From NCBI GenBank assembly GCA_021521415.1, contig JAIQDT010014343.1, positions 1 to 64,000 on the forward strand: a stretch of 64,000 bases of DNA, in the 5' to 3' direction. Shown here one piece after another: positions 1 to 64,000 of this stretch. The position numbers and the translations under genes are program-made. This DNA is from Bidens hawaiensis. Lineage: Eukaryota > Streptophyta > Magnoliopsida > Asterales > Asteraceae. The notes under the pieces were generated by a model. That model did no database searches. It was not told where the DNA came from and worked only from the letters and a program-made list of their open reading frames with translations. Each line of letters begins with the position of its first letter. Positions within the stretch are counted from its first letter, which is position 1.

Positions 1-1781
1 ATTTTTGATAATTTTTGGATAAAGGATGAATATTTGGTGAATTTAATGCTCGGTTTTGGCCAAAAATGGTGAAAAATAGTTAAATATCATGAAAAATTCT
101 GGAAAATTGCAGATAAGCTTTTTATATCATGTATAAGTCACACACAAAATTTGAGGTCAGTTGGAGAAGTCTAAGTAGGCTTTTCGGTTAAACGAGTTCT
201 AGGGATTCTAGCTCGGTTTTAGTGAAAATGGCATGTAAAAAAAGATTTTGGTTCTGGAAAAATTACAGGGGACTATGTGGATGGCAGGGGATATCCAAGA
301 AAAATTTGGGATTTTTCTAAGGTCGTTTGGTATTTACGACATATTTAGTGTTTAAATGGTGTTTAAAAATAGATAAATAAATTTTAAATATAGAAATTAA
401 TTCTGGAAATATTTTTATATCCCCACTGTCAAGAAGTGATTTGTGCAAAATTTCAAGATCCGAGATTAAACGGATAATTATTTGTGCTAATTATCAAACT
501 TTTAAAGTTAAAACGCGGTAAACCGGTGAAGTTCGCTTAAGCGAGCTGACTGGTGTATAAAAACCCTAAAAATGAACCATTTTCATATAATTGAGTTAAA
601 CAAGTAAAAATGAATCATCCGAAAATAATTCGGATGATTTGGGTATTTTTAACCGATTTAACAGTTTCCGGAACGCCAAATACGGAAACGGGTCCGCGGC
701 CGATCGGGGCGTCTAAACCGAGCTCTAATTTCACAACTTAAACTAAATTATCAGTCAACCACTATTTTTGGGTCGTGTGTGACCAAACTCATTTTTGAAA
801 AATAAAAAAAAACGGGTAACCGTGCTTGGCACGCAAAACGGGGAACACAAGCTATTAGAAAATTTGACTGTTGAACTCTAAACGACATCACAATCTGCGT
901 CCGGAGAAGTGTTTCTGGGTTAACCTTGCCCCCAGAACGGGTACAGTGCTGGGTTAACAATGTCCCCAGATGTACCGGTTAACTTAGTTAAAGTTATATT
1001 AATAATGAGTGTATAGTAACGATCGTAGGGATTATATTACAGATTGGACGTGTTAAGTGATAATGATTGTTGTTACCTGCTTGCATGTGCTAAGGTGAGT
1101 TTCACGAGCCCCTTTTTACTGAATTGTTTTAAATATTTTCTCGGGGCGGAAAGCATGTTCCTATCAAAATGTTTAAATACATAATGAACGCATGGATTTT
1201 CGTGTATTTATAAATATTTGATTGTACGGGAATCGTACGGAATGGGTACAGGACTGGGTTAACAGTGTCCCCAGATGTCTTTGGAAGTGTTTCCGGTTAA
1301 CATTGCCCCCGGAGTGAGTACAGTACTGGGTTAACAGTGTCCCCAGGGGTCCCTAGAAGTGTTTTCGGGTTAACATTGTCCCCGGAGTGAGTACAGTACT
1401 GGGTTAACAGTGTCCCCAGTTAATATTATATTTTGATATGGATTTATCATGGGTTACTCAAATTGTGAAACTCACTAACTATTCGTAGTTGACCCGTTTT
1501 CTCACATGCTTTTCAGGTACAACTAAGATAAAGTGATTGCTTACGTGCTAAGTGCTTGTTGTGTGTAAGATTTGCGTGCGGGATGTTGGGATACATTATA
1601 ACAGATAGGATTATGTATCGTATTGTATGATGTGTGTATCACCTAGACGGTAATGAAATACGAGATAATGAAATTTTGAAGTATATTAATGCATTCAGTT
1701 TTCTTTATAAACATTGTGGTTGATATCAGAGGTGTCTGTCGCATCCCGTTTACGTTTCCGCTGCGGTTGCGGGGTGTTACA
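1..1781 (+). repeat. Ty3/gypsy 5' LTR (element D), left end outside window
   Basis: The right end is the canonical GGGTGTTACA at 1772-1781, followed after five bases by a tRNA-Met primer binding site, so this is the 5' LTR of a plus-strand element. The box GGTGAGTTTCAC at about 1094 and the CTCACTAAC...GTTGAC stretch at about 1470 recur in the LTRs at 42142-44613 and 53192-55016, so the three are related families. The interior carries GTTAAC-containing tandem repeats. The start is not in the window, so total length and age cannot be given. The termini and the gypsy pol downstream suggest a Tekay/Del-like chromovirus; that lineage call is inference. Confidence 0.82.
904..1420 (+). repeat. Tandem GGGTTAAC...CCCC repeats inside LTR D
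   Basis: One unit lies at about 904-973 and a run of further units at 1241-1420. Each alternates a TGGGTTAACAGTGTCCCCAG box with a related CGGTTAACATTGCCCCCGG box. The paired GG...GTTAAC...CCCC layout gives each box short inverted symmetry. Tandem blocks in the same part of the LTR occur in the solo LTR at 48431-50545 with a different unit. Confidence 0.75.
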
Positions 1782-1786
1782 GAACT

Positions 1787-1800
1787 TGGTATCAGAGCCA
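1787..1800 (+). other. Primer binding site of element D (tRNA-Met)
   Basis: TGGTATCAGAGCCA is complementary to the 3' end of plant initiator tRNA-Met and lies five bases after the LTR end. It fixes the element's orientation as plus and the LTR boundary at 1781. Confidence 0.9.
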
Positions 1801-2460
1801 TTGGTTATAAAAGAATTAGGATGTCTTTAAAAGATACCTAAAATATAACCAGTAGCTCAAGTATTATAGGATCTGAATATCAACTAATAATTTATAGTGA
1901 CGAGGTCTGGATGAACTTGGATGGACAAGTGAGTTGTTATGGTCCGGAACATAATAACAGACTTGTCCGCACGAGGGAATTCAGGGGAAGTCACGGGGTA
2001 CATTAATAGGTAAAAATGGCAACATATGTGTAAAGTATATAATATTATTTATACGTGCTAATGTGTATATATATATATATATGTACATATCTTGTGGGTA
2101 CATGTATTGAGAAATGGGACCCGGATAAGGAACCGGGGGATGAAATAATAAAAGTACCGAGGATGCTGAAATTTCTAAGAGCATCGGTTGATGATGAGTC
2201 TGACTTATCGGGTCATAGTTACGATATTACCAAGTTAGATCTCCCGTTTGATATTAATCAGAAATATTGAGTAACCGTCACTCCCAACCAAAAATTAGTA
2301 GATCCCTTACCCTACCAACACCGGTACCGTATATCCTAACAACCCCCTGTGTTCACCCGCACCGCCGACCCTCACGTACGGATGGACCTGTACCTGAACC
2401 CATTCTTATTCCATTAAGGTAAAGGAGTAAATAAATAAAATAAAATAGAATAATATATTG

Positions 2461-2500
<40 letters not shown>

Positions 2501-3345
2501 TGCTCACTCACAAATATATGAGACAGACCAACTTCAGATCGAGAATTACCGATTTTAGCAAACCTAGAACGCCTGAGGACATTGACTGAGCAAGTGTAGA
2601 GTTTCCCATAATAGTAATTAATAATATTTGAAGGCAACCCATGTTGCGCAATTACCTTGAACCTTGCAACTCCCTATGTTATCCTTACATCCGTTAGATG
2701 TTTACACCCATGTATGCTCGAATAGAATGATTACCTATACACAAAGAAGTGTTGGAATCATTATAGCATAGTTGGTTGTTCGTTCGTAGGAGGTATACTG
2801 TGTATGCCGGATATACGAATAAACACGGATATTATAACTCCGTGGTATGTAATCGTTTGGTGCTCACGGTGAGCATGTATCGGTTATGCTGACATGCAGA
2901 AGGATATTGAAATCAAATATATTAAACATTAACCTTGTTGAGAAAGATCTATATGTCGGTTGGTGACAAGGATTATGAAACATATTTGAACGTTAACCGA
3001 CTTCAGGTTAAGTCCATGTGAGATCATATTTGTGGGACATATATATACTAGATACTGGTATGTGTAATATGTATGATAATATTTGGTGTGGATGTATACC
3101 TGTTGTTATGATTGAGCTGGTAACGAGTTAAACGGTGAGATTAATATTGGTTACTGCGTACGGGATGAGTATGGCAGAATGACATAAAAAGAGTAACTCC
3201 AATGATGGAGATTGATATGATTCAGTGGATTGCTCAAAGATAGCAGGTGATGATACCGAATGTCGTATCATAGATCACTGCTAGTGTTGATGCAAATGTG
3301 ATCGCAGACTTATAGATCGAGCAATCACATGATTATGAATATTTC
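1801..3345 (+). pseudogene. Decayed leader and gag start of gypsy element D
   Basis: No intact reading frame is present. About 3204-3300 reads, with stop codons, as a short helix-like peptide (MIQWIAQ...IPNVV...ITASVDANV) of the kind found near the N-terminus of gypsy gag; this is a weak match by eye. The rest is AT-rich sequence with stop codons in all frames and two AT microsatellites. The gag centre and zinc knuckle expected before the protease at 39356 are absent, so a deletion at the junction with copia element C is likely. Confidence 0.45.
2463..2496. repeat. (AT)n microsatellite
   Basis: Seventeen uninterrupted AT units. A shorter (TA)9 tract lies at 2065-2082. Both produce spurious isoleucine-tyrosine reading frames. 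Confidence 0.95.
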
Positions 3346-3435
3346 AATTCTTAGTGTTATTACTAAGAGTGATAATGTCCCACCAGATACTATTGTGACT
3401 ACAAGTATTAGTTATCTCATCAGAACCACCCCCCC

Positions 3436-3913
3436 CCCCCTTTCGTCCTGAGACACACGTAAAGAATGTGTGAATCATGAAACTCCAGTATGGATGGAAC
3501 AACTTCTTGATAGCTGAAGGGTAGACTCCCTCATATCCCATTCTTTGTGCAATCTCAGCAACAGCTTCGGTGGAATACTCTGCAGGATAATCAGGTTAAT
3601 CACCGAACAGCAACACCTCACGAATTATAGCCTTAGAAATAATAACAGGCTTCTTCTAGATCTTTGACTCAATCACCATAGCTCCCCCAACACCTCTTTG
3701 ATTGATCGAAGCATGATTCCAAAAATCAGTCACTATCTTCTTACAAATGACAGGAGTTTCTCGTAAAACGTGAGAAATCCTACAAGTATTTAGCCCCAAA
3801 ATCATTGACTTGAACTCCTTTTGAGCTAGAAGAGGATCAAAGAGGCATCCATCAATATTATGAGTATCAACAAACTTCAGAGGTGCTTGATCAGCTATGA
3901 CTACAACAAACAA
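3436..3913 (-). pseudogene. Extra ('env-like') ORF of element C, N-terminal part
   Basis: The minus-strand pieces 3656-3913 and 3436-3541 share a layout with the extra ORFs of elements A (from 28204) and B (from 16157): a CRISHVLR segment, a DFW segment, then MGYEGVYPS...HPYWSFMIHTFFTC and a GRKGG turn. Element A has RIFHAIT, EDFW, MGYSGPLG, RFLMHVMIVC and GRKAG in the same order. A stop near 3653 splits it, and similarity ends near the 12-C tract. No signal peptide or membrane segment is visible, so 'env-like' describes position only. Confidence 0.7.
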
Positions 3914-4074
3914 ATCAAGTCAGTTACATATTCATTAAATAGATGAGCAGTTATTATATGGAATATATATTTGATTGAATAGACATCTTGATCATAGGAC
4001 AAGGACCAGAACCATAAATATAGGCAATATGAGTCCTCATTTGTAAAATAGTCCAAATTATATTAATCATAATC

Positions 4075-4345
4075 GTTTTTTGGTCCAATAAAGGAGTTTT
4101 CTGTCTAGTAAACAAATAATCGGTCCAGAGTTTTCGGCCCATAAATTGAGTTTTCGGTCAATAATTAACGTTTTCTGTCCAAGACAGATCATAAGTAACC
4201 CTGTACCACCGAGAACATGAGTTCTTGGGTAACCAAATGGGTTCTCGGTAAAAGTTTGACCGAGAACTCTTGAGATCTCATATAATCACAAGGTTCTCTG
4301 GTTGACCAAGGGTTTTTGGTCAACCATTACCGAGAACCCATGATC
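4075..4345. repeat. CCGAGAAC/GTTCTCGG motif array before the extra ORF of element C
   Basis: The 8-mer CCGAGAAC or its complement occurs four times exactly, with near variants such as GTTTTCGG (two near 4130-4160). The copies are in both orientations. The array sits directly upstream, in element sense, of the extra ORF that starts at 3913. The same 8-mer is arrayed in the leader of C at 12780-13080. Weak TATA-like stretches (minus CCTATATTTATGG at 4012-4024) lie between array and ORF. Confidence 0.7.
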
Positions 4346-5059
4346 CCTATATCTCAAAGGTTATATCCCTTAAAAAAACCCTTTGGATTTTGTCTTGAAT
4401 TTCGAGTCATCTTCCACAAACCCCGAATTGCCATTAACATAAAACCGCAACCCCAAGAAAAATCATAACAAGTTCAGACACACAATAACTATTCATTACA
4501 CACATGAATCCGAATCACATCTCAGAACCCAAACATCAATATAGTCCATATATGAATCAACAGTGACCCGAAAACACATTCATTAAGTTTCATATACCTA
4601 TAAGATTTATTAGCACCTTAGATGATCAATTATAAAAGCGATATAAGCCAAGAGGGTTTGAAATCAGAGAGGAAGAAAAGATATAGTGCATATTTGAAAG
4701 TGATGACCAATAATGGTCACATAACATGCCTTTTAAACTTCAAAAATCTTTTGTTTGGGCTGAAAACCCTGATGGGCTGAGAACATACATATTATAAGCA
4801 CATGTGGGCCAAAGCAGCTGGGCGAAGAACACCCTTATCAAAAACCTTTTGGGCGAATCTGATTGGGCCGATAACCCAATTTGCAGATATCAGACTTTAT
4901 GAACTCAAATTATAAGCCTGATCCATGTTTAAAAACGATCTCTTATACCATTTGTTTCGACAAGAGCAAACATAAGGTATGATTAAAAACAAATAAGGAA
5001 GAAAACAACAAAAACAAAATGAAGACAAAAACAATTTGAACACCAAGCCTTCTTGTAAT

Positions 5060-6247
5060 TACAAAATATTTTTGGGATCAAATTTCAGTTTCGATAAGTG
5101 AGCAAACTTTTTTGAAAAGATCCGAACATGGAATCATATTGATTAAGATGCTTTCACAATGATTCATTTTAAGCATTATTATGACATAGAGAAACAGGTT
5201 AATAGCATGTATTGAGATACTTAGCATGATTTTCATTGTGGTAGTGATACGAAATAGGTTCAAGATGGACATCACTTATGGACCCATCATGCCTACTATC
5301 TCTTCTCAAAGCGTATTTGGCTTTCTCCAAATCACTTCAATTTGACTCCAACCCCTTAGTGCTTGATCAAAAGATTTTCTCTATACAAACAAAAAAAATT
5401 AAGCTTTAAGGTTGAACGTTGGACTTACAGGCAATCTAGAGTTACATGCCTTACATTCAGGGTGTTTAGGACTTATTTGAATGGCCCACCCTTGTAGTTC
5501 AAGTTTGACCCATTAAGATTTTGAAAGACGAACTTTTTTATGACACAATATTCTATAAGTGATTTTTTTTAAATAAAACAATAACCTAGAAACATAATAT
5601 TTTTGGTGATCAAGACACTAACGAGCTCGTGTATTACTGGGTAATTGTTTTTCTACCTATCATTCGTAGATATGTATCTAGAGACGTGCACGCGTTTTCA
5701 AAATGACTCTCCACAGTAAGTTTAACATATTTAGTTTATATCACTTCAATTTTTACGCATCATGGAAAGCTACCATACAAATCAGTGACTGTTCAAAAGC
5801 CTTTTTAGCCTAGTAACTTCACATGTAAGGCACACATAAATAATTTAACTATAATTTTCCAAAGGTTGGATCAAATTTTCATATAAAAATATTTTGAGCT
5901 TCTAAAGAGCTTTTAACTGAATAATCATATCACTTCCCATATAGTTATTGAGAAGATATTTTATATTCAGTCGTCCTAGTCACTTTCAGTCTTAAGGTAA
6001 ATGGCTATCCCGTATGTTTTCAGGCAGATAACGGGACCAAACATATTAAAGTACATGTCCCTCGAACTTAAGTAACCGACATATTTTAAGCGAAAGAATT
6101 AAACAAAACCACACAATTGTCACCCTAGTCACTTTCAGTCTTCATGTGAATGGCTATCACGTATGTCTACAGGTAGATAACAGGATCAAACATATAAAAG
6201 TATATGTCCCTCAAACTTAAGTAACCGGCATATTTTAAGTGAAAGAG
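5060..6247 (-). other. Conserved non-coding spacer between pol and extra ORF (element C)
   Basis: This stretch has no open frame but matches the equivalent spacers of A (28584-29710) and, more weakly, B (about 17500-18958). Shared landmarks with A include GGGATCAAATTTCAG at 5073, TCTCAAAGCGTATTTGGCTTT at about 5305 and ACTGGGTAAT at about 5636. Its upstream end (element sense) holds two tandem 128-bp modules at 5971-6098 and 6119-6247. Each contains GGCTATC, GATAAC, GGACC/GGATC, an ACATAT-type hairpin and GCGAAAG/GTGAAAG. The best hairpin is 6190-6207, with 7-bp arms ACATATA/TATATGT. Confidence 0.75.
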
Positions 6248-6429
6248 TGCAAATTCTTTTTTTATTTTTTTTTAATTTTATAAGAACACACGCACACTCT
6301 TTTTGTATATATATCTTTTTAATTCCCCCCCTCCCTCTAAATTTGTGAAAAAATTTTACAAGAAAGAAAAAACCTTTTTGTACAAATTTAATCTCAAAAA
6401 GACCCAATGAAACAAAGCATTTTAAAAAA

Positions 6430-7889
6430 CCCTACAAGCACATTAAATCTGGTTGTTCAGACCGCTTTTTGTAAATAAGTCCTCCACATTTTATTAGTGT
6501 GAACTTGTTCAAGATGAATCAATTTTCAGTCGTAACAGTCACGAATAAAATGAATTTTGATGTCAATGTGCTTTGTTTTTGAATGCTAGATAAGATTTTT
6601 AACAATAGCAATAGCCGCATAATTATCATAAAAGATTGGAGTGTCATGAAATTCCAAACCATAATTTAGCAATTAATGTTGCATCCAGATAACCTGTGAA
6701 CATCAGGCAGACGCATCAACATACTCAGCCTCAGCAGTGGATGTGGATACCATTTGTTGTTTCTTGCATTTCCATGAAATGAGTCGATCACCCAAGAATT
6801 GACATCCAACAGACGTAGATTTCCTGTCAATATCATCACCTCCATAATTGTTGTCAGTAAAAGCATATAAATCAAATTTTGAGTTTTTGGGATACAAATG
6901 ACCTAGCTTTGGTTGCCCTTTTAGATATCTAAAAACACGTTTTTAACAGCAATTAAATGAGAAAGTTTAGAATTAGCTTGGAAGAGCGCGCATTGACAGA
7001 CAAAAAACATGATGTCAAGACGACTGGCGGTGAGATACATGAGGGATCCAATCATTGATCGATAGTATGTTTGATCTACGGGGTTCCCTTCAGGATCAGA
7101 TGAAAGAAGAGGTCTTTCCGCCATAGAAGTTGCCGCACTTTTAGAATCCTGGAACTCGAATTTTGCTAGCATTTCTTCGACAAATTTTCCTTGGTGTAGC
7201 AAAATTCCTGTCGAACTCTGACAAACCTGTAATCCCAGAAATGTCGTCATCTCCCCCAATGAACTCATATCAAATATCTTATTCATCACTTCTTCAAATT
7301 CAGAACATAGAGCAGTGCTGGTGGAGCCGGAAATGTTGTCATCCACATAAATATGAACCAAAATCAGATCCTTCCAAACACTTTTAAGGAACAAAGTTTG
7401 TTCGATGGTTCCTCGCTTGTAACCATGCTCCAGTAGGTGAGCCGTCAACGTTGCATAACATGCCCGAGGCGCTTGATGAAGACCATATAGAGCTTGATCT
7501 AACTTGTAGACGTAAGTAGGATGCTTTGAGTCAACAAAACCCGGTGGCTGGTCCACATAAATTTCCTCCTTTAATCCTCCATACAGAAAAACTGTCTTGA
7601 CATCCATTTGGTAATCCGTGAACCCCATATAGGAAGCATATGCCAAGAAAATCCCAATGACCTTAAGACGAGCCACTAGAGAATACACTTTAGTGTAATT
7701 CAAACCTTCAACCTGACAAAACCCACGAACCACAAGCCGTGCTTTGTTTCGAACAATATCCCCAGTATCGTCTTGCTTGTTACGAAAAACCCAACTTTTA
7801 TCTAAAGCCTTCTTCCCGACTGACAACTCAACCAATCTCCAAACCTTGAGTTTCTCAAACAGATTCAATTCTTCATGCATGGCGCCCAC
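6430..7889 (-). pseudogene. Reverse transcriptase and RNase H of copia element C
   Basis: The frame at 6921-7889 encodes most of a copia reverse transcriptase: KARLVVRGF, QMDVKTVFLYG with the first catalytic Asp, YKLDQALYGLHQAPRACY, and YVDDN in place of the usual YVDDI. It runs on to GSLMYLTASRLDIMF. A shift near 6900 leads to RNase H (6666-6897) with FTDNNYGG, SVGCQFLGDR, SWKCKKQ and STAEAEY. Beyond that, stops accumulate to about 6430. The RT N-terminus at 7890-8320 is also broken. Role in an intact element: copying element RNA to DNA in virus-like particles. This copy cannot make the protein. Confidence 0.9.
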
Positions 7890-8324
7890 CCAGCTTGGTT
7901 CTTATAAGACCATTTCAACAGACTTAGGTTCAATCTAAGAGATGTAACAGGAAAATAAACAACTATTGATGTGTCATGTCTGACTTCTGGTTGAGACGCC
8001 TGTTTCAAGAGGACCTATAATATTTTTGATTGGATGACCCCGTTGAATTCTTGTCAGAATAGAATGATGGAAACGGAATAGGTAGTGGGCAAATTTGTTG
8101 GATCTTCAAAGATTTCAGAGGGAATATTTCACGTACTTCAAGAGACTTTTGTGACGACACAGTCTCAATAATACTTTCCTATTGACTTGCAGACAACGAC
8201 TGTGCAGTATTTAATAATTCTGATGGGTCTATATTGAGCATTGGGGACTTAAGAAAATCAGTAGTAATGTCGTATTCTTCATCAACAACATTTGAAGTAC
8301 CTGCACCTGAGTTTTCTCGAATAA

Positions 8325-9624
8325 CTAGTTGAGACCGGCACAAGCATCGGTCTCATTCTCCTCTAGCCAGCGCACATCATAAGATTCCACTATCTGCTTC
8401 GTTGTCTTGTGGTAAACTTTGTAGGCAGTACGACCAGCATATCCAACAAAATAGCAGTCATCAGCTTTAGCTCCAAACTTTGGAGTCGTTACGATATTTA
8501 GTATAGTACACGTACATCCAAAAGCTCGAAAGTGTGCAACAGTAGGCTTGTGACCATAAACAATTTCATACGGAGTCTTCATCTGCGATTTGTTTATCAA
8601 CACCCGATTTTAAACATAACAGGCTGTGTTGACCACTTCAGCCCACGCAGCATAGTCATTGTAGCCTCGAAAAGAATTATGTTCCTTCTCTCAACAAATC
8701 CATTTGTTGCGTTGTTGGAGATGAGTTGTACTGTCTAAGTACTCCCTTTTCGGCACAAAAATAATTTAACGTTGAGTTCTTGAATTCTGTGCCATTGTCA
8801 CAGCGAATTCCGATTAGCTTCAGATTGAGTTAGTTCTCCATGAGCACCACAAAGTGTTTTATCAGTTCTACAGTTTCACTCTTATTTGACAAGAAAAATA
8901 CCTAGGTAAAACGTGAGTAATAATCAGTAACAACCAGACAATAAGAACTGCGTGAAAGACTCAATACATGAACCGGATCAAACAAATCCATATGCAGCAA
9001 TTGAAAAGGCAAGGAAATGGTATTAACCAGTTTTGGCTTGCGAGATTTACGATGATGTTTGCCTAAATCACAAGCTACACATTTCTCAATTGTTACAAAA
9101 TCCTTGACAGGAAAACCACGCATCAAGTCATTTTTAGCAAGACGGTTTAAGTTTTTAATGTTTGCATTACCAAGACGACGATGCCAAAGCATGACATTAT
9201 GTTCTGACACTTTTGAAAATAGACAGGTGATTTCATCAGGAACATTTTTATTCATGTCAATCACATAAGCATTATATTTTCTTTGTGATTGAACAAGAAC
9301 CTAATCTTCTGGTATAATGATACCAGGTATTAAAATTAAACACCCTTTGTTAATGAAATGTTTTGAAAAGCCTTTATCACAAATCTGCGAGACACTGAGC
9401 AGACTGTGTTTCAATTCTGGAACAAAGGTAGCATTCTCAAATTTAAGAACACCATTACTTACAGTACCCTTTTGTGTAATCTTCCCCTTTTCTCCTCCCA
9501 CAAAGGACACATACCCACCATTAAAATTTGAATGTCGTGCAGTTGGGAGTTGTCTCCTGTCATGTGCCTGGAATAGCCACTATCAACATACCAAGGTCCT
9601 GTAATATTCCTCCATAGCTATTCC
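8325..9624 (-). pseudogene. Protease and integrase of copia element C
   Basis: The protease active-site segment YVDSGYSRHMTG is at about 9560-9595 (Tyr replaces the usual Cys). It is followed by KGTVSNG and LLSVSQICDKGF in 9301-9510. The pre-integrase zinc-binding segment (LWHRRLGNANI...CVACDLGKHH) and HMDLFDPV, the first catalytic Asp region, are in 8902-9264. Past a stop at 8902, CDNGTEFKN (second Asp) is still readable at about 8790. The C-terminal part (TPYEIVYGHKPTV...AFGCTC...YFVGYAG) is in 8325-8603. Frameshifts and stops separate the pieces. Confidence 0.9.
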
Positions 9625-12600
9625 TGCACGATGTGCGAGATTAGTTAGTTTTTGGTACCCAGTCCATAGTAGTGTTGGGTAGGCCTGATGTATCTAAGCG
9701 TGTCACGGGTTGCCATGACATGTCTTCCTGACTATATAAGATAAAGCAGTAAGTTTTTGATGACTTGGTCACTGGAGATTTTGGCAACCATTCATATATG
9801 GGTTTTAAAACTTTGTTATTAATATAAATGGTTGACTTTGTCTTCGGTTTGCGAGCGGAAAACATATTTGACTTTGAATTCCAATTTAATTTCGGTCCAG
9901 CGGCTGACTTGGTTCGCGAGACCGAAACAAAGTTTCCATCCCGCTTCTGAAACATATTAGGCTTGGTCTGATGAGAGCTTAACCTGTCAGCCTTGTTTCT
10001 TTTCCAATCACCGTCAGAGGGATTTGCCTCATAATACCTTTATTTATTAGAAGTATAGTAGATGGTATTTTGAGGCATATATCTCTAATGATATCCATAA
10101 TATTGGACATTAGGATGGTGTGGACAATTTCTAGCAATATGACCAGGAATGCCACAGTTAAAACATGTTTGATGTTTAACATAAAATTCATTGTGGTCTA
10201 CTCCTGTTCTTTATCTGTTGTGTGAGCTAGTTTGTTTCTCTTTGGACCTGACACGTGAATTCTTACTTGATTTATCACAATTGTGAACACATGAGCTCCC
10301 TTATTTAACAAACTTAGGTGATAGTTGTTTACGAGATCTTTTATTTTTATCAAATCTATTTGAAAACATATCACATAATTGTCTTTACTCTTAAAAACAA
10401 AGCCCGCACAAACATTTGAATCAATAGAATTCAAAACAGGCAAATTTAAAGGAACATTAGAATTACTGTCTTTATTGTTCAAAACAGGTAAATCATCAAC
10501 CTCATCAGTCCAATCCTCAACAATTACTTCATCTGCACGTGAAACAAACACATTAGTATCATTCACCCTAGAGGTTGATTCAGTAGCTTTACTGAACCAA
10601 GAGCACATTCTCCAGTTTCAGTTGGTTTATCATACTGCATAAACTTTTCCATTTCTTCCTCTTCTTTAGTAAGAGGAAGTCCAGTGTAGTTGTCATTATA
10701 TGGAGGGGGAACAACACTGTACCCAATACCCTCAACCTTGTTTTCTTTCCATCTTAATTTTTTTTCAATCATGGACTCAATAACAGCGCTAGAGACATCG
10801 AATTTCTTAACATTGAATTCAGCATTTTCAAATTTATTAGTAACTTAGCTATCTCCAACTTATAGGCTTCTAATTAAGCAGTTAGATAATCAATTTTATG
10901 TTTGGCATCTAAGTGGTGACAACATTTATGCTAAAGTCGGATTGAAGTTTAGAGAAATCCTTTTGTTGTGCCTCAAGTTTTTCTTATAAAGCCTTTTCGA
11001 ATTTCTTAAGAGTGAAGTTTTCATAATTTATTCCCTTCATTTCTCTTATTAGTTTACTAGTGTGAGATTTATATAAATCTACCTTATTAACACAAGATTA
11101 AAAACTTAATTTAGAACTTACCTCAGATGAGCTGGAAGAAGTGAAAGCCATGAAGGAAAATTAGAGATCCTTAACTTGTTCCTCAGCGTCGTTTTCTTCT
11201 TCAGCAACATCAATCTGGGCAAAATTGACAGTCTGATTGCTGATGTTGAGAGCTGCCATCTGGTCATTCTAAGAAAATTGTTGAGCTACCAATCCCCGCT
11301 CACTCTTATTTGAACCAGCTGTATTATCTTCTCTTGCATTACTCACTGGAACCAATGCCCTTTCTATGTTTCCTTCCTTAGTTGGATTCGTGTATTCACG
11401 AGCGAAGTGACCCAATCGTGATAGTTGTAGCACCTCAGTTTCTCTTTCTTAAATACCACCTTCTGGTTAGCTGGCACATTCTAGTTATTTTTGCATGTTC
11501 TATTGGTAAACTTCTTTGCTCGAAACACTGTCATGGCTATTTGCCAAGAGATATCCATTTCCTCCACATCATCAGCATAGATTTGATCTAGCTCAACAGC
11601 TACAACTGGTTGAACTAGATCTGCAGCAAGAAAAGCATTGTAACAATTCATAACACCTCCCATCAATGCAATGTTTTCTAGAGTCTCATTTGAAATAGTA
11701 GGAACCTATGTTGGAGACTGACTGGAGGATGCAATAGTTGATTGAGACTTAGTAGTAGGAGCAGGTTGTTAAAAGAACATGGGAGTAGGCTGTGGTGAAA
11801 GCTGAGTGAATTGACCTTGAGCAGACTTAAACATTGAGAAATTGTTTTGAGACTGTTGTGGCTGAATACTGACCCTAAGAGGATTTGAACACGGAGAAGT
11901 TTTCTTGTGAGATGAGAGCATTATTAGAAGCAACACAGTAGCCGGCCACATTGTAAGAATTGGCATGATTTATGGCATTCTGCTTATCATCCATGTCACA
12001 TGATTTAATGATTGCCATTACTTCTGACAAGGTTAGCCTGGCTAGATCCTTTGTTTTCTTAATCTGCAACATTCATGTGATTAGAGATATAGTTGGCCAG
12101 CTTATTATTTGTCTCAACAGAGGTCAGGTTTATGTTTGCGGATCGCATTTCAGTGATTAGTGAAATAAATCTCTGAAGCTGTGTCTCCAAAGACTCTCCT
12201 AGGACATGATTAAACATGTTAAATTTTTGTCGTAACAGATCTTGTCAGCTTCTTCTCATGTCCTCATTTCTCTTATACACTTTAATAAGGGCTTCCCATA
12301 ATGCCTTAGCAGACTGTAGTTCCCTAAATTCCAAAGCAAATTCAGGTGAAAGTGCCATTGTTAAGGTAGCCAGAGCCTTTTCATCCTCTTCAATCTTCTC
12401 AAAAACTGCGTCAACATACATTTCGACAGGCTTCACAACCACCTCATCAGAATTTTCCAATTGATAAATAATAATTTGAGGACCTCGGACAATGCTCCTC
12501 CAAATCTTCGCATATTTCATTTTCACATATTTTTCAAATCTGAACTTCCACTCGGCAAACTCCTCATGAGATAGTAAATGAGGCACACTGAGTAGTAGTT

Positions 12601-12637
12601 CCCATGATGGAGTCCAACTCTTGATGTAGAGCAGCAT
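9625..12637 (-). pseudogene. gag of copia element C
   Basis: The N-terminal nucleocapsid-precursor helices are in 12245-12637 (KALATLTMALSPEFALEFREL...ALWEALIKVYKRNE). A degraded zinc knuckle is at about 11385-11430. An acidic linker is in 10198-10608. A clear CCHC knuckle (TCFNCGIPGHIARNCP) is at about 10120-10175. The C-terminal part ending in WVPKTN and a TAA stop is in 9641-9955. Several stops and frameshifts break it. The stop is followed by a splice-acceptor-like tract at 9624-9644 that is shared by elements A and B. Confidence 0.85.
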
Positions 12638-12779
12638 TTGTTGAAGTATTAGTTAATTGGTCCATGTTAAACTAAAGTCCAAGAAAATGGTCCAAGTGAT
12701 TGAATAAGTCCAGAGATCAAAGCCCAAAAGAATAGGCCCAAAATAAGAATACCCGATAACTAAAGCCCACAAAAGACCA

Positions 12780-13080
12780 GTCCCAAAATCAACCAAAGAC
12801 CGAGAACCCAAATAATTGACCGAGAACCCATGAAAGTCAACTGAGAGCACTAAATATTTCCTGAAAACAAGTGAGCAGTAACTGAGAACTCCCAAAGCTT
12901 CCCAACAACACTGAAATTTAACCGAGAACGATCAGGAATGCCCGAGAACAACCAAAAATGCCCGAGATCACACAAACATGGCCGAGAACGATAAGGATAT
13001 GGCGATAACCCTTGATTATAGCTCGAGAACGACCAAAAATGCCCGAGATCACACAAACTTGGCCGAGAACACGCAGATGA
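12780..13080. repeat. CCGAGAAC motif array in the 5' leader of element C
   Basis: There are six exact CCGAGAAC copies plus variants (CCGAGATC, TCGAGAAC, ACTGAGAAC) in 300 bp, almost all in one orientation. The segment at about 12940-12990 recurs at about 13021-13073, a tandem duplication of roughly 80 bp. The array lies between the primer binding site and gag, the same place as the arrays in A and B. Confidence 0.8.
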
Positions 13081-13300
13081 TTGACTTGGTATACTTGGAA
13101 AGTAAATCGAATCCCGAAAATGTGGGGATTTGAATTAAAACCAATCATCCAGTCAAATCTAATCCAAACAGTCTCAACCAACCCCGATGAACACGAAAAA
13201 CAGTTGTTCTTAGATTTCTAGAAAACTTCAAGCAAATATCAATCAAAAATGCCCTTGGAATCAATGATATCACCTTAATTGAGCCTAGAATAGGTCTATA

Positions 13301-13313
13301 GGCTATGATACCA
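13301..13313 (-). other. Primer binding site of element C
   Basis: The minus strand reads TGGTATCATAGCC, two bases from the LTR boundary at 13316. It has one difference from the usual tRNA-Met complement (CATAGCC instead of CAGAGCC). Confidence 0.8.
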
Positions 13314-13315
13314 AA

Positions 13316-13348
13316 TGTAAGTCCTGTGAGAGGATCTTTTAATGTTAT
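13316..13348 (-). repeat. 5' LTR of element C, inner end (interrupted by element B)
   Basis: Starts TGTAAGTCC on the plus strand directly beside the primer binding site and breaks off after GTTAT, where element B begins. It continues at 39005. Combined LTR length is about 370 bp. Confidence 0.75.
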
Positions 13349-13912
13349 TGAGAACACTATAGAGCTTCAATTGATCGAATTCGTCATATCAATTGAATAC
13401 CAGATCTAGTTATATGATATATGTTTATGTATAATAGATTAAACTTGATTAAGATTAACGAAGTGCTTGGGAGAACAATTGGGCAGAGTAACGACACACG
13501 AGAATTAAATTTAAAAAACAATTAAATTAATCTTTGGCTGAACAGCTTATATATAGAAGACGAATGCCATTCGTTACACATTCCGTAACGAATGGCCTTC
13601 ATTCGTCTTCATTACATAAATAACCAAAATGGTATAGCGAATGGCTCATTCGCTATACCCCATTCATCAACATTCCATGACGAATGGATACAATATATAA
13701 CGACTAAGGTCCATTCGTTAAACATCCTTAACGAATGGTCATATAACAATAACAATTAAGGTTCATTCGTTAAACATCCTTAATGAATGAACAATATTAA
13801 ACATGATTGGCCTCATTCGTTAAACATCCTTAACGAATGAGCCATAATATAACGTATGGGACATATAATTACTAAATAGCCCTTTACATTAAAATATAAT
13901 AAATTATCAACA
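13349..13912 (-). repeat. 3' LTR of element B (outer end shortened)
   Basis: Nearly colinear with 38398-38999: the same TGAGAACACT inner end, TATA box (plus 13547-13555) and CATTCGTT arrays (about 13568-13850). It ends at about 13912, lacking the last ~40 bp present in the 5' LTR, and runs straight into the extra ORF with no purine tract. A small deletion at the 3' LTR start is the simplest reading. Confidence 0.85.
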
Positions 13913-16157
13913 TACCGATAAGCTTTAATGATCTTCGAAGCTCGAATCTTTTTGTTGTGGTTCTTGAACCAGCTTTCAATATCTTGTTCAGACAAACTTG
14001 ACTCTTTTTCTGACATCTTCTCTTTCTTCTTTGTTGTTTTCTTGAGATGATCTTCGACAGCTTTGACATATTCTTCAGTGAAGGTTGGAAGACCCTAATC
14101 AACGTTTGAACGATAATAAAGATCAGGGTATTCTTCTGCCGTAACGTCTTCCATCTCAATCTCCTCATATTCATAAATATACGACGTATTCTCGTGTCGA
14201 ATACTCGTGTCAAATAAAACATCTTCATCATTCACAACCTCTACATCCTCCTCAGCCTCCAAAGCATCCAATTCTTCATCATTTAACCCCAACAACAGTG
14301 ATATTTGATCACGAGACAAGGCATGATCAACAAATTCACCATCCTCGATCTCATCAGCGTTGGCGGTACTCATCACCACCCCCTTTTCATAATCCATAAA
14401 TAAAATAGTGTTGGCTTTGATCGACTCGATAGGCCTAACATTAGTCGAGTCTTGATAAACGACTATCTGCCGATCATTGCCTTCACCACCATAACCACTC
14501 GTACCTGTAGAGGATGAGCCATGAGCTTGTTTTGGGTCACTTCCACTGGCGCCGGGAGCATCGAGATCCTTATCTTCATCATCATTCTTCAATTTCATTA
14601 ACGCGTCGTCTTTGCATGTTAATTGAAGAATAAGTTCCTCCTGCTCCTTCATTTTCACCCCCTGAGCCACTACAATCTCACGCAGCTCCTTAGTCTACTT
14701 TAGGCAAAATGATACATACCCCATCAATCGACGTTGATTCGTCATCATTTGTTCTTGAAGTTGACGATTAACAACCATTTGATTCTCATATAAATGAATC
14801 AAACTGAGGAGCGTGTCCATCTGATGTGTGGGTGGCAATGCATGAAAAGAAGCTAGAACATGCTGCACCGGACCTTGTGGACGGCTGATTCTAAAAAATG
14901 ATAGAGCCGAAGGTTGTGTCGGAATCATCATAGGAGTAGGAGACAGCACCGTTGATGTAGAAAGAGGCGTTGGCATAGGAGATAAAAGAGATTGAGGAAT
15001 TGCGCAAAGCATAGGATCGGATGAAATGTTCGTCATCAAAGTAAGTGTCGGGGTGCTAGTAGTAAGCGACACCGCCGGCCGTTGTTGTGCAGACGACTTA
15101 GGCACTTGTGGATTAAACTCCACACCTAAAGCATGCCTAATACGCCGGCCTTTTGTTTTCGTTGAGCATCGTGTGAGCTGGCTGCCTCAACGTCAACACG
15201 TCGATCATCACCCCCGTTATCACCATCTCCACCATCATCATTACCACCATCGTTCCCACCTGGTCCTTCTTCACGTTCAGAATCTGAGTCGTCGTCCAAC
15301 GATCATCGGAAGGATATACATAATCCGAATTCGCCAAGTGACCAATTAAACGCTTGGTCATTGGACTATCTTCCGTTTTTTTTCCATGATAAGTTTTCAT
15401 CCTCTTCATTGTATCGGCAGTCATGTGTTCCAACTTTAACACATCATCCTGTAGTGACTGATCAATCACCAAATCAGGAATTAAATCCTGAATAATCAAC
15501 TACATAAAGCGTGGATACATGAGGAACTTGCTGCGACGATTCTTGATCAAGAAGATCTCCTTCAGATGATAAAATATAAGTTCAGAGAAATTGAATGACT
15601 TGTTCAATATTAGAGCTACAAATGCGGATTGAAGCATAATCCGACATTCGTCAAATCCACCCTTGCGACACCCAAGGAAAAGTATCAAGACATGTAGTAA
15701 GTACTTGTACGGAGCACACAAGTACGCCTTGTTATATTGGGAACGGTCAAAGTCTCCAGAATAAAATAATCTCCAAAATAAACCTCATATCAACGTCTTA
15801 TCGAATTCACATAGTATGTCCAGGAGATATTGTGATCGTCTTCTTATTGATCTCAGCAACTATATGATTCTCTGATTCCACGTATGTTGTCGAGTTCCAA
15901 AATGGACAGATAATACTGAAGTGGACAGGTACATCGGCAGTTATGGCATAGTGTATCCTGGAGCATGGTAGAAATGTAATAACATCGCCAAAGATGTCCT
16001 GATCAGCAAAGTTGTCCAGCACGAAAGCACAAATATTATGCTTTTTATTGAGCGACAATAAAGGAGCAGCTGGAGCCTGTTGTTTCTGTACAGGCTGTTG
16101 TTCTTGAACAATTGGTTGTGGATCAGCAAGAACATCTTGAACAATTTCATCAGCCAT
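13913..16157 (-). pseudogene. Extra ('env-like') ORF of element B
   Basis: Start chosen at the ATG at 16157 (MADEIVQDVL), which follows the motif array. The N-terminal part (DVITFLPCSRIHYAIT, FWNSTTYVESE) is in 15807-16157. HVLILFLGCRKGGFDE, ILNKSFNFSELIFYHL and KFLMYPRFM are in 15500-15721. Linker and Pro/Ser/Thr-rich parts are at 15137-15499 and 14695-15123. A very acidic segment (NDEELDALEAEEDVE) is in 14095-14670 and a Lys-rich end at 13813-14231. Order and spacing match the extra ORF of A. Stops and frameshifts make it a pseudogene. Function unknown; no signal peptide or transmembrane helix is seen. Confidence 0.75.
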
Positions 16158-16289
16158 TGCTCTAAATACATAAACCCGAATATTAGTAATATGAATAATT
16201 AATTTAAAATAAGAATTCAATTTAGATAAACAAAATGAATATAGTTTATAAATAATTACAAGTATTATTCGTAAGTACAATCATTATGA

Positions 16290-17260
16290 CGAATGGAGTC
16301 ATTTGTTATAGAGAATGGCATGATTCGTTATTGTCATCTAAACGAATGAGTGACTAACGAATGGGAGACAACGAATGAAACCAAATGAAGGTTCATTCAC
16401 TATCAAATCACACGAATGAGTTTATTCGTTAGATAAGCTCAACGAATGGACCTCAGACACGAATGAGTTTCTATTTGTTGTCCATAACGAATAACCACTA
16501 TAATTATCAACTTTGACCTTATTTTGTCAAAGTTAAAATTAAACAAGAACATCAACAGTCAAACATACAATCATGTTACAATTGAATCATGTATAACGAT
16601 GAATCGATACACAAGTTATTTGAACAAACTCGGAATGACATAGTTGACAAACATTAATCAACAATACTGGTTAAAACTCAGATTAAGAATGAGTTATCAT
16701 TCATGACATAAGTCGGTTAACAAAGTCGATTAACTAACCTAGCAAATATGGATGAAAATTGACGAAACTTGGTATGTTTTACTCGTATATACCTTAAGAT
16801 TCTTAAATTATCAACAAAACTATGTTTGATTAATGTTGAAATTTCTAAAAACAATTTGGAAAGGGTTTGTTGTGTTTTTGCTTTAAACGAAGTGAACGAA
16901 TGAGCCGTTTTGTTCACCTCCTGTTCTTTATATAAGACAAGACTTACACGCATTCCCATACGGACGGATGGACCCATTCGTTAATTCAAAGATAAGGAAT
17001 GGTTCATATTCGTTGGTTCATTCGTTAACCCAGTTAACGAATGAACAATAAGTTAAGTTTCATAACGAATCAACAAAGATTCGTTCTTCATTCGTTATCA
17101 ATATTGATGGCGAATGGGGTCATACGTTATCATTGTAGTGGAAGCAAATGATGATAACAAATATGCTTATTCGTTATCCTAATGAAAAATAAGTAACTCA
17201 CATTCGTTATCAGTATAAATAACAAATAGATTCTATTCGTTATGAATCCACATAACGAAT
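16290..17260. repeat. AACGAATG/CATTCGTT array before the extra ORF of element B
   Basis: About ten exact AACGAATG or CATTCGTT copies and many one-base variants, in both orientations, spread over 1 kb upstream (element sense) of the extra ORF. The same motif fills the LTRs and leader of B. A TATA box (minus TATATAAAG) lies at 16926-16934, just downstream of the densest part (16974-17260). Confidence 0.85.
16926..16934 (-). promoter_or_regulatory. Candidate internal TATA box, element B
   Basis: Minus TATATAAAG, with CATTCGTT copies starting about 40 bp upstream and the extra ORF start about 770 bp downstream. The LTR of B has the same array-then-TATA arrangement. Promoter function is inferred from layout only. 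Confidence 0.45.
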
Positions 17261-17499
17261 AGCAATTAAATAATCAAATTAAAATGAAAATTTTCCATTT
17301 TAACCTTCAAGAATTAAATAATGCATCGAAACTCGTGTCCCGATGAACTTTACCTTAAAGATCTTACCACTCGGAGTAAAATGCAATACCTTAAAGTGGT
17401 TTGCGTTCAAAATACATTAACTTAAATGACAAATAATTTAAATCAATAAAAGAATTAAATAAAATTGGGAAAATCTTTTTGGTATTTTCTTTTTCAAAT

Positions 17500-18958
17500 A
17501 TGTACCCTTTAGCTCAAAAATCGAAGATAAAGCAGAAAACGAAAAATAGAAAAACACAATATTTTTGGATTTTTGATTATTTTTGAATTAAAAAGCACAT
17601 AAAACAAGAACATGTTTAAAAAAAACTATTCTATGAAAGCAGTACATATTTTTGTAAGTCAAGTAGAGAATCATATTTACCGAATTTTCCCTTCCATCGC
17701 AGTTTTATATTTTAGCGTTATTATGACTGGTATTAAGTTGGTCATTGATATTGTTGTCCACTTAAATCTTATAAAACACCTTTGAGTATTTTTGTGATAT
17801 GATTTAATTTTCAATTAGGGCACAGAATATCATAAACTATCAGCCTCTAATCTCGGTTCAGGCTTAGTTTGACTTTTACCATATCACCACAACTTGACTT
17901 AAACCATTATGTTGCTGATAAAAGTAAAGATTTTATAGTTTTATAAACAATCTCAACTCATAATCCCCACTACAAGGTATACCTCCATTATCAAGCGATA
18001 CACCAAGATTCCTTTATTGTAAATGAGTATGAATGAGTTCATCTGTAGGCTTACATACATTGATTTAAACCATTATGTTGCTGATCAAAATAAAGATTTT
18101 ATAGTTTTATAAACAATCTTAGCTCATAACCCCACTACAAGGTATACCCCCATTATCAAGTGATACACCAAGCTTCCTTTACTTTGAATGAGTATGCACT
18201 AGTTCATTTGTATTAAGACGCGCGCAAGGGAGGAACAATGCATGACTAACATCGGATTTTAATCAAGTCAGTAATGAATTTGTGTTATGTACAGTAGTGA
18301 TCAAGTTTAATAACTTTGGGTTTGCTCTAAAAACTTTTGAAATATTCATGTTTATGAATACTCAGATAGTTAAGCCGCATAAAGCCTCACAATGTCTGAA
18401 AACCGGATGCATCCCATCAATAAAGGATTTGAGGCCATAAAACCATACATCATTGAAGCGTTAACCATAAACTAAATGCATTTCAATTTGGCAGTTCTTT
18501 ATGTTTATATCACATACTTTACGTTAACAGTTTGTTTAAGACCTATCAATGCACCAATGTAGTTAAGCACTCAGCCTTTTAAGCTTATTTCTTTCTAAAT
18601 ATGGCACTAGATGATCAATGTACTATCATTTTCTCTTTTTGCTTCAAAACTCATTTTTAGGAGCATTTTTATTAAATCGTCCCAATCACTTTTAGTTTAT
18701 AGATAAATGGCTATCCTATATATCTACAAGTAGATAACATGACCAAACATGTACAGAAGTACATGTTCCACAAACTTAAATAACCGACATAATTTTCAGC
18801 GAAAGAATTCAATAAAACACACAACAGTCGCCCCAGCCACTTTCCGTTTTCAGGTAAATGGCTATGCCGGGTATTTACAAGTATATATCAGGACCAAACA
18901 TATACAAGTATATGTCCTTTAAATTTGAGTAACTGTCATAGTTTTAAGTGAAAGAGTG
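17500..18958 (-). other. Non-coding spacer between pol and extra ORF (element B) with duplicated hairpin module
   Basis: No open frame. The upstream end (element sense) has two tandem modules, 18677-18808 and 18828-18958, colinear with those of A and C. Hairpins are at 18747-18766 (arms ACATGTAC/GTACATGT, loop AGAA) and 18898-18915 (arms ACATATAC/GTATATGT, loop AA). The two stems differ in sequence but both pair fully. The spacer also contains an internal direct duplication of about 120 bp (about 17900-18010 and 18060-18180). Confidence 0.75.
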
Positions 18959-19199
18959 CAAAAATAATTTTGAATTTTTTTTAAATATTTGAATGTTTTT
19001 GGTTTTTCTCTATACATACCAAAATCACAAGATTTTTGTATTTTCAATTTTTAATATTTTGGATTTTCTCTATACAAACAAAAATCACAATATTTTTGTA
19101 TTTTTCCATTTTCTCCCCCAAAACCCAAAACCATAAAATAATCAAACATAAATAAATAAAATAAAATAAAATTGATTATCCGAGCTTAAGGATATCAGC

Positions 19200-20587
19200 A
19201 AGAGTTTTCAGTCCGTTTAAACCAAGCAAAAAATTAAAGCGCGTTTTGTCAAAAGCTTTGGTAAACTGATCGTGTGCATCTTTTCAAGATCAATTAATTT
19301 CTTTCATAACAATAGCAGATAAAATAATGTCGAATTTCGATATGCTTTGTCTTAGAGTGGTGTATGGGGTTCTTGATGATACTAATCGCAGCAGAGTTAT
19401 CAACATAAATGGGAGTAGTAAGTAACTACAAACCGTAATCCCGCAAGTGTTGTTGGATCCAAATAACCTGTGAACAGCAACTCGAAGATGCCACATACTC
19501 TGCTTCTGCGATTGAAGTGGAGAACGTTGTCTACTTATTACACTGCCAGGAAACAAGCTGGCTTCGTAGAAATTGACAGCCCGCTGTGGTAGGTTTGAAA
19601 TTGATCTTACATCCTCCATAGTTTGAATCGGAAAACACATTGAGCTCAAAGCTATCATCCTTGGGATACCATAACCCAGTTTCAGGATTACCCCTCAGAT
19701 AGTGAAGTATACGTTTAACCGCCACCAGATGAGTCACTCGGGGACTCGATTGATACGTAGCACATAAACATACAGAAAACATGATATCATTGCTCGGTAA
19801 AGGGTTGGATCAACGGTATCCTCCAATTCGTCCGGTGAAAAATTGTGAACCACAGGAAGAGGCGTCAAAGGGATTTTTCTGGTAGTTATATTGAATCGGC
19901 TCAAGACATCATTCACATATTTTGTCTGATGAATAAAAATTCCATCGTCAGACTAATGAACCTGCAACCCTAAAAAGAAATTCATCTCCCCCATCGAGCT
20001 CATTTCAAATTTCGTCTGAGTTGACTTCTAAAACTCCTTACACAGCTTGTCGTTTGTAGAACCAAATATGATGTCGTCGACATATATCTAGACGACGAGC
20101 AAATCATCACCAACATTCTTATAAAAGAGAGTACAGTCCACCGTTCCTCGTTTGAAGCCATTATCGGTTAAATGGTTAGCAAGTGTGCCGTACCAAGCTC
20201 TTGGGGCTTGGTGTAGACCATAAAGAGACTTGTTCAATTGGTAAACACGGTCTGGATAATCTGGATCTTCAAAACTAGGAGGCTGCAACACAAATACCTC
20301 TTCGTGAAGTTCCCCATTGAAAAATGCACTCTTGACATGCATTTGATAAACCTTAATATTCTTGAAAGCTTCATAGGCCAAAAATATTGTATAGCCTCCA
20401 ATAGAGCTACTGGAGCATATACTTCCGTTTAGTTTATGCCTTTTTGCTGATGAAACCTTTGCACAACCAAATGTGCTTTATTTTGGACGATGACCCCACG
20501 ATCATTCTTCTTGCATTTAAATACCCATTTGGTCGGAATATGCTTCTTAACTCTAGAAAGATTGTCAATGAGATCCCAAACACCCAG
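19200..20587 (-). pseudogene. Reverse transcriptase and RNase H of element B
   Basis: RT pieces are in 20088-20381 (VYQMHVKSAFFNGELHEEVF, where His replaces the usual first catalytic Asp; YQLNKSLYGLHQAPRAWYG). The TAYVDD-type region near 20060-20095 is interrupted by a stop. RNase H pieces are in 19531-19782 (FSDSNYGGCK, TTAGCQFLRSQLVSWQCNK) and 19290-19530. Stops and shifts occur throughout. In an intact element this would follow the integrase in one polyprotein. Confidence 0.85.
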
Positions 20588-22503
20588 TCAATTAAACTGT
20601 TGCAACTCTTCTTTCATTGCCTCTACCCATGAAGAATCTTCAAGCGCCATACGAACAATTGTTGGTTCCATTTGAGACGGAAAGCAAGGGTAATTTGCGA
20701 GATTTATGATTCCCGATGAGTGCGTATCAACATATGCACACAATACATTAACGTCATTTGAAGTAGCAATCTGATGGCGTGTTTGCACACCAACATCAAG
20801 ATCACCAATGATGTTGTCCTGAGGATGATACGTGTGAATCCAAAGTGTTAGATTCTCAGGCACAGCAACATTATTAGTTAAATTAGTCAGATTCTCTTCA
20901 GCATCATGAGATGATTCACCAATCTCATGACTTTTAGGAAATGGAGCTGAAGAGGAATCAATAAAATGACCATCATCTGACGAAATAGAGATAACATCAG
21001 ACGTATCAGGAATATCATCTTGTGTAACATCATCATAATTAGAAACTAAAGACCTTGGTGCTAAAAATTGATCTTCTAAATAAGCGCGCACCAGGTCTTC
21101 ATCAGGTTGATTAACTATTGGAGTAAATGAATTAAATAAGCTTTCATAATCAAATATCCAATCAGGCCCTTTTTCAGCAGGAGGTGTTGTGTATCGTTGA
21201 CAATCAACATGGTACCACTCTCCAACACAACCCGAAGTAAAATTGAAGACCCGTTTCTTAGGTGATGCATAACCAAGGAAATAACCTTCAATTTCTTTCT
21301 CCTCAAATTTTCCCGCATCTCTTTTCAACATGGTGCAAGGACACCCGAATGGTTCTAAAAACTTTAAATTAGGTTTACGATTGTTCAGAATCTCGTAACT
21401 TGTCTTTTGCAGCTTCTTCACAGTCAGAACACGATTAAGCTTGTAACAAGTAGAATTCACCACCTCATTCCAAAATTGGACAAGAAGCTTTAAATCTGCC
21501 AGCATTGTTCTTGTAGCTTCAATCAATGTTCGGTTCTTTCTTTCAGCAACACCATTCCGTTGAGGTACATATTGAGCAATATATTCTCGATGAATCCCTT
21601 TCTGAATGCAAAATAAATCCAATACAGTATTTTTAAACTCCGTACCATTATCACTCTGAATACGTCTCACTTTGTGTTTGTACAGTGATTTGATCTTTGT
21701 GATTATATTTTGAACAAGAACATGTGTCTAATCTTTAGAACTCATAAATAACACCCACAAATATCTTGAATAGTCGTCAGTTACAACTAGACAATACCAA
21801 TCTCCAGAAATACTCGCACGATTCATAGGACCAAACAAATCCATATGATGTCGTTCCAGAGTAGTATAAATGGAATTAATTAACATAAACGGGTGAGACT
21901 TCTTTTTCTGTTTGCCCTTTTTGCATGCAACACAGTGAGCGGTCAGCTTGAAGTGTTTCAGGGAAACCCCATCAACCAAATCATTTGCCATTAGATAATT
22001 CATCAATATGACATGAATGTGACTCATACGCCTATGCCACATAATCGAGTCTTTCTCAGTTGTTTTTGAGACAAAACACGTTTCAATAAAGTATATACCT
22101 TAGTACTCAAATTCAGTACATAAATATCATTTGATCGAGGAGACCGCATAACAACCGTGTCTTTTGGAATGACATATCCTGGTTTTAGTATTATACACTC
22201 CTTGTCAGTATATACAATGGTATATTTTTTATCACAAATTTGAGACACGCTCAACAGATTGTGATCCACTTTATCACAATAATTAACTTTCTCAAATGTA
22301 ATACGACCATTTGAAACATCTCCTTCTTTTGTAATCATTTCCCCAGAATTACCCGCGAAAGCTACTACCCTCCTTGAATATTCTTGACATTTGTTAAAAG
22401 GTTGATGTTGCTGCTAATATGACGAGAGCATCCACTATCCATAATCCAGGTTTCACCAGATATAGTCTTGGATGAACTCTGCACATAGAGGTAAAATGAT
22501 TAG
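20588..22503 (-). pseudogene. Protease and integrase of element B
   Basis: Protease segment WIMDSGCSRHIS at about 22412-22460. LLSVSQICDKKYT in 22024-22338. Pre-integrase zinc segment (MWHRRMSHIHV...CVACKKGKQKKKS) and HMDLFGPM with the first catalytic Asp in 21728-22042. An open frame of 360 codons at 20588-21670 starts with the second catalytic region (SDNGTEFKN) and includes the third (NGVAERKNRTLIE), the core-end GCPCTML...GYFLGYA, and the link to RT (ALEDSSWVEAMKEEL). Breaks at about 22340, 22030 and 21700 disable it. Confidence 0.9.
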
Positions 22504-24855
22504 ATCAAAAAGGCAACCCAAGCCTTAGTCTTAGGCACCTCTTTAATTTCCCTTGAAGAGTTAGTTTTGATTGAATCCAAATGTGGTTTAGCTGCTTTTA
22601 AATAAGTCACAGGCATTTTCAACTTTCGTCTCAAATACGCAGCTTGAACTACATTTGTGTTCACATTTTTACAAATTGGTTCCGTAGGAACAAATTTGGG
22701 TTTTAAATTACTTATGCTCTCATCAAAATGAATCACTTTGCTTGGATTCACATTTGAAAACATTATGTGAGTCTCATCATCACAAGACATGGGTCTTTTT
22801 AAAATTTCTTTAACCAAAGGAACGGGTTTGGCTTGTTCTTGATAAAAGGATGAATATTCTGTGATTTCTTCATTCCACGGTTTATTACAATGTGACCACG
22901 TGTACCACATAAAAAGCAAGTTCTCATGTCAGAAAACGTACGTTGTGGTTTAACAGAAACTGTTTCAACTGAAGTTTGATGAGACATACCAGAAACATGC
23001 ATTTTGTTCAAGTCATCAAACGTAATAGATTTCTTTTTTATAAAGAAGTCAAGAAGTCAAGATTTGAACTGTTTCAACTGTACTTTCTTCACATAATTTA
23101 ACAATTGTTTTGCTTTAATCAATGGATCTGTTTTGTTTGATACTTTTGATTTAGCAAATGCATGCTCAAGGTCTTGTACTTCGGAAATTTCATTGTTAAA
23201 GACACTCTCAACCAACTCTGGTTTGATTAAAATTAAGAGGAATGTCTTTCTCAGTGAATACCTTGCTAAGACCTCTTAACTTAAACACACGACCAGTGTT
23301 TTCATTAAAAGAAGCTAGATTAATGAAACACATCAAATCCTCATCAGAAATCTTTGGTTTAACTGATTTCTTTGTCTTAGACTTTAAAGGTTTTAGAAAA
23401 TTCACATTAGATGTACTTGAACCATACACAACTTCCTCAAATTCATTAGGTTCACATAAGATGTGATTCGAATGTGGAATGTTCTGATTTTTGTGTACAA
23501 TTTCAGGTTCAACCGCATCCTCAATTATTACATTCTCAACAAGGACTTTGTTACTTTGAATATGATTTTCTTGAGTTGAATTTTGAACAATGACTTTTTT
23601 TTTTAGGTTGACCTCATGAATGACAGGTTCAGTAACGATTTCTTCTTTTCCCGTAGACGGATTTTGGGAATAATCATCACGAAACGGTGGAGGAACTTCA
23701 ACAAAGCCTAAACCTTTTGTTTACCATATACTTCAGTTATTTCATTTAGCAGAAAGGATGAATTTCTAAATTTTTCCAATTTTCTTTTCAACTCTAGAAC
23801 TTCATTTTCAAGGTCGGTTATTTTAGATCTTTGTTTGAGAATTTCTTGAAATTATCTATCATTAATGGTCATTTTCACTGAAAGTTCTGCTTTCAAATCA
23901 TGATTACTTATAGACAATCCCTTAATCTTTTCTCTGGCTTTCATTTGTGACTCTAATGATTGTCTATATGTGTCCTTGGTTGAAGTAAGTTCTTTCATTA
24001 GTGAATCATTATGAGCATTAATTAAATTTATTTTAGACTTAGCTGTTTCACAATTAGAAAAAACACATTTTCTAATAATTTAACAGAACCAGAAGAAGAA
24101 CTGACCTCGTCAACTTTAGCCATGCAAACAAAAGTAGTCGGATTCATTTGGCTAGAAACATCAGAATCTGATTCAGTGTCAACTTCACTTTCAGAAATCA
24201 ACCTTATTCCACTTGCATCTTGAAAATCTTCAATGTGCTCAAACATTGCTAGATTAGCTTGACCTCCATTCCCCAGCATTCGTTGTTTCCAATCTATCTT
24301 GTCAGCTATGAGTAAATCGTGTGATCCCGCAGCCTTTGAAGAATCTCCCCCTGATGGATTATCTTTCACCTCAGTAAAGGTCTTTCCAGAACTTCTGTCT
24401 TGAGAACGAGGACCATTGTATTCCTTCTTTAGCTTATCACATTACCTAGCAAAATGACCAAACTCTTGGCAATTGTAACATTTGACTTTCAATTTGTCAA
24501 AGCCAACTCGATTGTTTAAGGATGGTAAATCTTTTCCAGTTCGTTGCATGAACTTTTTCACTTTTCATACTATCATAGCCATATTCCATTTGAGAACCAC
24601 TAACTCAAGATCATCAAGGTCAATCTGATCATATTCTTTATCAGTCAATTCACTTGTAGCAATCTTGCTACCCACCAAGTTTTCATAAGAAGTCAAAAAT
24701 GCACAAAGAAAATCAAAATTTTGTTAAGCTTCCTTCATGTTTATATTCAGTGGAGCAGTGAAAACATTGAAGTTGGTCCACTAGGTATTTCACTGATCCC
24801 AGAAGCCATGATGCATACATTCGGATTACTATAGGAAGATGATCCCCCTTGTGCA
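22504..24855 (-). pseudogene. gag of element B, C-terminal part
   Basis: First zinc knuckle (CYNCQEFGHFAR, then a stop where Glu is expected) at about 24440-24485. Acidic Ser-rich linker with SESEVDTESDSDVSS in 24028-24369. Second, degenerate knuckle (TCFLCGTRGHIVINRG, last Cys replaced by Arg) at about 22880-22925. The C-terminus ends at a TAA that overlaps the acceptor-like tract 22479-22503. It continues from 36742-37526 across the insertion of element A. Confidence 0.8.
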
Positions 24856-24860
24856 GTTTG
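24856..24860. other. Target-site duplication of element A (left)
   Basis: GTTTG, identical to 36737-36741. It proves that 24861-36736 inserted as a unit. Confidence 0.95.
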
Positions 24861-25324
24861 TGTAGGTTCCCTGGACGGATCACACGAGATATCCCGATAT
24901 ACACAGGTGCGGAATCCCTGTGTAGATCGTTACGGACGTAGAACACAAACACACGAACACACGAATACGATACAAACAACCACACGTTATATTAATAACT
25001 CAACACGTGATATAATCACAGTTACAGACTCTCGACCTCACGTCACTTGACTCACGAACAATAACTGAATTACACAAAACTTTTTGAACAACTAGCCGTA
25101 ACCTATATAAATACACGACAACTTTGCCTCAGGCGAAGTTGTCCATAACTTCTCTTGGTTAACAAGTTCGCCTAAGCGAACTTGTCAACAACTTCGCTTG
25201 GTTAACAAGTTCGCCTAAGCGAACTTGTCAACAACTTCGCTTTAAACAAACAAATACATAAACAATATTACAGACTCGATTACAGACACTAGACATATGA
25301 ACTACTGACATTTATGCACCAACA
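24861..25324 (-). repeat. 3' LTR of element A
   Basis: Plus-strand ends TGTAGGTTCC and CACCAACA. Contains a TATA box (plus 25104-25113) with AACTTCGC/GCGAAGTT and AAGTTCGC/GCGAACTT copies directly upstream in element sense (25120-25245), including a 43-bp tandem duplication that holds an inverted repeat. It also supplies the transcription terminator of the element in principle. Confidence 0.96.
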
Positions 25325-25336
25325 GACTCCCCCTTG
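25325..25336 (-). other. Polypurine tract of element A
   Basis: The minus strand reads CCAAGGGGGAGTC directly against the 3' LTR, the expected plus-strand primer for reverse transcription. Confidence 0.85.
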
Positions 25337-25388
25337 GCAGTAGCTTCATATCTTGATCTTTCAGCTCTTGTCTCGTAATCCTGTATCT

Positions 25389-27209
25389 TCACGCGTGCAC
25401 TCCTTCTCTAACACATACCGACACAACTCGTTGATACTTTCTTGCTTCGTCCTTCCAAGCTGGAATATAAAAGATTTTCTTCTCGTTAAGCACCTTCAGA
25501 TCAGCTTGCGATAAGTTAACAAGATGCATCGGATCGTAAACTCTAAGAATCTCTTGTTCATCCTCATCTTCCATCACTGCCTCCGCTGTCTCACAATCAA
25601 CGAACCACCACTTTAGGTCTTTGAGCACATCCTTGGGCATAAGCTTCATCGGTACTTCTTTAAGGCACCGGATTGGTTTATACTTCATAACCATCCAAGG
25701 CTTTCCATCAGCTCTCAAACCTCTATCCTTGTCTTCAACAAGTTTTCCTTTCTGTGGTTTCAACAGCTCAAACTTCTTTTCCTTTATGCTCTCTTTCCAT
25801 ACGATTTTCCCTATGACTCTAGCCATATTATCGTCACTTCGATTGATCAACCCCAATCTGGCTAAGTCTTTAACCTCACATTCAGGCAGTGTGTTTAACG
25901 ATCTCAACATTCTATTAAGGTACTGAACTCCATCATATCGTTTAATCACGAAGAGCCGCAACTGCTCATCATAAATCCAGCATATAATCCTTTTCTTTGC
26001 TTCAGCATAGCCCTTAATATTGTAACTCTTTTTGAACATGGTAGGGACTGCCGGTTTCTTCGTTTTGACGAACCAATGAGCGTATCCTTCCTTCCACCTC
26101 GGCTGCTCTTCCCATTCAGTATCTTCAACTGCCGTCTGATCACCCATATCGGCCTTCTCAACCTCTGGAATGTCATGTTCGACATTTTCCTCTACTATCT
26201 CTCCTTCCTCATTCTCATTCTCAATCTCAATCTGCTCACCGATCTTCTCAATCACATCACTCGGCAGCACATCCTCATCAAACAATATATCATCGCTGAA
26301 CATATCATCATCTAGTTCTTTCAACGCATCAATCACGTCATCATCACCACCAGCCGCGTCGGCAGACTCCCCCTCAGCTGTGGAAGTACCAAGAGCTTGA
26401 GAAGTTCTTGGCAGCTCACCACCTGCATCTTTCGATGCATTGGGATCATCGTCTCTGTCGTTTCTCTTCTTCGTCCTGAGCTCGTCGCCTTTACAGCTCA
26501 TCTCCCCCTGAGATGCCAAGAACTCCTTCAAGGCATCTATAATTTTCCCATGCTCAACAAGGAGGGATGACTGTAGTTGATTTGCTTCCACTAGGCGTTG
26601 AATAGTCTTCGATTGCTCTGCCACGATCCGCTCTAGTGAAGCTATTCTCTCTGAGTCTGACATAGGCGTAGGCGAGACATCAGAAGCAGGCGTAACCGCA
26701 GGTGGTACCATACCTGATAACCCTGCAGTAGTGACGACCGTTGACTCTACAAATCGTGCAGCAACCACCGACTGAGTAAGCGTTGGAGGTGGTAGAGACA
26801 CAATCTCCGGAGTCGACATCTGGATATTAGTGGTAGATGGAATGCCAGCAGATGATGTAGCCGCCACGGGAACATCCGCAGCGCTTGTACTTGTAACCTG
26901 TACAGAAGTAGGAACGATAGACATACCAGACAGTGCGGCCGGAGCGAAACGTACCCTTCTGGAAGTCTCTCCAGCTCCCATACCAGCACCTGTCCTTTCC
27001 CGTCTTGATCGTCTTATCAGCTTATGTATATCTTCTTCCTCTTCTGACTCATCATCATCCTCCGTTCTCTTTCTCTTTCCAAACGTTCTCTCTCGAGACG
27101 CCATCAACCGTCTCCCCTCATTCATGATCTCATCCAAATCTGAGTCAGCCATCGACGTAGCTGCTCTAGTAACACTCACACCCGAACCCTGTGCAGCAGA
27201 GACCTGCAC
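25389..27209 (-). CDS. Extra ('env-like') ORF of element A, C-terminal half
   Basis: Open for 606 codons. The ATG at 27209 is probably internal: sense coding similarity runs on upstream into the other frame, and the 342-codon ORF overlaps it by 34 bp, so one lost base near 27250 best explains the split. In order: LDEIMNEGRRLM; a basic cluster (FGKRKRTE) followed by an acidic run (DDDESEEEED) and another basic cluster (RRSRRERTG), resembling a bipartite nuclear signal; a Ser/Thr/Val/Pro-rich stretch; a helical segment (SERIASLERIVAEQSKTIQR); long acidic tracts (residues ~275-370); and a Lys/Trp-rich C-terminal region. No transmembrane helix. Function unknown. Confidence 0.75.
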   Translation of the reverse strand: MQVSAAQGSGVSVTRAATSMADSDLDEIMNEGRRLMASRERTFGKRKRTEDDDESEEEEDIHKLIRRSRRERTGAGMGAGETSRRVRFAPAALSGMSIVPTSVQVTSTSAADVPVAATSSAGIPSTTNIQMSTPEIVSLPPPTLTQSVVAARFVESTVVTTAGLSGMVPPAVTPASDVSPTPMSDSERIASLERIVAEQSKTIQRLVEANQLQSSLLVEHGKIIDALKEFLASQGEMSCKGDELRTKKRNDRDDDPNASKDAGGELPRTSQALGTSTAEGESADAAGGDDDVIDALKELDDDMFSDDILFDEDVLPSDVIEKIGEQIEIENENEEGEIVEENVEHDIPEVEKADMGDQTAVEDTEWEEQPRWKEGYAHWFVKTKKPAVPTMFKKSYNIKGYAEAKKRIICWIYDEQLRLFVIKRYDGVQYLNRMLRSLNTLPECEVKDLARLGLINRSDDNMARVIGKIVWKESIKEKKFELLKPQKGKLVEDKDRGLRADGKPWMVMKYKPIRCLKEVPMKLMPKDVLKDLKWWFVDCETAEAVMEDEDEQEILRVYDPMHLVNLSQADLKVLNEKKIFYIPAWKDEARKYQRVVSVCVREGVHA

Positions 27210-28204
27210 CTCTTCCAGCGGATCAACCCGGTCAATATCAAAGTAATCTGACCACCAAATACTTCATCAAGATCAATATTCTCCTCAGCCGTCACAACAG
27301 GCACAGCAGATGCAGCTTGAGTTGCTCTTGCCTGTCGTGGTTGAGGATCTCTGAACTCGTCCCCACCAGCAGGAACATACTCTGGGTTGATTAAAAACCC
27401 AAACAGTGGAGTATGCCTTGGACGCCGCTCAGGCTTGCTCCTCGCACTCGAAGTGCGGCATTGAGCGAAGATACGCTTGCTCACAGATTCCACGTATCTT
27501 ATTGGTCGTCTCAGAGGTAGATTCGGAGCCACATGGTTCAATATCATCTGGATGAAACGTGGATACATAATGAACCGCTCACGAGCCATCGCCCTCCTCT
27601 GTCTGTCAATCTCGTAAAAGACCATCTGATTAAAACTATAGCGTTTATTGTAAGTCAGTGCAGTCATTGCGGACTGCATGGTCGCACCCATACCGTCAGT
27701 GCCCGCCTTCCTTCCTGACATGCAAACTATCATGACGTGCATAAGGAAGCGCCACTGATCAAGTAGAAAACCCTTCCGTCTCTGTGTATCGCCTAATGGA
27801 CCAGAATAGCCCATTCGGAGAAACACTCCATCACGAAACGGAGCCACAAACTCAGTTGGGTCGTCCCTCGTCTCTTCTCCAAACCGTAACGCCACCCGAA
27901 TCTGTTCAGAATTGAACTGAACCTGATGATTGTTCACAGTCGCTCGCATGACCGGGGGCTCAACACGACAATCGTATTCTACCGTCTGCCAAAAATCTTC
28001 GATATTTGGTAAGGATATCGGCAGAGTCGTCGTGATAGCATGAAAAATCCTCGAGCTTATGAGGAAAGTAATAATCTCGCGGTAATCCTCAACGCCGCTC
28101 GCTTCCGGGTCAAGGGTGATGTACATATTGTGACCCGGGAAAAATTGCCTCTGATTGTCACCATCGTCTCCTCCTGCACCTCCAGCACCAGCTACTGCAG
28201 CCAT
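27176..28204 (-). CDS. Extra ('env-like') ORF of element A, N-terminal half
   Basis: 342 codons starting at 28204 (MAAVAGAGG), about 145 bp after the candidate internal TATA box. Segments in order: YREIITFLISSRIFHAIT, IEDFWQTVEYD, VALRFGEE, MGYSGPLGD, RFLMHVMIVCMSGRKAG, YNKRYSFNQMVFYEID, RFIMYPRFIQMILNHV. The same series is seen in the broken copies of B and C. Some composite-genome annotations call such proteins 'synaptobrevin, longin-like', which I recall but cannot check. There is no signal peptide, so an envelope role is not supported. The last ~20 codons are out-of-frame sequence after the frameshift. Confidence 0.75.
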   Translation of the reverse strand: MAAVAGAGGAGGDDGDNQRQFFPGHNMYITLDPEASGVEDYREIITFLISSRIFHAITTTLPISLPNIEDFWQTVEYDCRVEPPVMRATVNNHQVQFNSEQIRVALRFGEETRDDPTEFVAPFRDGVFLRMGYSGPLGDTQRRKGFLLDQWRFLMHVMIVCMSGRKAGTDGMGATMQSAMTALTYNKRYSFNQMVFYEIDRQRRAMARERFIMYPRFIQMILNHVAPNLPLRRPIRYVESVSKRIFAQCRTSSARSKPERRPRHTPLFGFLINPEYVPAGGDEFRDPQPRQARATQAASAVPVVTAEENIDLDEVFGGQITLILTGLIRWKRCRSLLHRVRV

Positions 28205-28257
28205 ATCTTGAATCGTGAGGAAATCTGAGAAAAATAACTAAGAATCGAATTGAAGCA

Positions 28258-28445
28258 ATAAGTTTGCCGGAGGCTGTATATGTTCGCCGGATATATCTGA
28301 TAAGTTCGCTGTTTGAAAATAATGAAAAGGTTTGACCTTTGAACATCCTTATATAGGGGCGGAGCTATACAGGCGAAGTTACGGATAACTTCGCCTAGGC
28401 GAAGTTATTCACAACTTCGCCTGTTTAACAACATCGCCTATATTT
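28258..28445. repeat. GCGAAGTT/AACTTCGC array before the extra ORF of element A
   Basis: Four exact copies lie in 28371-28433, arranged as inverted pairs six to ten bases apart, with looser variants (TTCGCCGG, AGTTCGC) down to 28258. The motif is the same as in the LTR and leader of A. A TATA box follows at 28347-28355. Confidence 0.85.
28347..28355 (-). promoter_or_regulatory. Candidate internal TATA box, element A
   Basis: Minus TATATAAGG, about 15 bp downstream of the inverted motif pairs and about 145 bp upstream of the ATG at 28204. The LTR shows array then TATATAGG with the same order. That it starts a transcript for the extra ORF is inference. Confidence 0.5.
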
Positions 28446-28583
28446 ACAAAATCAAACCTTATAATTTGAATATTTTTCAAATAACTCTTTAAAACTTCCC
28501 TTTAAGAAATAAATGACATGATCAATTCTAAGTAACCAGTTAAAAACTATCTAAATACAAAAACTTAAAAAAAATTTAAAGTA

Positions 28584-29710
28584 TAAGGGATCAAATTTCA
28601 GTCTGGATAGGGACTACCACGTTTTAGAAAAGATCCGAACAGGAATCATGCTAATTACGTGACTGTCACATAGATCCGTGTTTAGCTGTATTATGACATA
28701 TAGAGACAGGTTGTAAGCAGGTATAACTTAAAGGGGTTTTCATCGTTTCTGTGATACGAGTTAGGTTCGATTAAGCCTCAAAATTTAAGTGGGCAACAAC
28801 TCAGAGATTTTGATGCCTCCTATCTATTCTCAAAGCGTATTTGGCTTTCCCCAAGTCACCCCGAATTGACTTCGACCCATAGTGTCTGATTAAACTGTAA
28901 GTACTCTTCATTTGGTTCTCGTTCTTCTTCTTACTCTAAGATTGAGAAGTCTTGACACTTTCATCTCTAGAATGTTTCAATACTCAAAATTTATTTATTT
29001 TTTTTTTTTATTTTTTTTTATATAGACTTCAGAGTAGTAAATAACTGCAAGTCCTGAATCTGGATCACTGCAGTTTCTTGAAACGCTATCTTCACGGGAA
29101 TCAGAACACTTACGGGCTCGTGTATGACTGGGTAATCGCTTTTCTGCCTATCATTCGGAAAGATATATATGAAGACATGCAAAACTCTTAAGAAGTTTCC
29201 ACGTAAAATCAAGTAGATTTAGTTTGTATCACGTCTACTTTTACGCACCATAAAAAGTTACCATGACATACAATGACTGTCCTAAAGCCTTTTAAGCCTA
29301 ATAACTTCACTAGTTAAGCACACAGAATTAGTATATCTATCATTTTCCATGGTTGGATCAATTTTCTGTTAAACATAGCTAACGAACTTCTTACGAAGTA
29401 ACAGACTTGAAAAATAATTTCATTTCCCAGAAAAATTTTGAATTCTATCGCCCCGATCGATTCAAAGTCTTCAGGTAAACGGCTATCCCGAAGATCCAAT
29501 GGATCAGCTGGACCGACCACATACTAGTATGTGTCCTTCTAACTAATTATGATCGACTAATTTTCAGCGAAAGAATAAAAACTCATCATAACCGCCCCGG
29601 TCACTTTCAGTCATCTGGTTAATGGCTATCCTCATATTCTATAAGGACCAAACATATCCTAAGACATGTCCTTCAAACTGAGGTAACTGAAATAATTTTA
29701 AGCGATTAGT
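28584..29710 (-). other. Conserved non-coding spacer between pol and extra ORF (element A)
   Basis: Colinear with 5073-6247 of element C although the surrounding coding regions have diverged far more. Two modules, 29448-29575 and 29592-29710, repeat CGCCCC(G), GGCTATC, GGACC and GCGAAAG/GCGATTAG. The first holds a perfect 16-bp palindrome at 29518-29533 (CACATACTAGTATGTG). A run of T (A in element sense) separates the module from the pol stop. Confidence 0.78.
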
Positions 29711-29747
29711 GACGTTTTTTTTTTATTTAAATACAAGAAAAGCATGG

Positions 29748-30578
29748 TTACTCGGGATTGATCATCCCATTCAGTTCAATAAGGTTTTGAAATCTGGATT
29801 TGTCAAACGCTTTAGTATATAAATCAGCGAAATTATCAAGCGTATCCACCTTTTCAAGCACAATCAATTTCTTCTCAGCACAATCCCGTATAAAATGATG
29901 ACGTATGTCAATATGTTTAGTTTTACTATGTTTCACGGGATTGTTAGTTACTGAGATAGCAGCTGTGTTATCAATGCAAATAGGAGTAAGTAAGAAATTC
30001 AGACCATAGTCGCGCAACTGTTGTTGAATCCAAAGAACCTGAGAGCAGCAGTTGGATGCTGCCATGTATTCTGCCTCACAGGTTGAAATTGCGACTGAAG
30101 TCTGCTTCTTGCATTGCCACGACACCAATCTGCCACCAAGAAACTGACATCCTCCAGTTGTTGACTTCCGACTCTGATTGCACCCTCCATAATCAGAATC
30201 TGTGTAAGCGACCAGCTCCAAGTCTCCTCCTCTCGGGTACCACAACCCCAGCTTCGGCTTGCCCTTGAGATACCGCAGTATCCTCTTTGCACCTTTCAAA
30301 TGAGATTCTTTTGGATTTGCCTGAAAACGTGCACAAAGACAAACAGCAAACATTATATCAGGCCTAGATGCAGTTAAGTACATTAAAGAACCTATTATTG
30401 CCCGATATTGAGTTGGGTCCACATCTGCATCACCGTCTAATTCAGCACCCAATTTGTGATTGACGCAGATTGGAGTATCATATGGAGAACTGTCCTCCAT
30501 CTTGAAGCGCTTGAGCACATCATGAACATACTTCGTCTGATGAATGAACATCCCGTCCTTCTTCTGATCAACCTGCAA
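29748..30578 (-). CDS. Element A pol: end of RT and RNase H
   Basis: 276 codons in the same frame as the piece before it; the break is a TGA at 30579. Carries GSLMYLTASRPDIMFAVC, then RNase H: YTDSDYGG (Asp near residue 127), SWQCKKQ, STCEAEYMAAS (Glu near 170) and KHIDIRHHFIRD. Ends at MINPE. In an intact element RNase H removes RNA from the RNA-DNA hybrid. There is no independent start signal; the leading Met is incidental. Confidence 0.93.
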   Translation of the reverse strand: MQVDQKKDGMFIHQTKYVHDVLKRFKMEDSSPYDTPICVNHKLGAELDGDADVDPTQYRAIIGSLMYLTASRPDIMFAVCLCARFQANPKESHLKGAKRILRYLKGKPKLGLWYPRGGDLELVAYTDSDYGGCNQSRKSTTGGCQFLGGRLVSWQCKKQTSVAISTCEAEYMAASNCCSQVLWIQQQLRDYGLNFLLTPICIDNTAAISVTNNPVKHSKTKHIDIRHHFIRDCAEKKLIVLEKVDTLDNFADLYTKAFDKSRFQNLIELNGMINPE

Positions 30579-31214
30579 TCATAGAAAGAAAGTTAGTTCA
30601 CCCATAGCACTCATTTCAAACCTTTTCTTCATAACGGCTTCAAACTCCTGACACATGGAGACTTTTGACGCAGCAAATATAATGTCATCCACGTATACTT
30701 GTACCAGCAGGAAGTCGCTTCCATCTCTTTTGAAGAACAACGTGCTATCAATTTTCCCTCTTTCAAAACCATTCTCGAGCAAGTAATCCGATAAAGTTGA
30801 ATACCAGGCACGAGGTGCCTGATGTAATCCATACAACGCCTTGCTCAATTTGTACACGTGATCTGGAAAGTCTGGATCAGGAAAACCCGGAGGTTGCTCA
30901 ACATACACAACCTCATCAACTTTCCCATTCAAAAATGCACTCTTCACATCTAGCTGAAACACCTTCATCTTTTCATAAGCAGCAAACGCCAAAAACAATC
31001 TTATGGCTTCCAACCTGGCGACAGGAGCGAACACTTCGTTATAATCAATCCCCTCTTGTTGATTAAAACCTTTAACGACTAGCCTCGCCTTATTCCTTAT
31101 AATGATCCCCTTATCATCTCTCTTGCACTTAAACACCCATTTTGTGCCTATAGCATGCACATTCTTTGGTTTTTCAACCAAAGTCCAAACTTCCATCTTC
31201 TCGAATTGAGCCAA
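30579..31214 (-). CDS. Element A pol: reverse transcriptase
   Basis: 211 codons between in-frame stops (TAA just upstream at about 31224, TGA at the end). Contains KWVFKCKRDDKG, KARLVVKGFNQQEGIDY, VFQLDVKSAFLNG with the first catalytic Asp at residue 89, YKLSKALYGLHQAPRAWY, and YVDD at residues 174-177. All RT catalytic residues are present; only the flanking stops break it. Confidence 0.95.
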   Translation of the reverse strand: MAQFEKMEVWTLVEKPKNVHAIGTKWVFKCKRDDKGIIIRNKARLVVKGFNQQEGIDYNEVFAPVARLEAIRLFLAFAAYEKMKVFQLDVKSAFLNGKVDEVVYVEQPPGFPDPDFPDHVYKLSKALYGLHQAPRAWYSTLSDYLLENGFERGKIDSTLFFKRDGSDFLLVQVYVDDIIFAASKVSMCQEFEAVMKKRFEMSAMGELTFFL

Positions 31215-31319
31215 CTCTTCTTACATGGCTTCGACCCACGAGCTGTCCTTTAAAGCCATTTGATAATTCTTCGGTTCAATCTGGCTTATAAAGCAGGTGT
31301 ACAGGCATTCATTGATTAT

Positions 31320-33056
31320 TCATGTCTCCTTAATGCTTGTATAAACACAGGTGTGCTCATTTAAGCTACTTCTAGTTTGTACACCGGAGGACACATCACC
31401 AATCACATTCTCCAAAGGGTGATCTTTATGAATTCTCGTGGTTGGTACAGAACCGACATGCAAATTGTCTTCCAAGTTAGAAGAGAGCTCGTCAATGGTT
31501 GTTTCATGCTGAGAGTGAAAAGGATTGATAAATTCTTCTTCAGTTGAGGCAGCAGGGGTATCGATAGTATTTGATGAGGAAGGTTGACATTTATCAATCA
31601 GCTGTCTTTGCAATAGATTTTCTTCCTCATCAAGGATCATCTTCGTTGCAACTCTCTCTTCTTCTTCAGCAGTATCCAAAAACGGTACGTTAAAAGACTT
31701 GAATAATTTAACATAGTCGAAAAACTCAGCAGGTCCGTTGCTTGGTTTTGGCGGTTGGTAACTTGTGATGTCGGTGTTACACACCACCTCAACCTTGCTG
31801 GTCGACGTATTGAAGACACGTCTGTTAGGAGTCCCAACAACATAACCGACTAAGATTCCTTCATCGGCTACTTCACCAAATTTAGAACTTGTCTTCAAAA
31901 TCGAACAAGGGGACCCGAATGGTTCAAGACCACTCAAATTGGGCTTTCTCCCATGCATAAGCTCGTAACACGTTTTATTAAGCCTCTTAACCGTTAAGAC
32001 TCTGTTCAGGACATAACAGGCTGTAGCAACAGCTTCAGCCCAGAACACCACAGGAAGCCTCGAGTCAGCCAGCATTGTTCTGGCTCCTTCTATTAACGTT
32101 CTATTCTTCCTTTCAGCCACTCCATTCTGTTGCGGTGTATACGGAGCGCTGTATTGGTGTTCAATCCCTCTCTGAAGGCAGAAGATCTCCATCTCAAAAT
32201 TCTTGAACTCCGTACCATTGTCACTCCTGATGAACTTAACTGTTTTTCCCATGACGTTCTCAACTTTGGTAATCAAATTCTTCACCATTTGAGCCGTCTC
32301 ATCTTTCGATTTCAGAAAATATACCCACGAATATCGCGAGTAGTCATCAGTGATCATCAAGCAGTAAGAAGTACCTCCTAGACTTTTTGCATATACGGGA
32401 CCGAAGAGATCCATGTGAAGCAATTCTAGAGTACTGGCAATAGAGTTGACCTTCTTGGTGAGATGGGATTTCTTGTGCTGCTTTCCCTTCTTGCATGCTA
32501 TACATTTGTCTTCAAAGTTAAAACTTTTCAAGGGAACGCCCATCACAAGTCCATTCCTGACAATGTTGTTCATCTTCCGAAGATGAATGTTACCCATCCT
32601 CCTGTGCCACAGTTCGGATTCCGATTCGCTTGCTTTCGTCATTAAACATGATTCTTCCGTGGCCATTTCAGTAGACCTCATATCCATCACATAAGTATTT
32701 GTATCACGTGGAGCTTTCATCACTATCCACTCGTCTGGTATCTGAAAACCAGGCTTCAACACGATCGCCTCATTCTTCGTGAAATGAACAGTGTACTCCT
32801 TATCACAAATCTGCGACACACTCAGCAGATTGTGCTTCAACTCTTCTACAAAGTTCACATTCTCAAGAGTCATTTTTCCATTGGACACCGTTCCTCTTCC
32901 AGTAATTTTGCCTCCACTTTCACCGGCAAAGCTAACTCTCGCTCCTTGAACAGGTTTTAAGTCGTGCAACAAGTATTTGTTACCCGTCATGTGCCGGGAA
33001 CAGCCGCTATCTACAATCCAAAGACTGTTGGCAGCCCTGTTCAACTGTTCCTGCAC
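31320..33056 (-). CDS. Element A pol: protease and integrase
   Basis: 578 codons. Protease active site VDSGCSRHMTG with Asp at residue 16. Pre-integrase zinc motif: LWHRRMG with His 151, His 158, Cys 185 and Cys 188. Integrase core DDE at Asp 216 (HMDLFGP), Asp 279 (SDNGTEF) and Glu 315 (NGVAERKN), with the 35-residue spacing usual for the family. Then a core-end GSPC...GILVGYVVG segment and an acidic linker. It ends at a TGA at 31320, and RT continues in the same frame after a further stop. Pol lies in a different frame from gag; the frame is closed by a TAA shortly before the gag stop. Confidence 0.95.
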   Translation of the reverse strand: MQEQLNRAANSLWIVDSGCSRHMTGNKYLLHDLKPVQGARVSFAGESGGKITGRGTVSNGKMTLENVNFVEELKHNLLSVSQICDKEYTVHFTKNEAIVLKPGFQIPDEWIVMKAPRDTNTYVMDMRSTEMATEESCLMTKASESESELWHRRMGNIHLRKMNNIVRNGLVMGVPLKSFNFEDKCIACKKGKQHKKSHLTKKVNSIASTLELLHMDLFGPVYAKSLGGTSYCLMITDDYSRYSWVYFLKSKDETAQMVKNLITKVENVMGKTVKFIRSDNGTEFKNFEMEIFCLQRGIEHQYSAPYTPQQNGVAERKNRTLIEGARTMLADSRLPVVFWAEAVATACYVLNRVLTVKRLNKTCYELMHGRKPNLSGLEPFGSPCSILKTSSKFGEVADEGILVGYVVGTPNRRVFNTSTSKVEVVCNTDITSYQPPKPSNGPAEFFDYVKLFKSFNVPFLDTAEEEERVATKMILDEEENLLQRQLIDKCQPSSSNTIDTPAASTEEEFINPFHSQHETTIDELSSNLEDNLHVGSVPTTRIHKDHPLENVIGDVSSGVQTRSSLNEHTCVYTSIKET

Positions 33057-33074
33057 AACAAAGCAAAAGATTAG
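33051..33074 (-). promoter_or_regulatory. Splice-acceptor-like tract at the gag/pol junction (element A)
   Basis: In element sense CTAAT, a pyrimidine-rich stretch, then TGTGCAG. The TAA of CTAAT is the gag stop. The same arrangement is at 22479-22503 (B) and 9624-9644 (C), 21-25 bp long each time. It fits a plant branch point plus 3' splice site; no matching donor has been proven. Confidence 0.45.
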
Positions 33075-34783
33075 AATTTAGGGACCCAAGACCAATTGGT
33101 CTTGGATCTATACATTCCGTACTTCGGCTTTCCAAAGTTAGCATCTGGATAATTCATGTCAGTCCTATTAGGAAATCTCCTTGGAAATTGAGTGTGAGGC
33201 CTTCCAAACCTATGTGTATTGAAAGTATTATATCTTGCGGTTTGGTTATTAGCATTGTTAAACTGAGGTTTGTTTCTGTGAAAACCTGAATTAGTTACAT
33301 TTCGGAACTTTGAAGGGTTTTCATTTTTAGCAGTATTAAAATTACCATTAGGCTTATGCTCAGTTTTAATAGGCCTCACACCTCTGAATTTCGGCGTCAG
33401 AGGGCAATCTGCAACAAGATGTCCTAACTTATTACACCTAAAACAACACCTATGCTCCATTTTCTTTTCAAAGGTTGTTTTGGATGTCAAGGCTGTGTTA
33501 CCGGCCGTTCGTCTCACATAAGGTGGGACATACGGGTTGAGTGGAGTACTCTTTTTATAAGTTTTATCTTCTTCTCCACCAGTGGGTAACACTACCTTCT
33601 CTTTTGTCTTACCCGATTCGGACAACTTATCCGAATCTGATGAGACTGGACTCGTAACAGAAATTTTCACACTTAAAACAGGCGAACTCGTTTCGCCACT
33701 ACTAACACTTGGTTCTTTACTCGTAACCTTGATTGGAACTGTCTGAGGAACTTCAAAATCAACAGATTTCTGAACACTAGGGTTAAAAGTGTAATTGTGG
33801 TTATAAGGTGGTGGAACCTCGTGATAACCAATTCCTCCCCTCTTCGCAGAGGAATCTTGACCACTAACAAGGTGATCAAGAATAGCTGAGGAATTTCTGA
33901 ACTGCTCAAGTTTTCGGTTCAGTTCCACCACTTTCATCTGGTGGTCAGCAATCTGCTTTTCTCGTTCAGCAATCAGTTTATTCTTTTCTTCTAAAACCTC
34001 ATAACTTAGATCAATTACTTCAATTTTTTCAGCAAGTTTTGTTTTTAAGCTTTTAACATCTTTTTCACACGCTTTTATTTTAACTTTGTAACTATTTTCT
34101 CTTGCTTTCATAAAGTGATGATCTTCTTTAAGAGTTTTAAATTCAGCATCTAAACGAACATACTGATCAGTTATGGTAGCAAGTTGCTCAGACAAATTCT
34201 CACATTTAGTACAAATAGGTTTAGAACTTACCTCGGAGAGTTGATCCTTGTTATCTGCCATGAAAGCTTTTTCCTTACCAGTAGCTTTCTCTTCTCCGGT
34301 AATCTTCTCACATTCTTCATTCTCAACCTTAGCCATATTTGCCTGCTCAAAAGTTTCATCCGAATGCAGGTTCCAGTTGTATTCACCTGCTTCCCTAGAC
34401 ATCATGGCACTTAAATCTTTACTACTCCCATTGTACTGTGCAGACCTGCCTTGACCACGTTCAACTCTCTCGTTTTTGCACTCTTTAGCAAAGTGGCCGT
34501 TTTGTTGACAGTTATAGCACCTCACCTTAGTCTTGTTGAACCCAGGCCTGCCACCAACAAACTTTCTCCCTGTCTTCCTCATAAACCTCTTCACCCTCCT
34601 TACAATCATGGCCATCTGCCATTGTAGATCCATCTCTTCCATATCATCAGCATCTATTTGGTCATAGTCTTCATCCAGCATCGCTGGATCAACAACCTTC
34701 CCTTGGAAATAGTTCTCATATGAAGCAATAAACGAAGCATAGAGGCCAAACTGCTCTTCAGCAGATTTGACGCTCATTGGCAT
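33071..34783 (-). CDS. Element A gag, C-terminal part
   Basis: 570 codons in the same frame as the upstream piece, from which it is parted by a TAG. Binds element RNA and forms the virus-like particle in intact relatives. First zinc knuckle CYNCQQNGHFAKEC at residues 89-102. A charged coiled coil at about 195-305. A Ser/Pro/Val-rich linker. A second CCHC knuckle (CFRCNKLGHLVADC) near residue 455. An Asn/Arg/Phe-rich tail ending WVPKF. Two knuckles far apart with a coiled coil between is the layout also seen in B and C. Confidence 0.93.
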   Translation of the reverse strand: MPMSVKSAEEQFGLYASFIASYENYFQGKVVDPAMLDEDYDQIDADDMEEMDLQWQMAMIVRRVKRFMRKTGRKFVGGRPGFNKTKVRCYNCQQNGHFAKECKNERVERGQGRSAQYNGSSKDLSAMMSREAGEYNWNLHSDETFEQANMAKVENEECEKITGEEKATGKEKAFMADNKDQLSEVSSKPICTKCENLSEQLATITDQYVRLDAEFKTLKEDHHFMKARENSYKVKIKACEKDVKSLKTKLAEKIEVIDLSYEVLEEKNKLIAEREKQIADHQMKVVELNRKLEQFRNSSAILDHLVSGQDSSAKRGGIGYHEVPPPYNHNYTFNPSVQKSVDFEVPQTVPIKVTSKEPSVSSGETSSPVLSVKISVTSPVSSDSDKLSESGKTKEKVVLPTGGEEDKTYKKSTPLNPYVPPYVRRTAGNTALTSKTTFEKKMEHRCCFRCNKLGHLVADCPLTPKFRGVRPIKTEHKPNGNFNTAKNENPSKFRNVTNSGFHRNKPQFNNANNQTARYNTFNTHRFGRPHTQFPRRFPNRTDMNYPDANFGKPKYGMYRSKTNWSWVPKF

Positions 34784-34837
34784 CTTAGAGTAGTTATTGC
34801 TTGAAGAACTTGAAGAGCCACTACTCTGGCTTGCTGT

Positions 34838-35710
34838 CTATTTAGTACCACTTGATCCACCGGCTACAAAGCAAACATCCCCATTTGAGTTTACTGACAC
34901 ATGCCCCTCCTGTGAAGACTTGGCACCCGACTCGCCCTTCGAGTAGTAGGCGGCAGAATCAGTCTTTGAACTTGAATTGGAGTTTACTTTAGCACCGTAC
35001 ATGCCTGGATCTTGAACCTGATCCATAGATGTTTCTTTTCTTACCATATTAAGCTCAAAAGTTCTGAGCTTGTTGACAGTGGTTTCAAGATCATAAGTAG
35101 GGAAGTCCTTGTCTTCCCTCATCAGTACAGTATACATCTCCCATTTTTGTGGGAGGGCATCGAGAAGCTTCTCAACTATTTCTTCTTCTCGGTAGGAAAT
35201 AGAATAGTTGCTTAGCTCAGTCATTAGATGATAATATCGGGTGATAATATCATCTAGAGATTCGTTCTTCAAAAATTTGAAGACGGAAAACTGAGTTTTG
35301 AGCAATTTGATTTTTGAAGCTCGAATTCCTACATTCCCTTCAAATCTGTTCTCAAGAGCTTCCCAAAGCTCTCTAGCTGATGTGTATTTTCTGAATGTAT
35401 GGAGGATCTCCTGTGGAAGAGCCATTGTGATTGCAGCATGGGCCTTGCTCTCGGCCTCATACATCTTTTTCTCCTCCTCTTCCATTTTACTGTATTTCTT
35501 GATTTGGTCTCGACCCTCATACTCCATGACTGGTGGAATATATCCATCTTGGATGCATACCCACATTTTCGCATCCTGGTACTTAACGTATTGTATGAAC
35601 CGATCCTTCCACGCGACAAAGTCGGTTCCCTTCAGCAACCTTGGGGCCTTTGTAGCTGACCCCGCTTCAACTTCCATCTTTACAAGCTCCGAAATGTTGA
35701 TCGACGACAT
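34838..35710 (-). CDS. Element A gag, N-terminal part
   Basis: 290 codons. The start at 35710 (MSSINISELV) is the first ATG after the leader array and begins the conserved region. Shows the copia gag helical region: RLLKGTDFVAWKDRFIQYV, AHAAITMALPQEILHTF, ARELWEALENRFEGN, LDDIITRYYHLMTEL. It ends at a TAG at 34838-34840, after which the frame runs on unbroken into the zinc-knuckle part, so a single point change explains the break. Confidence 0.93.
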   Translation of the reverse strand: MSSINISELVKMEVEAGSATKAPRLLKGTDFVAWKDRFIQYVKYQDAKMWVCIQDGYIPPVMEYEGRDQIKKYSKMEEEEKKMYEAESKAHAAITMALPQEILHTFRKYTSARELWEALENRFEGNVGIRASKIKLLKTQFSVFKFLKNESLDDIITRYYHLMTELSNYSISYREEEIVEKLLDALPQKWEMYTVLMREDKDFPTYDLETTVNKLRTFELNMVRKETSMDQVQDPGMYGAKVNSNSSSKTDSAAYYSKGESGAKSSQEGHVSVNSNGDVCFVAGGSSGTK

Positions 35711-35744
35711 CCTTCTTGAAGACTAAGAAACCCGAAAAATTCTG

Positions 35745-36080
35745 AGTAGGCGAAGTTAAAAAATTTCCTCTGAACAGTACTGTAGGCGAAGTTAAGGATA
35801 ACTTCGCTTAAGTAATAACTTCGCTGGATCTTTCTTAAATTCGCGTGACTGGGCGAAGTTGAGAATAACTTCGCTTAGGGTAAGCGAACTTAGAAAGTAG
35901 GCGAACTTGAAGAAAAATTCGCTGAGCTAGGCGAACTTGATGAGAACTTCGCTGAGTTAGGCGAAGTTGAGGAGGTAGGCGAAGTTGTAAATAACTTCGC
36001 TTCTCCTTATATCTTCGCCGAAACCCTACGTATCCTGACAGCAACTTCGCCTGATGAACAGCAACTTCGCCTGACGAACT
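35745..36080. repeat. GCGAAGTT/AACTTCGC array in the leader of element A
   Basis: Twelve exact 8-mers plus three GCGAACTT variants in about 330 bp, in both orientations and often as inverted pairs 6-10 bases apart. Lies between primer binding site and gag ATG. It would form many small hairpins in the RNA. Confidence 0.92.
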
Positions 36081-36258
36081 CAAACTTTCTGCAGATCTGA
36101 AAATCGGATTTTAACGAGGTTTTTGACGGTTTAAAGGCTTGAACACACTGGTAGGAGGCTAGAATGAGCAAAAACACCAAAAACTCGTCTCGTGAATAGT
36201 CGAAACGGGACGAATTCTACACCCGCGTGAATATCCCGAACCACACAATCGAGCAAAA

Positions 36259-36270
36259 GCTCTGATACCA
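36259..36270 (-). other. Primer binding site of element A
   Basis: The minus strand reads TGGTATCAGAGC, matching the 3' end of tRNA-Met, two bases inside the 5' LTR. Confidence 0.93.
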
Positions 36271-36272
36271 AT

Positions 36273-36736
36273 TGTAGGTTCCCTGGACGGATCACACGAG
36301 ATATCCCGATATACACAGGTGCGGAATCCCTGTGTAGATCGTTACGGACGTAGAACACAAACACACGAACACACGAATACGATACAAACAACCACACGTT
36401 ATATTAATAACTCAACACGTGATATAATCACAATTACAGACTCTCGACCTCACGTCACTTGACTCACGAACAATAACTGACTTACACAAAACTTTTTGAA
36501 CAACTAGCCATAACCTATATAAATACACGACAACTTCGCCTCAGGCGAAGTTGTCCGTAACTTCGCTTGGTTAACAAGTTCGCCTAAGCGAACTTGTCAA
36601 CAACTTCGCTTGGTTAACAAGTTCGCCTAAGCGAACTTGTCAACAACTTCGCTTTAAACAAACAAATACATAAACAATATTACAGACTCGATTACAGGCA
36701 CTAGACATATGAACTACTGACATTTATGCACCAACA
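36273..36736 (-). repeat. 5' LTR of element A
   Basis: 464 bp, 7 substitutions from 24861-25324. TATA at plus 36515-36524, with five exact AACTTCGC/GCGAAGTT copies and four AGTTCGC/GCGAACT copies directly upstream in element sense. Followed by GTTTG (36737-36741). Confidence 0.96.
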
Positions 36737-36741
36737 GTTTG

Positions 36742-37526
36742 AGTAGGAAACACATTAATTGGAGCGGCAGTACCACTCAAAGGCAAGCAACCTCCATATT
36801 TATGTCGGGTCTTGAGTTTCTATCGATGACTTTTGACATTTAATTCATACTCTCTATCTTCAATATTTTGCATAAACACCATTGTAGTAAGATCATCATT
36901 TTTAAAGAAATTATTTTCTTTAAGTACCATGAGAAACGTTGAGTAGGAGCTTGGAAGAGCATTCTTCACAGTGTCAATCTTATCAACCTCACTTGGTTCC
37001 ATTTATTCATATCAACAATAAGATGATTGAATCTTGTGAGCATTTCTTCCACAGTCTCTCCTTTCAATAAGTTAAAGTTTCGAAACTGAAACTTTAACAT
37101 CACCTTTTTACTTTCTTTAGTATTACCCATACTTCTCATCTTGATATGTTGAAACAAGGATGCACAAATTTTAATACATCCCATTTGATGGAAAATATTG
37201 TCAGGTAATGCCATTGTTAAAGTGGAATATGCCTTATTTCCAATCTCTAGAGCTTTCTTTTCTTCATGAGAGTATTGGTAGAAAGCTTTTGGTGTAAACC
37301 CTGTAGTTTCACTACCAAGCATAGGAACAGTGTATACATCATCAAGACATCGTGAACAATCAGGGTGTACAAACCCTAGATGTGCTCTGAAACATGGTTC
37401 CCATTTAACAAAATCATTAAATTTCATTAAACGTGGACATTTTGAATGAGATCCAAATTCAGCATCGAGATGTAACATTTGATGCATCAACATATTCTGA
37501 GAAGCCAGTGCATAATAACAAGCCAT
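36742..37526 (-). pseudogene. gag of element B, N-terminal part
   Basis: Start chosen at the ATG at 37526 (MACYYALASQ). Helical gag region: RLMKFNDFVKWEPCFRAHLG, NKAYSTLTMALPDNIFHQM, MLKFQFRNFNLLKGETVEEM. A frame break at about 36980 leads to VDKIDTVKNALPSSYSTFL. Element A sits just after this piece, and gag resumes at 24855. Confidence 0.88.
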
Positions 37527-37589
37527 CTTAAACAAATAAAAGTTTAAACTTAGCAAAATTCAAACTTAAAGGGTTAAAATGAAATTTCT

Positions 37590-37940
37590 GTAACGAATAG
37601 GAAGACGAATGAGTATGATTGATGACGAATGATGAATAGTAACGAATGAGTATGACAGAAGAACAGTGATGAATGAGTTGATGAATGACTGAACACGAAT
37701 AGCTTAACGAATGACTAACAAATGGTTGACAAATGGTTAACGAATGGTTGACGAATGAATGTTGATTGGGTGACAAATCAGTGAGAACGAATGAACTTTC
37801 AATAACGAATTAGCTACAGTAAAGAATGAGTTTGTTATTCTGTTGTAACAAACTTAACACGTGGCACGAATCAGTTATATTTTAATAACGAATAAACATT
37901 AAACATGCAACGAATGGTCATCTCCATCATAACGAATGAT
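37590..37940. repeat. AACGAATG array in the leader of element B
   Basis: Six exact AACGAATG and many one-base variants (GACGAATG, AACGAATA), nearly all in one orientation, between gag and primer site. Same motif as in the LTR and before the extra ORF of B. Confidence 0.85.
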
Positions 37941-38383
37941 AAAATGAATCTTCAAACAGATTTCCAAATTTGGAAATTTTCTAGATTCAAACACCAAAAC
38001 GGATAATCAAAATTCCATGGATTACTCACTCAAGACTCGTTCAATTTTCACAAACTATAGCTCAAACAACTCATAATCGTCCCGCAGACAAACCAACAAT
38101 CCAATAAATCACCAAATCGACTCCTCTGTTCCGTTTAACACCCAAACGCAACTCAAATCCATTCCAAACTCATAAAATTATCCAATTCAATCACTACGAA
38201 CCTCGTAAATCCAAATCTGAACCTAATTAAAGTCAATTCATCATCAAATTATCATTTCATCATGCTAATTGAATGAAAATTGATGAACAACGTATCAGAT
38301 CTACAATTATCAAATCGAACTACAGTTAATCAATCAATTCATGATTAATACATTAATGATTAACACAATCTAACCCTGGTTAA
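37941..38383 (-). other. Leader of element B without motif
   Basis: AT-rich non-coding sequence between the array and the primer binding site. Nothing further is recognised in it. Confidence 0.6.
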
Positions 38384-38395
38384 GCTCTGATACCA
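38384..38395 (-). other. Primer binding site of element B
   Basis: The minus strand reads TGGTATCAGAGC, complementary to tRNA-Met, two bases from the LTR. Confidence 0.92.
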
Positions 38396-38397
38396 CT

Positions 38398-38999
38398 TGA
38401 GAACACTATAGAGCTTCAATTGATCGAATTCGTCATATCAATTGAATACCGTATCTAGTTATGATATATGTTTATGTATAATAGATTAGACTTGATTAAG
38501 ATTAAAGAAGTGCTTGGGAGAACAATTGGACAGAGTAACGACACACGGGAATTAACTTTAAAAAACAGTTAAATTACTCTTTGGCTGAACAACCTATATA
38601 TAGAAGACGAATGCCATTCGTTACACATTCTGTAACGAATGGTCTTCATTCGTCTTCAGTAAATAAATAACCAAAATGGTATAGTGAATGACTCATTCTT
38701 TATACCCCATTCGTCAACATTCCATGACGAATGGATACAATATATAACGACTAAGGTCCATTCGTTAAACATCCTTAACGAATGGACATATAACAATAAT
38801 GATTAAGGTTCATTCGTTAAACATCCTTAACGAATGAAAAATAATAAACACGATTGGCCTCATTCGTTAAACATTCTTAACGAATGACCCATAATATAAC
38901 GTATAGGACATATAATTACTAAATTGCCCTTTACATTAAAATAATATTAAATTACATAACTATTACAAAGACTTGAGACGACAAAACCTTGCACTAACA
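38398..38999 (-). repeat. 5' LTR of element B
   Basis: 602 bp, plus-strand ends TGAGAACACT and GCACTAACA. TATA at plus 38594-38603. Directly upstream in element sense are eight exact CATTCGTT/AACGAATG copies at 38613-38886, four of them as CATTCGTT...TTAACGAATG inverted pairs with a short loop. Confidence 0.93.
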
Positions 39000-39004
39000 G
39001 TGAT

Positions 39005-39341
39005 ATCATGTGAACTCGTTGTTAGGTGGAATCTAACAACGAATGGATTCAATATAAAGCAAATGAACACAATAAGAACACAATATTAATGCTTCAAAAC
39101 ATACATTTATAACGTCGGGTGCTTAAGCCCTTTGTAGTTGATAAGATCACACTTCTCTCGTCTCTCTATCGCTCGTGAACATCTAACTCTCTAGCAGTTA
39201 ACATTACATCATATATACATACACATGCTAACCCTAAGCCCAAACACACTAAGCCCACCGACATAATTGATTTCGGCTTACATATAGAATCCAAAACCAA
39301 GTCGAATAACCTATGCGTAAACCATTAAATGTGGCCCAACA
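39005..39341 (-). repeat. 5' LTR of element C, outer part
   Basis: Continues the LTR broken at 13348. Ends GGCCCAACA at 39341, where decayed gypsy pol begins. No CCGAGAAC copy is present, unlike the LTRs of A and B, which carry their own motif. Confidence 0.7.
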
Positions 39342-39346
39342 TACTT

Positions 39347-40730
39347 TAATATTGTTAATGGGAAATTTGTGTTGAATGGAGACTATGCTTTCACTCTATT
39401 TGACACCGGAGCCTATAAAAGTTTTATTTCCACTAAGTTCTTTAAGCTATTAGAAAATAACTCGTCAGCCTTAGAGTCAAAGTATATAGTAGAGCTCGCC
39501 GATGGGAAAACCATTAAAGTATCTCACATTCTCAACAGAATGTAAGTTGATTTTATACTCTCATACTTTTGACATTGATCTTATGCCAGTAGAACTTAGT
39601 AGCTTCGATGTAGTAGTTGGTATGGATTGGTTGTCTACCAACCAAGCTGAGGAGGTCTGCCATGAGAAAATAGTTTGTATCCCTCTCTCCATTGGAGAAG
39701 TCCTGACTGTTCAATGTGATAAGAGTGGCGCAGTCATGGGCGTTATCTCTCCTATGAAGGCACATAAGTTATTACGCAAAGGACACATGGCTGTGTTAGC
39801 ACTAGTATCCGATCAGAAGGCCGAGGCAAAAAGGATTGAGGATATTCCGATCGTTAGGGATTTTCTTGAAGTCTTCCCTGAAGATTTACATGGTCTTCGG
39901 CCACATAAACAGGTCGAATTTCAAATAGACTTAACCCCCGAAGCAACTCCCATAGCTCGCGGGCCTTACTGATTTGGTCCTAACGAGTTGGAGGAACTGT
40001 CTACGCAATTACAAAAACTAGTATATAAGGGTTTTATACGTCCGAGTTTGTCACCATGGGGAGCCCTAGTACTATTTGTTAAGAAGAAAGACAGAACATT
40101 TCGGATGTGCATCGACTACATGGAACTCAACAAAGATACAATTAAGAACCGATATCCCTTACCACGTATTGATGATCTCTTTTACCAGCTTCAAGGATCT
40201 GGTTACTATTTGAAAATCGACCTTAAGTTGGGTTATCATCAAAATTAGGGTTTGAGAAGAAGACATATCTAAGACAGCGTTTCGCACTCGTTACGTTCAT
40301 TATGAGATTACGGTTATGTCGTTCGGGATAACAAACACTCCAGCAGTATTCATGGATCTCATGAATCGCGTTTGTAAACCTTAACTCGATAAGGTTTGTC
40401 TTTGTGTTCATCGATGACATCCTAATCTACACTAAGACCAAGGAGCATCATGAAGAGCATCTGCGTTTGATTTTGGAACACCTCAAGAAAGAGCAACTCT
40501 ACGCTAAATTTTCGAAATGCGACTTTTGGATCTGAGAGGTACAATTCTGAGGCCATGTGGTTAACGAGAAAGGGATTCACATTGACCAGCCAAAAATTGA
40601 GTCCAACAAAGAGTGGTCGACTCCAAGGACGCCAACCGAAATTCGTCAATTTCTTGGTTTGGCATGTTATTACCGAAGGTTCATTGAAAGATTTTCAAAG
40701 ATTTCTCAACCTCTCACTGCTCTAACCCAT
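39347..40730 (+). pseudogene. Gypsy element D: protease and reverse transcriptase
   Basis: Protease LFDTGA at 39396-39413, then an open stretch 39502-39972 with VVVGMDWL, EVFPEDLHGL and VEFQIDLTPEATPIARGPY leading into [28 protein letters not shown] and [12 protein letters not shown] in 39988-40248; [16 protein letters not shown] at about 40318-40370; FIDD at 40407-40418; QFLGLACYYRRFIERFSKI at 40647-40710. Several stops and shifts. Ty3/gypsy chromovirus by motif style; lineage Tekay/Del is inferred. Confidence 0.9.
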
Positions 40731-42138
40731 AAGGGTACTGTATACAAGTGGGGTGAAGAACAAGAATCCAATTTCACGCATAGAAGCAGAAGCTTTGCAG
40801 CGCACCAATTTTGTCTTTGCGAGATGGAGTCGATAATTTCATTCTTTATTTTGACGCAAACATTCAAGGACTTGGGTGTGTGCTTATGCAGCGCGAGAAG
40901 GTTATTGCGTATGCTTTTCGTAAACTAAAGGTCCACGAACGGAGTTAACGACTCACGATTTGAAACTAGCAGTCGTTATTTTCGCACTAAAGATCTGGAG
41001 GACTACTTATATGGAACCAAGCATACCATCTACACTGACCATAAGAGTCTCCAATACATATTTGAGCAAAAGGAGCTGAATAAGAGAAAATGAAGATGGT
41101 TAAATTTCTTAACGGTTGTGAGTGTGCCATTGAGTATCACCCGAGCAAGGCTAATGTTGTTGCTGACACCTTGAATCGCAAAGAAAATCAAGAGAGTACG
41201 GGCATTACAGTTAACTATTCATACCGGGTTACCATAAAGAATTCCAGAGGCTCGGCTCGAAGCCTTAAAAGCTGAGAATTTTGACTATGAATCTTTTCTT
41301 AAAACTTATGGAAATTCAAAAGTTAAGTCCAAGGGTATTCGGTATTAGAATGAGCGGTTTTGGGTACCTCGTTATGGGACTTTGTGAGAATTGGTCATGG
41401 ACGAGGTGCATAAGTCTCGATATTCAGTGCACCCCGGTTTAGACAAAATTTACCAGACTTAAGGGAACTTTATTGGTGGCCGGGTATGAAAGAAGAAATT
41501 GTTGGTTGCGTGGCTAAGTGTTTGACTTGTACTAAGGTAAAAGTAGAGTAAGGAAACTGTCTGGTTTACTTCAACAACCAGTGAACCCAATGGGGAAATG
41601 AGAGCAAATTTTTATGCATTTTGTAACAAAGTTACCCAAGACTACAAGTGGGTGCGACACTATCAAGGTAATAGTAGGTCGCTTGACGAAATCAGCACAT
41701 TTCCGAGCTATTCAAGAGACCAACAAGATGGATAGATTGGCACGAATTTATATAAAGGAAATTGTTGCACGTCATGGTGTCTCGATCTCGATTATATCGG
41801 ACCATGACGCTAGATTTACTTTGACCTTTTGGCAATCGTTACAAAAGGCATTGGGTACACGACTTGATATGAGCACAACTTATCATGGTCTTTACTGATG
41901 GTCAAATTGAATGAACGATACAGACATTGGAGGTTATGCTTTGAGCATGCATAATTGATTTTAGAAATAGTTAGGAAACTCACTTACCTTTAGTCGAAAA
42001 CTCCTACAACAATAGCTATCACACGAGTATAAAAGCAGCACCTTTTGAAGCTCTCTATGGGCAAAAGTGTAGATTATCACTCTACTGGGCAGAGTTGGTT
42101 GAAAGTCAATTAACCGGACCAGAAATAGTCCATAAGTT
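40731..42138 (+). pseudogene. Gypsy element D: RNase H and integrase
   Basis: RNase H remnants at 40840-41200, ending ANVVADTLNRKE (41150-41183). Integrase: HPGLDKIYQ and CLTCTKVK zinc-binding remnants (41430-41540), core [16 protein letters not shown]...[12 protein letters not shown] and [21 protein letters not shown] in 41614-41898. The remainder, [10 protein letters not shown]...[10 protein letters not shown] in shifted frames, stops at 42138, where LTR-like sequence begins. The C-terminal GPF region and chromodomain are missing. Confidence 0.9.
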
Positions 42139-42141
42139 ATA

Positions 42142-44613
42142 TGTTACATGATGCTCCAACTTGTTAATTTATGTTACATGTTACATGTTACTTAACCTAA
42201 TGTGATACATGTCCATGTTACTTGGTATGCTTAGGAATAATATTTTAAATGTTACATGTCATACTCATATGATAATATATTTACTATAAGTTGCAAAGTC
42301 AAATTCTAATTTAGGAGAATCAATGGAAATTGATGAGAAAATTTGAATTACGTAAATTAGGAAACTTATAATTTGCCAAAATATTTTCCCCACTCCTCTC
42401 TCCTTTTTGGCCAGCCCTATCCCATACATACATACATACACAATATTTATTTTATTTAAGTATTCATCTTCAAGTAGGTAAAGATTGAATCAAGAGCAAG
42501 AAGGGTTTTGTGACTAATTGATAATCATCTAGGCATGTAATGTTATTGATTTTTCTAATGTTTTATGGTTGGGATGTGGGTTTTGGTATCCAAACAAAGA
42601 TTAATGTATGAAATCATAACTTAAAAATTGAAAGATTGAGACATTAAACATGATAGTTATATTATTGTCTTAATTTTTGGTTGAATAAGAAAACCCTAAC
42701 TGGTTCATAAATTTTCTGTATTAGTATGATAAAATATGTTTTTTGATGATGAATGATGATTAATTGGTGAATTAGGTTCATACACATGTTAGAAACAAAG
42801 TTTTTATGAGAAAAGATTGAAGACAGATTCCTGACAAATTCATTTGTGTTTAATTTGGTATTGTAAACTGACGTTAGATTGGTGTTTGTGATTAATTCTT
42901 GATTCTATGATTTACTACTATGAGTCTAGTTTCTGAAAATCTAAAAATCATAATTTTCGGACATGGATTGAGTCATTTTAATGATTTTACAATATTGTAT
43001 GTCAGGGCTGTTAAGAAAAATTGTATTCTAGTCTTGTTTGTTAATTACATATCTTGAGTTTGACAAAGGAAATTTGGTTGTTTCTACTTCTGAAATGTCA
43101 TGGGTTGAGTTAGGAATCTAACCCAGTTGGCCTTGCATGATTTGGGTTAACATAGAATTTTAGCCTAATTTATACGTTTTGTTATGCAGTAAAATAGTGC
43201 ACGTACGTTGCTGTCTTATATAAATTTTCGTCACTTTTGTGAACGTTGGCAAAATATAAAAAAGATCTAGGTAAACCTAAGACTCGAAGGTTAATGTGGT
43301 AATATTTTTATAATTTAACTTGGTGATTTGATGTGAAGAAAAATAGGTTCTGCTGAGTCAAATTTTTCTTGCAAATTTAATATGGCTAAGTATGATTTAT
43401 AATGAGTGTTATGATCAATTATGCACTATTTGACTTGCTAGATGTGTTGTACATAGTTTGACACTTAGAAACTAATTTTTTTTGCATGATCAGTATGATT
43501 TGAAACACTTGATAAGAGTGAACACTTGGTTGCTACATGACTAGTACAATAAGATGACTTAGCTTATATGCCGTGTTAATCATTTTAACTCGTGAATTAA
43601 ATGACACCTACATCTTGTAAAGTAGTAGGTTTGATAATATATCACCAACGGGCGTTGGGTCAGCTCAGAAAATATTTGGTAAAAGTCAAACACTATTAAA
43701 CAACGGGATTGTTTGGATACTAGGGGTTATAGGAACCACTACACATTACTCACGTACCTGTAATACTTTAGGGTACTTGTACGAGATTTTCGCTTTAGCG
43801 GTTGACTTTCTTTTAGAATGCTTTCGAGGTGAGTTTCACCACCCCTTTTTACTTACTCCTTTTGGGGGAGAAAGCGTGCACAAAACTTTTGGTCTTGTAG
43901 ATTGTTATTTATTGCATGTATACATAGTGAAATAATAAATTGAAAGTCCTTATGCACATTGGACCGTTAACTAAGGTTAACTAGCGAGAAATATTAAGTA
44001 GTACTACTAGGTTCGACAAACCCTGCCCACACTAAAACTCGATTGGATGTCGGGCGGGTGTAAAATTGTCCTAAACATTTCCAAGTCGGGATAAGACTTT
44101 GTGGGAGGCACAAACCAACACGTCAAGCTTCAGTCGAATTGGACACTACACTATTGTATCATGAATACTAGCGTAATTAACTAGTGACATGAAAATGCTT
44201 ACATTATCTACTCGTTTAACGAGCTTGTTTTAGATTCAAACATGTGAACTCACCAACCATTGTGCTGACACTTTCAGCATGCCTTTCTCAGGCCGCTAAT
44301 TCTTGTTGCATGGATAGGAGGTCTCATGCATGTCTTGCATAAAAATTTAATAAAGAAAATGTTATTTTCAAGTAGTTAACTTTTGGATGCGCTTGTTTTA
44401 CGCTTAAACACTTTGTTTTGGTTTAGGGAATTTATTCCCACATGTTATGTTTCCGCAACTTAATCGTTAAACTCAAAAATTGTTTTCCCGTTTGTGGGAA
44501 ATTTATGGTTTTTGAATAAACTTAGGGGTCGTTTGGTGTAACTAATAACTAAGATCCTGGTTTGTCATGCGCCTCGTGGTAAAACCCCACATGTGGTAAT
44601 TGAGGGTGTGACA
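42142..44613 (+). repeat. Gypsy LTR-derived block
   Basis: Right end GGGTGTGACA at 44604-44613. The 3' half shares with 53192-55016 and with LTR D the boxes GGTGAGTTTCAC...CCCCTTTTTACT (43828), GGTTCGACAAACCC (about 44010) and CTCACCAACCATTG...GACACTTTC (about 44248). The left end (TGTTACATG at 42142) is not confirmed and no target duplication matches (TTATA against TATTA). Its left flank is plus-strand integrase D and its right flank minus-strand integrase E, so it marks a rearrangement join. Confidence 0.6.
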
Positions 44614-44758
44614 TATTAGCTATTGTACCGATTCGTTCGAGGATCTGAAATGGTCCAATGAAACGAGGACTTAGTTTTCCCATTCTTGCTAAATCGTACA
44701 ACATATTTCCAAGGTGATACCTTCGACAACACTTTGTTGCATACTTGAAATTCTAAAG
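44614..44758 (-). pseudogene. Gypsy element E integrase C-terminal fragment
   Basis: The minus strand reads LEFQVCNKVLSKVSPWKYVVRFSKNG, then in a shifted frame a GPF-type stretch ending ILERIGTIA. This is the C-terminal 'GPF' module of gypsy integrase. The part that should precede it (HHKSL) is found at 52845, after an 8.1-kb inserted block. Confidence 0.85.
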
Positions 44759-44819
44759 TATAACAACCCATAAAATAAGCAAAAGGAAACGTGAAGAAAA
44801 TAAAAGAAGTAAATTTCAT

Positions 44820-45016
44820 CCCATATTGGTGGAGAAAAGAAAATGGAATCCCTCTACCTTGGTATAAATAAGAAAGTGAGTTATTATAAAACTAGTAAGC
44901 TCTTTATAAGAATGCTAGTTTATCTAATAATATTTTTATAAGACAAATCACACCATGAGATCCTAGAAATAGGTGCAAAGCACCCAACATGCACGTGCAC
45001 AGGCTCGGGCGAAGTG
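44820..45016 (+). other. LTR-like promoter segment
   Basis: Contains CATCCCATATTGG at about 44818 and TATAAATA at about 44863-44870 followed by a stretch without coding potential. Plant LTR promoters often show this pair. No partner LTR recognised. Confidence 0.35.
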
Positions 45017-45560
45017 TGTCACACCTCGACTAGGAGACTGGACGTGACGATTGAATACCAACCAAAACACAGCGGAAATAGGGTAACTAATTTATATTAA
45101 GACAGTAGGTCAATGTTACAATCAAATGTCAAGTACAACTACTAACTATAAGTTTAACTACCATCTAATTAAAAGATATGCTCTACAATCCATCATGGTT
45201 TCTTTAGGTTAATAATCTGTCACACCCCGACTAGGGGACTGGAGGTGACGACTGAATACAAACCAAAACACAGCGGAAATAGGGTAACTAATTTATATTA
45301 AGACAGTAGGTCAATGTTACAATCAAATGTCAAGTACAACTACAAACTATAAGTTTAACTACCATCTAATTAGAAGATATGCTCTACAATCCATCATGGT
45401 TTCTTTAGGTTAATCTCTACGGTTTGATGCAAGTCTTCTAGAGGGTCTTCTATCTCCAAACAAGCTCATATCTAATTCTCTATGTATTCCACATCTTGAA
45501 AAGAGGTACCTGAATACGTGCTTAAAATAATTGGGTCAACTAAAAAGTTGGTGAGTTCAT
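45017..45560 (-). repeat. Two tandem copies of an LTR 3' end
   Basis: TGTCACACC starts at 45017 and 45218. The 201 bp after the first are nearly identical to the start of the second. On the minus strand both end GGGTGTGACA, the 3' end of a gypsy LTR, and contain GAACTCACCAAC...GTTGAC as in the other LTRs. The second copy runs 343 bp before the inverted repeat begins. Confidence 0.8.
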
Positions 45561-45928
45561 GCACTACCCTTTTTCTTAAATTTTTGGGTGGATACATGCT
45601 TCTATATGTTTTTAAACTTATTCGTGTATTATTAATCAAGACAATTTAGCTACCTTAAACAATCCCCTACTTTGTAGCACAATCATTAACTCCGAAATGA
45701 GCCACGGGATATATGGGTAGTACTATCTGGGAGACCCCCGCACACAGTGGGCCTACATCATGGGACGACCACCCGCTGAATGATAAAATGTATATCTTGT
45801 GACATATATCCGCGCCATTTGTAACTTATGTTGGGCAGACATAAGTGTAATTTGACCCATAACAATAAGGGGTATGGGTAAGGGGTATTTATTATAGATG
45901 TTCACTGGTCGTGGACACAGGTTTGAAT
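45551..45928 (+). repeat. Left arm of large inverted repeat
   Basis: Matches the reverse complement of 46344-46720 over about 378 bp with scattered differences. Arm landmarks are GTGAGTTCATGCACTACCC at the outer end and CAGGTTTGA at the inner end. No coding potential. Confidence 0.88.
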
Positions 45929-45932
45929 AACA

Positions 45933-46274
45933 TGTCACACCCCGACTAGGGGACTGGACGTGACGATTGAATACCAACCAAAACACAGCGGAAATAGGGT
46001 AACTAATTTATATTAAGACAGTAGGTCAATGTTACAATCAAATGTAAAGTACAACTACAAACTATAAGTTTAACTACCATCTAATTAGAAGATATGCTCT
46101 ACAATCCATCATGGTGTCTTTAGGTTAATCTCTACGGTTTGATGTAAGTCTTCTAGAGGGTCTTCTATCTCCAAACAAGCTCATCTAATTATCTATATAT
46201 TCCACATCTTGAAAAGAGGTACCTAAACACATGCTTAAAATAATTGGGTCAACTAAAAAGTTGGTGAGTTCATG
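45933..46274 (-). repeat. Third copy of the LTR 3' end, loop of the inverted repeat
   Basis: Starts TGTCACACCCCGACTAGGGG and follows 45218-45560 closely for 342 bp. It occupies most of the spacer between the inverted arms. Confidence 0.82.
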
Positions 46275-46343
46275 AGTTTAAGTTATGAAAACATTTAAAT
46301 TAAAAATGATCTAAATAGTATGGTGCACATTAAGCAAGTTCAC

Positions 46344-46720
46344 AATCAAACCTGCATCCACCACCCGTGAACATCTAAAATAAATATCCCTTACCCATAC
46401 CCCTTATTGTTATGGGTCAAATTACACTTATGTCTGCCCAACATAAGTTACAAATGGCGTGGATATATGTAACAAGATATACATTTTATCATTCAGCGGA
46501 TGGTCGTCCCATGATGTAGGCCCACTGTGTGCGGGGTCTCCCAGATAGTACTACCCATATATCTCGTGGCTCCTTTCGAAGTTAATGATTGTGCTACAAA
46601 GTCGGGGATTGTTTAAGGCAGCTAAATTGTCTTGATTAATAATACACCAATAAGTTTAAAAACATATAGAAGCATGTATCCACCCAAAAATTTAAGAAAA
46701 AGGGTAGTGCATGAACTCAC
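46344..46720 (-). repeat. Right arm of large inverted repeat
   Basis: Reverse complement of 45551-45928. Transcription through both arms would give a long double-stranded RNA with a loop of about 415 nt. Confidence 0.88.
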
Positions 46721-48425
46721 CTGGTCTATGCGTGGAGACAAATATCAAAGAAACCTTGTATGCTATGCCGCATATGGCTCCCAATGATACACATCCCTAA
46801 ATACATATAATATGTCACTAAAAGTAATATGTGTGATATTATATGTGCCGGTGACCTAAATCGTAGTTGAGGTGTCTTCATTATGTCAAGATTTATAATA
46901 AAGTTTCTTTATTTAGAAAGTTGTGGATTTGTCTTGCGAATTTATTCGAATAAAAGAAAATATGGTTTATATTAAAATAAGGTTTCCTATATAATGATTT
47001 ATGTAAAAATAGTTAGGATTAAATAATATGCAAAATTTAAAAGTATGACCCAATGTTATCGGTTTCTATAAATTTGTCGTTTTAGACGCGTAATCACAAT
47101 TCTAAAGCGTAGATCATCATTTTATACTTGAAATGATATTTTGAATTTTATGTTACTGGAAAAGCATAAGGTTTTTGTAAAAACAAAATAAAATAAAATA
47201 AAATAAAAAAGTAAGTTTAGAAACTATCTTTTTTGACTGTTTTACGTTAATTAATTGGGTAAAAGTGTAAGGACAAGTTAAAGGTTATATTTCTCAATTT
47301 TTCATACAATTTAAATGTTGGAAAATCTTCAAAAATATAGTTTTTTATATTTTAAGAATTTTGGTTTGGTTATCCTATATTTGATATTTAATGCATTTTA
47401 ATCACTATGGTAACGGTTATAAAAATAATAGATAACAACTTGAGTGACTTTTATGATTATATTTAGGTAAAATACTCTCAAATAAGGTATATAAAAATAT
47501 GGTCCGAAAAATATATGGTTTGGATCAGTTTCGGGTCTTATAGTGTAAACATTCAGTTTAATCGCGTGATTAACCCTTACGTCAAACAATGTGATTTTTA
47601 TTCCAGATTCTTAGTCTATACATATAGTTCCTGGAAAATATTACTATTGGATCTTTTTAAACGATTATCATGGTTGTAGCTTGTACGTGCTTTTAATCGT
47701 GCTTGTTGCCGTAGATAGCTCGTAGAAAGAAGGTTATTTTTCATATTGATTTATTTAAAAAGAAGTTTTACTATAAACGTTGGTTTTATTATTTCTTGGA
47801 AAAATTTACACGATTTTGATTTAGGCGATATCTTTAACGTGCAACTTTACAGTTTTTAATTATGATTATAATCTTGTGTGTATGTTTCTAAATCATTTAT
47901 CTTTTAGAATAGGTTATTTAGGTATTATAAACCAGTCAAAATAACTATTTTTGAAGCATTGTATATATATGATATCGTGGGTGCCTATAGTGTGTGTAAA
48001 ATGAAGTTTTTAAGTAGAGTAAACGAGTGAACAGGTTAGGATCAGTACCTACTTCCGGAGATAATTCAAGAAAGGTTAACATAGGAGACTCCAAAGAGGC
48101 CCAAAGCTTTTGTGGAAATTTTTGAGCCTGATAGGGTAGAGAGTTTGGTACAAATCCTGGTGAAAAAAAAAAGATGCTAAGCGAGAGAACAATGATTTTG
48201 ACAACGGTTTGGGATTACCTTAATGGAGACAAACCTGGGTTGCTTTGAGACTTTGTTTTGGTCGATTATAGCATATGTGGGTTGAGTTTTGGGTTGGAAC
48301 AAAACAGACTAGGGGAGTTTTTGAGAGGGATGAAAGAGCTTCAACTTGTCATGGATTTTATAGAAAATTTCATATAGATGCAAAGTCTTTTCTTGAAAGG
48401 TAATTGGAGAGGGAAATATTGTTTC
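46721..48425. other. AT-rich anonymous sequence
   Basis: No ORF above about 60 codons and no recognised domain. The style (GACGCGTAATCACAATT, repeated TTTT/AAAA stretches) resembles the first half of a gypsy LTR, perhaps belonging to the LTR ends at 45.0-46.3 kb. The last 390 bp, next to the solo LTR, are less AT-rich and continue after it at 50546. Confidence 0.4.
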
Positions 48426-49020
48426 CTGCATGTAACATCCCGTTTTTCGGGTTCCGGTTAAGAAATGGAATATGGGTTATTATGAGTCGGGCTAGTGTTG
48501 GGTTAAATGGATATGGGTTATGGACTTGGGTTATGAAAGAGGGGAAAAGACCATGGGCTTAAGCCCATGATCCATAATTATATAAACCTTTAATACCCAT
48601 TTAATTTCATTTCACACATATTCCATACACCTCCTAAAACACACACTTAAGCTTTCTCTCTAGTTCTTCCTTTCTCTAAGCCGAAACCAAGAAGGAAAAC
48701 CAATTCCGATCCAAGGTAATACTAGTATGATGTTTTATTAACTTAAACTCGTTAGATTTAGTCACAAAACGTCGAGCCGACACCGTTACATCGTTAAAGT
48801 CACGAGATTCTGGTGGAATCGGGTATAAACCGAACCTAAGGGGATCACCCTAGCTCAGATCTGGGTCGAACGTGACGAAAAACGATGAAAAACGGTGTAA
48901 AACGGTGAAAATACGTTTTTCCGGTGAGTTTTGCGGTATTCCAGCAATGGCGGCGCCGGAAAAGTTAGGTACGAGGTTAAGGTGTCAGAGAATGTTTCTG
49001 ACATTCTCTGACCTAACCCT

Positions 49021-49290
49021 AATTCGTTAGCAAAAAAATAGCGAACTAGCCTGTAATTCGTTAAGGAAATAAGGACGAACTAGCTCATTCGTTAAGGCCA
49101 TTCATTAAGAGGGAGGACGAATGAACCCCAGTCGTTATAGGGTTCATTCGTTGGCCATATCAGTTCGTCTTGGAGGTCAATTCGTTATGCAGATCAGTTC
49201 GTTAAATGGGTTAATTCGCTACAATAGTCAGTTCGTTATGGGGGCTCATTCGTTAAGAATCCCCATTCGTTAAGAACTGAATAATGAACT
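49021..49290. repeat. TTCGTTA array in solo LTR
   Basis: About a dozen TTCGTTA-like copies (four exact CATTCGTT) spaced 15-30 bp apart, mostly in one orientation. The motif is the same as in copia element B, though the LTR is of a different superfamily. Confidence 0.8.
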
Positions 49291-49386
49291 GGATGTTTGG
49301 AAGAATGACATAACAGTCCCTGGACTTATAAAAGAATTATTTAATTGCAAAGAAGCCCTTGAACTTTAAGTTAGCAAATTAATCAG

Positions 49387-49480
49387 CTCGACCCCAGCCA
49401 GGGGCTCTGCCCCTTGGACCCTGCTAGGGGCCGCCGCCCCTTGACCCCGCTGCCAGGGGCGCTGCCCCCGGACCCTCGTT
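49387..49480. repeat. GC-rich GGGGC/GCCCC repeat in solo LTR
   Basis: Three to four units of about 30 bp, each with AGGGGC...GCCCC inverted symmetry, in an otherwise AT-rich LTR. Confidence 0.75.
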
Positions 49481-49940
49481 CGTTGAGGGTTATAATTAGA
49501 CTATAAACACGAGATGAGTAGTGATAGTTAATTAATGCATGTAATTATTATACAATTAGCCGTGCCCAACTGAAGAAATGAATAACTATTAACGATGAAC
49601 GTAACCGAATTCATGTGAGTTTCTAGCCTCTTTCCTTGTTATGTTTCTGGGGCTGTGTGCATACTCGATTTGATTAGTTAATACACTTACCTTAAGTGGT
49701 AAGTGTATGCCTTATATGATTATGTATAAATGATTGCTTGTCGGTACATGAACGATCTTTAGATATTGCATGTACCATCGGGTGATAGTTGAAGATATGA
49801 ATGCTATGTATATAAGGTATAAATGATTGCTTGTCGATACGTGAACGATCTTCGGATATCGCACGTACTATCAAGGTATAATGTTATGTATAATGTGCGA
49901 ATGATATGTATGCATGTTATGAATGAATGTAAGAGATAGT

Positions 49941-50116
49941 CAGGTACAGGGAAAAGGGACTGAGCCCTAATAATACTCAAGGTAGACAGGGACCGGACCC
50001 TAATAATATCCGAGGCAGAAAAGGGACCGAGCCCTTTATAGATCTCGAGGCAGAAAGGGACTGAGCCCTAATAATACTCAAGGCAGAAAGAGGGACCGGA
50101 CTCTAATAATATCCGA
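49941..50116 (+). repeat. ~37-bp tandem repeat in solo LTR
   Basis: About five units with the core GGGACCGAGCCCTAATAAT and an AGGCAGAAAG link. Comparable in place to the tandem block of LTR D. Confidence 0.8.
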
Positions 50117-50550
50117 GGTAGAATAGAATAATGTAAAGTAGAATTTAGAATAAAGTATGAAGGTAAGTATTCATATTATGAACGAATTATGAAAGTATAA
50201 AGTACGTATGGAAGTACGTAGTTATGAATGTATTGAATGTTGTATGATTAACTAGAACTCACTCAGCATAGCTGACTTTTAGTATGCACGCAGGCTAATC
50301 GTCTGAAGCCGTTGACTTGAGGAAGACACATGGCAGGATCCGAAGAGGCTGGCATCTGGAGATGTGTCGTGATGTTTGAAATACTATGTTTTATGTTATG
50401 TTTTTGAAAGACAAGTTATGGATGTTTGTAACGAATGGTTGACTTTTATATTATTCCGTAAAAGTTTTTATTAACTCTGATATTTAGAACCTCGTTTATG
50501 AGTAAATCCAACACTAAAGTGAGGCACTAGTAACGGGGCCTTACACTGCA

Positions 50551-51471
50551 ACTAAATCTAGACCCAAGGATATAGGGTTTCACTTTGGGAAGATATGTTT
50601 ATTATTTTGGTAAGATTTGAAAGTCATTTAACTTTAGTAAAGATCTTTGGAGAGAATGCATGATGAAAGAAAAATAAAAAATTCGTATATAGAGGGTGGT
50701 GGACGATTTAAAAGAGGGAGTAGATAGGATGTGATCTTGTAAATTGATTTTGTGGATTTCAGTGGGTTTTGGTTTTTTGGGTGGTAGAGGTCAACGTATA
50801 TTGTGGGTTAAATATGGATTCTTATGGTTAAAATTAGTAAAGCATGTTAGTGGTAAACTAAGTTTTAAAAGTTGAATTTCAAAGTTTATAGATAATTAAA
50901 ACATATGTGTGAAGCTGGAGAAGAGAGCAACGGAATTTGGGAGAAGGAAATGAATATTGTTAGTTTGTCGCTTAATGCAAATAATGTTATGAATTAGTGT
51001 GTGTATGTGTATCTAGAAGTAAATTGTTGTCACATATTATATAAGATGATCTATAAATTAATATCTAGTAATTATCTATGGGTATATATAGATAATATAT
51101 TATGTACAGTGTATGTGAATCTTTATAAGTGTCAAATAATATACGTATGTATAAACTACTAATTGGCTTACTAAACCATAAGGTATTAGTTTACAGAAAT
51201 TAGTTATGCATCATAATTCTTACTTATATGTAATACTTCATGTAATTGTAATAAATATATATTCTTATTGGTGTTAGTTATAATTGAATTTTGTGGGTTT
51301 GGTGAATTGGGGCATGCGAAATGATATATAGTTGTGTCATCTCAAATGGTTCTAGCCCGTTATGTATTTTTAACACGTATCAAATCTTATGCCACACTAT
51401 CATTTTTTTGTTCAAGTCTTAAGTATATGGATTGTAATTAAGTAAAAAAAAATTGGTCCTAAAATTGTGGG
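50551..51471. other. Anonymous sequence beyond solo LTR
   Basis: AT-rich, stops in all frames. Joined to 48037-48425 before the solo LTR inserted. Nothing recognisable. Confidence 0.4.
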
Positions 51472-52844
51472 TGTTACAAAGTGCGATGGGCGCAATGTGG
51501 CGCACTTTTCACTTCACATTGCCGCTTGAGAGCCCCCAACGCGATACGCGACGGATTTAGATTATTCTCGTCGTAATACGCGATGACGTGTAATTATCAA
51601 GAATATTTTGTTGCTCATCGCGCTACACGATAGCCTCCCACTAGACCCATCACGATACACGACATGGAGGCTACGCAGCCGTGACACGTTGCCTGCCACA
51701 TGGTCTAGCTAGTGCTGACTCGACAGAGCTATAGGCTCGTCGCGATACGCGTTGGTCTTTGTTTTTGTCCATCGTGATACACGACCATTTCCAAAATCAG
51801 CTATAAATATGGAGGAATCAGACCTCCATTTCTCGTTCAAAATATCATTCTCTCTCGATTATCTTATATTAAGAAGTTGGTATAATACCCGAGCAGTCGT
51901 AACGATACCCTCTCTGATCAAATAAACTTTTTATACACGAATACGAAAGCTCTGCTTGTACAAGGTAATACATTGTGTTATCATGTAAAGTTTCTAATCT
52001 CGTGATTATCATTATAATTATTTGGTTTATACTAATTTAGATATGCTACATTATGTTTAATCTATGTGCTTATTACCAGGAAGCTCTTTAATTATAAACT
52101 TACAAGATGAGACATTCGAGTTTTTATACAACTCACATTTGCGTGAGACAACTGGTTTTCCAATAATGTCGTGATGATCTTTAAACCTATTAAACTCATG
52201 ACAGGTAATCTAAATGCCTTCAAAATATTTTCAAAGTGTTTTAAGTACATTACAATGATTAAGACTCTGTACACTTATGGGATAATTACTACTGTATTGT
52301 GGGGTTTTGTATACAAGGCTTGCCTACTGGGCTATTACACATTACTTATTGGACAAGTGTTAGCCAATAAGTAATATAACCACAGTTACAGATAAGGTCG
52401 AGTGACAAGTGTCTTTCCGTAATTTGTAAGCCAGAAGATGTAAAAACATCTTAATGATGTAACTGTAAAATGTGTCATTAATAAATAAATGTACTCACCA
52501 GTATTTCCCGTTGATCAAATATTTTTAAACATGTTTCAGGTGACTTGTTAGATACAAAGGAATTATGCCTGCGAGCTTTCAGCTTAAATAAGTGGCTTGT
52601 CACCAGAATTGCGAAACGTGTTTTGTAAATTAGGATTTAACCCTATATAACTTATGTTTATATAAAAATGGGTTTTATTACCAGTTTATGAAATAAGAAT
52701 CATTGTGTTTTTATTACTCTGATCATTTTTTCTAACTACGGTTCTAATGAAATATTCCGATGTAGTTTATTTTAATAAATACCGATACCACCATTCGATG
52801 TTTACGGGTTCCCTCCTGGGGTATAGGGTTCGGGGGCTGTGACA
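51472..52844 (+). repeat. Gypsy LTR with CGCGATACGCG array
   Basis: Right end CGGGGGCTGTGACA at 52831-52844 abuts integrase E. TGTTACA at 51472 is a possible start. Between 51480 and 51790 there are repeated GCGATACGCG, GTGATACACG and CGCGATACGCGT boxes, then TATAAATA at 51802-51809. No primer site follows, so it is either solo or the 3' LTR of the block. Confidence 0.6.
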
Positions 52845-53191
52845 TAATGACTTATGATGAACGTCTAAGTAACTTTTCTGTCTATCTCTGGCGATCTTAA
52901 GTCGTTCATGAATTTGTAATACTTTTTATGTCGTCATTTGGACGATCTATAGTCTAGACATTTGATTATCTCCTATTTCAAACCATCATACATGCGTTCG
53001 ACACTTTCACCCATATAATGCTTCAAACAGTGAGGCATGAATACTTGTTTGATAACTATTATTGTATGAGAATTCCATTAGAGGGAGATGGTCGTTCTAA
53101 CTGCCTCCTAAGTCTGTCACACATTATCAGAGCATATTCTCTAACGTTTGAATTGTTCTTTCATCCTGTACATCAGTTAAGATTCAACTGG
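52845..53191 (-). pseudogene. Gypsy element E integrase, middle fragment
   Basis: Minus-strand pieces, with stops: DERTIQTLEN, HLPLMEFSYNNSYQTSIHAS, LFEALYG, and QIHERLKIARDRQKSYLDVHHKSL. This is the end of the integrase core and the linker before the C-terminal module. It continues upstream at 55017 and downstream at 44758. Confidence 0.88.
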
Positions 53192-55016
53192 TGTGGCACC
53201 CCACATTTTCATGTTAACATTATTAACCCCAAACTCGGTTATCTTACACATAATGCATAACATTTATACGAGTCAGTAACGAGTTACACACATGAGTCTG
53301 TCAGTACGCGTTGGTGATAAATTTCGAACCCAAAAGCAATTACATTATAAACGATTACAAATGCGTATTAGTTGATTAGTTGATAAATGTTTACGTGTGC
53401 ATACTTGGTTACAAAAGCATAGGTTAAAACTGATTCGGGGAGTTATATTCTGGTCTATCTTTCCGACACCATAACTCCCTAATTACATAACCAAATTGGT
53501 TGGTTTCACTTCTGAAATTTTTTATTATGAGTTTAGAAGAAAACCCAATTAGATTTTCATAATTTGGATAAAAGTGTTAAGAGAAGCATGAAACTATTTT
53601 TTGTTGCGCAATCTGCTGAACTGTTGGTACCTATCTGTATTGTTTGAATTGTTGTGAGTTTTGTGTGCATGGGAAAAATATAATAAAACTTGTTTGAGAA
53701 ACCTAATTCATATATACTACTGTGGTAAATTCTATAGAATTTATTTCTAAGTTTTGCTTAGTGAATAAAATTCGTTTGTACATGCTATAATCTGTCTTGT
53801 TACTGCTTGATCAGAATTTGAATTATATGACAATTGCTTGATGCTTTGCTCCCGATGTGACATAGGATGCATGCTAGAACAACCTAAAACTATTAACGTT
53901 GATTGTAATCACCAATGAGTCATCGGGTCAAGTTTGTGTTTATGTGTGAGTCCATAGGTCTGAAAGTCATGTGTTGTTGAACACACTCTCATCACTTAAA
54001 CACTTGTACTAGGTAACAGTTAGCGAGTCAAGTGCATTCTTTTGGTTTTGAGAAAGCTCATTTACGCGTGACACCAGGTGAGTTCATACTTTTTCCTAAT
54101 TGTTTTCTAGAGAGAAAACACGAAACTATTTTCGTTACTGGTTTTCTGGACTGGAAACACAACACATTTGCTTATACTTGTTTTCAGGGAGAAAACACAA
54201 ACTACTTTCTGATACATGTTTTCGGGGAGAAAACACAATCTTACTTATATACAGGGTTTCTAGAGGAAAACACAGCGACTCGTTTTAGATTTTTCATAAA
54301 ATCTTATAGGTTACAAGTTTATACTAGATGCCTTTATATCACTTAAAGTCCTTACATTACTTTGAACCAATAGGATGGGATCGCGGGGTTATATTGAGTA
54401 GTAGTACTGGGTTTGACAAACCCCACTCGGGCTAGTCGCGCTAGCACGGCTGTGATGTCGTTAAATGAGTGTTGTATTTACCTAACTTTTATACGCCAGT
54501 GTTGGTGATATACCTGGTAAGAAGGCATACATACAGTCAGCTTCGGTTCAACCGTCTAGTAACTTGTAAATGGGTTAGCTACCCTGATATATTTTGAAAT
54601 GTGCTAAATCTACTTATACGTATTACATTTATCATTTTCTTTGTTATAACTTATGAACTCACCAACCATATGTTGACACTTGAGTATTGATACTTGCCCA
54701 GGTCGCTAGGTAGTGCTAGGGAGCACTCAACACGCTTGCTTGGAGTTTTCATTATTGCATGAACTTGTATTTCAGATTGTTTTACAGTTGATTGGTTGTG
54801 CATGATTAAGCATGTGGTTACTATTTTCAACCGTTTTCCTTCACGCTTCCGCAACACTTTTAAATTGTTTGGTTTGGATTTTGTTTATTTGAACGAGACT
54901 TAAATATATGTTTTGAATATTTTAATTTGGTTGTTTGGTATAACGAATGAGCTAGATCCTAGCATGTCACACGCCTCACGGTAAAACTCCGTTAGTCGAA
55001 ATTTGAGGGTGTGACA
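53192..55016 (+). repeat. Solo gypsy LTR inside integrase E
   Basis: Starts TGTGGCACCCC and ends GAGGGTGTGACA. The flanks are adjacent integrase residues (LGT on one side, the codons before TDVQ on the other). Bordering pentamers ACTGG and ATTAG match at three positions and differ by two transitions, as an old duplication would. Same family as 42142-44613 by its shared 3' half. Contains the GTTTTC/GAAAAC repeats at 54100-54285. Confidence 0.85.
54100..54285. repeat. Tandem hairpin units GTTTTC...GAAAAC in solo LTR
   Basis: Four to five units about 45 bp apart, each with GTTTTC, four to eight bases, then GAAAACAC. Each unit can fold on itself. Confidence 0.8.
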
Positions 55017-55120
55017 ATTAGGTACCTAGAGCACTTCGGAAAAATTCTAAAAATGAGACGTAAATCTGTTGTCTCAATCGGATATGATTGATAGTGACAC
55101 ACCATGGAAAATACGATGTT
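55017..55120 (-). pseudogene. Gypsy element E integrase core fragment
   Basis: The minus strand reads HGVSLSIISD, a stop, DNRFTSHF, a stop, and in a shifted frame EVLGT. This is the second catalytic Asp region of a gypsy integrase. Similarity ends near 55120, so the N-terminal two thirds of E are missing. Confidence 0.85.
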
Positions 55121-55138
55121 ATTCAAGTCTATACTCGT

Positions 55139-55330
55139 TTAGTTCTCGGAAAGTTTTAAGTTTCCATGAAATTGGGGTTTCCGGGAAATTTGAGTTCCTG
55201 GCAACCCTGAGTTTCCGGGAGAGTAGTTTTAGGAAAAGGAGTTTCCAGGATTTAAGTGGGTTTTCTGAATTTTGGAGTTTTCGGAATTTATTTCTTGACA
55301 TTTTAGTTCTCGGTAATTAGTGAGTTTTTG
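55139..55330 (+). repeat. GAGTTTCCGG/GTTCTCGG repeat array
   Basis: About ten boxes of the type AGTTTCCGGGA, AGTTCCTGG, AGTTTTCGGAA and AGTTCTCGGTAA at 15-25 bp spacing. Closest to the CCGAGAAC motif of element C, but in the opposite orientation and not linked to any recognised ORF. Confidence 0.65.
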
Positions 55331-58300
55331 GGCTTATGGGGTTGATGGGCTATGACCCGCAAAACATTTTAGAAAACTTGCAACCCTAATGAATTAACTA
55401 TTAAATTATCAGATTTTCTGGAATAGAAACCTTGAACATGATTTAAACTGTTTTCGAAAATATTAAGATAGTTAAATGACTTTAAACAAGTTTTATAAAC
55501 TGTTCTCAATCGGTTTTAATTCAATGGGAACCAAATACAGAATTAGGGTTTTAAGGTTTTTAATCCATGTCTTTCGATTTTAATTCCAGATTTAGGAAAA
55601 CATGAAGAACTGATTAATCAATGTCGCTTTAAAACCACATGTTAATTAGTTCTTCATGAAAATAATAAGAAACATGAGTATAATATTAAACATATGAACA
55701 TGTTACTGCATGGAGGGTGGCCATAACAGAGGAGTATGATCCAGACGATCATAATTTTCAGCTTGGTCGAGTTCCCCTCAAGGGTGTATGGTTAAGGATG
55801 GGGATCAGTGTTCTAGAGAGAACCGGTTTCGGGAGAGAATGAGGGTCACAAATTTGATGTTTGGGTTATTATGTTATGATATTAATCTAATCTCACCCTT
55901 ATATGCATTCAAATTCAAGGAGAAACTATTTATTAGCCAATAAGAATAATAAGGTATAATTATAATTTAATTATTTTGATCTAATCTACCTATCTAATAA
56001 AACAATAGGATTTTAACAATCTATCCCTCCAATCAAGGAGAGTGATTTATTTTGTCACATGACATTCAAGAAGTGTATTTTATCCGGCTGGCACCCAATC
56101 CTTCCCACTAATTTTCTTATAAAAAAAATCATGTGGTCTCACAGTTACGTCGTTCTAAAAATGTATTACGCCATTGTCTCAAACCCTAATCTTAATCAAG
56201 ATCGGCGGCTAAAGTGATGATTAACAGGCTTCATCTTCGGCCACTGAATCAACAGCAACAGATTAATAATGAACATGTATTCATTTATTCTTGGTTTGGT
56301 ATGGCATGTATAACAATCGTTCTTTTTCATTTTAATCTATATCTTTGTTTGTTTATTATTCATGTAAAAAATTAATTTATTTTATGATTGTTGGTTTGAT
56401 TTTTGTTCGGTATAAATCCTAATTCTGAAGATGCTTGATTGCGGGTTTTCTGTAACTATTGCAGACTATTTTATGGCTTGTGATTAAGTGAGATAAATGT
56501 TGATCTTCATATACTTTCTGATACAAGAAAAAAGGTTTGTTGATTCTTATTTCAGAACATTCAATTATTGATCTTTGAAAGCATGTTTATTTTGTATTTT
56601 TGTATTTTGAATTTGTTATCTTATTTTGTTTATTCAAAGCAGAGGTACTAAAGTGGTTGAAGTTTAAAGGACTTTCTCTATATTTGTTGATGAGTACCAA
56701 ATTAAAATGGAAACATCATATATATGTAAGTATATTTTGACATTTATGTATGAACTCGAGGTGGTGTTTCAACCCGAACACTTCATGTTAATTAGTCAAT
56801 TCGGCCGAATTTAATCTCTGATTGTTCAAGTTGGTAAAAAAAAGTAGCTTAAAAATAGTCAAATTGGTTAACATGTTACAAGGGTAATGTCCTTCATACT
56901 AAATGTATATATTGTGCAATTATAGCTAACAAACAAAGAAATAAATATGGATATTATTTGATAAACTACATCTTTTACGGAATCCTGCACTTTAACAATG
57001 TTACCAATTAACTTTTTTGATCCACATACATATTCTTACTGTTATATGTAATATTTTGGATTGTAATTCAATTTTACAATGCTAAATGTACTTCTAGATG
57101 CTAATGTGCATGAAGCCATGAGTGAATTCTAAATTATGTATTTAACTTGTGCTTATACGAGAGACTAATATGATTACTATATTTTTTAACTGCAGGCATA
57201 TAGTGAGTAGGGGCATGAATTTGCATGCTTCAAGTACATTATTAAAGATATTAAATCATGGTTTATTGTATTACACATTTACACTCATCTTTCATTTGGT
57301 TAATATAGTGTATTTAATTTCAACATATTGTAGATGGTTTGGTGAAGTGCGTGGTATTAACCTATTCAGCAGACAGACAATGCGTGTTTGTTACATTTCG
57401 AGTGACAATCTATGGTACTGATGCAGAGGTATAACTTTTACTTTTCACTTTCCTCTAATTTAATTCCTGATTGATAGAAGGGTAATTTCTTTTTAATATA
57501 TGACCATTCAATTCTTGATGGAAATGGAGTTTTGCGAATTCTCCCCGGAACTGAAAAATCATTTCGAGATCTTCGAACATATTAGGGGGTTCCATGTAAC
57601 TATTTTAACTTCGGCCAACACACAAGATGAGACTTTACCACCGTGGAGCGGCTTTTTTCAAAAAGATGAGGGGTAAAGTCAGTAAGATGTCGGAGAAACA
57701 AATGACTTCGATTAGACCAGACCGACCCAGAGAGGAACGCGCCCACGTGGGCACCACCAGATGTTGTAGATGAACCTACTAAAGAAGAAATTGAGTATAT
57801 CATAGCTGACCGCACCATGGGCTAGCCCCTACACCCACTGCACGAGTGGAAGTGTTATTTTCGTTCATCTAGAAAGTTAACAAACGAACATGAACAAGTC
57901 CATTTCCTTAATGGATGAACACGAACACGAAATTTTGTTCAGTTATGTGTTTGTGAACCGTTAGTTTGTCCGATTAAAGCTTAACGAACACGAACAAGGC
58001 TTCGTTCATTCAGCCTTTTTTTTCAGTAAGATCGTGTTCGTTCATTTTGTTTGAGAACGTACGATAACGTGTTCGTTCATTTACGTCGTTAATGTGTGTT
58101 TACATTCATTCAATATCGTTTTTTAATGTTTGGTCGCTTTTTATATTTTTATAAATTAGATTTTTTGTTTTATTCAAAGATCCTTTTTCGCATTGTTTTT
58201 ATGCAACTGCTGTTAAATATTTATATTCTTTGTTTATCGGACTTCTAATTGAAGGAGATCAGAGGTGATTATAGGTAGTATGTTACAAAAATATTATTTC

Positions 58301-58384
58301 TTTCTGCATAGTTTTGTTCAAGGTAGTAAAAAGCGAGGACAATTAATAGAAATTTATCAGATATGTTTTGAGATTTATTACCGT
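55331..58384. other. AT-rich intergenic sequence
   Basis: No convincing gene. TCTACCTATCTAATAAAAC at about 55986 resembles a Helitron 5' end, but no 3' hairpin plus CTRR end was found. A stretch around 57550-57830 is less AT-rich but has no open frame longer than about 70 codons. Confidence 0.5.
57880..58090. repeat. GTTCGTTCA / CGAACACGAAC inverted motif cluster
   Basis: Short boxes ACGAACACGAAC and GTGTTCGTTCATT recur in both orientations over 200 bp. May be a MITE or an LTR remnant; no target duplication seen. Confidence 0.5.
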
Positions 58385-59100
58385 TAATTATTTCTTCCGG
58401 ATACTTTCAAATTCCCATAACTCCTAAACATCAAGAGAAGACCACTTTTACATGCCCGTATGGAACCTTCACCTAACGAAGAATGCCATTTGGACTATGT
58501 AATGCTCCAGCCACCTTCCAACGTTGCATGGTGACCATCTTTCACGAAATGATCGAACACTCTATGGAAGTTTTAATGGACGACTTCTCAGTCTTTGGGA
58601 ACTCCTTCGATCATTGTTAAAAAAAAACCTAGACAAGATGTTGACTAGGTGTGAGGAAGTAAAACTAGTGCTCAACTAGGAGAAATGTCACTTTATGGTT
58701 AAAGAATGCATCGTTCTCGACCACAAGATTTCTCAAAAAGGACTAGAAGTTGATAGGGCAAAACTAGAAACTATCTCTAAACTTCCACCACCAACTTCAG
58801 TCAAAGCCATTAGAAGTTTTCTAGGTCACGCAGGATTCTACCGTCGTTTCATAAAAGACATCTCCAAAATTGCTAGACCTATGACCAAACTTCTGGAGAA
58901 AGACGCATCCTTCGTCTTCTCTGAATAATGTGTTGAATCATTTAACACATTAAAAGACAAGCTTGTCAACGCACCAATCATGACTACACCCGATTGGACC
59001 CTTCTATTCGAGATCACGTGCGATGCAAATAACTTGGCAGTTGGAGCCGTACTCAGACAACGCAAAGAAAAACACTTTCAACCAATCTATTATGCCAATA
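58385..59100 (+). pseudogene. Athila-like gypsy reverse transcriptase fragment
   Basis: Plus-strand pieces: GYFQIPITPKHQEKTTFTCP, RRMPFGLCNAPATFQRCM, MEVLMDDFSVFGNSF with the MDD active site, VLDHKISQKGLEVDRAK, FLGHAGFYRRFIKDISKIA (open frame 58695-58928) and ITCDANNLAVGAVLRQR of RNase H. Stops at about 58618, 58678 and 58926. The wording is typical of the Athila/Tat branch, distinct from elements D and E. No LTRs around it. Confidence 0.9.
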
Positions 59101-61976
59101 AAACTGTTTTAAAACAATTTTTAAAATTTTGTTGTTGATGTATGTTTGTGCATATTCTATTAGGAAGATTACATCGGATGAACCTAACGAGTTTGATAGG
59201 ATATGGTGCAGAAAAGAAAACATATGCTCATATATGTCTATATGAGTAAAGGCAGTCTAGCTTCTCATTTGTAGAGTAATTGGTCATTCAACTTTCTCAT
59301 ATATAGTAAGCATTGTTAACATAAATGATAAATAAACTCTTATATGTGTTACTTTTTTTTTCTTTTTCTTTCTTTCAAAGGCTATCTGTTTTATTTTCCT
59401 TGCAATCTGCACAGTTTTTTGCTTTTCTTCATTCAATGCAATCAGAAGCGCTTGGATTGTTGAACATCCTAATTTACAAGGTCAATAATCCATACTTTAG
59501 TTTAAGTAGATACAAACTTATAGCTATTTATAATAACCCTTACTTTATTTGCCTAATAAGGGTATTTTGGTCATAGTTGCATATTTTTTTTATAATATGC
59601 AGGTGCCACAAACAAATCTTATTTCAATGTCAAAATATTGCAGAATGCTTTCAGTTTAAGTAAAGGGTAATTCAAGGATAAGGAAATGATAAAAAATTGC
59701 AGCATACTTTCAAGTCTTGGTTTCGTGTTGAGAATAGATTACGGGTCAAAATTTGAGCACAAAGGATATAATCAGAAATTTAAAGGAAGTTCATTTGTGA
59801 AGATCAGTTATAAAAGGGTTTCAAAGTTCAAGGGTATCTTGGGGAATTCTTAGTTGATTTGAGTTTATTGGTATTATAAGGGATGCCTAAATAGCAAATA
59901 GCTCGTGGCTCGAAGCTCGCTCGAAATTGGCTCGATTGTAAATGAGCCAAGGCCCAATAAGTATATATAAAACTTGTAATAAATGGGAAGCTATATTCAT
60001 TTTTCATCTTTATGACATCTGCTATATTTTGTTTAATGCTTTAAAATTTTATTTTAAATGTTCATCAAATTATTAAACATGCATGTTAGTTGGTTGGGTG
60101 ATTTAAGATTAAGGTTTGTTTTAGATGTATTGTTAATGTTAGATATGATTTCATATTATTAATATGTTTAAAAATTATTTTTTCAACTCGTGTATCCCGC
60201 ATATAAGCTAATATTATATAATGATATTTATTCTTACATTTGCATGTTTATACATAAGACAAGAGGAAATGTTATTTCGTTATGGGGCCTGAGTTAGATG
60301 ATAACTACGAGCGACAATCGACTAATGGATCACGTTTAATTGGGCTTCTAACTTGTATAACTTGAAGCGGATAATTAGCTAAATAGATCTTACTTCTTTT
60401 TTAAATTTTTTTTTTTATAATTTTTTTTTTAACATTGTGATTTTGGCCTTTCTCCACTTAAATAAGATATGCGTATGTTTTTTCGTTATTTTATTTTTAG
60501 CTAAAGGTGGTTTCAAGTTAGGGCTAATATGTCTTATATGATTAAGTGGGTCATATCATGTTAACCCAATACATGAGTCGTGTATAGAGCTAACCCAAAG
60601 AGAAGTTGAGTAGCATGACAGACTTATGCCCATTTTTCGAAAAAGCCCATAATTATTAAAATAAAATATTATACACTTTTTATATGAAATTTTGATTTAA
60701 AACATAAGTTTATAAAGTGACTCACCGGTATAAGGAAAGAATAATAGTCTATGGATTCAATTTCGATTAGTGTTTTTCTTTATATAAAAAGAATTTTCCA
60801 TTGGGTTTTATACGAGCTATTTTAGTAGCTTATGATTATTGTTGTTGTTTTGGTTTGTATTGGGATTTGGAAATGCAACCAAATTAGTAAAATTGTCAAA
60901 TTATTTATTACATAATTAGAAACGTGATTTCAGAGACATTTTTTATGCTCATCTCGAGCCCTGAAATTTCAAGGGATTTTCATAGACAGCTCTAGGCTAA
61001 TGTATATTATTATTTTTGGGTTGGGTCAAGGTCAATCCATCAACCAGTCTACACGATCAATATAACATTAATTTTAAAGAGGCGATAGGAATTTCACATA
61101 CAAATAACACACAAAAAATTAAGATGGTTGACCACCCCCACTACCTAACACATAGGTCCGCCACTTAGTAGGATGCAGATTTGATGGCATTAACAATTAT
61201 GGACTCAAAAATTAACTAAAGAATAAAAGTTTAAGAAATTGTCAAAACAATTTCATTTTTTATTTTTGATTTGTTTATACACATTTTATTTAAACGAATA
61301 TTTACCACTTGCAAACACACACAAATTCAGATATACATACTTCAGAAATGACGAGTTCTTAGCGCATGGCTTACAACTAGTGGTTAAAAAACAAAACACC
61401 ATTAATAAATGACAGAATTACAAAGATTGACTTCTGTGTTTATATCAAATTTCATCGTCTGTCATTTATCTTCAAAATAAATACAAATAAGTAAGGTAGT
61501 GGTTACATCGAAACAAAAGACAAGCGGCCAACAAGCTGTGCCACTACCCCGTTTTGAATTGCAAAACTTAATCTTTTAAAAACTAGATTCATCGATCTTG
61601 AAGTCATAACATTACTATGCATGACCCGTTGAACTCGGTTAAGTAGCTCCACAGCTTCAAAATTGTTCTGATTAGTACTTCACGTTTCCAAATGCCATAC
61701 CGTCTATCATTTAACCCTAATCCAGTTAGTTTTTCTCGTTAAGTAAGAAGTAATTTTAATTTTACTAGATAACGTTTACTTTGTAATTTTAGGTAGTTAA
61801 ATTTTACAAAACAATAGACAAAATTATAACACAGCCGTTTTGTCGATTTTGTGACCTATATAGCCTACACTAGAGCTTATAGTCTCATCAAAGCATTATG
61901 CTCTTGAAATCCATGTATTAAAATTCGTAACAACTAACACTACGTTATAATGACACACTAACAAATGCTACCTATT
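59101..61976. other. Intergenic sequence upstream of gene 3' end
   Basis: AT-rich, with T tracts and a GCTCG-rich cluster at 59909-59945 (GCTCGTGGCTCGAAGCTCGCTCG). No ORF of note. It separates the transposon cluster from the reticulon-like gene. Confidence 0.55.
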
Positions 61977-61982
61977 TTTATT
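61977..61982 (-). terminator. Possible polyadenylation signal
   Basis: Minus AATAAA about 200 bp after the reticulon-like stop codon. Plant signals are loose, so this is only a candidate. Confidence 0.3.
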
Positions 61983-62181
61983 TAACGATTTATATATTTA
62001 TCATACAACCGGTTACTTTATCAATATGCCTCTTGACACTATCCATCTCCGTCATGTCTACACGTCGATTTAATCAAATCGATCAAGATCTTTTCTTTAG
62101 CTTTGTGCTTTCGGTGGATGCAGAAATTCTACCATTTCTATGTTCTTGCCAAGAACTTTGATTTCTATGAGTAATTGGTTC

Positions 62182-64000
62182 TTATTCTTCGTCAACAACT
62201 TCATCTTCTTTTGTCATGATGGATTGTTGATAATATTTAAATGCCACCAATAACACAAACACTGCATATAATAAATGATTTGCGTCAAATTATTAACAAG
62301 ACACGATCACTAAAGTTGTGCAACTTACCTGCCCAAATGCGCGCAACGATCGAAGAAATGTTCCAAACAAGGGTAAAAACACCGAAAGCAACGGCTTTCT
62401 TTTGAGAGCATGAATCCCAAGCATCCTTGGATCGTCGAATCCAAAATGTACCTAAATTTGTATGAAAAAACATTATATTAGAGAAGCATGTGATATTGTG
62501 ATGTAACACCCTATTTATTTTAATACCCACCCGCAAAATGAAAAATAAAATTAACCATGAAAACTATTCGTACGTGACTTATATAAAAGTGGAAAAGGAC
62601 CACCGTCCTATAAGTTGTTTAAATACAACTTTAAAGCATTAAAAGGGCCGTTGGGGATTTTTATCAAACATGTGAAAGTGCAATTTCACTAGATCTCCAA
62701 CAGTTAATAATGAACATGGACCCACATCATCCAGGCATGTTATACCTATCCTATCCTTAAAAAAGATAAAAGCACGAAAAGAAACATTTTTTTACTGTGT
62801 GATGTACCTATAATAAAACATTCATTTAGCAATGAGATATGCGACTAAGATTCGCGTTTCTCATAACTATATGTGTATCACACACTTAGAAAGACGAATA
62901 CTTGATATTTTCTTAAAACATGCCATAAGGTCTAAAGATCAACATATGACAGTTTTTATGGTTGGTAGGATGTATCATTTTCCCATCAATTATTTGTAGA
63001 CAGGCACCGAAAAACCAGCAATGCAACTTTCCTGTTTAGGAGCCTTTATATTAATCGTACAATAATATAAAGCATATCATATAACTTTTTCTAGAATAAT
63101 CAAGTACACGGGTCAAGGACGATAGTAAGTGATGAATAATTGAAAGTGCAGGAAATTCATGTGAAATTTATACCGTATGCAGACAATTGAGAAGAATACG
63201 ATGAGCAGATTTTAGGCACCGTAAAAACACCAAAAAAAGCTGCAAATGAAAATCAACAAAGTCCATCACAGTTCAAGTAATTTGGTGCATAATCTTGATT
63301 TTCAAGATCTTTATGATCAAACTCATGAATTATGTTTGTAGGAATGTGCAAAACCTACCCAATTTGGCCATTTTCCAAATGGTTATAGAGCTGCCACATT
63401 TTGCTAAAATAAAGAGCAGCACTGCCATCTGTCACATGCAACAAAATTTTGTAACTTTATCACAAATCTTGTACATGAAGATGAAATTCGCTTATTCACA
63501 TCAAAATCAGTGGCAAATAAGTTTAAAAAAATACACCTTCATTGTAGTAGCAGGATCACCTGAAAACAAAGCTTTGACCTTTAACAGAAACTCATTGATG
63601 TAAGGAAGGAATATTTTTAATGCCCAAATTACTTCTTCTTCACCAAGAACATATTCCTCATTATCAGTAATATTATTAGCTGCTTCCACCACACCCCTGT
63701 TTCATATAAATCATTAATTTTTATTAAAAAAAATATATATAAATGTAGGTGAATAACTAACCTGGAAATAAAGGATTTGAAAATGAATATTACAGCAAGA
63801 TAGATGAGACTCAAATAAGAAATCACAGAAATGAAGCTGAAAAAAAAAAGTGGAATTTGTGATTATTATGGAATGGGAATTAATTTAATCATTTGTGTTA
63901 ATAAGGGTGATTCAATTTTTAATTTAAACCTGAAATTGAGGTCTTGAGTGTATGAAGATGAAAGAATTGAGAATGTGCCAAAACCAAAAACTAATGCTGA
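62182..64000 (-). CDS. Reticulon-like protein (RTNLB family), 3' seven exons
   Basis: Spliced gene on the minus strand; 5' end beyond the window. Exons read with GT-AG borders and continuous phase: 63930-64000, 63762-63836, 63537-63696, 63359-63428, 63174-63239, 62329-62451, 62182-62261 (stop TAA at 62182-62184). Together they give 214 residues. They hold most of a reticulon homology domain: first hydrophobic hairpin (SALVFGFGTFSILSSS ... FISVISYLSLIYLAVIFIF), an acidic loop (VVEAANNITDNEEYVLGEEE, then INEFLLKVKALFSGDPATTM), second hydrophobic pair (MAVLLFILAKCGSSITIW, FFGVFTVPKICSSYS; then AVAFGVFTLVWNISSIVARI), and a short acidic tail. Reticulons insert as hairpins in the ER membrane and bend it into tubules. 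The wording resembles the RTNLB17-23 subgroup; the exact member is not assigned. Confidence 0.92.

Follow-up and report, generated by a model that had tools for sequence, protein, structure and literature searches.

The locus described here raises the question of why three nested retrotransposons should each repeat a short word at corresponding non-coding positions, and which regulator, if any, such arrays would serve. The window (the whole analysed stretch of 64,000 nucleotides of Bidens hawaiensis DNA) holds three Ty1/copia elements, A, B and C, all on the minus strand and, by reading, nested, the gag of B having received A and the 5' LTR of C having received B. A and B match exactly the published Sirevirus junction, tested as the 16-bp 5'LTR/PBS sequence CA-A(T/G)TGG-TATCAGAGC (CAATTGGTATCAGAGC in A and, by reading, CAAGTGGTATCAGAGC in B), and C carries a mutated form. 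In A, a gag with the Copia domain Retrotran_gag_2 (PF14223, E 1.3e-21) is followed by pol ORFs, assigned by reading, and by an extra ORF before the 3' LTR; the junction and this gene order, the latter scored for A, are those of Sireviruses, and the gag of B scores 24 bits, under the Pfam cut-off of 27. In maize, Sireviruses account for roughly one fifth of the genome (PMC3599292). In the 3.47-Gb genome studied here the exact 16-mer occurs 33,637 times (16,746 + 16,891; reversed control 0 + 1). Beside the C LTR, an open frame at 39493-39972 (+) resembles, by reading, a piece of a gypsy protease/RT; C seems to have inserted into a gypsy element.

Counted as exact words on both strands of the 64 kb, GCGAAGTT is present 24 times, AACGAATG 39 times and CCGAGAAC 12 times. 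A preliminary description had placed element-specific 8-mers in the LTRs, leaders and pre-ORF regions of A and B, and these counts reproduce. In A, the 5' LTR (36273..36737) has five exact copies of GCGAAGTT and nine of GCGAA[CG]TT in dyads, followed by a box that reads by eye as the TATA-like TATTTATATAGG; the leader (35723..36272) opens with the junction CA/ATTGGTATCAGAGC and continues into an array of 12 exact copies, or 18 at ≤1 mismatch; the pre-ORF region (28238..28799) has four and the 3' LTR (24861..25325; 98.5% identical to the 5' LTR) three. There are none in gag-pol or in the extra ORF (25389..28204), the frame of which is broken at about 27.2 kb and which includes a conserved N-terminal domain at about 27306-28204. 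The corresponding counts of AACGAATG in B are eight in the 5' LTR (38397..38999), where they form dyads with a core spacing of 17 and accompany the TATA-like TCTATATATAGG, six in the leader (37524..38396; 15 at ≤1 mismatch), ten in the pre-ORF region (16281..18000; 25 at ≤1 mismatch), seven in the 3' LTR (13348..13925; start truncated, by reading), one in pol, and none in gag or in the extra-ORF remnant (14095..16280; several frame breaks). In C, six exact copies of CCGAGAAC lie in the leader (12650..13347; 11 at ≤1 mismatch, many in 20-bp steps) and four in the pre-ORF region (3900..5400; copies at 4209-4330), with none in gag-pol, in the truncated extra-ORF remnant (3436..3899) or in the surviving part of the 5' LTR (39000..39341), which is split by the insertion of B and has boundaries set by reading and from the preliminary description; the reported absence of the C word from its LTR holds for this LTR piece. 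Across gag, pol and extra ORF of the three elements, the copy in the pol of B is the only exact copy of an element's own word. Stray copies of AACGAATG occur at 24277, 39038, 49086-49264 (four), 50430 and 54942, and of CCGAGAAC at 55142 and 55306.

When each segment was shuffled 300 times with dinucleotide composition kept, the named words had mean counts of 0.003-0.16. In a blind ranking of all 8-mers within each segment, GCGAAGTT came first in both the 5' LTR and the leader of A; the A pre-ORF region was led by the same word moved by one base, and the A 3' LTR by a shifted form of the variant GCGAACTT. AACGAATG topped both B LTRs and one-base shifts of it the B leader and pre-ORF region, and CCGAGAAC topped the leader and pre-ORF region of C. 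None of the three words came first in a coding segment, whether gag, pol or extra ORF. Not every single count between 4 and 10 is extreme, because the best arbitrary word rose to as many as 3-10 copies per segment in the shuffles, and at least one shuffle contained a word as frequent as those of the A and C pre-ORF regions (4), the B and C leaders (6) and the B pre-ORF region (10); more telling than the raw count is that one word recurs from segment to segment. In six 8-kb stretches elsewhere in the genome (48 kb) there were two, four (three of them close together) and no exact copies of GCGAAGTT, AACGAATG and CCGAGAAC, respectively. A scan of the whole window in 400-bp windows, A/T-run words omitted, recovered the same array places together with additional clusters, among them one of GGTTAACA at about 1.0-1.4 kb.

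The idea that every element owns a private 8-mer did not survive the wider survey. Sixteen junctions (the L-series) were picked on one contig from the first ~31 of ~100 listed. The top leader word contains CpG in 13 of them, its score being reached in 0/60 shuffles in twelve and in 2/60 in L063; the leaders of L053 and L054 have no array, and that of L058 is ambiguous (3 copies, 1/60 shuffles). By core count, 10 of the 16 have an LTR array, with 6-11 TTCG[CT] or, in L053, 4 CCGAGTAC, and in L057 and L059 the top LTR word itself lacks CpG. Leader and LTR arrays are both present in nine. Three of these, forming the A class, have one word as top or joint top in both places; the other six have the TTCG[CT] core in LTR and leader, the commonest three preceding bases agreeing (TGA) in L060 and differing in five, so that 5/9 elements use one predominant flank in the LTR and another in the leader. 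L067 resembles C of the window, with CCGAGAAC in its leader and none in its LTR, and the L064 leader has a further array type, CGTATAAG/CGGATAAG, in 4 and 3 copies. The TTCG[CT] core is common to A, B, a further element H and 11 of the 16 sampled elements, and a CGAG core to C, D, E, F and G, of which D to G were found in the 8-kb stretches and their neighbourhood. YCGAGYAMR-like words are clear in the D LTR and in the E and G pre-ORF regions, weak in the F LTR and absent from the leaders of D and F. The LTR of H aligns to that of B from the start to the TATA box, with large gaps, and the cores are CATTCGTT in 8/8 cases in B, and TAGTTCGTT in 6/8 and CATTCGTT in none in H; to judge from this comparison, motif flanks can change together. 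The system is one of a conserved core per large group, the flanks being mostly similar among copies of one cluster, and a B-like array is even found in a possibly gypsy stretch of the window.

Copies had been said to occur in both orientations, which is correct for the LTRs, the pre-ORF regions and the A leader, and incorrect for the leaders of B and C, where 15/15 and 11/11 copies (≤1 mismatch) run in one direction. For inverted pairs in A, the usual distance between the two starts is 14 bp, whether in the LTR, the leader or the pre-ORF region; for those in B it is 18 bp in the LTR and 17-20 bp in the pre-ORF region. The dyad CATTCGTT-N10-AACGAATG has 10,148 sites genome-wide (control 1); in about 50 sites among the matches listed, the centres vary and A and T nearly always stand beside the arms. 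Mixed-arm dyads, CATTCGTT-N10-AACGAACT, number 447 + 450 genome-wide (control 0). A DNA-binding protein acting as a dimer would be expected to leave such constant spacing around a free centre. Across eight TTCG[CT]TA-type leaders (L056, L057, L059, L060, L063, L066, L068 and window 37524-38396), 85 of 86 core copies point the same way and the LTR copies form dyads, while A-type leaders are of mixed orientation in 4/5 examined, L055 having a ratio of 1 to 9.

The 14-mer GCGAAGTTGTTGAC, from the LTR array of A, occurs 3,595 + 3,511 times genome-wide (control 3 + 6), and 20 A-family 3' pieces were chosen from its genomic places. The pre-ORF array is complete, with 15-25 GCGAA[CG]TT, in 18 of them. 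L026 and L027 have lost the pre-ORF array together with some 215 residues from the start of the extra ORF and retain the 3' LTR array; this joint loss is not independent evidence, because internal deletions remove both. In six pairs from 13 aligned copies, the motif columns of the pre-ORF region are 95.8-98.4% identical versus 64.3-81.3% for the rest, a gap that is large even though the columns were set from one row and the aligner might favour them. In the leader, where most pairs are too similar to discriminate, the most diverged of six pairs gives 97.3 versus 74.9%. The arrays hold up as real, and those of the A family show constraint. By eye in four rows, a TATA-like CCCTATATAAGG, with row variants, stands behind the first pre-ORF array, followed by further arrays and, just before the ATG, by a splice-acceptor-like CAG. 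Given this layout of array, TATA-like box and array, the extra ORF seems to possess its own LTR-like promoter.

The extra ORF itself is conserved as a protein. Homology unites the N-domains of A, B, C and E: the best tblastn matches to A-family ORFs have E values of 2.5e-25 for B, 4.8e-9 for C and 1.8e-21 for E. Pairwise identities are 29-38%, and only 30% between C and E, which have the CGAG core in common. Uninterrupted frames of 927-955 codons are found in seven A-family copies; over their 21 pairs, some of which have saturated dS, dN/dS ranges from 0.02 to 0.26 for the N-part and from 0.08 to 0.26 for the C-part, and the ORF is under purifying selection. It had been described as lacking envelope features, and on hydropathy alone none is clear, as the maximum 19-residue Kyte-Doolittle mean in the seven intact ORFs is 1.58, near but under the 1.6 that is the usual mark of a membrane helix. 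Basic clusters (GKRKR, PPKKKRR) and acidic stretches are present. A Pfam scan of extra-ORF pieces gave no match above cut-off, to DUF1985 or any other family; Transposase_32 (PF20167) scored 12.1 bits (E 0.18) against the A N-domain of the window, short of its 45-bit gathering cut-off, and reached a best E of 0.063 in 2/13 family members, amid other chance-level matches. A PDB sequence search with the extra-ORF profile returned no match. For the N-domain of a relative, structure prediction points to a resemblance to VANC21 bound to its target DNA (9lnj, by PDB title).

Two known systems are close to these arrays. The RM boxes of Sireviruses (Bousios et al. 2010, PMC2829016) were described as lying in the LTR and before ENV, as element-specific yet sharing a core, and as having a guessed regulatory role. 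A and B resemble them in having a symmetric, high-copy motif upstream of the LTR TATA box and upstream of ENV, and C does so in part, its motif being in leader and pre-ORF region and not in the LTR piece. The cores here are TTCG[CT] or CGAG rather than CGG-CCG, which is also lacking from the published Tnd-1 (PMC2829016); there are leader arrays, and half-sites can stand alone in one orientation. The account of the boxes in that paper does not propose an element-encoded partner, and it calls the function of plant envelope-like genes experimentally unproven and controversial. In the anti-silencing system of Arabidopsis VANDAL transposons, each VANC protein binds short motifs that recur within the element encoding it (Hosaka et al. 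2017, PMC5735166; PMC10398659), related families having different motifs and one motif also occurring in the unrelated element AT9TSD1; a meeting report of 2022 (PMC8756742) mentioned a then unpublished crystal structure of VANC21. Loss of DNA methylation on the encoding element is a further mark of VANC proteins. The likeness is that an element encodes a protein and repeats short motifs in its own non-coding parts. Unlike VANDALs, which are Mutator-like DNA transposons, the carriers here are LTR retrotransposons, no sequence similarity was found, and the motifs contain CpG and form dyads. The additional ORFs of sunflower Athila and Tekay (PMC11728184) also have a predicted nuclear signal, and the Athila aORF resembles Transposase_32, to which the A domain match is sub-threshold; these elements belong to a different retrotransposon superfamily, and their description in that paper does not extend to motif arrays. 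No link between Sirevirus boxes and VANC proteins appeared in the literature searched.

The arrays are probably clustered sites for a sequence-specific DNA-binding regulator, which would act on two promoters of the element: the LTR, where the array precedes the TATA box, and an internal promoter for the extra ORF, laid out in the A family as above. As to the regulator, the best single reading, to which we give an even chance, is that it is the product of the extra ORF, long called envelope-like, which would be a nuclear, VANC-like protein acting on the sites of its own family and either countering silencing or activating transcription of the element. Binding to the arrays, nuclear entry and removal of silencing by this protein are what we infer. 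The preliminary description had proposed such a factor; the unclear envelope features, the conserved ORF and the predicted resemblance of a relative's N-domain to VANC21 agree with it, and its restriction to a private 8-mer does not stand. A host transcription factor using the arrays as enhancer sites, as was proposed for RM boxes in 2010 (PMC2829016), with another role for the extra ORF, is a rather doubtful alternative. It would suit arrays upstream of TATA-like boxes in LTRs and pre-ORF regions, and cores common to diverged families and to a stretch at 48.95-49.30 kb that has no match to Sirevirus gag, pol or extra-ORF pieces and has a TATA-like box behind the array; published ENV-less elements keep their LTR boxes, and six ENV-containing ones have no boxes at all (PMC2829016). 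It leaves unexplained the tracking of the ENV gene by linker boxes among box-bearing elements (before ENV in 9/9 with ENV, 0/4 without; PMC2829016), the predicted resemblance to VANC21, and the change of flank between the sister LTRs of B and H.

That the motif acts in RNA, in the leader if not elsewhere, perhaps as a signal for translation or for packaging by Gag, is improbable: the co-oriented cores of the TTCG[CT]TA-type and C leaders are what it would predict, but the LTR and pre-ORF arrays of the same elements include dyads in both orientations, and A-type leaders are mostly mixed. Inverted copies serving hairpin RNA, or functionless by-products of local duplication, are very improbable, for although array segments include tandem repeats and copies of one cluster tend to have similar flanks, the A-family pre-ORF motif columns (one family) are far more conserved than the rest, dyad spacing is constant around variable centres, and inverted pairs are absent from the leaders of B and C. 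The broader extension of the VANC-like reading is tentative and falls short of an even chance: that the Sirevirus envelope-like gene in general encodes a VANC-type anti-silencing DNA-binding factor, that this factor targets the boxes in the LTR, in the leader and in the ORF promoter, and that its fold, perhaps its origin, is common to the Mutator-like system. If so, plant LTR retrotransposons would possess a self-recognition system against silencing and join DNA transposons in sequence-specific counter-silencing, the repeated boxes would gain a protein partner, and one protein fold might be seen to serve unrelated transposon classes.

Arrays also occur outside A, B and C, and other retrotransposons of this genome may carry them too. 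At 48950-49300 (+) there are B-like words (5 CATTCG, 5 AGTTCG and 4 AATTCG), with a TATA-like CTTATAAAAG shortly downstream. Between 39.3 and 64.0 kb there is no match to Sirevirus gag, pol or extra-ORF pieces, and similarity of the array region to the H LTR region is short and weak; by reading, the stretch is possibly gypsy, an old Sirevirus LTR being the alternative. The 400-bp scan places a cluster of ATTCGTTA at 48.8-49.4 kb, with other words forming one cluster each at 42.0 and 49.8 kb, and four TGAACGAA words cluster at 57801-58200. In L048, at reverse-complement offsets of about 200-700, a gypsy-like stretch contains an extended array whose units include CGTATATGTATAGCAGCGCATATGTGTAGCAACG. 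Three direct copies, each about 259 bp long, lie at 45010-46721, and the inverted pair 45550-45926 / 46346-46721 is 95.8% identical. At 900-1420, in another element, a tandem array around GGTTAACA (TGTTAACC) has a period of 73.
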